Source: a virus. From it: a stretch of 34,448 bases of DNA. Position 1 is the stretch's first letter. The number at the start of each line of letters is the position of its first letter. Under the pieces are notes generated by a model, which was not told where the DNA came from, ran no database searches, and saw only the letters and a list, made by a program, of their open reading frames with translations. The position numbers were made by a program, and so were the translations under genes. The DNA lies in the IMG/VR virus record IMGVR_UViG_3300047172_000306, positions 1 to 34,448 of that record; one strand, given 5' to 3'. Below, piece after piece: positions 1 to 34,448 of the stretch.

Positions 1-1206
1 TCAATGCCTATTTCGCAACACCTGTTGATAAGTAGGGTGCAGACTCTGCGAATCCTGCATTCTCGCCGAGACAGGCATCCCCTTGGACCACGTCGACGCC
101 ACCGCCTTCCGCTTCGCCATCATCGAGATGGTCGTGTAGTGCTGCTGCATCTTCACCGACACATGCCCCGCCAGGCTCATGATCGTCGCGATCGGGATTC
201 CTTCTTCCGCCAGCCGCGTGATCGCCGTATGGCGTAGATCGTACGGCCGCAGCCACTTCAGGTCGGCCGCCTTGCGCACCTCGTCCCAACGCTTCTTCAG
301 TCCCGAATCGGACATCGGCTTCGTCGGTTCGTACTCGTTACGCTTCGCCATCGCCGGAAACACGTAGTGATGCGGCGAGCCCGAGCCGAGTTCCTTCGCC
401 CGCTCCACCAGCCGCTCGAACGCCCAAACCACTTCGCTCGATTCGAGCGGAATCGTTCGCCGGCGAAACTTGTTCTTGGCCCCTTCCACCCGGATCGTGA
501 TCGCCGCATGCTCCAGGTTGACATCGCCCAGGCGCAGCGTGCGCAGCTCGTTGGTCGAGCAGCACGTCTGCAGCGCCGCTATGGTGTACCAGAGCACGAA
601 GCTGTACTCCGGCCGCGAGGCAGCGACGGCCAGAAACCGCGCCTGCTCGGAAGCATCGAGCGCCCGATTGACGTCCGACTCTTCCCGCTGCAGCGGCTGG
701 AAGAAGCTCTCGAGCTCTTCGGTCCAGCAGCCCGAAGACTTCATCATCCGCACCAGCATGCCGATCTCTTTACGGATCCGGTTTGCCCCGGCCTTGGCAT
801 GCCAGTTCTCGCCGGCCAAAGCAGAGCCGTCGCAAAACGCACGGGCGCGATGGTACTCGCGCAGATGGCCGACGTGGATCCCGCTCATGGGGAGCTTACC
901 GAACATCTTGCTGAGGGCGCGGGCGTACTGGCGATAGTCCCACTCGGTCCTCTCCGAGATGTAGCGCGCCGAGGTGAAACGGCCCGGATGGGCCTGCATG
1001 GTGCGATTCGCAATCCAGATTTCAAAAGCCTGGTCAAAAGTGAGAGCCGGAGTGACTTGCTCGATGGTGGTCATTCGTAGGTGCTCGCAGGCCGCGCAGT
1101 TTACGTGGCCAACGGTGTGTCCTTTCTCATGCAGACCCGATGGGAAGACTATAACTTTCGCTTTTTGTTTGCACAACCGCGCATCCGTCCCATCCCTAAA
1201 CGACAT
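1..1206 (-). CDS. int: Tyrosine recombinase / phage integrase
   Basis: A 401-aa protein with the C-terminal catalytic fold of tyrosine recombinases, which would integrate and excise the phage DNA. Visible parts are a SAM-like core-binding region (about residues 55-155), box II YDLRHT (322-327), LAGH (345-348) and the nucleophile Tyr357 nine residues after His348, as in lambda Int. Lysines 244 and 246 sit where the beta-hairpin Lys is expected. Two positions depart from textbook: the box I Arg position (three before Glu220) is Ser217, with Arg222 nearby, and the first His of HxxR is Tyr322. The N-terminal 45 residues are Cys/His-rich (C37, C40, H42). The start is supported by GGAGGA about 10 nt upstream of the ATG. 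The stop codon is the first three bases of the window. It is divergent from a ribbon-helix-helix gene. The family call is firm; whether this recombinase is active is not known. Confidence 0.93.
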   Translation of the reverse strand: MSFRDGTDARLCKQKAKVIVFPSGLHEKGHTVGHVNCAACEHLRMTTIEQVTPALTFDQAFEIWIANRTMQAHPGRFTSARYISERTEWDYRQYARALSKMFGKLPMSGIHVGHLREYHRARAFCDGSALAGENWHAKAGANRIRKEIGMLVRMMKSSGCWTEELESFFQPLQREESDVNRALDASEQARFLAVAASRPEYSFVLWYTIAALQTCCSTNELRTLRLGDVNLEHAAITIRVEGAKNKFRRRTIPLESSEVVWAFERLVERAKELGSGSPHHYVFPAMAKRNEYEPTKPMSDSGLKKRWDEVRKAADLKWLRPYDLRHTAITRLAEEGIPIATIMSLAGHVSVKMQQHYTTISMMAKRKAVASTWSKGMPVSARMQDSQSLHPTYQQVLRNRH

Positions 1207-1220
1207 AGACTCACTCCTCC

Positions 1221-1235
1221 GAGGATCGAATCCTC
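1221..1235. repeat. Short perfect inverted repeat in the integrase leader
   Basis: Six-base arms GAGGAT/ATCCTC around CGA, just upstream of the integrase Shine-Dalgarno sequence. It could form a small hairpin in the integrase mRNA. It resembles a tRNA T-arm only superficially. Confidence 0.4.
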
Positions 1236-1263
1236 ATCGGCAGTATGAGCCCAAAACGTTGTT

Positions 1264-1288
1264 TTTGTGTGTCTAATCGGTACACAAA
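1264..1288. promoter_or_regulatory. Inverted repeat in the int/RHH divergent intergenic region, candidate operator
   Basis: Perfect 7-bp arms TTTGTGT (1264-1270) and ACACAAA (1282-1288) separated by 11 nt, in the most AT-rich part of the 107-bp region between the divergent integrase and RHH genes. The position suits an operator controlling both genes, and the adjacent RHH protein is the obvious candidate ligand. No convincing -35/-10 pair could be fixed, so this is an inference from position and symmetry. Confidence 0.45.
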
Positions 1289-1313
1289 TTAGCAGACCTC
1301 CACTGTAGCACTT

Positions 1314-1496
1314 ATGTTCAAAAGTATGCCCGCGCGCGAAAAGGAGCCGCTGACCCCCATTCACATTCGCGCCGGCAAGGCCATGGTCGAGGAGTTGAAG
1401 CGCGAGTCCAGGCGGACCGGCCTCAGCCGGACCGCCCTCCTCAAGCTCGCCTGGCGGCAGTACATGGACGCCCTCCCGCCGCGCAAGCTCACCTGA
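1314..1496 (+). CDS. Small ribbon-helix-helix (CopG/Arc-like) DNA-binding protein
   Basis: A 60-aa basic protein with the length and pattern of ribbon-helix-helix repressors: a short strand (PLTPIHIRA, residues 12-20), a helix (AMVEELKRESRRTG) and a second helix beginning at LSRTALLKLAWRQYM. Such proteins bind DNA as dimers through the paired strands, often as autoregulators. It is one of only two genes on the plus strand. It diverges from the integrase, and its 3' end faces the end of the secreted-protein gene 11 bp away. There is no clear Shine-Dalgarno sequence before the ATG at 1314; an in-frame ATG at 1326 is possible. A role in controlling integrase expression or acting as an excisionase-like factor is inferred from position only. 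Confidence 0.6.
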   Translation: MFKSMPAREKEPLTPIHIRAGKAMVEELKRESRRTGLSRTALLKLAWRQYMDALPPRKLT

Positions 1497-1507
1497 TAGG
1501 CCACGCT

Positions 1508-2002
1508 TTACTGGTCGGACGTATTCCACTTGTACGGCTGCGTGCCGATCGGCGAGCTCAGGAAGTTGCCGCCCGACAGCGTGAGGAAGTAGTCCGCATA
1601 GTCGTCCAAAGCCTGTTCCGGCCCTTCGAAGACGGTAAACGCTGAGGTCGTCTGCGTGTTCGAAAGCGTGCCCCCGCCTACCACCCCGTAGCCGTTCAGC
1701 GTGAGCGTCCATGCGCCGGTATTGCTCAGCGTCAGCGTGTAGGACGGCGCGCAGGATGCGATGGTGAAAGCGGTGTCCACCCCGCCCGTCACCGTCGCCG
1801 TTCCCAGCGAGTAGACGATAGAGATGGACGTCAGCACGCCGCCAGGACTCGGCGTCGAGGATGTGCTGGTCGCAGTCATGTGAGGCGCCGAGCACGTGGC
1901 CACTCCCAGCGGACCGCTGACGCTGTATGGCGTCGTCAGCAGCACATGGGCGTGGGCAAGAGGGGTAAACAGCAAGAGCAGCAGCGCGAGTCGTTTCATC
2001 AT
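1508..2002 (-). CDS. Small secreted protein encoded next to the tail fibre
   Basis: A 164-aa protein starting with a textbook Sec signal peptide: MMKR, a Leu-rich core, then a likely cleavage after AHA near residue 18. The mature part is Thr/Ser/Gly-rich, beta-type low complexity, with Cys residues and a C-terminal acidic segment (EGPEQALDDYADYF). The start at 2002 is chosen because AAGGAG lies 7-8 nt upstream; a longer frame to 2047 has no such support and would overlap the fibre gene. It follows the fibre gene by 10 bp, so the two are probably co-transcribed. The function is not recognised. Its linkage and shared export signal suggest a partner of the fibre, such as a chaperone, tip or cell-surface factor. 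Confidence 0.7.
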   Translation of the reverse strand: MMKRLALLLLLFTPLAHAHVLLTTPYSVSGPLGVATCSAPHMTATSTSSTPSPGGVLTSISIVYSLGTATVTGGVDTAFTIASCAPSYTLTLSNTGAWTLTLNGYGVVGGGTLSNTQTTSAFTVFEGPEQALDDYADYFLTLSGGNFLSSPIGTQPYKWNTSDQ

Positions 2003-2012
2003 CGGAGTCTCC

Positions 2013-5000
2013 TTATTGCAGGCGTTCCATGTAGACAGACAGGGCATAGGCCGGCGAGCCGGTCGTGGACGAGAGCGTGGTGGAATATTGAATGTTGGCC
2101 GTGCCGGTGGTGTAGACCAGGCACAAATAGCCGAACGCGGCCGAGGGCACCGCCGCGGTCAGTGAGAAGGCTGAGCTGGACTGCGTATCCGCCCCGGCGT
2201 TGTCGGTCGAAATGCAGTTGAGCGTGAGCGTGTTCGACGCTGATCCGAGCGTCGTCGCCGCCCCCGCAAAGCTGATGCGGTACAGGCCTGCCGGGCAGAT
2301 CGCCGCGCTGCATTGCAGATTGGTGGCGGCGATTGATGTTGTCTGACCCGTAAGGCGGGTCGGCGTAGTGACAACAAAGGGCACACCAAAAGAGCCAGCT
2401 GTGGATACTCCGCCAACCTGAATAATACTTTGCGCTGACCCAATGGGCGAATAAGAAATTACGTTGCCTCCCGAAATGTAAAGTTCCAAATTGTTGTTTC
2501 CATCTACAAAAAAACATCCAGTGTGACCAGGCGAGGTGATAGAAATTCCTCCGCCAGCACCGGAACCGCAACTTCCACTTGACCCGTAAGAAGTTTGGTG
2601 ATCGACGAACTGCCCGGTCGAACTGACATAGGCCGAAGGCGTTGTCGCCCCAGCAGCATATGCCGCAAACGGGCTGGCCGCAGACGATGTCGCGGTTTTG
2701 ACCGCCAACGTATAGCCGGTGCCTGTGTTGCTGGCAGTGTCGGTGAGCGTATACATGTTGGTCGCCGATCCCGTCGCAGCCCCAAAGGTCATCGTTGTGT
2801 TGTAGTTCGACATCGCCAAGGCAAGGTTGGCCGTGGGAGCCGTCAGCGCCGACCAAGAGCCACCGCCGCCCGTTCCGCACGAGGCCCACAAAGGTGCCGT
2901 CGCCGGGCCGCCGCTCGTCAGGCAGTAGCCCGCGGTGCCAGCCGCCAGCCGCGTCGGCGCACCTGCCGTTCCTCCGTAGATCAGGTCTCCGACAGCGGTT
3001 GCCGTCGTCTCAAACAGGATCGTGTTGAGCGTCGACGCCGAGATAATCGACCATGCCCCGCCGGTCACCGAAGGATATCCCGCCGACGCCGAGGTGTTGA
3101 TCCCGAGTCCGCCATTCGCAGCACTCAGCGTTCCCGTCGTCTGCCCGAGCGGCAGCGAAAGATTCGGCAGCGTCGTCAGCGTGCTGTTGGTGGTGGCCGT
3201 GGTGTTTGCGGCCGTCGTAGCTGCAGGCACGGTGCCCGTCACCTGAGACCCTGGCAGTGACAGATTCGAAAGCGTGGTCAGCGTGGTATTGGTGGTCGCC
3301 GTGATGTTCGACGCCGTCCCCGTAATGCTTCCGGAGGGAACGACATAATCGCTTCCAGGCGTTGCCGCGACCACGCTATTGATCGCCCCATTGCCCTTGA
3401 GAAGATTTGTCGTGTTGGGCGTCGTCGCGCCGCCGCTGGAGGTTGAACTGATAACCCCGCTCGCGATCGTGATGGTCGTTCCATCCACCTTCACCGCGCC
3501 TGGAACAGTGGTAGACGCGGTAGGTAGCACGAGATTCGGCAGCGAGGTCAGCGTGCTGTTGGTGGTTCCTGTGATGTTTCCGGCCGTCGTAGCCGCAGGC
3601 ACGGTGCCCGTCACCTGCGTTCCCGGCAGCGACAGATTTGGCAGCGTCGTCAGCGTGCTGTTGGTGGCGGCCGTGATGTTCCCGGCGTTCCCGGTCGTGT
3701 TCTGGTTGAACGTCGGAAAGTTGATGAGGTTCGCCGCTGAGAACACCGGCGCGTTCGAGTAACCCGGCGTGGCAGACGACCCGGTGAAGTTTCCCCAGAC
3801 GCTATATGCCGGCGCATTGGTCAGGCTGAAAGACAACACCGGAGCCGTCGTGGGGCTGGCAACCGAAGTGCTGAAGAGGGGCGAGAGACCGCTCGGGGAA
3901 GAGAAGCTGCCCACCCCGGTACCGGTTCCGGAGAACGTGCAGGTCGTCCCGGAACAGCCCACGCCCGGCCCGGTAAAGGTAAACGCACCCGCGGTTGAGT
4001 TGATCGAAGCCACGCCGCTGGCACTCGAAGGCCCGCCATCCTGGCAGCTGCCGTCGGCCGCCACGGTAAGCACGTCTCCCGCGGTAAAGGTGCCCGCGTC
4101 GCAATGCATCAGGTTCGGGCCGGTTCCCTGGTTGCCCGTCAGCGGCGTTCCACTCGCCAGCTTGAAGGATCCCGTTGGGTTGAATGCGCATGCGCTCCAG
4201 TAGCTCGTCGAAGGAGTCAGATCCAGCTCCCCGCAACCCCAGCTGCCAAACTTGACGATCGGAATCGGAGTCGTCCACGCAGAAGGAGCGATGCCGTTCG
4301 CCAGCTGGTTGAAGTAGAGAACCGAACCGCTATGCTGCGGCCCGTACAGAAAAACAAAGTCGGTCCCAAACTGTCCGCCCCCATACATGTAGGTCGGGGC
4401 GCTGAGCGGTCCCCCGCCATCAGCGTAGGTGTTATCCGGAGCGTAGTTCACTCCTTTGAACATCGAAAACGCGGCGCTGACCCCCTTGCCGGCCGCATCC
4501 ACCTCCAGCCCTTCGCAGCCGTACTGGAAGTAGCACGGCGAGTTTCGCGTTGTGGTCACCCACACCCCGTGTCCGCCCTGCTCAACCGGATGAGGATTCT
4601 CGATCACGTCGCCGGCCGCCCATGGCACCGCGTTCGCCTCGAGCGTCGGGCTCGTGGCAGCGGGATCGTTCTTGACGATCTCCGCGCCCGGATAAAGATG
4701 GAAGCCGGCGTTTGCGCCAGTCGGCGTCTCCGCCTCTGTCCCAACCTGCGGCAGACTGATCGACTCGATCTGACCGGCGCCGATCGTCAGAAAGTAAACC
4801 AGGTGCGTCCCATCGATCGATCCGAGGACCTCGTAGCTCGAGCGATATCCCGAGAGAGCCAGGTTCGCGTCGAAGGAGAGATACTGCCCGGCCAGCCCGC
4901 CCTGGAACAGGTAGTTGTAAATCGGGTTCGGATTGCGCGTGTTCATCGTGACGCTTTGCACACCCGCCGAGGGCGTTCCCACCGCAGTGATCTGGACCTG

Positions 5001-6185
5001 CTCGCCGTACCATGCGCCGCCAAGCGTCGCCACGCCCGTAGTGAAAGGCGGCGTCGAGGCTCCAATGAGCCCCAGGTTGATGTTGACCGTGACGGGCTGG
5101 GGCGAGTCTGCCGTCGAGTTCTGCTGCGGCAGGGCCGACTGGATCAACCCATACGCCGTCGACAGCGGCAGCGACCCAGCTACGCCGTTCACAGTCACCC
5201 CGGTCACCGGCAGCTGCGTCATGTAGCTGCTCTGGAACGAGCTCGAGTAGCCGTTGAGCGAGCCGGCAACCGTTCCCTTGCTGATGTCGAGCAGGATCGC
5301 CCCATCTGTGAGCGCGTCGGCTCCGGAGCTGAAACTCAGGACCGGATGTTTATCTCCCGTGCCGCTCGTGCTCGAGATGGTTCCATGGAAGTAGCCCGTC
5401 GTCTCCCCGCCCTCGAACGTTGCGTTTGCGATTCCCTCGTCCGACCCGGCCGTCGAGCCTCCATCCGAGAAGGTGTAGGAGTAGAGCCCCGCCGCGTCGC
5501 CCGTCGCATGCTTCGTCAGATAGTACGTCTGGTTATGCGCGATGCCGCGCTGATAGACGTTCATCACGTCCTGCTCACCTTGCGAAACAGTCCAGCCCCC
5601 CACGTTCCCGAAGGACCAGCCGGAGCCAGTCACCGTAATGGTGTTGTTGCGCTGGATCGACTGCGGCGAAGGCGTCGACGAGGAGTGCGTGCCGGACGCC
5701 GTCGCAAAGGTGCTCGTTCCGCCCTGCGTCGTTGTGGTCAACAGCCCGGGAACGGTGAAGGCGCCGAGCGCACCGGTCGCCGTGGTCGTCCCCGCAGGCC
5801 CTGCCGGTCCCTGCGGTCCCATTGGCGCGGTCAGCGTCAGCGGAAACGTGCCCAGGTACACGCGGTTCAGCGAGACGCCGTAGCTGTACTGCCCAGGAGC
5901 AATCCAGAAGCCGAATCGGCCCTGCAGATCGGCCGTGATCGGCTGCGTGATCGGCTGCGTCAACGCATAGTCCGAGTAGACCGTCGCCGTCGGCGTGGTG
6001 CACGCCGCCACCGCCACATAGGTGCACACCACCACGGTTGAGGAAGGCACGCTCAGCACAGGTGCCATGGCGCCTGGCGCGACGTTGGTCGCCGACGTCG
6101 TCACCTGCCCGTCGTAACGTACTCCCTGGGCGGCACTCGCCGCCGCCGCCAGCACACACATCCACAACGCCAGAAACTTCTTCAT
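2013..6185 (-). CDS. Large tail fibre-like protein with signal peptide and collagen-like stretch
   Basis: A 1390-aa protein probably recognising the host surface. In order: a Sec-type signal peptide (MKKF, hydrophobic core, cleavage near ASA at 18-20); an N-terminal beta domain of about 100 residues; a collagen-like segment (MGPQGPAGPAG, about 121-131); a long Gly/Ser/Thr-rich beta region; repeats of about 33 aa (units like TTLPNLSLPGTQVTGTVPA, about 828-1011); and a C-terminal region to LQ. Collagen-like and short tandem repeats are common in phage fibres; an N-terminal signal peptide is not. AAAGGGGAG precedes the ATG at 6185. A terminator-like hairpin lies immediately upstream. The stretch 2380-2600 is clearly more AT-rich than its surroundings, suggesting a swapped C-terminal module. 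Fibre identity is inferred from architecture and its place at the end of the structural operon. Confidence 0.75.
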   Translation of the reverse strand: MKKFLALWMCVLAAAASAAQGVRYDGQVTTSATNVAPGAMAPVLSVPSSTVVVCTYVAVAACTTPTATVYSDYALTQPITQPITADLQGRFGFWIAPGQYSYGVSLNRVYLGTFPLTLTAPMGPQGPAGPAGTTTATGALGAFTVPGLLTTTTQGGTSTFATASGTHSSSTPSPQSIQRNNTITVTGSGWSFGNVGGWTVSQGEQDVMNVYQRGIAHNQTYYLTKHATGDAAGLYSYTFSDGGSTAGSDEGIANATFEGGETTGYFHGTISSTSGTGDKHPVLSFSSGADALTDGAILLDISKGTVAGSLNGYSSSFQSSYMTQLPVTGVTVNGVAGSLPLSTAYGLIQSALPQQNSTADSPQPVTVNINLGLIGASTPPFTTGVATLGGAWYGEQVQITAVGTPSAGVQSVTMNTRNPNPIYNYLFQGGLAGQYLSFDANLALSGYRSSYEVLGSIDGTHLVYFLTIGAGQIESISLPQVGTEAETPTGANAGFHLYPGAEIVKNDPAATSPTLEANAVPWAAGDVIENPHPVEQGGHGVWVTTTRNSPCYFQYGCEGLEVDAAGKGVSAAFSMFKGVNYAPDNTYADGGGPLSAPTYMYGGGQFGTDFVFLYGPQHSGSVLYFNQLANGIAPSAWTTPIPIVKFGSWGCGELDLTPSTSYWSACAFNPTGSFKLASGTPLTGNQGTGPNLMHCDAGTFTAGDVLTVAADGSCQDGGPSSASGVASINSTAGAFTFTGPGVGCSGTTCTFSGTGTGVGSFSSPSGLSPLFSTSVASPTTAPVLSFSLTNAPAYSVWGNFTGSSATPGYSNAPVFSAANLINFPTFNQNTTGNAGNITAATNSTLTTLPNLSLPGTQVTGTVPAATTAGNITGTTNSTLTSLPNLVLPTASTTVPGAVKVDGTTITIASGVISSTSSGGATTPNTTNLLKGNGAINSVVAATPGSDYVVPSGSITGTASNITATTNTTLTTLSNLSLPGSQVTGTVPAATTAANTTATTNSTLTTLPNLSLPLGQTTGTLSAANGGLGINTSASAGYPSVTGGAWSIISASTLNTILFETTATAVGDLIYGGTAGAPTRLAAGTAGYCLTSGGPATAPLWASCGTGGGGSWSALTAPTANLALAMSNYNTTMTFGAATGSATNMYTLTDTASNTGTGYTLAVKTATSSAASPFAAYAAGATTPSAYVSSTGQFVDHQTSYGSSGSCGSGAGGGISITSPGHTGCFFVDGNNNLELYISGGNVISYSPIGSAQSIIQVGGVSTAGSFGVPFVVTTPTRLTGQTTSIAATNLQCSAAICPAGLYRISFAGAATTLGSASNTLTLNCISTDNAGADTQSSSAFSLTAAVPSAAFGYLCLVYTTGTANIQYSTTLSSTTGSPAYALSVYMERLQ
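3151..3700. repeat. About 95-100-bp imperfect direct repeats inside the fibre gene
   Basis: At least four copies of a roughly 95-bp unit (starting near 3151, 3253, 3530 and 3625) share the core GCAGCGTCGTCAGCGTG and a GGCACGGTGCCCGTCACCTG stretch. They encode the TTLPNLSLPG...VTGTVPAATTA protein repeats. Copies two and three are separated by a non-repeat segment of about 200 bp. Confidence 0.8.
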
Positions 6186-6194
6186 CCCACTCCC

Positions 6195-6232
6195 CTTTCA
6201 AAATGCAAAAGCCGCCCTAAAATCATGGCGGC
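6195..6232 (-). terminator. Rho-independent terminator-like hairpin before the fibre gene
   Basis: Six-bp G+C arms GCCGCC (6211-6216) and GGCGGC (6227-6232) with a 10-nt loop. On the minus strand they are followed by TTTTGCATTTT. The T-rich tract runs straight into the Shine-Dalgarno sequence of the fibre gene, so it would end upstream transcripts or attenuate fibre expression. Confidence 0.7.
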
Positions 6233-6280
6233 GCGAACCAACTTTAGTGGTAGACTGCAGGCGAGTCACTGGAGCACTTC

Positions 6281-6628
6281 ATGAACACAACGACGCGCCT
6301 CGCAACCTTCTTCACCCGCATGACGCTTGTTGGGCTGTTCACTGTACTGTGCTTTGCCGCGTACAGGTTCACCGCTTCAACCCTCAAGTCAAAGCCCGAT
6401 TACTTCGCCCTTGCCGCGCAGGCGCGTGCTGCCTCACCCGCCCTTCCCAACCGCTTCTCTTTGTTGCCCGGCAATGCTGATCTTGCCTTCGACACTGTCA
6501 CTGGCCAGCGCTGCCGCACTTGGGACTGGGGCATTCCCCACTCCACCCTAAATCCACCGCTCTGCAGTGATCTCGCTACCGCTGCGCGAACCCTTCCGGC
6601 GTCAGCTTCCCACCAAACGCATGATTGA
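6281..6628 (+). CDS. Single-pass membrane protein in moron-like position
   Basis: A 115-aa protein with a short polar N-terminus, one hydrophobic segment (about residues 14-29, MTLVGLFTVLCFAAY) and a C-terminal domain ending in a Cys/Trp-rich motif (FDTVTGQRCRTWDWG, then PLCSDL). TGGAG lies about 8 nt before the ATG. It is on the plus strand inside an otherwise minus-strand late operon, divergent from the fibre gene and overlapping the 3' end of the large virion protein by 53 bp. That layout fits a moron, a separately transcribed gene expressed from a prophage. I do not recognise a defined family; the D-x-x-TGQ-x-C-x-TW motif is reminiscent of small acidobacterial membrane proteins. It could be a lysogenic conversion or exclusion factor, but this is inference only. 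Confidence 0.6.
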   Translation: MNTTTRLATFFTRMTLVGLFTVLCFAAYRFTASTLKSKPDYFALAAQARAASPALPNRFSLLPGNADLAFDTVTGQRCRTWDWGIPHSTLNPPLCSDLATAARTLPASASHQTHD

Positions 6629-7262
6629 AAGCGTCGTGCGCCGTCGGACCGCCGAAGCTGAACTGACCCGGCGCCGCGTAGCGTGAATCCTGACCGAAGG
6701 TCCTGAACGCCTGGCGCACCGCGTTCGGATTCTGTGCCAACACGCGCATCATCTGCTGTGCGGCCGGCGAAGGATAATCCCCAAACAAACTCTGCTGATT
6801 CAGGTAGTCGTCCACGCCGATTCCGCTTGCCGCCATCGCCGCATGCTCCTTGATCGCGCGGCGCACCTCCGGCAAAACGTTCCACTCATCTGATCGCGCA
6901 CCAAGTCCCGCCAGGTCGCCGATCGAGCCGGTCAGCTTCGCCATCACATGTTTCGGTGCCGCGTCCATCACCGCCGGATCATCAATCGCCTTCCCCAGCA
7001 GCGCCTTCTCGAATACCCGCTTGCCCTCCTCGGTCATCCCGCCCGTCGACGTGTCTACAAACTGCGGGCGTTCGGCCGAGGTCAGCACCCCGTCCGCCAG
7101 CATGCGCTGCAGGAAGGCGTTCGACCGCTGCGGATGGCTCAGCACGTCGCGCAGCGAGCCGCCGCCGGTCTCATCGATCATCGATTGCACCGCGTTCAGC
7201 GTCTCGGGAGAGATGCTCTTGCCCATGCTCACTGCGCGCTCCGAGCCGCCCATGGCTCCCAT
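6576..7262 (-). CDS. C-terminal part of large DdrB/ParB-like virion protein (after frameshift)
   Basis: A 228-aa frame that continues the upstream 1032-aa protein after a one-base phase change near 7260. Features such as LTSAERPQFVD, GGMTEEGKRVFEKALLGKAIDDPAVMD and the following amphipathic helices match the part that normally follows the DdrB-like ParB-superfamily domain in large phage polyvalent proteins. It lacks a good Shine-Dalgarno sequence, and its ATG lies inside the coding frame of the upstream part, which favours one split protein over two genes. The last 53 bp overlap the opposing membrane-protein gene. An alternative is a genuine separate gene translated by coupling. Confidence 0.65.
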   Translation of the reverse strand: MGAMGGSERAVSMGKSISPETLNAVQSMIDETGGGSLRDVLSHPQRSNAFLQRMLADGVLTSAERPQFVDTSTGGMTEEGKRVFEKALLGKAIDDPAVMDAAPKHVMAKLTGSIGDLAGLGARSDEWNVLPEVRRAIKEHAAMAASGIGVDDYLNQQSLFGDYPSPAAQQMMRVLAQNPNAVRQAFRTFGQDSRYAAPGQFSFGGPTAHDAFNHAFGGKLTPEGFAQR

Positions 7263-10200
7263 TCATGCTCTTGTTCAGGTCCGAGCCCAGCCGCCGCATG
7301 CCGTCGATCCCGCCTTCTGGCGAGACTTCCCGCACCAGAACCGGCTTCTTCATACCCGCGATCGCGTTCGGGTCCAACCCGAACGATGGCGCCCGCGCCG
7401 CTAGGAAGTTCTTATACGCCGAGCCATCCGGCACCTGCGGGTTGGCCGTGTTCGCATACAGCCGCTGCGTGCTCATCACCCGCGAGTTGCCGCCCAGCAC
7501 GATGCCGTCCGGCGTCACCACCGGCGGCCCGTTTACCCCATCCGGATTGTCCGTCACCGTCATCTCCGGCTTGTAGTTCCGGGCGTTGGTGATCACGCGC
7601 AGCTGGTTCTCGCGCTGCCCGGCGTAGTCACGCTCCTGCACCCCGTCCGGATACGCCGGGTTCGGTGCGAAATTCATCGCATCGTGCGAAGGAATCAGCG
7701 TGTCTGCCTCAACAGCGCGATACTTCGCCGGCAGTGTCGCGTTCGGCGTGTGGAGCAGCGTGTCCGAACCATCGAGCCCGGGCAAACGGTTCCCCGCCTG
7801 CAGCGCGCCCGGACCGCCGATCTTCAACGCCGCCGGCGCAACCGTATCGAGCGTTGGCGGAGCCAGCTGCGGTACCGGCTGCACGGCAGGCACAGCCCCG
7901 GCATTGCCAGGTGGCGTAACACTCTGTTCGTCAGAGCCCACGCCGCGCCCCTGCGACCACCACGGGGCTTTCAGCGGCCCGGAAAGCCTGTCCGACTCCG
8001 CTTTCACCTCGGCCGCCGTCATACGCCCCACAGGAGCGCCTACAGGCACCGCTGCGGGCGCAGCATTCTGCGACAGCGGCACGCCGACCGGCTTTGCCTC
8101 CTCCTCCGCTGCAGCTGCGGCCGGCGCAACCGGACCCACCGGCGCAAGCGGCACACGCTCCCCTTCGATCGTGGGGCCGACCGGCGGCGCGCCGGGCTCT
8201 CCGCCGCTGCGCTGGTAGTCCATCAGCCAGTCGGCAAATCCCGGCGAGTTGATCAGCCGAGCCAGACCGTACTGCGCGCCGTGGTACGCCAGCGTGCCGA
8301 TCGCCGGCAACACATTGCCGTGCAGCGCGGGCAGCAATGTACTGCCCAGCTCCCCAAACTCAGCAGCTGGAATTCCCACCTTTGCCGTGCCCGAAGGATT
8401 CAGGTCTTTGCCGATCGCGTTCGCCGTCGACGCTACGGCGCCCAGCTTCTCTTGCTGCTCCGGCGTGTAAAGCGCCTCGCGATATGCATCCGGTAGGCCA
8501 TAGTACTTGCGCCCAAAGCCGCCTAGGTTGTACTCGCCGTCCTTGGTATTGCCCAGCAGGTTCTTCGTCACCCCCCGCTGCACCACACCCATGCCTTCCG
8601 GCCCCACGCGCGGCGCGAGATCTGCAACCGCCTCCGGCGTTTTTCCGCCCACGCCCAGCGCCAGCTTGGACGGCGTCGGCGAGGTAATCGCATACTTCAG
8701 CGGGTTTGCCGGATTATCGTAGCTGCCCTTCAGGTCCGTCCACTTCTGGTTTGCGTCGCGGAATATCCGCGCCTGCTCTGGCGTCAGGCCCTTGTCCGTG
8801 ATCACGTTGTCCAGGTTGGACGCCAGCTGCTGCAGCCATGCCGTGCTCTGGTCTTTTACCAGGTCCGGGTTCGACCGGATCGAGTCCAGGATGTTCGACC
8901 GGACGCGCTGTAATTCCGAGTACGAGGCCGTATCGCCGATCTTCGCCACATCCTTGATCACGCTCAGTGCGCTGTTCGGCGCCATGCTCGGATAGCGCGA
9001 GAAGAAGTCGCGATTGTCCGCCAGGATCTTCTGTGCGGCCTGTCCCACCGTCGCCGCACCCGGCACCGGCGCGCCGCCTGTCGCTTCGTCGAGGTACTTG
9101 AAGCCGGCGCTTGCATCTTGGTGCAGTGCCGCATGGTCGGCCTTCAGGCGATCCTGAATAAGACGGCCGCCTGCATCGGCATCGAGCGGCGACATTCCAT
9201 CGAGCGCCCCGTCCGTCGCGTCGCTCAGCGCCTGCACATTCCCAGCGAGCGTCTTGCCGTACACCCCGCGCGCCGTCGTGCTGTAAATGTTACCCGTCTT
9301 CGCGATCGGCAGCACGCCGCCGCCGGCCGCGTCGGCCGCGTCGAGTTGCACGCCGAGACTCTTGGCCGCCGCATACCGCGCTCGAGGCGTCAAACCGCCG
9401 GCACCCGGAATCGGCTCGTCGAGTCCAGGCGCAAGCACGCTGCGCGCCGCACCACTCACGGCCTCACCGACAGAGGGTGCCACCCCGGCCGCAGCACCAG
9501 CAACCGCCTTCAGCCCCGCACCCGCCAGGTGCGGCGCCACAATATCCGTCCCCAGCCCTGACAGCGCAGGCACCGCGCCGTGCTGGTGCGCATCGTTCTC
9601 GATCTGCCGAGCCCACGGACCCGCCAGCGGGATCGCATCGAGCAAGCCACTTCCCGCGGTCGGCGTGTAGTTGCCCTGGGCGTCATACTCCGGCGCAGTC
9701 AACGACGTGTTGCCCTTTGCCGCCTGGTCCTGGAACGTCTGAATGCCGCTTAGCGTCGGCTTGACGATCATGCGGTGGATTGCCAGCGCAGCCTGCGGCG
9801 GCACGATCGGCCCACCCGCGCTCGCGATGCCCATCTCATCCGGCGTTGCAGGGTCGGTCAACGCATGATACGGCCCGGCGACCAGGTTCTTCAGGTGCTG
9901 GCCTACTACGGCCAGCGTATCGGATACAGGCTGCGTTCCGAAGGCGCGACTCGCCGTATCGACGGGCGCGCCGCCGGCATCTTTCTGGTAGCGCGCCGCG
10001 TCATCAGGATGCACCGCGTAGTGCTGGTCCTGCGCGGCCCGCACATTCCCGAACGGCACCGCGGTCACCTGCCCCTGCGGCCCGATCATCTTGTACGTGC
10101 CCTGCCCGTTCGGATTCGCAGTGAGGTTGGCTGGCAATCCGCCGCTCCCGGGCGCAGCTCCGCCGCGTGCCTGCGCCGCCAGCGCCGCATAATCCACCGG

Positions 10201-10269
10201 AGGCGGTGCAGCCCCGCCGCCACGCGCCTGCTGCGCCAGCGCTGCATAATCGATCGTCTGAGCTGCCAT
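7171..10269 (-). CDS. Large virion-associated protein with DdrB/ParB-like domain (main part)
   Basis: A 1032-aa protein, probably a minor virion or ejected protein. The N-terminus carries two copies of a DYAALAQQARGG-type motif (about residues 7-36), a signature of large podovirus virion proteins. A long Ala/Gly/Pro-rich helical middle follows, and residues 880-1001 look like a DdrB-like ParB-superfamily domain (LRVITNARNYKP, then TPDGIVLGGNSRVMSTQRL, KKPVLVREV). After DLNKSMNG the frame degenerates into an Arg/Gly/Ser-rich tail of about 30 residues, while the expected continuation is in the other frame (6576-7262). The restored protein would be about 1230 aa. It starts 11 bp after the preceding gene, with GGGGG before the ATG. 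An ejection role is inferred from position between tail genes and fibre. Confidence 0.75.
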   Translation of the reverse strand: MAAQTIDYAALAQQARGGGAAPPPVDYAALAAQARGGAAPGSGGLPANLTANPNGQGTYKMIGPQGQVTAVPFGNVRAAQDQHYAVHPDDAARYQKDAGGAPVDTASRAFGTQPVSDTLAVVGQHLKNLVAGPYHALTDPATPDEMGIASAGGPIVPPQAALAIHRMIVKPTLSGIQTFQDQAAKGNTSLTAPEYDAQGNYTPTAGSGLLDAIPLAGPWARQIENDAHQHGAVPALSGLGTDIVAPHLAGAGLKAVAGAAAGVAPSVGEAVSGAARSVLAPGLDEPIPGAGGLTPRARYAAAKSLGVQLDAADAAGGGVLPIAKTGNIYSTTARGVYGKTLAGNVQALSDATDGALDGMSPLDADAGGRLIQDRLKADHAALHQDASAGFKYLDEATGGAPVPGAATVGQAAQKILADNRDFFSRYPSMAPNSALSVIKDVAKIGDTASYSELQRVRSNILDSIRSNPDLVKDQSTAWLQQLASNLDNVITDKGLTPEQARIFRDANQKWTDLKGSYDNPANPLKYAITSPTPSKLALGVGGKTPEAVADLAPRVGPEGMGVVQRGVTKNLLGNTKDGEYNLGGFGRKYYGLPDAYREALYTPEQQEKLGAVASTANAIGKDLNPSGTAKVGIPAAEFGELGSTLLPALHGNVLPAIGTLAYHGAQYGLARLINSPGFADWLMDYQRSGGEPGAPPVGPTIEGERVPLAPVGPVAPAAAAAEEEAKPVGVPLSQNAAPAAVPVGAPVGRMTAAEVKAESDRLSGPLKAPWWSQGRGVGSDEQSVTPPGNAGAVPAVQPVPQLAPPTLDTVAPAALKIGGPGALQAGNRLPGLDGSDTLLHTPNATLPAKYRAVEADTLIPSHDAMNFAPNPAYPDGVQERDYAGQRENQLRVITNARNYKPEMTVTDNPDGVNGPPVVTPDGIVLGGNSRVMSTQRLYANTANPQVPDGSAYKNFLAARAPSFGLDPNAIAGMKKPVLVREVSPEGGIDGMRRLGSDLNKSMNGSHGRLGARSEHGQEHLSRDAERGAIDDR

Positions 10270-10280
10270 CGTGCCCCCGC

Positions 10281-12047
10281 TTACTGGATATGAGCCAGCT
10301 TCTTGAACGTATCCGCCTGCGCCTGGTTATCGAACGGATGCTTTGAACCATCCGGCGCCGTCACGATGATCTTGCCGCTGGGTACGGTAGGCGCCGACGT
10401 CCCACCGCCGAAGTTTGCCTGCCCCCGAGCGCCGGCGGCCGCCTGATCCTGCAGCGATTTCATCTTGCCGCCCAGCATGCCGCGCACCGTGCTGACGCCG
10501 CCGTGGATCTGTTGCGGCGAGCCGTCGCCCGAAAGCTGCTTGCGGAAGTCGTTGATCTCGCCCTGCTCCGGAGCCGCACCCTTGTAAGCCCGCGCCACCT
10601 CCGTCGCCACACCGCTCAGGATCAGGTTGAAGTTGGTCTTGGCGTCGCTTCCCATCTGCACGCCCAGTTCGTTGCCGATCGCGTTCAGCGTCTTCACATC
10701 GCCGTTCTTCAGCGCAGCGCCCGCCTGATCGAGCAGATCCAGGTGGTGATTCGCCGTCTGCATCGAGTTGAGGCTTTGACCGCCCTGGCCTACGATGAAG
10801 TACTTCCGGCTGGCGTTCTCCACGTCGTGATCGCCCGAGTTGAACTCCGGATTGATCTGCTTCACCGCCGCCGCAAACTGCGCCTTCTGCGCCGTCGTCG
10901 CGCCCCGCCCAAAGACATCCTGCAGCCTCATCGAGCCGTTTGCCACCGCCGCGACCGCCGCGGCTGTCTGCGGATCGGACATATCGACCGAGTTGTTCGC
11001 CGCCGTCTTCGACTCGTTATCCTTCAACCCCTGCAGGCTGATCGACACGTGCGTATCCCCTTGCTGCTTGCCGATCGCGTTATTGAGCGCACCGGCCAGC
11101 GTCGTTGCATCGGAGTGCGGCATCCCCTCGGTAAACTGCCCGGTCGGAAGATGATGCTTCGAAGCAATGCCGTCCCACACCGCGTTCAGCGACGCCGCCT
11201 CGGCCGCCGACAACGGCTTCGCCTGCAACGCCGCGTAGTCTTTGGCCGTGCCGTTCGGATTCTGCTTCAGCCAGAGTTCAAAGGCGTTCGCCGGCGGCTT
11301 GGCTGGAGCCGTAATCGGCTGCCCGTTCAACGTCACCGGCTGCGCCGTCGTCGTGCCCTTCTGGATCGCCACCTTGCCCTGCGGCGTGTCGACGTAGTCG
11401 TAATCTGGCGTCGCGGGAGCCTCGGCCGCTTTCGCCTGATCATTCACCAGGCGCGTGCGCGCCTGCGTCTCGCCAAGCTGCGCCTGCGACTGCAGATCCT
11501 GCTCGTCGCCTTGCACCGCCTTTCGCGCCTGCCCCAGCACCACCGCATGGTGGTACGCCGTGCCCGGCAGCGCGATCGTGAGCGCAGGCGCGACTGCCGA
11601 ACCGACTGCATCTCCCACCGTCGCCAGCGTGCGCAGAAACGGGTTCTTGATCTGCGAGATCCCACTGCCGGTCGACTGCACCCGAGCCAGCTCCGCCTGG
11701 TCGCCTGCCAGCGTACCCTTCGCCGGCGGCACGACGGCAGGGGCAGCGCTCGGCGTCTTCGCCGCGTCATCTCCAGCGCTATCGTCCGCGTCGAGCGCAG
11801 GCAGCGCGGCCCCGAGCTCGTTGCGGCGCTGGGCTTTGCCGCCATTCATAGGATCGCCAAGCTCGTTGCGCGGCACATCCCCCGCGAGCGAAGGCGCACC
11901 GGCAGCCGCCGCGGCATCGAGCCGTGGCGGCTGCTGGATTCCCAGCGAGGCAAGATCCACCACTGGCGGCAGCACGCCCGGCTGCTGACCAAAGACGAAC
12001 GGCTTGATCACCGGCGCGTTCCGATCGTAAGTGAGAGAAGAATTCAT
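10281..12047 (-). CDS. Ala-rich virion-associated protein, function unknown
   Basis: A 588-aa protein rich in Ala, Gln and Pro, mainly predicted helical. Residues 1-120 are proline/alanine-rich and disordered-looking. A central segment (about 150-200) contains small-residue hydrophobic runs (AVGSAVAPALTIALPG) that could associate with membrane. The C-terminus ends in a compact motif (KIIVTAPDGSKHPFDNQAQA, then DTFKKLAHIQ) found at the end of various podovirus-like structural proteins. GGGGGG precedes the ATG, and its start is separated from the previous stop by only a few bases. Its position between the tail proteins and the DdrB-like giant suggests an internal or ejected virion protein. No enzymatic motif is visible. 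Confidence 0.7.
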   Translation of the reverse strand: MNSSLTYDRNAPVIKPFVFGQQPGVLPPVVDLASLGIQQPPRLDAAAAAGAPSLAGDVPRNELGDPMNGGKAQRRNELGAALPALDADDSAGDDAAKTPSAAPAVVPPAKGTLAGDQAELARVQSTGSGISQIKNPFLRTLATVGDAVGSAVAPALTIALPGTAYHHAVVLGQARKAVQGDEQDLQSQAQLGETQARTRLVNDQAKAAEAPATPDYDYVDTPQGKVAIQKGTTTAQPVTLNGQPITAPAKPPANAFELWLKQNPNGTAKDYAALQAKPLSAAEAASLNAVWDGIASKHHLPTGQFTEGMPHSDATTLAGALNNAIGKQQGDTHVSISLQGLKDNESKTAANNSVDMSDPQTAAAVAAVANGSMRLQDVFGRGATTAQKAQFAAAVKQINPEFNSGDHDVENASRKYFIVGQGGQSLNSMQTANHHLDLLDQAGAALKNGDVKTLNAIGNELGVQMGSDAKTNFNLILSGVATEVARAYKGAAPEQGEINDFRKQLSGDGSPQQIHGGVSTVRGMLGGKMKSLQDQAAAGARGQANFGGGTSAPTVPSGKIIVTAPDGSKHPFDNQAQADTFKKLAHIQ

Positions 12048-12050
12048 CGT

Positions 12051-12602
12051 TTACCCCCCCAAATAGGCTGCCGCAACCTGACCACCGCTTTGCACACCCT
12101 GCTGCAGCAGCGACTGCCAGAACGGCTTCTGCTGTCCAGCCACGTTCAGGGCCGAGTTGCTCGTGCCCAACGCATTATTCGCACCGGATAAGTCGGTCGA
12201 ATACAACGAGCTCAACCCGCCGAGACCTTGCTGCCGCTGCTGTTCCTTAAGGTCGGCATTCTCCCCTTGGATCGCGAGCGCATCTTTGGCATTCTGCTGC
12301 ATCCCGCCCCGCGCGCTCGCGTCGATCGCATCCGTCGCTGCACCCGCGTTTCCGGTGCGTGCCGCATACAGCGCGCCCTGCCCCACCGCGCCCGCCGTGC
12401 TCCCGCCAGCCGACTCCTGGCTCGCCGTATTCATCGCGGCCAGATCGGTCGGGCTGTAGCCCTGCGGATTGGTCGCCTCGGCCGTCAGCGCCGGTGCCAG
12501 CGTGCTGTAGAGCCCGCCCGCGTTAGCATTGTCCGTCGCCGCCATCGTATCGGCCGTCCCCGAGTTGTTCAGCGCGTCCTTCTTCACTCCCGAGCTTCCC
12601 AT
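12051..12602 (-). CDS. Small Ala/Gln-rich structural protein, possibly internal virion protein
   Basis: A 183-aa protein of low complexity (Ala, Gly, Ser, Asn, Gln), with a helical GENADLKEQQRQQGL segment near residue 115 and a C-terminus ending VAAAYLGG. Its ATG overlaps the stop of the upstream gene by one base (TAATG), indicating translational coupling. Small helical proteins of this character preceding larger internal proteins occur in T7-like and P22-like ejection modules, but no sequence motif proves it. I do not recognise a family. Confidence 0.65.
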   Translation of the reverse strand: MGSSGVKKDALNNSGTADTMAATDNANAGGLYSTLAPALTAEATNPQGYSPTDLAAMNTASQESAGGSTAGAVGQGALYAARTGNAGAATDAIDASARGGMQQNAKDALAIQGENADLKEQQRQQGLGGLSSLYSTDLSGANNALGTSNSALNVAGQQKPFWQSLLQQGVQSGGQVAAAYLGG

Positions 12603-12985
12603 TACCGAACCCTCCTGTGATAACTCGTTCGTTCGCTCGCCACCCAGCCAAACTCACGCGTCAGCCGGCGCAACAAACCACGTCCAAACCCGCGCAGCGT
12701 CTCCGCCACGTCCAGCCACGTCACCGCTTCCACGTACCCCAGCGTCTGCAACTCGAGGCGCATTTGCTCGTGCAGCGCCCGCAGCGCCTCCATCCGCCAG
12801 CGCGGCGTCATCCACGCCGCATCGGCCGCCAGGTGCACCTCTGCCAGCCTCCACGCGCCCGCTGCCATCACGCAGCGATCGTTCTCATCCACAAACACCA
12901 GTTCCACTACGGTGCCGGCCGCCCAGCCCGGCTGCAGCTCGAGGATGCGCCCGCGATCGCGTTCTTGCGCATACCGCACCCTCAC
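12602..12985 (-). CDS. Small tail-region protein, function unknown
   Basis: A 127-aa protein starting at GTG 12985, whose GTGA overlaps the stop of the upstream gene. A longer frame to 13228 exists, but its extra N-terminus is only the out-of-frame shadow of that gene. The protein has a beta-rich N-terminal half (RILELQPGW, VVELVFVDENDRCVMAAGAW) and a helical C-terminal half with Arg-rich end (LRGFGRGLLRRL). Its size and the place between the tail nozzle and internal proteins resemble the small GNAT-like or gp13-like proteins of some podoviruses. That comparison is weak, and the function should be treated as unknown. Confidence 0.65.
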   Translation of the reverse strand: MRVRYAQERDRGRILELQPGWAAGTVVELVFVDENDRCVMAAGAWRLAEVHLAADAAWMTPRWRMEALRALHEQMRLELQTLGYVEAVTWLDVAETLRGFGRGLLRRLTREFGWVASERTSYHRRVR

Positions 12986-13533
12986 TGCTTCACCGGCGCC
13001 ACCCCGGTCGGCGACCGGAACGGCTGCGTTCCATACCCCTGCCCGCTCTGCGTCAGCGCCCCCGTACCGCTGCCCGCCCCGGCCTGTAACGCAGGCTCTA
13101 CCGGATGATTCCCGTCCACCATCGACGCCATCGCTCCGCCGTGCAGCACGGGCGACGACGGCGCGGAGGTGGGATACGTGGAGTGCGCCCGGAAGTAGAG
13201 TTTTTGCCGCCCCAGCGAGCCCCGCCAATTGCGCGACGGGCCAAGATGCACCAGGTGCGATGAGGCAAAGTCCGGCGTCGTCGAGTACTCAAGCTGATAC
13301 TCCACTCCCCGGCTAACCGGCGCGTGATCCGTAATACGTGCATCGAACACCCCGTTTCCTGCCACCACGTTCAGACCGGCAATCCGCGGCGGACTCGGTG
13401 CACTGCCAACTGGCTCCGCGTTCACCTGGCTCCCGATCGATGAAACCGACTGCACTACGTCCGCCATCAGCTCGTACAGCCGCGGCATATTTGCATGCAG
13501 CCACGGCATGTTTCTCGGCGTCAGATTCGCCAT
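12982..13533 (-). CDS. Tail-region protein with fibronectin-like strand pattern
   Basis: A 183-aa protein. A helical N-terminus (MPRLYELMADVVQSVSSIG) is followed by a beta region with PPRIAGLNVVAGNGVFDARI and GVEYQLEYSTTPDF, a pattern like fibronectin type III domains (residues about 45-120), then a Gly/Ser/Pro-rich tail. The ATG is one base after the stop of the 1180-aa tail gene (TGAGATG), so it is co-translated with it. Fibronectin-type modules are common in phage tails and mediate weak surface binding. A minor tail or decoration role is inferred; no specific family is recognised. Confidence 0.65.
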   Translation of the reverse strand: MANLTPRNMPWLHANMPRLYELMADVVQSVSSIGSQVNAEPVGSAPSPPRIAGLNVVAGNGVFDARITDHAPVSRGVEYQLEYSTTPDFASSHLVHLGPSRNWRGSLGRQKLYFRAHSTYPTSAPSSPVLHGGAMASMVDGNHPVEPALQAGAGSGTGALTQSGQGYGTQPFRSPTGVAPVKQ

Positions 13534-13534
13534 C

Positions 13535-16500
13535 TCAGAACGCCCCCCGCACCGGCGTCATCAGGTCCGGCCGGCAACTCACAATCAGCTTCGAAATCTG
13601 CCACCAGCTCGGCGCACCGGCAGACGCGGGCTGTCCGGCTATGCGGAACGCGGCACGGTTCGCCAGCACATTCAACCCGCATTCCAGATCAAACTGAGAG
13701 GTGCCCGCCAGCGCCAGCGTCATCCAGGGCGTGCCGACCATCGCATTGCCCAGGCTGTTTACGTACGGCGTCACCTGCAGCTGCCCCACACCCTCGCCAT
13801 TCAGCGCAAGGTACGGAAACATCTTGCGATGAGAGCCAATTTGCTTCGCAGCCTCGTCGTCCGAACCTGCAAAAAAGTACGTCGTATAAAACGCTGGGAT
13901 CAGCCCGCTGTCGTCGTCCAAGCCCAGTTGATCGTTCATCAGCTTGTACGCATTCGCGCCGCTGAAAACGATCGGGAAAGATCCATCCGGAAGCGTCAGG
14001 TTGCCCACAAACGTGCCACTCTGCGACCACGTTGTCCACTTGCGCACGATGTCGGTCGAGATCACCTTGCCCGAGAGTGACACATGCACTGGCGAGTTTG
14101 AATCGATCTGCGAAGCCGTCGTCAGCTCGCGATAGTCCATCACGTAGTTGAATGCGCCTGCCGCCGTCTGCCCAACCGTGTATACGCGCCGGTTGATGGT
14201 GTCGTTCGCCATCACCACCAGCTGCGGCGACGTAATGGCCTCCCATAGCGTCTCCACTTCCTGCGAGATCTTGAAGACCTCGCCGCCCTCGAACGCCCGT
14301 TTTCCCGTATCGGACGCCCACGCAAACCACGTCTCGCCCGTCACGCTGCCCCACACCGAGATCCCGCCGCACTTGCGCGCGATCGCATCATCCAGTCCGC
14401 CCCAGCTTGCCGGCTCCGAGCCCGTCGAGCTCGACGTCTCATAGAGCGCCCCATCCGGCCCGCTGGTCACCAGATACAGGTTGCCGCGCAGCTTCTGCAT
14501 GAGTCGAATGCCATTCGCATCCGCCGCCGGACCAATATTGCCCGTCACCCCGTCAAACGCTTCCGGATTGTTCACGTACGACGCGCGCGCGAACTTCACA
14601 TACGGGTTGGCCGTGTAGTAGATAAAGGTCTCGTCCAGCGTCACCGTACCATCCGCCGGCAAACCCTTCGCATAGACGCGCAGCAGCGTGTCCGGAGTGA
14701 TCGTTACCGGGGTCAACGCGGAAAACAGCGCTTCGAGGAAGCTCCCCGCCGAGGCCGCGGCCGCGATCGTCGCTGTCGCCAGCACGCCACTCGCGTTGTA
14801 GAACTCCGCACACACCGTGCAGGCCGCCGACGCTTCCACCCAAAGATGAAACGTATACTGCGTCGCCGGCTGCCCGATCGCTACGCCCAGCCCATCTGCA
14901 TAGACGTTCTGCGAGATCCGGCCGAGCTCGTTCGCGCTGCCATCGCCAGTAATCTGCCATGCCCCGCCAGCATCGACCGTCATCGGCGATTGCACCAGCG
15001 CGCCCCCGGCGGTCTCGATCGTCCAGCCCAGCGGCTGCGTCGGCGCGGACGCATAATAACCGCCGTCGAAACCCATATTGATCAAGTTGGGCAGCTTGTT
15101 GCGCTCACCCCACCAGAACATCCTCGAACCGTAAGCGAACACGCCCAGGCAAGGTCCTAAAACTCGCTGCTGAAAGAGATTGTTCCCCGGGATATCAATC
15201 GCTGCCGCTGCAAACAGTGAGTTATCGCTGAAGTCAAGCAGTGCCGAGGTGGTCGTGTTATCTGCAATGCGCGTCGACGTCGAAACACGCTGCCCGTTGA
15301 TCATCGCCGGCACCGGCAGATAGAAGTAGTTGCTGCCGCCCGCTCCGGTAAGCGCGAGGATACGCGCCACCACGTTCGGCGGGCCGATCGGGATATTCGA
15401 GATGGTCAGATACTGTCCGCCATTCGCATACACCACTGTCGGCGGCGAGGGTGCCGTCAGATAGCCCTCGCGTGTCTCAAAAACGCACACGAGGCTGTGT
15501 TGCCCAGGCGCAATCTGTCCCAGCGGCGTCAGCGTCGCCGAGCCCAGGCTTAGAGTCGCATCCGGGCCAGGCTGCGCGTACTGCAGCGTCGTCGAAGAAG
15601 GTACTGCGGTCACCAGGTACGTGCCGTCCCACGCAAACGTCACCGTGCCTCCGCTCCAGGTCCCGTCCACCGAGGAAAGCGGCACCGTAAACGTCGTTGC
15701 CGTCGGACACTGCTGCACCGTGAAGTAGGTCTGCTCGACCGTAGCGTTTGCCAGCGGCCACACCAGCACAACCGTGCCGGTCGCCGAGATGCTCTCGTTG
15801 CCTGCCGTCTGCGCATAGCCGATGCTGGTGGGCGAAGGCACCGTCTGCACCGTCGTCGCATACGGAGTGCTCGTGGGACTGGTTTGGCTCACAATGATCT
15901 GCGAGCCCACCTGCAGACCGTGCGGCGAAAGCGTCGTCACCGTCGCATAATTCGAGTTGATCGTGACCGTCGCCAGGCCGCCGCCCACCGACGTATTCTG
16001 CACTCCGGAGATGTTGACCAAGTTGCCCGGCACCAGGCCGTGCGGTGCCGACATCGTCACCGTGGCTAAGCCCGGGTTGCTCTCGTTATCGACCACAATG
16101 GAGGTGATCGCGCCTCCCACGGTCACCGGCGACGTGCCCTGAATCTGCACCTGATAGCCAACTTGCAGGTTGTGCGCGGTCGCTGTGTTGGCCGTCACCG
16201 TGTTGCGGGAACGCAGCAGCATCGGCGCAATCGCCGAGACGCTCCCACCGGTGCCAACCGTACTCTGCGTTGAGAAGAAGTACAGCTCGAAGGTGGTTGC
16301 GCTGTCCACCGCGGTGACCACGGCATAGGAATTGTTGTAAAGCGTGGCACCCGTCACCGCGACCAAGCTGCCCACGTTCAATCCGTGCGGTGCGGCCGTC
16401 GCCACCAGCAACGACGTGTAGTAGGTGACAAACTGCGGCGGATTATAGGATCCACCCCCTCCGCCGCCATACTCTTCCTGATACCAGTACTGATTGCCAT

Positions 16501-17077
16501 TGCCGCCGCCGACCTGGACGAGCTGCGGATCGATCGGCGTCAGCGTCACGATCGTAATGCCCGTTCCCGTGGATCCAGCCGCCAGCAACACGCTCGGCAG
16601 CACATAGTTCGCCACGCTTGGCGGAGCACCTGGTCCGTCTTGCGACACACGGTCGAAGTACGTCCCGTCGAACTGCCGCGGGATATCCACGCCTTGGTTG
16701 CCGTCTGAGATGGCGAAGTACTCTTTTCCATTCGACGTCACGGAGATGCAGCGATTGCCAGGCGCAGTCGCGCCGAACTGCACAAACACGCCCGGATTCA
16801 CCAGCGGCGACTCATAGTAAAACTTACCGTTACTGCAAAGGAAGAGGTTGAGCGAGACTCCAGCCGGCGTCACATACGTCTTGTGATAGACCGACGCCGC
16901 TGGCAGCGATGAATAAATGCGCTTGCGCGACGGACGTACCGAGACCGAACCCGGCAGGAACGCCACATCTTGGCACGCAGGCGAAAGACCCTGCGGCAAG
17001 TCGGTCGGTCCCAGCTCTGTCTGCAGTGAGCCGAAGAGGTCAAGCGTAAGATCGGACGATCCGGCTGCGTTATCCAT
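13535..17077 (-). CDS. Large tail protein with FCCH-type repeats (tail nozzle/tubular B-like)
   Basis: An 1180-aa structural protein. The N-terminus has the pattern LQTELGPTDLPQGLSPACQD, then VAFLPGSVSVRPS, typical of podovirus tail tubular/stabilisation proteins that list capsid-proximal contacts. Residues about 230-400 contain at least four repeats of the form PHGLxxGxxVxVxG (for example PHGLNVGSLVAVTG), resembling the E1 FCCH fold often found in such tails. The rest is beta-rich, ending FRIAGQPASAGAPSWWQISK. The start is at 17077 because AAGGAGG lies 6 nt upstream; an in-frame TTG at 17083 is less likely. It follows the putative tail-tube A-like gene. The tail assignment is solid; the exact equivalent (gp12-like nozzle or P22 gp10-like) is not settled. 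Confidence 0.8.
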   Translation of the reverse strand: MDNAAGSSDLTLDLFGSLQTELGPTDLPQGLSPACQDVAFLPGSVSVRPSRKRIYSSLPAASVYHKTYVTPAGVSLNLFLCSNGKFYYESPLVNPGVFVQFGATAPGNRCISVTSNGKEYFAISDGNQGVDIPRQFDGTYFDRVSQDGPGAPPSVANYVLPSVLLAAGSTGTGITIVTLTPIDPQLVQVGGGNGNQYWYQEEYGGGGGGSYNPPQFVTYYTSLLVATAAPHGLNVGSLVAVTGATLYNNSYAVVTAVDSATTFELYFFSTQSTVGTGGSVSAIAPMLLRSRNTVTANTATAHNLQVGYQVQIQGTSPVTVGGAITSIVVDNESNPGLATVTMSAPHGLVPGNLVNISGVQNTSVGGGLATVTINSNYATVTTLSPHGLQVGSQIIVSQTSPTSTPYATTVQTVPSPTSIGYAQTAGNESISATGTVVLVWPLANATVEQTYFTVQQCPTATTFTVPLSSVDGTWSGGTVTFAWDGTYLVTAVPSSTTLQYAQPGPDATLSLGSATLTPLGQIAPGQHSLVCVFETREGYLTAPSPPTVVYANGGQYLTISNIPIGPPNVVARILALTGAGGSNYFYLPVPAMINGQRVSTSTRIADNTTTSALLDFSDNSLFAAAAIDIPGNNLFQQRVLGPCLGVFAYGSRMFWWGERNKLPNLINMGFDGGYYASAPTQPLGWTIETAGGALVQSPMTVDAGGAWQITGDGSANELGRISQNVYADGLGVAIGQPATQYTFHLWVEASAACTVCAEFYNASGVLATATIAAAASAGSFLEALFSALTPVTITPDTLLRVYAKGLPADGTVTLDETFIYYTANPYVKFARASYVNNPEAFDGVTGNIGPAADANGIRLMQKLRGNLYLVTSGPDGALYETSSSTGSEPASWGGLDDAIARKCGGISVWGSVTGETWFAWASDTGKRAFEGGEVFKISQEVETLWEAITSPQLVVMANDTINRRVYTVGQTAAGAFNYVMDYRELTTASQIDSNSPVHVSLSGKVISTDIVRKWTTWSQSGTFVGNLTLPDGSFPIVFSGANAYKLMNDQLGLDDDSGLIPAFYTTYFFAGSDDEAAKQIGSHRKMFPYLALNGEGVGQLQVTPYVNSLGNAMVGTPWMTLALAGTSQFDLECGLNVLANRAAFRIAGQPASAGAPSWWQISKLIVSCRPDLMTPVRGAF

Positions 17078-17095
17078 GCTCAACCTCCTTTCGGC

Positions 17096-17863
17096 CTAGT
17101 AGTTCCCAGCACCCTGAAAGAACCGATACGGGCGACGCCGGCGCGATCGCCGCTGCTTCACTCGTGCGATCCGCGAGGTCATTCGTCCCACCGCCTGATC
17201 GCCCTTCGCCATCAACCCATCGGCAAGCTCCGAACCGCGTGCCGACGCAAACTCCGCTGCCGTGTAGTACCCCAGCGCCCGTTCGCAACGCATGACCGGC
17301 ACCAGCGAGGCCTCCGTCTGACCAAGCGCGGGCAGAAACGCGTTGTACCTTATCTGCAGGTCGGCCGCCGCCGTTGCGCCCAAAAACGTCAACTGATCTT
17401 GCAGCCAGTCCCACTCGTTCAGACTCTGCCCCTGAAGATGACTCTGCAGGCCATCCGACGCCGGCCGCACCAGTTCGAAGTTGCCGTTCAACCCTGTCGT
17501 GCGCGTCTTCACCCATATCGGCGAGATGAAGTCCGGCGGCAGCGCGGGCGAAAGCTGCTCCGCGCCCGCCACCAGGCACCCCGTGTAACCGATCTGCAGC
17601 CGTGCCGTTGGATCCTGCACCGACACCGGAGGCACGCCGTACAGAAACACCTCGTTGGTCAGCGTGCCGCTCCCCGCGTCCGCCAGCATCTCCTGCAGAT
17701 GGTCGAACGCGTCTTGCAGGTACGTGAACGTGTAGGGCTGGGCGGCCGAGAGCAGGTTGCCTTCGAGCGTTAGCCCTGCGTCATTGCAAAACACGCGAGC
17801 CCGTTGCAGCACGGCGCCGACCGTCGGATACGGCGGCGTTGCCGGGATGACGACGGCCGGCAT
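17096..17863 (-). CDS. Head-tail connector / tail tubular A-like protein
   Basis: A 255-aa protein. It starts with a helical region that pairs ARVFCNDAGLTLEG and LLSAAQPYTFTYLQDAF, a pattern seen in podovirus head-tail adaptor (gp11-like) proteins. A conserved-looking middle block (WVKTRTTGLNGNF, LNEWDWLQDQLTFLG) and RYNAFLPAL follow. The C-terminus is strongly basic (VKQRRSRRRRPYRFF). It is preceded one base away by the stop of the 240-aa gene and followed 18 bp later by the large tail gene, which is the normal connector-to-nozzle order. Specific function is inferred from this order and size. Confidence 0.65.
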   Translation of the reverse strand: MPAVVIPATPPYPTVGAVLQRARVFCNDAGLTLEGNLLSAAQPYTFTYLQDAFDHLQEMLADAGSGTLTNEVFLYGVPPVSVQDPTARLQIGYTGCLVAGAEQLSPALPPDFISPIWVKTRTTGLNGNFELVRPASDGLQSHLQGQSLNEWDWLQDQLTFLGATAAADLQIRYNAFLPALGQTEASLVPVMRCERALGYYTAAEFASARGSELADGLMAKGDQAVGRMTSRIARVKQRRSRRRRPYRFFQGAGNY

Positions 17864-17864
17864 C

Positions 17865-18587
17865 TCAGCTCACCAGCTTCTGTTGCGCAGCTCCGCCCTC
17901 CGCGCCCGGAGCGATCCGGTGCGGCGTCAGGCCCAGAGCAAACGCCTTGGGAAAATCGAGAATTGCGCCACACTGGCCACATTTCGCAATACCCGGCTTT
18001 ACGTAGCCGCCGCAACCCGGGCACTCGCTCATCTGCGTCTCCGTGTCGCCGGACTCCCAGCTGCGATGCTGCTTTAGAAACGTTGCCGCTTCGCGATGGA
18101 TCGCCTGGATCTGCGCCAGGCCTTTATCGCCCTGCAGAGCCAGCTTGTCGCCCTGCGCCAGCACCGCCTTCTGTTTCGCCGTCAGCAGCTCGCGGCACTT
18201 GGCGAGTTCTTGGCGTGTCGGCTTTTCGTTCACCGACCAAAAGACGCCCCAGTGCCTGGGCAGGTTGTTGCTGGTGTCGTCCAGGCCCTCGCCGACGATC
18301 GCCGCCGCCACCTCGCGGCCGCCATCGTAGTTCCAGCTCAGCTTGCCTTCGCCTTCGTCGTACTCGTCGAAGAACGCGCCCTTGATCTTGGTGGAAACGT
18401 ACTCCTGCCCCTCCGGGCACGGCGGAATGTAGAACTCGCCCAGGGAGCCCATCGGCCGGCGATGCTCCAGCTTGTAGATATTGAACAGATACACCGGCGG
18501 CACATCGCTCAAAGCCCTCGGAATCGCTTTGCGCCCGCGCTTGTTCAGGTTGCCGACCGTCGCTGCCACTTCCTGCGCTGTAATCAT
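17865..18587 (-). CDS. Unknown protein with C-terminal zinc ribbon
   Basis: A 240-aa protein with a C-terminal zinc-binding pattern: Cys189-x2-Cys192 and Cys203-x2-Cys206 (ECPGCGG and KCGQCGA). The N-terminal part contains an aromatic-rich beta region (GEFYIPPCPEGQEYVS, WNYDGGREVA) and a charged helix around 125-175. AAGGAG precedes the ATG. It lies between the capsid-linked 214-aa gene and the connector, so a head-completion or adaptor role is plausible, but the zinc ribbon could also bind nucleic acid or stabilise a virion protein. No family is recognised. Confidence 0.75.
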   Translation of the reverse strand: MITAQEVAATVGNLNKRGRKAIPRALSDVPPVYLFNIYKLEHRRPMGSLGEFYIPPCPEGQEYVSTKIKGAFFDEYDEGEGKLSWNYDGGREVAAAIVGEGLDDTSNNLPRHWGVFWSVNEKPTRQELAKCRELLTAKQKAVLAQGDKLALQGDKGLAQIQAIHREAATFLKQHRSWESGDTETQMSECPGCGGYVKPGIAKCGQCGAILDFPKAFALGLTPHRIAPGAEGGAAQQKLVS

Positions 18588-18650
18588 GGTTCTCCTTCAC
18601 TTCCGTACTGTGTCACCCGAAAGGGGATTGCGTTTATCTTTCGCGCCCCG

Positions 18651-19295
18651 CTAGCTTGCCAACTGCTTGCCGCCTCGCCGCCCGCCCAGCGACGGCGTAT
18701 GCTGCTGCAGCTGCTCGTGCGTCATGTTCACCGGCATGTCGTCGGCTCGCTTGGCATTGCTCTTGCCGCCATAGCCGGTAAATCCTGCATCGCGCGTGCC
18801 GGAGTCCTGCGCCTCGTCCACAATGTCCGAAATGAGCTGCCGCAGCGCAGCCTCTTTCTTCGCCTCGCGCCCCTTCAACGCCGCCTTGCGCTGCGACATC
18901 GTCAGGCCCTTGCCCGTCTCAATCACCGACGCGACCAGTTGCAGCGTCTGCTCGTTCAGCGGCACCAGCACCCCAAACCCGAAACAGAAGTCATAGTCCC
19001 CTTCAGCCGGAAACGACCCGAGGATCATCGTGTTCGATTCCACGTCGTAGTTCTGCTGCGCCCACGCGATGCGATCCATGCCGCCGGTAAACTCGTCGCA
19101 GCTCAGCCACTTCTCCAGCACCCACTGCGGGTCCAGGTTCGGATACACCGGCACCCACTCGTCGTACGAGATCATGAACCGGCAGTCGGACCGCACGCAG
19201 CGAAAGAGATTCTCGCCATAGACGTTGATCCCGTACGGCCTCAGCACCTTCTCGGCAAGCTCCGAGCGTTCCCCTGTGTAACTGCGTGAATCCAT
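18651..19295 (-). CDS. Unknown protein encoded directly after the capsid gene
   Basis: A 214-aa protein starting at ATG 19295, with GGAG about 9 nt upstream; a longer frame to 19322 runs into the terminator T-tract and is rejected. The N-terminal half has hydrophobic/aromatic blocks (FMISYDEWVPVYP, WAQQNYDV), a CVRSDC pair, and a segment FCFGFGVLVPLNEQTLQLV. The C-terminal half is a charged helix (MSQRKAALKGREAKKEAALR) and a basic tail. A terminator-like hairpin separates it from the capsid gene, so it is probably made at lower levels than capsid. Function unknown; a head-completion role is a guess from position. Confidence 0.75.
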   Translation of the reverse strand: MDSRSYTGERSELAEKVLRPYGINVYGENLFRCVRSDCRFMISYDEWVPVYPNLDPQWVLEKWLSCDEFTGGMDRIAWAQQNYDVESNTMILGSFPAEGDYDFCFGFGVLVPLNEQTLQLVASVIETGKGLTMSQRKAALKGREAKKEAALRQLISDIVDEAQDSGTRDAGFTGYGGKSNAKRADDMPVNMTHEQLQQHTPSLGGRRGGKQLAS

Positions 19296-19309
19296 TGCGA
19301 CCGCTCCTT

Positions 19310-19351
19310 CACAACAAAACAAGCCAGGGAGGGCTTGCTGCGCCCTCCCTG
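19310..19351 (-). terminator. Strong hairpin terminator downstream of the capsid gene
   Basis: Perfect 10-bp arms CAGGGAGGGC (19325-19334) and GCCCTCCCTG (19342-19351) with a 7-nt loop. On the minus strand the stem is followed by GCTTGTTTTGTTGTG. It lies eight bases after the capsid stop codon and just before the next gene's Shine-Dalgarno sequence. Confidence 0.8.
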
Positions 19352-19358
19352 CCTTGGG

Positions 19359-20636
19359 TTACAGGCCCGTCGGAACCGTCAGGCCGTCAATGTAGCAGCC
19401 GAACGTCGGCCCATCCACGCACACCTGCATCCCCGTAAACAGGTAGAAGATGTTCGACATGGCGATGCCGCCCACCGTGTCGTACGTCGGAAACACCGTC
19501 TGGCCGCCCACTTCGTAGTAGTCCAGTGCCTTGTTCTCGGCACGGAACCAGTGATTGATCGCCAGCCCGTCGATGCGGCCGTTCACCGCATGAATCGAAG
19601 GCACAATCTCACGCTGCGCCGCGGTCATCGGCGCGTGTTTCTTCATGAAGTCCTGGGCCGCATCACCCTTGACCTCGTTGAAGAAGATCGACGAGACCTG
19701 CGTCGCCACCGTCTCCCATGCGGCCTCCTGGTCGAGGCCCATGTGCCAGACGATCTGGTCCACATCCTTGGCCTTGATGCCGAGCTTGCGCCGCATCTTC
19801 TGCAGCGCGAGACGGAACCACGCCACCGAGATGGACGAATTGCCGGCGGCCACGTGCGGCGTCTGCAGCTTGCCCGGATACGCACTCCGCGCCAGTTGCA
19901 TCCAGGTGCCCGTCGCACCCGGGTCCACATTGTGATATTCCAGCCCAAAGAGCGAACTAGCTGCCGTGCCTGGCGCGCCATCGATGATCAGCAGATCGCC
20001 AACCACCATGTTCGTCGGCGCAGTCGTCATGGTCAGCTGAAAGTTGACCGCGTCGACGGAGAGGATCGTGTACGTGCCCGTAGTCGACGGAGCGATATTC
20101 GGCCCAACGCGCCGCGTGCCGCCCAGCGTGGAAAACGCTTGGATATCCTGGTTGTCGTAAAAGTTGTTGGCGTTGGTCACCGTGACTACGCTTCCGGTGA
20201 TTGCCGTCACCGTGCCCAGCGTACCCGAGCCGTCCGTGTTGAGCAGCGCTTCGATGAACACCCGAAAGCCGGTCATGGCGTTCTCGAGTTCCTTCTTTGC
20301 CGCGTTCTCGACAGCCTTTTCCTTGGCGTCGGTTGCGATCTCGGTTAGGTACGTGATTTCAGAGGCAAACGCGAGGTAGACCGGGGTCACCTGCGCGATG
20401 TCGTACGTGGTACCCGAGCCGCGGCCCAGGCCACCGCCGTCAGGGTTCACCTGCCGGGCTTTGCCGCCTGCAAGCAACTGCAGAGGGACCTTCATGTTGC
20501 GCGAAGAGACCTTCTCGACTTCGCGCTTCATGATCTTGTCGAACAAAGTGTGATCCTGCTGATAGAGCAGCGGCACTTTGTCGCGAACCTTCTCGAGCTG
20601 GAGTCCCAGCGTCTGAGCATTGATTTGTGCACCCAT
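19359..20636 (-). CDS. Major capsid protein (N4-gp56-like family)
   Basis: A 425-aa protein forming the head shell. Typical features of this capsid group are the helical N-terminus (KVPLLYQQDHTLFDKIMKRE), an early KVPLQLLAGGK segment, the glycine-rich loop GGGLGRGSGTTYD, the helix AKKELENAMTGFR, a beta domain around 140-225, and a C-terminal block with VWHMGLDQEAAWE and INHWFRAENKALDYYEVGG. It follows the scaffold gene and is followed by a strong terminator, consistent with high expression. Length fits the family. The Shine-Dalgarno sequence is modest (GAGAG). Confidence 0.9.
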   Translation of the reverse strand: MGAQINAQTLGLQLEKVRDKVPLLYQQDHTLFDKIMKREVEKVSSRNMKVPLQLLAGGKARQVNPDGGGLGRGSGTTYDIAQVTPVYLAFASEITYLTEIATDAKEKAVENAAKKELENAMTGFRVFIEALLNTDGSGTLGTVTAITGSVVTVTNANNFYDNQDIQAFSTLGGTRRVGPNIAPSTTGTYTILSVDAVNFQLTMTTAPTNMVVGDLLIIDGAPGTAASSLFGLEYHNVDPGATGTWMQLARSAYPGKLQTPHVAAGNSSISVAWFRLALQKMRRKLGIKAKDVDQIVWHMGLDQEAAWETVATQVSSIFFNEVKGDAAQDFMKKHAPMTAAQREIVPSIHAVNGRIDGLAINHWFRAENKALDYYEVGGQTVFPTYDTVGGIAMSNIFYLFTGMQVCVDGPTFGCYIDGLTVPTGL

Positions 20637-20771
20637 GGTTGATCTCTCAAGTCGTTAGGCTTGGAGGTCTCCGATTTGCCCGTTTGGGCCAGCTTCGGCT
20701 CTGCTGTCTATTCGACCTGCAGCGGTTGAGCGCTTGGAGCTGCTCCCCTCGCCTGCGTTGTGGAATGCAGG

Positions 20772-20849
20772 CTATCCATGCAGTCGGCCCGGTTTTGGTT
20801 CAGGGTGTCCGATCCCTGCGACAACTGCGAAACGTGGCGGGGCGAGCAT
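20772..20849 (-). CDS. Possible 25-aa peptide between scaffold and capsid genes
   Basis: A 25-codon frame (MLAPPRFAVVAGIGHPEPKP, then five residues) preceded by TAGGAGGGG five to six bases before the ATG, the best Shine-Dalgarno sequence in the neighbourhood. It sits in the 278-bp gap between scaffold and capsid, where no longer frame is convincing on either strand. It could be a real small protein or a translated leader that tunes capsid synthesis. No homology is claimed. Confidence 0.3.
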   Translation of the reverse strand: MLAPPRFAVVAGIGHPEPKPGRLHG

Positions 20850-20914
20850 GACAACCCCTCCTATTTCTTCTTCGCGAAAGGGAATCTGCATTTACCCGCG
20901 CAGCGACAACGGCG

Positions 20915-22162
20915 TTACCACGTCACCTTTGCCGTCTGTCCCTTTACGAACGCCTGATTATCGAGGATCATCCTCTGCGTCGTGCGCGTCCAGTCGATCT
21001 GGTCGCGCGACGGCTGCTTCGCCTGCCCGGTCGCGCCGCCCGTACCCTGGCCCACATCGGTCTTCGCCTTCACCGGCGCGGCCGTGCCGTAAAACTCGCG
21101 GTACACCCGCTTGGTGATCTCTGGCAGCCGCTTAGTCACTTCCTGGTTGAAGTTCGCCAGGATCTTCACGCGATCGCCTTCCTTGAGCAGTCGATCGCGC
21201 TTCTCGATGAATCCCTTATCCGCCAGCAGCTGTGCATCAAGCTCCCGCTCGATGTTTGCGCGCAGCCTCGCCGTCGCAGCCTCGGAGAGCACGCGCGTGC
21301 CCGCAAGGCCCTTCAAAAGATCGGTAGTCTGTTTCGCCGCGGACGAAGTCACCTCGTCGGCGATGCCTTTCTGAAATTCGCGCGTCTTTGCAGACTGCCA
21401 CTCTTGCTTTTCCTGCTCGAGCTTTCGCCGTTCCGGTTCGATCTTCTTTTGCGGCGCTTTCGACGCGAGCTGCTGAATCGAGTCGAACCACCGCTTCAGC
21501 GCCTCCGCCGCTGGCTTCGTTTGCTCGCCCGCCAGCAGCGCCTGGTAGGCCGCATTCATCACGTCGACCGGCAACGACGCAGCCACGATCCGAGCTCCGA
21601 CATGCTGGTACATCTCCGGATTGACCGTCGCCAGCTTATCGAGCGCCGCCGGCACCAGCTTCGCAAATCCTTCCGGCTGATTGGTCGCCAGGTTGTCAAT
21701 GACAGAGATATCGCCCTTGGCAAACAGTTCATCGGCCTGACGCGAAGCTGACAGAGCTTCCTGAACCTGCTTCCAGCCTTCCTCGCCACCCACCTGCTCC
21801 TGAAACTGCTTCAGGGCACGCGCTTCCTTCAACCCGCCCGCGAACTCAGCCTTGAAGGCCTGCTCAGCGAACCACTGCGACTTCAGCTGGTTCGCCAACT
21901 TCGGATCCGTCGTTTTCAGCTGGGCGACCAGGTTGCGCAGCGCCGACGGCAGCTTGCGCCCGTCTGCACCGGCAGCCGCATCTACCTCTGCGGCATCGGC
22001 CTCCGTGCCATCGCCCGTACCATCGCCGCCTGCCGCGTCGTCTGCGCCGCCCGTGCCATCGTCCGCACCGGCGTCCGCGCTTGTGCCGGTTACGTCGTCG
22101 ACATCGCCCACGTCCGCGCCGGTATCGGCCCCACCAACATCTACCGCATCCAAAACGTCCAT
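20915..22162 (-). CDS. Scaffold-like capsid assembly protein
   Basis: A 415-aa acidic, highly helical protein located directly before the major capsid gene, the usual place of a scaffolding protein. Residues 1-70 are a low-complexity Asp/Gly/Ala/Thr run, presumably disordered. The central and C-terminal parts are charged helices (KKIEPERRKLEQEKQEWQSA, RLRANIERELDAQLLADKG) ending in a short capsid-binding-like tail (DQIDWTRTTQRMILDNQAF, then VKGQTAKVTW). GAGGG precedes the ATG. Scaffold identity comes from composition, size and synteny. Confidence 0.75.
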   Translation of the reverse strand: MDVLDAVDVGGADTGADVGDVDDVTGTSADAGADDGTGGADDAAGGDGTGDGTEADAAEVDAAAGADGRKLPSALRNLVAQLKTTDPKLANQLKSQWFAEQAFKAEFAGGLKEARALKQFQEQVGGEEGWKQVQEALSASRQADELFAKGDISVIDNLATNQPEGFAKLVPAALDKLATVNPEMYQHVGARIVAASLPVDVMNAAYQALLAGEQTKPAAEALKRWFDSIQQLASKAPQKKIEPERRKLEQEKQEWQSAKTREFQKGIADEVTSSAAKQTTDLLKGLAGTRVLSEAATARLRANIERELDAQLLADKGFIEKRDRLLKEGDRVKILANFNQEVTKRLPEITKRVYREFYGTAAPVKAKTDVGQGTGGATGQAKQPSRDQIDWTRTTQRMILDNQAFVKGQTAKVTW

Positions 22163-22206
22163 CCAACCCTCACACGCTTGCCGCGTTCCTGCACATTGCT
22201 GTCACG

Positions 22207-22515
22207 CTAAATCGTTGTTACAGTCACACCACTCAGGTCGTCGGCCACCGGCGCCACAAAGTTGAGCAGCGTCACCAGCACGTTCTTGGCATCGTCCAGC
22301 AACAGCAGCTGGCCTTCCGGCACGTTGCCGTCGAAGAAAATCGGCAGGCCGCGCAGGGTCAGACCATCCGGATGGACCGCCGCCAGTTCGCCAGCCAGCA
22401 GTTCCGCCTGCCCATCCGGCGCCACCTGCACGAACGCAGCTTTGCTTGTCTGCGCCAGCGCGAAGTCCAATAGCGCGTGCGTCAAACGCGCGCCGTTTGC
22501 ATTCACTTCCACCAT
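22207..22515 (-). CDS. Small protein, paralogue of the upstream neighbour
   Basis: A 102-aa protein. Its start (EVNANGARLTHALLDFALA) and end (LPIFFDGNVP, LLNFVAPVADDLSGVTVTTI) align with the same segments of the 117-aa protein encoded just upstream (VNASGATLSPALVALAI, LPMFFDAGIP, LSGFVAPS, LSGVTV). The two therefore arose by duplication. A G-rich Shine-Dalgarno sequence precedes the ATG. Position between portal and scaffold suggests a head-related role such as decoration or a minor capsid component. Family not recognised. Confidence 0.7.
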   Translation of the reverse strand: MVEVNANGARLTHALLDFALAQTSKAAFVQVAPDGQAELLAGELAAVHPDGLTLRGLPIFFDGNVPEGQLLLLDDAKNVLVTLLNFVAPVADDLSGVTVTTI

Positions 22516-22588
22516 GACTGCCCCCCTTACCGACCAAATCGCTTACATCCGCCAGATTGAACCGGACCGTGCTTCGGCACAGCCGCTT

Positions 22589-22942
22589 TTACGACCGAAC
22601 GACGGTGACGCCGGAAAGATTCTGCGGAATCACAGCCGAAGGAGCCACAAACCCGCTCAGCGTGCCGATTATCTTCTTATCCGCGTTCAGGAACTGGATG
22701 GTCAGCGCCGGAATTCCCGCATCGAAGAACATCGGCAATCCCATCAGCGAGTAGCCGATCGGCACCGTCTGGTGCGGCGTCGTCACGTCTGTGTCCTTGA
22801 CGACGATCTGAGCCGAATACCAGAGCGCCTGGTACGTGTTCAAAGCCTGAGCATGCGCCAGCGTCGGCCCCATGAATCCAATCGCCAACGCCACCAGCGC
22901 CGGCGACAACGTCGCCCCACTTGCATTCACTGCGACCATCAT
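22589..22942 (-). CDS. Small protein, paralogue of the downstream neighbour
   Basis: A 117-aa protein (starting at 22942, or at a second ATG three bases later that suits the AAGGAGG spacing better). It shares N- and C-terminal motifs with the 102-aa protein downstream. The first ATG overlaps the upstream stop codon (ATGA), indicating coupled translation. A hydrophobic run around residues 13-30 (ALVALAIGFMGPTLAHAQA) could be a buried helix or a weak signal-like segment. Location between portal and scaffold points to a head-associated structural role; the function is otherwise unknown. Confidence 0.7.
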   Translation of the reverse strand: MMVAVNASGATLSPALVALAIGFMGPTLAHAQALNTYQALWYSAQIVVKDTDVTTPHQTVPIGYSLMGLPMFFDAGIPALTIQFLNADKKIIGTLSGFVAPSAVIPQNLSGVTVVRS

Positions 22943-23247
22943 GCCTCCTTGAGCGCCTTCACGCCCTGCTGAACCATCTGCTCGATTTCCGCGTCTTCAT
23001 ATTCGCGCCACATCTCAAACGTAAGCGCGTAGACGAAACCAAACGGCACCTTCTTCAGCCCGCCCGATCCAAGGCCGCAGCCGCCAGGCGCAGCCGAGGG
23101 GTGACGCACATCGATCAGGTACGCCAAAGCGGTAGAGGTCACTGTGCCGGTTACCCCATACAGCGGGAACAATATCTGGTCCTCGACTTCATAGAACCGC
23201 TGACCTGTATTTCGCAAAACGTCCGTCAGCTGATACTTCGTCTTCAT
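22939..23247 (-). CDS. Small head-region protein, function unknown
   Basis: A 102-aa protein. The ATG at 23247 is preceded by TAGGAGC with good spacing; an in-frame TTG one codon earlier is less likely. It has a basic N-terminus (MKTKYQLTDVLRN), a beta region (QILFPLYGVTGTVTSTALAY), a Gly/Cys-rich centre (GGCGLGSGG) and a helical acidic C-terminus (EYEDAEIEQMVQQGVKALKE). It lies between portal and the paralogous pair, with ATGA coupling to the next gene. No family is recognised. Confidence 0.65.
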   Translation of the reverse strand: MKTKYQLTDVLRNTGQRFYEVEDQILFPLYGVTGTVTSTALAYLIDVRHPSAAPGGCGLGSGGLKKVPFGFVYALTFEMWREYEDAEIEQMVQQGVKALKEA

Positions 23248-23288
23248 CAAGAGCTCCTAGCCGTCGCTGCCGGCTGCTTCTTCGCTGT

Positions 23289-25556
23289 TTACGCCGCGCT
23301 ATTGCCCGCTAGATCCTGCGCACCAACCCGGATACCCTCCTGCGACAACATCTGCAACTGCGCTGCCGGGGGCACGTCTTTAAAATTGATGGACATGCTT
23401 GCAGGCTTGCCTTGCGGTGGAGCTTGCGCGGCCTGCATGGCCTTCTTGTGCTCTAACCCATGCAGCCGCACGTTCTCAAACCCCAGAGGCTTCGCCAGCT
23501 TCATCCGCCGGCCATCCTTAGAATTCACAAACGTTACAACCTCGTCGTACTCAGCCCCATGATCGTCGTACTCCACGTCGATCGGCACCGAGCTCTTCTG
23601 GAAGTCCGTTTGATTCGGTGCTGGCACCGGAGCCGGAGGGGGCTGTCCTGGTTGCACGTTCGCCTGCGACGCCTGGTCCTGCTGCTGCCACTGCTGCATC
23701 GCCGCGTTGAACGCTTCTTCGTCTGGGATGGGCGTGGCCTCCAGCAGTTCGTCAATCTCTTCAAGCTGTTTGTCGCGCGAATCCTCCTCAGGCAGAGTCA
23801 GGTCCTGAAGTCCCCACATTTGTTTACCCAGCGCAAGGTTGTCCGGCAGCGAGAGCACCTTCATCCCCTCAGGCGTTTTGCTCACCTCGGCCGAGAATTG
23901 CTTGAACGCATTGGACCGCTCCGTCCAGCTCTGCGGAACGTTATCGTCCGGATCAGGCGACCAGCTATGCTTGCCCTCGCGCAGCGCAGCCACGTCCACC
24001 GACACCATGTCCTTCTTGCCCGCGCGCCGCGACGGCACCAGCGCCGCCACAATGCCGCTGCGGCAATCCGCCATGCAGTTCACCGCATCGGCAATCACCA
24101 TCGAGTACCACAGCGTATACGGCATCCACTGCAGACCCAGAATTCCCATTGCCTGGTTCCGCGCCATCGCAAACCCTGACGCCGTCTTCTGGTCCTCCAT
24201 CTCAGCCCCGTAGAGGCTGGGCTGCTGCCCGGTCAGAAACTGACACAGCGGGCCCTGCAGATCCTGCATGTACGCCATCATCGCCGCACTCGGCTCCGCG
24301 GCCGCCTCCTGAAAAAAATGACTTTCAGCCGACTCGTTCGCAGTGCGATCGAATGGCAGGTACATCTTCGGCTTCGACTCCTGCTCCTGAATCGCGTCGA
24401 CGTCGACCGCTTCCTGATCTACCCAGGTCGACGGCACGCCATACTCGAACGTCTCCTGGGCCAGGTTCATCATGCCGTTGAACGCTTCCTGAGCGCTCAT
24501 CATCGACTTGCCCACCGACGGCCGGTGAATCCCGTCTCCTTCGAGCGCATGCAGCAGCTTGATGCAGCCATCCATCGATTCATCCGCGTCTTCGCAATAC
24601 GTATCGCCCGCGAACGCGACGTAGCAGCCCTTTGTGAACCGCTCCTTCAACGCGGCCTTGTCTGCTTTGTCTTCGAGTTCCTCAAACGTCCACGGACGCA
24701 GCCATGTCTGCGAGAACGTTGCCATGTAGCCGGCGCCGCCGCCTTGGTTGTTCGCTTCCTTATTCATGCCCTGCGCGACCGCGATCCGGCTCATGCGGTC
24801 GAAGTCGTCATTGCCGTTCGCCGTGATGCTGTCGGCAACATCAGGAAACTTCGCCTTGAGGAAGGCGATGTCAAACTCCTTGTTACGCTGCGCGAACCCG
24901 CAATCCGCCAACACAGAGCAGGACATCGGCAAGCGCCACTCAAGCGCACCGTCGACGTCGATCATTTCGGTTGGCTGTCCTTTTTTTTCGACCGATCGCG
25001 TGTACGCGACCGCTAACCCGTCTGTCCACAGGAACCGCGCAACCTTGATCTGAATCGTTTTCGGGTTATTCGCGGCCTCGATGACGCGCTTCGCCTTCAA
25101 CGCCTCTGCGGCGGCCGTAATGTCGAGCGGCTTCTTGGGTTCGACAGGGTCCGGCGTGCACTTCGGCAGGCCCTGCGAGAACACAGCCATGAAGCTCTTG
25201 GCATAGCCCAGGTAGATGTTGAACGTCTGCCGCACCGAATCGTTATCTTCGGTACCTTTGCCCAGCGAGAGCCCATTCAGCGAGACGAGAGTCTCATCCT
25301 TCGCCGAGTACGCCAGATACTGCAGTCCACGGTAAAAGAAGCGCTGGGTTCGCGCGTCCAGCACTTGCACGCGTCGCGCCGCCATATCGCGCCTTGTTTG
25401 CATACGCACCAGGCCGAGCAGCACCTCCTGCAGATGCTTGCTCAGTGGCGCACGCTCCGTCGACTGCCCAGATGAAGGATCACCCCCTTCCAGCTGCGTC
25501 TCCTGATCCGTTTCGCCAGGCGCCGCCGCCGTCCCGCTTTGTACGTCATCCGTCAT
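23289..25556 (-). CDS. Portal protein
   Basis: A 755-aa protein forming the DNA entry/exit vertex, to which terminase docks. Support comes from its place between terminase and scaffold/capsid, its size (typical of podovirus-like portals) and the family-like order: an N-terminal disordered acidic region, a helical start (RRVQVLDARTQRFFYRGLQY), the crown/wing region with FNIYLGYAKSFMAVFSQGLP, a mid-section containing MMSAQEAFNGMMNLAQETFE, and a C-terminal Gln/Pro-rich stretch (QQQDQASQANVQPGQPPPAP). The ATG at 25556 has AAGGGTG upstream; the GTG at 25562 is less likely. Confidence 0.85.
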   Translation of the reverse strand: MTDDVQSGTAAAPGETDQETQLEGGDPSSGQSTERAPLSKHLQEVLLGLVRMQTRRDMAARRVQVLDARTQRFFYRGLQYLAYSAKDETLVSLNGLSLGKGTEDNDSVRQTFNIYLGYAKSFMAVFSQGLPKCTPDPVEPKKPLDITAAAEALKAKRVIEAANNPKTIQIKVARFLWTDGLAVAYTRSVEKKGQPTEMIDVDGALEWRLPMSCSVLADCGFAQRNKEFDIAFLKAKFPDVADSITANGNDDFDRMSRIAVAQGMNKEANNQGGGAGYMATFSQTWLRPWTFEELEDKADKAALKERFTKGCYVAFAGDTYCEDADESMDGCIKLLHALEGDGIHRPSVGKSMMSAQEAFNGMMNLAQETFEYGVPSTWVDQEAVDVDAIQEQESKPKMYLPFDRTANESAESHFFQEAAAEPSAAMMAYMQDLQGPLCQFLTGQQPSLYGAEMEDQKTASGFAMARNQAMGILGLQWMPYTLWYSMVIADAVNCMADCRSGIVAALVPSRRAGKKDMVSVDVAALREGKHSWSPDPDDNVPQSWTERSNAFKQFSAEVSKTPEGMKVLSLPDNLALGKQMWGLQDLTLPEEDSRDKQLEEIDELLEATPIPDEEAFNAAMQQWQQQDQASQANVQPGQPPPAPVPAPNQTDFQKSSVPIDVEYDDHGAEYDEVVTFVNSKDGRRMKLAKPLGFENVRLHGLEHKKAMQAAQAPPQGKPASMSINFKDVPPAAQLQMLSQEGIRVGAQDLAGNSAA

Positions 25557-25599
25557 GCTCACCCTTACCCAACCGTTGCCGCTGCGCTATGCCTGCGTG

Positions 25600-25971
25600 C
25601 TACACCGAACGCAGACTGGACAACCCTCCGTTGCCTGCGGGAGCCGGAAACGATCCCTTGGATGGCTCTGCGTGCGCCGTCGTCATCGCCGGTTTGCCGA
25701 TCGGCTTCTTCGCCAACACACCTTCGTCGCCGGGATCGCCATCCTCCTTCGCTCCAAGCGCCTCGCGCAGATGCTCCACCAAGGAGTCGAAGTCCGCATG
25801 GTTGCGGTCTTCGCCGTTGTGCGATGTCCTTAGACCGCCAGGCGTCTTATGCACCTCGACCAGCGTGTCTTCGTGCGGCTCGCCGCCCGCCTCGGGCAGC
25901 TCGTCCGGCGCGTCACCCATCTGCTTTGCCACGTGCGGATTGTTATAGTGCTTTCCCGATTTCCCGATCAT
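25600..25971 (-). CDS. Small acidic hydrophilic protein before the portal gene
   Basis: A 123-aa protein starting at ATG 25971, with GGGAGG seven nt upstream; a longer frame to 26064 is only the shadow of the overlapping membrane-protein gene. It is hydrophilic and Asp/Glu/His/Gly-rich (HYNNPHVAKQMGDAPDELPE, DFDSLVEHLREALGAKEDGD), probably partly disordered. It lies between terminase and portal, where packaging accessory proteins are often encoded. Family and function not recognised. Confidence 0.65.
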   Translation of the reverse strand: MIGKSGKHYNNPHVAKQMGDAPDELPEAGGEPHEDTLVEVHKTPGGLRTSHNGEDRNHADFDSLVEHLREALGAKEDGDPGDEGVLAKKPIGKPAMTTAHAEPSKGSFPAPAGNGGLSSLRSV

Positions 25972-26227
25972 CGTGTTGCCTCCCATCGTTCGCTCTCTCA
26001 AACTTTGCCCGCTCATCGCGGAAGGACCGCCGCACCCGAAACGCCCGCGCCGGCCGGCGCACATCAGGCTCTTTGATCAGCACGTCAAGAGCCCGGGCAG
26101 CCGTCAGATCGGGGCAGCTAAGCTCTGGACGCGCGTCCTCCCGCAACGCCCGCAGCTCACGCAGGTTCAGCACGCTTACTGCAATCGAAGCCAGCAACAA
26201 CAGCACAATCCACACCACTCCGTTCAT
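25943..26227 (-). CDS. Small single-pass membrane protein
   Basis: A 94-aa protein with an N-terminal membrane anchor (VVWIVLLLLASIAVSVL, residues 4-20) followed by a strongly charged, Arg-rich cytoplasmic tail. Its ATG overlaps the terminase stop codon (ATGA), and its 3' end overlaps the next gene by 29 bp, so translation is coupled. A membrane protein between terminase and portal is unusual. The later part of the frame could be non-conserved. Function unknown. Confidence 0.55.
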   Translation of the reverse strand: MNGVVWIVLLLLASIAVSVLNLRELRALREDARPELSCPDLTAARALDVLIKEPDVRRPARAFRVRRSFRDERAKFERANDGRQHDDREIGKAL

Positions 26228-27780
26228 CGCCGCCTCATCGTCACCGCGCCGCCGCGGCGCTTGTTCTTGTTCATAAACGCGATATGCGCCATGTGCTTCT
26301 CCGTAAAATCGCTGATCGGCGCAATCGCCTCGGCGAGCCGCACGTCGTACGGCTTATCCGCCGCGCGCTTGCCCGCGATGTAGTACACGCCGTAGCCCGC
26401 GCCCTGCAGCGGATCGTCCCCCGCAAACTCCGCGATCAGCTCGATCCGATCCTCATCCCGCGGCGCCGAGCCGATACACCCGATCAACCTCGGGCAATCC
26501 GCGGAGATCATCCATGCCGGCACCATCACCTGCGAGCCATCCGCCGCGCGTTCCCCGCCCCACACCCGCTTGCGCAGCATGTTGTACATCGTTTGCTCGC
26601 GGCCCAGCTTGTCCTTGCCGCTGTTCACCGCCTGCGGCAGCCCCGCCAGCTTCAACGCCTTCGACATCCGCGACGATACCGAGTTCGGGTTAGCCCCGTA
26701 GCTCTTCGTGCTCTGGTCCGCAAACGCATCGTGCGAAAACGGAAACGCCACAAACTCCGGCATGCTGCCATCCGAATCGCGCGACTCGGTCACGATCATC
26801 TCGGCCAGCATCTCCGGATCGTGATGCTTCACCAGCCGTTCCTTATACGTTCTCAGCACCCCAAAGTCGTCCAGGTAGTGCCAGTAAATCGCAGAATAAT
26901 GCTCGAATCCCCAGTCGCCCGAGATCCACCGCCGGTGCCACGGCTCCGGCTGCAGATACCCCGTCATCGTGCCGTCGTCGTCCACGTGACCGTAGACGTT
27001 CTCCGCCGCATCCCAGGCCCCGTAAAAGTACCCGCCGACCACGTCCCAGCTGCCATTCATCAGCGCTTCCCGGATCGCCTTCGGGTACTGCATCAGGTTC
27101 GCCAGAAACTGCGGATCGTTCGCATACACCGGGTTATCGAGGTACGTGCACGGAAAGTACCCGTACTGCCTCGGGTCGTACAGCGCACGCTGCGCGTCGT
27201 CCATCTCGTCGCACGGCTTTTTGTCGACAAACAGCCTGCGAATCCAGCCCGCCCCAATCCCGATCGGGTTGGTCGCCCCATCCTTGGTCGTGTACGGGCT
27301 CACCGGGCACCGGTTCCACGCCGAGACCGACGACCACTGCTTATACGTAAACTCCGCCATCTCGTCGTACGAGATCTTTAACCATTGACCCTGCCAGTCG
27401 AACGCATTGTGCTCATGCTGCATCGACCCAAACTGCGTCGTTGCCCCGTTCTTCCAGGTCACCTCCAGCGACGAATGATTGAAGCTAGAGTAAAGCTCCC
27501 GCGGCACCTTCTCTAAGAACCGCGTTACCAGGGTCTTGCGCAGCTTCGGCTGCGTGCGCCGCAGCATTAGCGTATGAACCTGCGGCGCGTCGGACGCGTT
27601 GAACTCCTGCGTCACGATCATGTGATCCATGATCAGCGCCAATGTCTTGCCGGGCCCGGCCGCGCCGCCCAGGCAGTTATACGGGCACGGCGACGCATGG
27701 TACATCGCCTGCTTCGGATACGGCACATACGTCTCGACCGTCTTGGCCTGGTCAGCAACAAAGCGGTCGATCCCGGTCAT
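26224..27780 (-). CDS. terL: Terminase large subunit (ATPase/nuclease)
   Basis: A 518-aa DNA-packaging motor. The ATPase domain shows Walker A GGAAGPGKT (residues 38-46) and Walker B ISYDE (136-140, Asp139/Glu140). An adenine-binding-like PYPKQ lies at 20-24. The C-terminal RNase H-like nuclease begins at WISGDWGFEHYSAIYW, where Asp289 is the likely first metal ligand. Length fits phage terminases. It follows the small subunit by 6 bp, and its stop overlaps the start of a small membrane protein. It acts with the portal to package DNA into the prohead. Confidence 0.92.
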   Translation of the reverse strand: MTGIDRFVADQAKTVETYVPYPKQAMYHASPCPYNCLGGAAGPGKTLALIMDHMIVTQEFNASDAPQVHTLMLRRTQPKLRKTLVTRFLEKVPRELYSSFNHSSLEVTWKNGATTQFGSMQHEHNAFDWQGQWLKISYDEMAEFTYKQWSSVSAWNRCPVSPYTTKDGATNPIGIGAGWIRRLFVDKKPCDEMDDAQRALYDPRQYGYFPCTYLDNPVYANDPQFLANLMQYPKAIREALMNGSWDVVGGYFYGAWDAAENVYGHVDDDGTMTGYLQPEPWHRRWISGDWGFEHYSAIYWHYLDDFGVLRTYKERLVKHHDPEMLAEMIVTESRDSDGSMPEFVAFPFSHDAFADQSTKSYGANPNSVSSRMSKALKLAGLPQAVNSGKDKLGREQTMYNMLRKRVWGGERAADGSQVMVPAWMISADCPRLIGCIGSAPRDEDRIELIAEFAGDDPLQGAGYGVYYIAGKRAADKPYDVRLAEAIAPISDFTEKHMAHIAFMNKNKRRGGAVTMRRR

Positions 27781-27786
27781 ACGGCT

Positions 27787-28407
27787 CTAGCCCTCGAGCT
27801 GCGTTGCATTGGCAAAGCGCAGCGCCTCCCGAGCCGCATGGTCCGGCCGCGGAATATGACTGATCAGCGTCACGCTTCCACCTACTTCCAGCTTGTCGCG
27901 GTACTGTGAGTGGTAGCGCATCAGCATGTCGAGCGCAACCGCCTTTGGTGCAAACTTCAACTTCTTCACTACGCCGGCCACAGCGTCGTCGCCCTTGCCG
28001 ATCGTAATCTCCGTCACGTCCATGCCAGCGATAGCTGCCGCAGCATTGTCATCGAGCTGCGTGATCGGCTTCACCGACCCATCCGCGTTCATAATCGCGC
28101 GTACATCGAAAAACGCAATCCGCGCAATCTCTTCCAGCGTGCGCTCCGCCGAGTAGTCGAGTTTCTCGACCGCTTGGCGCGATCCCGCCGCGATCATTGC
28201 CGCGATCTCGGGCCGCTTCAGCAACCGAGAACCCTGCGAGTACGCCGTCGCCTCGCTGTAACCAGCAGCGATCGCCGCCTGCGTCGCATTCATGCCATTG
28301 CCCAGGTACGCCGAGACGAAGATCCGGTATCGATCGTCCGATGCGTTGATCACCCGCACCTCGCGCTCGATTCGATTACCCGGAAACAGTTCGTCCTGAT
28401 CCATCAC
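27787..28407 (-). CDS. terS: Terminase small subunit
   Basis: A 206-aa protein recognising phage DNA for packaging. It contains the classical small-terminase helix-turn-helix pattern near residues 20-60 (FVSAYLGNGMNATQAAIAAG, then YSEATAYSQGSRLLKRPEI), followed by a helical block (AERTLEEIARIAFFDVRAIM) and a C-terminal KAVALDMLMRYHSQY motif also seen in this family. The start at 28407 gives a 10-bp gap after the upstream gene; a longer frame to 28440 would overlap it. It directly precedes TerL. Confidence 0.85.
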   Translation of the reverse strand: MMDQDELFPGNRIEREVRVINASDDRYRIFVSAYLGNGMNATQAAIAAGYSEATAYSQGSRLLKRPEIAAMIAAGSRQAVEKLDYSAERTLEEIARIAFFDVRAIMNADGSVKPITQLDDNAAAAIAGMDVTEITIGKGDDAVAGVVKKLKFAPKAVALDMLMRYHSQYRDKLEVGGSVTLISHIPRPDHAAREALRFANATQLEG

Positions 28408-28417
28408 TCTACCGGCC

Positions 28418-28726
28418 TCACAGCTTGGCAACCACTCCATCGACCGCTTGAACTACGTCGGCCTTCACAGCTTCATCGACAGAGTGCAACGCCACCTGCG
28501 CGTGGGTAATCTGCGCGTGCGCGTTCGCTCGTTCGCTGGCGATCTTCGCCTCGAACCAGTCCACTACATGATCCTTGCGAATCAGCCCCGCGTCATACAG
28601 AGCATGCGCCTCGCTCAGCAGACGCGTCTCGAGCGTCTTCGCCTTCGGCTCGAATCGCAGCCCCACCACCACGCCCACGAGTACTCCGACCAGAGCCAGC
28701 AACACCGCAATCACATAAAGAAGCAT
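28418..28726 (-). CDS. Small membrane-anchored protein next to terminase
   Basis: A 102-aa protein with an N-terminal transmembrane helix (LLYVIAVLLALVGVLVGVVV, about residues 2-22) and a charged helical tail containing AKTLETRLLSEAHALYDAG. The ATG at 28726 is preferred over 28735 because GTGGA lies at suitable spacing. It lies between the holin/tRNA-like locus and TerS. The topology (short outside, long helical cytoplasmic or periplasmic part) resembles spanin- or antiholin-type accessory lysis proteins, but no specific family is recognised. Confidence 0.65.
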   Translation of the reverse strand: MLLYVIAVLLALVGVLVGVVVGLRFEPKAKTLETRLLSEAHALYDAGLIRKDHVVDWFEAKIASERANAHAQITHAQVALHSVDEAVKADVVQAVDGVVAKL

Positions 28727-28774
28727 TTGACACATCCACGGCTATCGCCGTCTTTCTCCCACTGCTTTCGAGCC

Positions 28775-28851
28775 CGGCGGCGGCTGGATTCGAACCAGCG
28801 ATCTCGACGAGCACTCGTCTCATCGCGGCTTTACCCCTCGCCCACGCCGCC
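28775..28851 (-). tRNA. tRNA-like gene with an extended anticodon stem
   Basis: A 77-nt cloverleaf on the minus strand. The acceptor stem is 7/7 paired (GGCGGCG at 28851-28845 with CGCCGCC at 28782-28776). The D-arm is GGC/GCC with loop AGGGGTAA. The T-arm is GCTGG-TTCGAAT-CCAGC, fully paired with a canonical T-loop, and the variable loop is 5 nt (AGATC). The anticodon arm is abnormal: CGATGAG and CTCGTCG form 7 pairs (one T-G) instead of 5, around a 7-nt loop ACGAGTG with C rather than T before the central GAG. The discriminator is G and no CCA is encoded. The central GAG would read Leu codons, but the short variable loop does not fit tRNA-Leu. It may be a degraded, decoy or non-decoding tRNA. 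It lies between the holin and a small membrane gene. Confidence 0.6.
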
Positions 28852-28867
28852 CGCGGCTCGAAACCTG

Positions 28868-29335
28868 CTAACTCTTGTTCCCGACCTTGATACCGAGGAC
28901 ACTGACGCTCGAATCGCCCGGCATCGCCGAGACCTTCTGTGCCAGGTTCATCGCACTCGTGCCCAGCAACAACGTCGTAAATGCCACAGTGAACTCTACC
29001 GGGATCGACAGCGGCGTCTTATGCAGCATCGGCACCACCGCGTAGTTCCAGATCAGCAGCACCACAAACGAGTAGCCGAAGAACTTCCTCACGCCGCCAA
29101 GACCGTCATGCAGGATGTTCTGGCTTGCGTCGTTCATTTGCGTTTTCTGCAGATCGATCGACGCCGTCATCTGCGCGAGCTGTTCTTCCGCGATCGCTTG
29201 CGCGGCGGCCGCCTTCTGCACTGGGTCGGGAATGAAGTTCAGCAGCTTGCCGCCCAGCGACGCAATCGCGCCCCAGGGCGTCGCTACCGATGCCGCGCCT
29301 TCCACCGCACTCAACACATTCGGACTCGTTCCCAT
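28868..29335 (-). CDS. Holin (gene-transfer-agent 3TM-holin-like)
   Basis: A 155-aa membrane protein likely to open the inner membrane for the endolysin. The N-terminal part (TPWGAIASLGGKLLNFIPDP) is the characteristic start of the GTA-type holin family, followed by an amphipathic Ala/Gln-rich helix (40-70) and two clear hydrophobic segments (about 87-104, YSFVVLLIWNYAVVPML, and 111-127). The start at 29335 has GAGAGG upstream; the frame to 29368 only adds the shadow of the previous gene. It follows the HTH gene by 4 bp and the endolysin is two genes upstream, forming a lysis cassette. Confidence 0.8.
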   Translation of the reverse strand: MGTSPNVLSAVEGAASVATPWGAIASLGGKLLNFIPDPVQKAAAAQAIAEEQLAQMTASIDLQKTQMNDASQNILHDGLGGVRKFFGYSFVVLLIWNYAVVPMLHKTPLSIPVEFTVAFTTLLLGTSAMNLAQKVSAMPGDSSVSVLGIKVGNKS

Positions 29336-29339
29336 CACG

Positions 29340-29591
29340 TCACCTCTCGCCTTTCTCAAGCTCTGCAATCCGTCTCCGCAGGCTCTCTTCCCGTCGGCTA
29401 AACCACCACGCCATCAACTCGTACCGCGAACCCATCCCGGTCTTATCCATCAGCGAGTACACCTGGTGTTTCACCGTCGACTCACAACTGCCCAACTTGG
29501 CCGCAATCTGCTTGTTCGACAATCCTTCGCACACCAGCCCCGCGATCTCCCGCTCCCGCGGCGTCAGCTTCTCAGTCAGCGCTCCTCGCAT
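29340..29591 (-). CDS. LuxR-type helix-turn-helix protein in the lysis cassette
   Basis: An 83-aa stand-alone LuxR/FixJ-type DNA-binding domain: LTPREREIAGLVCEGLSNKQ, then IAAKLGSCESTVKHQVYSLM and DKTGMGSRYELM. It has no receiver or ligand domain. It could regulate late genes or host genes. The ATG at 29591 is proposed; a longer version starting from GTG 29645 is possible. A 20-codon leader frame with a much better Shine-Dalgarno sequence overlaps its start, suggesting coupled translation. It lies between endolysin and holin, an odd place for a regulator. Confidence 0.75.
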   Translation of the reverse strand: MRGALTEKLTPREREIAGLVCEGLSNKQIAAKLGSCESTVKHQVYSLMDKTGMGSRYELMAWWFSRREESLRRRIAELEKGER

Positions 29592-29638
29592 GGCCCACCC
29601 GCCAGCTCGCCCGGGTTCAATACATCTATCAGGCTCAT
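29576..29638 (-). CDS. Possible 20-aa leader peptide of the HTH gene
   Basis: A 20-codon frame (MSLIDVLNPGELAGGPCEER) preceded by GAGGAG with good spacing. Its stop codon falls 16 bases inside the HTH gene, so ribosomes finishing here could restart at the HTH start. A stable hairpin (29658-29682) lies immediately upstream. It may be a translated leader or an alternative reading of the N-terminus. Confidence 0.35.
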   Translation of the reverse strand: MSLIDVLNPGELAGGPCEER

Positions 29639-29657
29639 CGCACACTCCTCAACGACA

Positions 29658-29682
29658 GGGGCGACCGCCACGCGATCGCCCC
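29658..29682 (-). promoter_or_regulatory. Hairpin immediately upstream of the leader/HTH ribosome-binding site
   Basis: Perfect 7-bp arms GGGGCGA/TCGCCCC with an 11-nt loop. The stem ends 19 nt before the leader ATG, directly before GAGGAG. Confidence 0.5.
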
Positions 29683-29749
29683 ACGCATGATCAGCACGCG
29701 CCACTGGCCAAACCGCGGATCTTCCCCGAGGCTGGCTTCGCTGTGTAGT

Positions 29750-29792
29750 GTCCGGCACTTGGCCTTCGGTCCGTTACGACCTACTGCCGGAC
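29750..29792. repeat. Inverted repeat downstream of the endolysin gene
   Basis: Perfect 8-bp arms GTCCGGCA (29750-29757) and TGCCGGAC (29785-29792) enclosing 27 nt that contain a further GGTC/GACC pair, so the transcript could fold into a branched stem. It begins 14 bp after the endolysin stop codon on the minus strand; there is no T-tract, so it is not a classical terminator. The rest of the 167-bp gap (29639-29805) holds only the hairpin at 29658-29682. Confidence 0.45.
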
Positions 29793-29805
29793 GATGGCAT
29801 CTCGT

Positions 29806-30414
29806 CTAAGCTGCCTTCGCAGCCCCTGCAAACAAACTCATCGTCCACGCGTTGCGCGCTTCGAACGCCGCCACTCCTGGCATGCGCTCACACTCCGCCT
29901 CGCACGCCGCATAGTCGCCAGTGGCTAAAGCAGCGCACAGCTTATGGAATCGCAGCAGCCCTGCCAGCCCGAGGTTGTACGCCATATCAAACAGCGCCAA
30001 CTTCGCCGCATCCGGCGCGGTCGTATAGCCGCGCAGATACCGCTGCAGCGCCTGGTCCCGATCCTTCACCGCACACACCAGCAGTGCGTTCATATCCTCG
30101 TCCAGCAGCACCGGCGAGCTCTCCATCCGGTAGTGCGCCGGCAGATGACCTCTCTCCATCGTGTGCACCCGGAAGAACTCGGCCGTCACCTCGGCCAGCG
30201 TAGCCCGGCGCGTGCCCACCATGAACGGAAGCGCATCGGCATCATTCGGGCTGGCGAGCGCTCGGCCATGCGCCACCGTCACAATGCCCACCGTATCCAG
30301 GTACATCCACGGCACCAGGCCTTCCCACTGCCGCACCGCCGCCGCGCAATCGTCCAGGTACATCGGCCACTCTCCCACACGCACATACAGCCCGCGCAGA
30401 TTCACCAGCGCCAT
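29806..30414 (-). CDS. Endolysin, T4-lysozyme-like muramidase
   Basis: A 202-aa enzyme predicted to cleave peptidoglycan at lysis. The catalytic triad of the T4 lysozyme family is present with exact spacing: Glu31 (RQWEG), Asp40 (MYLDTVG) and Thr46 (IVTVAHG), matching Glu11, Asp20 and Thr26 of T4 lysozyme. The C-terminal helical domain contains LFDMAYNLGLAGLLRF, also typical. No signal peptide is seen, so it depends on the holin for access. A shorter start at 30363 (Met18, with GGGAG upstream) is possible. It lies four bases after the TM/coiled-coil gene. Confidence 0.85.
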   Translation of the reverse strand: MALVNLRGLYVRVGEWPMYLDDCAAAVRQWEGLVPWMYLDTVGIVTVAHGRALASPNDADALPFMVGTRRATLAEVTAEFFRVHTMERGHLPAHYRMESSPVLLDEDMNALLVCAVKDRDQALQRYLRGYTTAPDAAKLALFDMAYNLGLAGLLRFHKLCAALATGDYAACEAECERMPGVAAFEARNAWTMSLFAGAAKAA

Positions 30415-30418
30415 CCCG

Positions 30419-30826
30419 CTACTTATTCCGGTTCATCAACGCTTGGTCCAGCTTGTTCTCGATCCGGTCCAGCCGCCGCTTCTCATCTTCGCGCTGCTCC
30501 GTCAACAGCACGTTCTGCCGCGTCTGCTCATCCTGCGACACGTACACCTTGTCCAGGTTCGCGTTCACGTCCTCGACCACCTTGATGCGCAGCTCCGCGT
30601 TCGCCAGGCGCGACTGCATCGAGCCCATAAACCACAGGTACGCGCCTACCTGCAACGCCAGCGTCACAAACACAGCCAGCAACGTGGGAGCCAACAACGC
30701 AATCCAGTCGCGATCGCGCGTACGCCGGCTCTTCGACCCATGCGGCTCATCCACCATCCCAGCAGATCCTGCCGCCATCTCTTTGGCCCCCGCCATGCGT
30801 TTGTTCGACACCTCAACATTGCTCAA
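30419..30826 (-). CDS. Membrane protein with coiled coil, possible spanin-like lysis accessory
   Basis: A 135-aa protein with a basic N-terminus, one transmembrane helix (WIALLAPTLLAVFVTLALQV, about residues 41-60) and a C-terminal charged coiled coil (RLANAELRIKVVEDVNANL, then LLTEQREDEKRRLDRIENKL). This topology, next to the endolysin, fits an i-spanin or similar lysis accessory; the outer-membrane partner is not evident. The start is uncertain: ATG 30826 lies within about 14 nt of a terminator hairpin and has a weak Shine-Dalgarno sequence, while Met24 at 30757 is also possible. Confidence 0.65.
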   Translation of the reverse strand: MSNVEVSNKRMAGAKEMAAGSAGMVDEPHGSKSRRTRDRDWIALLAPTLLAVFVTLALQVGAYLWFMGSMQSRLANAELRIKVVEDVNANLDKVYVSQDEQTRQNVLLTEQREDEKRRLDRIENKLDQALMNRNK

Positions 30827-30830
30827 CAGC

Positions 30831-30869
30831 GAAAAAAAGACTGTGCTGCCCAGCCACGAAACAGCACAG
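30831..30869 (-). terminator. Rho-independent terminator upstream of the lysis genes
   Basis: Perfect 8-bp arms CTGTGCTG (30841-30848) and CAGCACAG (30862-30869) with a 13-nt loop. On the minus strand they are followed by TCTTTTTTTCG, the strongest T-run in the window. It follows the 144-aa gene and directly precedes the lysis genes. Confidence 0.85.
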
Positions 30870-30883
30870 CCAGCTCGCCATCC

Positions 30884-30902
30884 TCGGCCTCTTACGGGCC
30901 GA
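30884..30902. repeat. Small hairpin after the 144-aa gene
   Basis: Arms TCGGCC (30884-30889) and GGCCGA (30897-30902) with a 7-nt loop, two bases past the stop codon at 30905. It may assist the terminator that follows. Confidence 0.4.
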
Positions 30903-30904
30903 TC

Positions 30905-31339
30905 TCAATGCGTTCCCGCGTAAACCTTCACCTTCTCGACTGAACGTTCGACGAAGTCTTCAGGGCTGAATCGCCGGTTCTTCATGGCAGCATCAGCCAT
31001 GAGCTTCAACTTGCGCTCCTCACTCATCGAAGCTGTCCGCGATTCGCCCCGCAGCCCCAACAACGCCTCACGCTCCGCATGCGAGATCGCCCGCGACGAT
31101 ACCTTTGCAATCGCCTCGCACGGCACGCGCTCCAGGCTTGCCGTCATGTTGCGGCATGCGCGGTACTGGAACCCAATGATGTCTTTCGTCTCTGCATCCC
31201 GCAGCGCAACCCACTTCTCTTCACGCACCATTCGCAGGCCCTGCTCGCGCGCCACGTTGTCCAGCAGCAACTCGCCGCCGTAAGAGTACAACGTCAACCG
31301 CCGGCGCACCCGCGCCTTCGGATACCGGTTCTTGCCCAT
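30905..31339 (-). CDS. Unknown phage protein, 144 aa
   Basis: A basic protein starting at ATG 31339, where GAGGAG lies 5 nt upstream; the frame can be extended to 31453, but the extra part spans the hairpin at 31360-31390 and is unlikely to be coding. The N-terminus is Arg-rich (RYPKARVRRRLTLYSYGGEL), the middle is beta-like with EEKWVALRDAETKDIIGFQY, and the C-terminus is helical and charged (SEERKLKLMADAAMKNRRFS, then PEDFVERSVEKVKVYAG). It has its own terminator downstream and is the first gene after the 350-bp control region, so it may be the first gene of the late transcript. Not recognised. Confidence 0.7.
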   Translation of the reverse strand: MGKNRYPKARVRRRLTLYSYGGELLLDNVAREQGLRMVREEKWVALRDAETKDIIGFQYRACRNMTASLERVPCEAIAKVSSRAISHAEREALLGLRGESRTASMSEERKLKLMADAAMKNRRFSPEDFVERSVEKVKVYAGTH

Positions 31340-31359
31340 ATCGCTCCTCACACAATGAA

Positions 31360-31390
31360 GCCCGATGCGACCTATGAGGTCGCACCGGGC
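31360..31390 (-). promoter_or_regulatory. Stable hairpin 20 nt upstream of the 144-aa gene start
   Basis: Thirteen-position arms with one mismatch: GCCCG plus TGCGACC pair with GGTCGCA plus CGGGC around loop TATGA. On the minus strand the stem is followed by TTCATTGTG and then GAGGAG, so it sits in the 5' leader of the gene. It could be a terminator-like or processing element. Confidence 0.6.
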
Positions 31391-31621
31391 AGGCCGGCCA
31401 CGCGCTGGCGGAACAGGCAAAGCGTTCTCATCCACCCTGCAGCCGCACGGCAAACTTCCAGACGCACCGATGCCATGCTTTACGGCATCCTGCGCGCCCT
31501 GTTATCGCCAAGGCTCACTCCCGGTTGCGGATACCCGGAGTCACGCTGCCACTGCAGTCACACTTTGCATCCGTTCCGAGTTCGACAATGCAACATGCAC
31601 CACCGTGGAAGCAAGCTTTTC

Positions 31622-31642
31622 AACTTGCCAATCTGGCAAGTT
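31622..31642. promoter_or_regulatory. Perfect 21-bp palindrome, candidate operator
   Basis: Nine-bp arms AACTTGCCA (31622-31630) and TGGCAAGTT (31634-31642) with a 3-nt centre ATC. Perfect symmetry of this length with an odd centre is typical of dimeric repressor operators. It lies upstream of the late operon and downstream of the replication-like gene. The core TTGCCA/TGGCAA half-sites recur in the coding array at 32191-32247. The binding protein is not identified. Confidence 0.6.
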
Positions 31643-31689
31643 CCAGCAAATTCGCAAAAAATAGTTTCAACCTACCCCATTTTTCACGC

Positions 31690-32685
31690 CTACCCACCCC
31701 GATACACGCCAACACCAGCCCGCGACTGTGCCGCCAGCTTCGCCTCGTCGTACGGCCACGTCGCATCGCCCAGCCAGTGCGCCTGAGACACAAACTTGTT
31801 CGGCCCCCAAAGCCACTGGAGCACCCCTTGCGCCCTTAGCCGCCGGCACTCTGCCCAGTTCGCCGCCATCAGCCGCGCCAGTTCCTCAAGCCCCCGCCCG
31901 CCATCGGCCGGGCTGCGCCGGCGCATCTCCGCCTCGAGCGCCGCGCCCACGTCGCGTTCGAGCGCACGGCCGGTCCAGGCGAACTGCCGCATCACCCACC
32001 GCGCCGCGATTCCCCGGCAGTCCACCCACCGCGGGCCATCCGGCCGCGGATCGGCCACCGGCAATACCAGCGCCTGCGGCATCGCAATCACCCTCGCCCC
32101 CTTGGGGGCTACAGGGGGTGGCTCTGGCTCTGGATCTGGTACTGGTACTGGTACTGGTACTGGTACTGGCTCTGGATGTGGCAACAAAGGCCTATCGTTG
32201 CCAACGTTGGCAACATTGCCAACGTTGGCAACGTTGCCAACGATAGGCTCAGGAAAACCCCGCCCCGGCGGTTCTCCCGGCACCTCGCGATAGCGCTCCA
32301 CTTGCTTCGCCCGCTGCTCTTTCGAGTGACGCTGAATCACCGGAATCAACCCATTCGCAAACCGTCTGCCGTTGTTCAGCAGCCGCGTCTTGGTGGCGTC
32401 GTCGGCGTGCTCGTGCCAGTCGTGCACGATCAGGCGGTGCACCTGGTCCTCATCGAGCAGTCGCGCCGTCACCAGCGCGCGCACCAGCTCGTCCGCATTG
32501 CCGTCAAAGAACATCTCGAGCGCCAAGTCCACGTTGCTCATGCGTCCGATCGCGCCATCGGGAGCCTGCTCTGCCGTGACGTGCCACAGCGACTCCATCA
32601 GCCCGAGCGCGAACGGCGGCGCAATCCCCAGCTCGAGCGCCAGCCGCCGCGTCTTGCGATGCGTCAATGTCCCACGAAGTGCCAT
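31690..32685 (-). CDS. Phage replication-like protein with repeat linker
   Basis: A 331-aa protein. The N-terminal 110 residues (LTHRKTRRLALELGIAPPFA, then LGLMESLWHVTAEQAPDGAI, and HRLIVHDWHEHADD) have the arrangement of winged-helix/DnaD-like replication or primosome proteins of many phages. A linker of low complexity follows: GNVANVGNVANVGN, then PEPVPVPVPVPVPDPEPEP. The C-terminal 140 residues include a helical region and WLWGPNKFVSQAHWLGDATW. The start at 32685 is chosen because AGAAGG lies upstream and the frame beyond it is a low-complexity repeat. It would initiate or assist phage DNA replication; this is a family-level inference. Confidence 0.65.
   Translation of the reverse strand: MALRGTLTHRKTRRLALELGIAPPFALGLMESLWHVTAEQAPDGAIGRMSNVDLALEMFFDGNADELVRALVTARLLDEDQVHRLIVHDWHEHADDATKTRLLNNGRRFANGLIPVIQRHSKEQRAKQVERYREVPGEPPGRGFPEPIVGNVANVGNVANVGNDRPLLPHPEPVPVPVPVPVPDPEPEPPPVAPKGARVIAMPQALVLPVADPRPDGPRWVDCRGIAARWVMRQFAWTGRALERDVGAALEAEMRRRSPADGGRGLEELARLMAANWAECRRLRAQGVLQWLWGPNKFVSQAHWLGDATWPYDEAKLAAQSRAGVGVYRGG
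32138..32167. repeat. GGTACT hexanucleotide tandem repeat
   Basis: Five exact copies of GGTACT, flanked by degenerate GGCTCT and GGATCT copies on both sides (about 32121-32179). In frame it encodes the PV/PE/PD dipeptide linker. Likely to vary in length by slippage. Confidence 0.9.
32191..32247. repeat. Palindromic array of alternating 9-nt units
   Basis: Five 9-nt units at 32198-32242 alternate TTGCCAACG and TTGGCAACR, which are near reverse complements. They are flanked by CCTATCG (32191-32197) and CGATAGG (32241-32247). The whole can fold into a long hairpin or cruciform and encodes the GNVANV repeats. Confidence 0.9.
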
Positions 32686-32727
32686 AACCCTAAACCTTCT
32701 TTCGATCGCTAGTAAAGCTTTCCGGCC

Positions 32728-32754
32728 CTTGTCCGTCTTGTCCGTCTTGTCCGC
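32728..32754. repeat. Three 9-bp tandem repeats upstream of the replication-like gene
   Basis: CTTGTCCGT, CTTGTCCGT, CTTGTCCGC in direct tandem, about 43-70 bp upstream of the start codon at 32685. The placement resembles iterons. They lie in an open extension of the gene's frame and would encode KTD repeats if translated. Confidence 0.6.
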
Positions 32755-32805
32755 GTCCCGGTGTTGCCGTTGCTTTTGCGCCCGCCAATGGACCCCCAAA
32801 TAGAC

Positions 32806-32827
32806 GGGACTTATATACATGAGTCCC
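32806..32827. promoter_or_regulatory. Inverted repeat with TATATA in the loop
   Basis: Arms GGGACT (32806-32811) and AGTCCC (32822-32827) enclose a 10-nt AT-rich centre containing TATATA, between the deoxyribosyltransferase-like gene and the replication-like gene. It may be a promoter/operator or a short hairpin. Confidence 0.4.
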
Positions 32828-32829
32828 TT

Positions 32830-33285
32830 TCATAATTTCTCCGCATACCGGATTGGTTTTCCGTTCGCCACGGCGTAGTCAATCTCGCTGCGAGTGCTGC
32901 TGCCGATGTACCCGCCGATGTTTAGAACAAAAACTTCATCACAAAGGTCGATCTTGCACTTATGAAGCTCATCCAGCGCGATCTTTTCTGCGCTATCATG
33001 ACCGACACCTTCGCCGTGGCCAGCATCGGCCTTAGAGTGCGGATAGAAGCCAACGGACAGCACGATCCGTCCGGCCATCGTCTCGTCATAGTTGGCTTGC
33101 TGGAAGGCTTCATAGAATCGCGTTGAGCCACACAGGCAAACGATGAGTGGTCGAGCCTTTAGGGCTACCACTGGGTGCCAATTCACGCACGGAAACGGAG
33201 GCATATTTTGCCCGTGTTTGCCTATCTGTCGGTGCGGCCCATTGTGTTCGTATTGGCGTTTGTCGCACATGCCTAACTCGTTCAT
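32830..33285 (-). CDS. DUF4406 / nucleoside deoxyribosyltransferase-like protein
   Basis: A 151-aa protein. Residues about 45-151 show the Rossmann-type layout of nucleoside 2-deoxyribosyltransferase-related proteins: IVCLCGSTRFYEAFQQAN (first strand and loop), DLCDEVFVLNIGGYIGSSTR and SEIDYAVANGKPIRY, where the S-x-x-TRSEIDYA segment corresponds to the conserved Glu-containing motif. Such enzymes can act on nucleosides or nucleotides in phage DNA metabolism; many phage members are uncharacterised. The first 40 residues are a Cys/His-rich extension (CDKRQYEH, HRQIGKHGQ) that could bind metal. AAAGG precedes the ATG. Confidence 0.75.
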   Translation of the reverse strand: MNELGMCDKRQYEHNGPHRQIGKHGQNMPPFPCVNWHPVVALKARPLIVCLCGSTRFYEAFQQANYDETMAGRIVLSVGFYPHSKADAGHGEGVGHDSAEKIALDELHKCKIDLCDEVFVLNIGGYIGSSTRSEIDYAVANGKPIRYAEKL

Positions 33286-33288
33286 AGT

Positions 33289-33468
33289 TCAACCTTTCTC
33301 GATTCCAAGGGAGTCAAGTATGTAATTACCAAATAGACTCCCTTGGCCCACCGGCACCTGTCTCAGCCAGGGCGCATCCTTGCCGCACTTCGAGCACTTC
33401 GGCGTGCCGCCGCCAAACGTCTGCATCTTCTGCCCGCAGCCACACGTCCACCAAACCGGCTTAGCCAT
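33289..33468 (-). CDS. 59-aa zinc-ribbon protein
   Basis: A short gene encoding MAKPVWWTCGCGQKMQTFGG, then GTPKCSKCGKDAPW and a C-terminal tail ending SLGIEKG. The Cys9/Cys11 and Cys25/Cys28 pairs form a zinc-ribbon pattern. Its ATG lies eight bases before the end of the upstream 36-aa gene, indicating coupled translation. The next gene starts four bases after its stop codon. Small zinc-ribbon proteins of phages often bind DNA or act as replication or transcription accessories; the specific role is unknown. Confidence 0.65.
   Translation of the reverse strand: MAKPVWWTCGCGQKMQTFGGGTPKCSKCGKDAPWLRQVPVGQGSLFGNYILDSLGIEKG
33305..33346. repeat. 11-bp perfect inverted repeat overlapping the zinc-ribbon 3' end
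   Basis: Arms CCAAGGGAGTC (33305-33315) and GACTCCCTTGG (33336-33346) around a 20-nt AT-rich loop. On the minus strand the stem ends 19 nt before the ATG of the DUF4406-like gene, just upstream of its Shine-Dalgarno sequence. Confidence 0.75.
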
Positions 33469-33571
33469 GGCGCATGATCACTCGCTCACTCCACAGCAAC
33501 AGGTAGAGCAACGCCCACAACATCAGCACCAGCACCACCAGCCCACCGCCGCTGCGCAGAAACTCTCTCAT
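33461..33571 (-). CDS. 36-aa membrane peptide
   Basis: A short gene (MREFLRSGGGLVVLVLMLWA, then LLYLLLWSERVIMRHG) with one strongly hydrophobic helix of about 20 residues and charged ends. GAGGTG lies 5 nt before the ATG, which overlaps the upstream stop codon (ATGA). Its own stop overlaps the zinc-ribbon start. The tight coupling on both sides supports translation. Single-helix phage peptides may act on the host membrane or on host proteins; the role is unknown. Confidence 0.6.
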   Translation of the reverse strand: MREFLRSGGGLVVLVLMLWALLYLLLWSERVIMRHG

Positions 33572-33744
33572 CGCGTCACCTCATTGACCAGCCTGAAGCT
33601 GGATGCCACCGACACCGCCGGCAGACGGCCGCCGTCGCACTCCACCTGGTCGAGCACCGCAAGCTCCCGCCGCGCCGCCTCGCGCACGGCGGGAGCCAGC
33701 CCATCATCTGCTACAAACTCCTGCAGCACCTCACGCAAGGTCAT
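33568..33744 (-). CDS. Small protein of 58 aa, function unknown
   Basis: A helical protein (MTLREVLQEFVADDGLAPAV, then REAARRELAVLDQVECDGG) starting at ATG 33744, which overlaps the stop of the repeat protein (TGATG). A longer frame to 33807 lies inside that gene and is not needed. It ends overlapping the 36-aa gene. Tight coupling suggests it belongs to one operon with the repeat protein. No motif is recognised. Confidence 0.6.
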   Translation of the reverse strand: MTLREVLQEFVADDGLAPAVREAARRELAVLDQVECDGGRLPAVSVASSFRLVNEVTR

Positions 33745-34448
33745 CACGCTTCTCGCTGAGTCGGAGCGGAAGGCCGACCTGACTTCGCCAGCCAACCCAC
33801 AACCCACGCCTCCGCCTGCGCGGCGAGCGGGTTCGTCGCCGGGGTATCGCCCCTGCGGATTGCCATGAAGTATTGCTCAGCCGGCCGGCTGCTATCGTGA
33901 TGGATCGACACGCTGCCGGACTTTTCGAGCGTTCCCACCAGGCAGCGGCACTCGCCGTCGTAGGTCGAACCGTCCACCTTGCCATCACGCAGAGCTTTGA
34001 GCAACGCTGGAACCTCGGTTGGCGCGCTGTCGAGCACTGCATAGATATCGTCTCTGAAGCGCTGGTTCAAACCAGCGGGCAGCGGATGAGCGTACGACCC
34101 GAGATCGAGATCGCCCGTCGTCGTCAAATCAGCGGGCAGCGGATGAGCGTACGACCGGAGATCGAGATAGCCCGTCGTCGTCAAACCAGCGGGCAGCGGA
34201 TGAGCGTACGACCGGAGATCGAGATCGCCCGTCGTCGTCAAACCAGCGGGCAGCGGATGAGCGTACGACCCGAGATCGAGATCGCCCGTCGTCGTCAAAC
34301 CAGCGGGCAGCGGATGAGCGTACGACCGGAGATAGAGAGAGTCCGTCGTCGTCAAACCAGCGGGCAGCGGATGAGCGTACGACCCGAGATCGAGATCGCC
34401 CGTCGTCGTCAAACCAGCGGGCAGCGGATGAGCGTACGACCCGAGATC
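33744..34448 (-). CDS. Leucine-rich-repeat-like protein, 5' end beyond the window
   Basis: A partial gene whose frame is open to the window edge, so the true start is missing. The visible part has at least six 19-aa repeats of the form LPAGLTTTGDLDLRSYAHP, with Leu at spacing typical of short solenoid (LRR-like) repeats. Substitutions concentrate on the GDLDLG positions (GYLDLR, DSLYLR). A C-terminal domain of about 105 aa follows, with VPALLKALRDGKVDGSTYDG, ECRCLVGTLEKSG and SSRPAEQYFMAIRRGDTP, a conserved-looking block I have the impression is shared with other phage repeat proteins. The first gene visible in this operon. Function unknown; a binding role for the solenoid is inferred. Confidence 0.7.
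   Translation of the reverse strand, partial: DLGSYAHPLPAGLTTTGDLDLGSYAHPLPAGLTTTDSLYLRSYAHPLPAGLTTTGDLDLGSYAHPLPAGLTTTGDLDLRSYAHPLPAGLTTTGYLDLRSYAHPLPADLTTTGDLDLGSYAHPLPAGLNQRFRDDIYAVLDSAPTEVPALLKALRDGKVDGSTYDGECRCLVGTLEKSGSVSIHHDSSRPAEQYFMAIRRGDTPATNPLAAQAEAWVVGWLAKSGRPSAPTQREA
34081..34448. repeat. 57-bp tandem repeats, running off the window end
   Basis: Near-identical 57-bp units begin at 34081, 34138, 34195, 34252, 34309, 34366 and 34423 (the last cut by the edge), each starting AGCGGATGAGCGTACGAC. They encode the 19-aa protein repeats in frame. The total copy number cannot be known from this window. Confidence 0.95.

Follow-up and report, generated by a model that had tools for sequence, protein, structure and literature searches.

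Candidate terminators and a candidate leader RNA among the start-proximal hairpins of a phage related to Acidobacteriaceae prophages

In phage lambda, the late leader consists of the promoter pR', the 6S RNA and the terminator tR', is subject to antitermination by Q and lies between the replication and lysis genes; in phage HK022, put RNA modifies the polymerase for processive antitermination. In T7, the T-phi terminator follows gene 10, and genes 11 and 12 are made only through read-through (PMC5592923). Similarly, phage LUZ100 has a strong terminator immediately after the gene for its major capsid protein (MCP) (PMC10134795). The start-associated sequences of cluster K mycobacteriophages (SAS/ESAS) have a 13-bp conserved site at the ribosome-binding site and ESAS arms with a consensus; the ESAS repeats, which do not favour pairing in RNA, are located in the non-structural half (PMC3203893).

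Here we analysed the virus record IMGVR_UViG_3300047172_000306 from IMG/VR (G000), whose 34,448 bases we refer to as the window. Its relatives are found in Acidobacteria, which are very common soil bacteria, and a limited literature search found no paper on late gene control in Acidobacteria phages. Almost all genes of the window lie on the minus strand, and the integrase occupies its low-numbered end. Read leftward, the order from 33.7 kb begins with small genes and continues with a DUF4406-like gene, a replication-initiation gene (phrog_9474), a 144-aa gene and a TM/coiled-coil gene, which are followed by lysozyme, a LuxR-type HTH gene, a holin-like gene, TerS, TerL, portal, scaffold, capsid and tail, where the names TerS, TerL, portal, scaffold and capsid were assigned by size, order and relatives. 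A tRNA-Leu gene (anticodon GAG; 28775-28851, minus strand) separates the holin from the gene that precedes TerS. A tandem repeat at 34067-34448 (57-bp unit, 6.7 copies) reaches the contig end, and the assembly probably breaks there.

The nearest portal and capsid relatives are Acidobacteriaceae prophages in the genomes G147, G195 and G232 (portal about 60% and capsid 68-69% identity), and the MCP gene (19359-20636, minus strand) has orthologs in a conserved head-gene order in all three. The terminase is closest (59-66%) to a separate set of contigs, some of them in bins of Granulicella or other Acidobacteria. Because terminase and portal/capsid have different nearest relatives, the window genome is mosaic. 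TerL (26224-28440) is about 60% identical to one Acidobacteria phage set, the portal and capsid of which are about 25% identical to those of the window; G147, G232 and G195 match the window in portal and capsid (19359-25562), with TerL only 27% identical. Compared with the window, G147 (L049) and G232 (L051/L052) have 3.7-6.8 kb extra between the scaffold and capsid genes. Searches of GenBank (megablast of 24 kb; tblastn of the MCP and the 144-aa gene) matched no phage, and the comparison was therefore based on IMG/VR and Acidobacteriaceae genomes.

A first-pass annotation had reported hairpins 14-29 nt upstream of six start codons and had proposed that their common geometry reflects one control layer. 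When we enumerated the perfect stems of at least 6 bp on the minus strand (1580 in total), five of the six were among the 13 strongest: 31390-31360 (14 bp, -27.3 kcal/mol; 4th), 19351-19325 (10 bp, -21.6 kcal/mol; 5th), 29682-29658 (11 bp, -21.4 kcal/mol; 6th), 33346-33305 (11 bp with a 20-nt loop, -19.0 kcal/mol; 8th) and 30871-30839 (13 bp including several G-U pairs, -17.6 kcal/mol; 13th). The sixth, near the fibre gene, is weak. A stem of -17 kcal/mol or lower ended 8-40 nt upstream of 4 of 33 curated minus-strand starts, compared with a mean of 0.14 starts (maximum 2) in 200 dinucleotide shuffles of the same upstream regions; 1.2% of random CDS positions reached this cut. With a looser cut of -12, 4 starts were found against 1.6 expected, and the excess was no longer clear. 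The excess of start-proximal stems over shuffled sequence on which the proposal depended is real, but it is carried by four or five very strong stems. Two of the reported positions needed correction: the stem at 30839 is 42 nt from the likelier ATG, and the one at 33346-33305 lies inside an open reading frame and not between genes. G+C-rich stems of at least seven pairs with a short loop were found at 31360, 30839, 29658 and 19325. T-tracts had been claimed for three of the six stems, and they are indeed there, as a full T-run after the stem at 30839 and as partial ones at 19325 and 6211, whereas none follows the stems at 31360, 29658 and 33305.

The post-capsid hairpin (19325-19351, minus strand) begins 7 nt past the MCP stop and ends 29 nt ahead of the next ATG. 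Ten MCP-bearing relatives, among them two with almost the same sequence, all have a stem in the interval from the capsid stop to the following gene, and 9 of the 10 stems are strong; the arms are unrelated to one another, and the layout stem-ATTTTT-AGGAG-ATG is frequent. Further loci were collected through capsid alignments and reduced to 66 representatives with less than 92% nucleotide identity. A stem of -12 kcal/mol or lower occurred within 120 nt past the capsid stop in 41 of these 66, a terminator-like stem right after the MCP gene as in T7, compared with 3/66 and 2/66 in coding controls, or 5/132 taken together (Fisher 1e-19). When junctions were matched for gap length (40-200 nt), stems were present at 11 of 23 post-capsid junctions and at 6 of 51 other junctions (p 0.001). 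Stems are likewise frequent ahead of the capsid gene (22/64). The post-capsid hairpin is conserved by position, and its arm sequence is not. At least five T within the 10 nt after the stem were found for 16 of the 41 strong post-capsid stems, and at least five A ahead of the stem for 5 of 41. Among 43 inverted repeats, the non-Watson-Crick positions on the coding strand were more often G-T than A-C (13 versus 5, p 0.048), which fits an RNA rather than a DNA function.

Judged from its sequence and position, the post-capsid hairpin is a predicted capsid-gene terminator of the T7 T-phi and LUZ100 type. It resembles these in lying directly downstream of the MCP gene, with downstream virion genes that would be reached by read-through. 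It differs in that termination in the window is predicted, in that the polymerase is presumably that of the host and not of T7 type, and in that the arms vary between relatives. The conserved position with diverging arms suggests that control of capsid dosage by termination recurs far from T7-like phages. Some post-capsid stems of the relatives resemble mobile host repeats: several loci (L111, L123, L129 and L137) have the stem GTCCCGGCGAAAGACGCCGGGAC...GGAATGACA in common, as a dispersed repeat would. The stems as a whole could accordingly be intergenic mobile or REP-like repeats of the host genome that happen to fold, but this is very unlikely, given that the arms in the window all differ from one another and that the leader region upstream of the 144-aa gene has its only other copy among the fetched loci in L059.

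A second predicted terminator lies in the lysis cassette, after the 144-aa gene (30839-30871, minus strand), where a 13-bp stem followed by TTTTTTT makes a plain textbook case of an intrinsic terminator. The codon 14 nt past this stem is a TTG with no Shine-Dalgarno sequence, and the ATG at 30796, 42 nt from the stem, is the likelier start of the TM/coiled-coil gene. In the syntenic prophage of G393, the 144-aa and TM genes abut and the hairpin is missing; in G278, a stem followed by TTTTTTT is found directly upstream of the lysozyme gene. The lysis-cassette terminator thus recurs, but not at one fixed junction. Persistence of the stems in close relatives, which the first-pass annotation had made a test of its proposal, was therefore mixed: the stem at the MCP junction is conserved and the 144-aa gene has one in two of five orthologs, but the junction in G393 has none.

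Attenuation or termination, one of the functions suggested at the outset, is supported for 19351-19325 and 30871-30839, but the other stems fall into different classes. Together they comprise predicted terminators between late genes, a stem that closes a structured leader RNA at its 3' side, a stem within a CDS and a weak stem, and one control layer of common geometry is not supported. A fixed distance between stem and start was likewise rejected, as this distance ranged from 0 to 67 nt at the gap-matched post-capsid junctions of relatives. With five strong stems 14-42 nt from candidate starts, one might envisage a single start-associated regulatory element, binding protein or RNA in the manner of the cluster K SAS/ESAS; the absence of a common sequence, the variable spacing in relatives and the location of one stem within a CDS make this extremely unlikely. 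Although both have inverted repeats shortly before some start codons, ESAS arms fit one consensus and come after a conserved site of 13 bp, whereas the six sites in the window have neither a GGGATAGGAGCCC-like site nor an arm consensus. The resemblance to cluster K that had been suggested lacks these defining points; the accompanying remark that the arm sequences differ among the window stems was correct for all of them.

The strongest of the six reported hairpins belongs to a larger structure. The replication-initiation gene is separated from the 144-aa gene by a non-coding leader of 350 nt (31340-31689, minus strand) that heads the late operon and folds with an MFE of -163.7, compared with -128.4 in shuffles (z -5.8). 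Homologs of its conserved core (31450-31562, minus strand) precede the 144-aa orthologs of G250 (L059, 1237-1351) and G278 (L058, 2067-1965). Within the core, H1 (CTGC-tetraloop-GCAG) is followed by H2, by H3 with the loop GCGANAA and by H4 (GATGCC-GTAAAGCAT-GGCATC), the loop of which starts with GTAAAG in the window and L059. The strong hairpin, H5 (31360-31390, minus strand), is the 3' stem of the leader, 60 nt past the core and 20 nt upstream of the 144-aa gene. Its lower arms are identical in the window and L059, where the homologous stem lies 23 nt upstream of the 144-aa ortholog; the two near-start stems among the five orthologs are this strong, homologous one and a weak one. The 144-aa gene (30905-31339, minus strand) belongs to a family that opens the lysis cassette of Acidobacteriaceae prophages. 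Its orthologs in G250 and G278 are about 35% identical. In these two genomes and, by gene order and in part, in G393, the region has a replication-type gene on one side and the lysis, terminase and portal genes on the other. We rejected the idea that the leader is translated and extends the 144-aa protein at its N terminus: the frame is open to a TTG at 31453 in the window and closed in L059.

Similarity of the leader between the window and L059, and between L059 and L058, each exceeded all 500 shuffles. The window and L058 compared directly were not significantly similar (p 0.11), nor was the window leader to the G393 or G095 regions. H3 is 100% paired in all three sequences and has two double changes, which are suggestive of an RNA helix, in a set of three sequences for which one shuffle control (a) reached the observed covariation score in 50 of 500 cases. 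These double changes bear on the possibility that the leader is a DNA element, such as a replication origin or packaging site. It does follow the replication-initiation gene, inside which there is an 18-bp iteron array; in the lower arms of H5, however, the window and L059 both retain a G-U pair, which on the opposite strand would read as an A-C mismatch, and together with the H3 changes this renders a DNA element distinctly unlikely. The iterons themselves (32196-32242) are palindromic copies of TTGCCAACGTTGGCAACA, 2.5 in number, and the array is a possible origin.

No family in Rfam 15 (4227 families) matched the leader at its gathering score, and no match at E<=10 was convincing. A search of 393 Acidobacteriaceae genomes with a covariance model of the leader (R1) gave high scores only in G250 and G278, both training members; the 13 weak hits were no more than chance predicts and had no relatives of the phage genes nearby. 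We regard the leader as a candidate new RNA element outside known RNA families. Folded, without an Rfam entry and placed first in the late operon, it is a concrete candidate for an RNA controlling the late switch. Like the lambda late leader and HK022 put, it is short and folded and has a strong terminal hairpin before the lysis, packaging and head genes, with predicted terminators inside the late operon, and its position and fold at the head of that operon agree with a leader of this kind; lambda has its late promoter, 6S RNA and tR' in the corresponding place. It differs from these in having no sequence match, no Q-like protein found alongside and no good T-run after H5. A speculative idea, to which we give little credence, is that it represents a new family of cis-acting RNAs in phages of Acidobacteria, an RNA antiterminator that would make host polymerase resistant to the late-operon terminators and might have a partner in the LuxR/sigma-like HTH protein or in the 144-aa protein.

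A somewhat probable reading of these data is a late operon that has a folded leader in front and leaky terminators at intervals along it. One long leftward transcript would cover the 144-aa, TM/coiled-coil, lysozyme, holin, terminase, portal, capsid and tail genes and would begin with the folded leader RNA, closing in its strong hairpin. Leaky intrinsic terminators would sit just ahead of the ribosome-binding site of the next gene, and genes past a terminator would be reached through read-through, which is needed because 14-42 nt between stem and start leave at most a little space for a new promoter. Such an arrangement would give the capsid gene a high dosage relative to downstream genes and hold the lysis and late region low until polymerase passes. 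By analogy with the lambda late leader or a put-type RNA, the leader may make polymerase resistant. We infer termination at the stems, partial read-through and leader-dependent resistance of the polymerase from this arrangement. No sigma-70-like site was detected in 15000-34448 (shuffle mean 3.8), where acidobacterial promoters may not be sigma-70-like, and the proteins scanned included no match to a Q-like family or antiterminator protein.

Counting against terminators, H5, the stem at 29658, the stem in the 59-aa ORF at 33305 and 25 of the 41 strong post-capsid stems have no T-run, and some stems may therefore be processing or 3'-protection stems. For the same reason, the main rival to leaky termination is that the stems protect mRNA 3' ends or are RNase processing sites, with the operon read through and cut beside the stems and the segments differing in stability. 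The post-capsid stem would suit this role, as it lies at the 3' end of the message for which demand is greatest. As a general account it is nevertheless unlikely, as T-runs follow 16 of the 41 stems whereas A-runs precede only 5, and the stem at 30839 has a perfect tail of seven T. From sequence features, the best classification of the stems is that they are intrinsic terminators or 3'-end stems of an ordinary kind, here in a phage group that is new.

Upstream of the MCP gene, a conserved element, GCAGGGAnnCGnACACCCTG ... CAGCAGAnCCnAAGCTGG (20673-20824, minus strand), was found at six loci, always in the capsid-gene leader: in the window, G147, G232, G195 and two prophages of G395. The two G395 prophage capsids are only 27-32% identical, yet the element is kept. 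It matches no entry in Rfam and could serve as a leader RNA of the capsid gene or as a regulatory site. Searching IMG/VR with the motif gave ten matches, about the number estimated by chance for 17 fixed bases, and only the one in L187, a contig with a related portal, looks real. Separately, a 102-aa protein (22939-23247, minus strand) resembles 32 residues of the C-terminal part of the capsid protein (34% identity; E 3e-4, from one pairwise comparison) and is a possible capsid-domain paralogue.

The remaining stems are of other kinds. The 11-bp hairpin at 29658-29682 (minus strand), which has no T-tract, lies 19 nt upstream of a 20-codon ORF that overlaps the LuxR-type HTH gene. Upstream of the fibre gene, the weak 6-bp hairpin (6211-6232, minus strand; -10.7 kcal/mol) is followed by TTTTGCATTTT, a T-rich tail, in a region that folds no better than shuffles (z +0.6). 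Beside the fibre gene, on the opposite strand, a 115-aa ORF (6281-6628, plus strand) with no family match has a putative TM segment and a Shine-Dalgarno sequence. The 11-bp stem at 33305-33346 (minus strand), upstream of the DUF4406-like gene, lies inside a 59-aa zinc-ribbon-like ORF (C-x-C...C-x2-C; 33289-33468, minus strand), which stops 3 nt ahead of the DUF4406 start and has neither phage relatives nor a Pfam family. For the DUF4406-like gene itself, no more than a 37-aa match was found. It has a stem on either side (32800-32827 and 33305-33346) with the word GTCTATTTGG in common, as if it were arranged like an inserted cassette.
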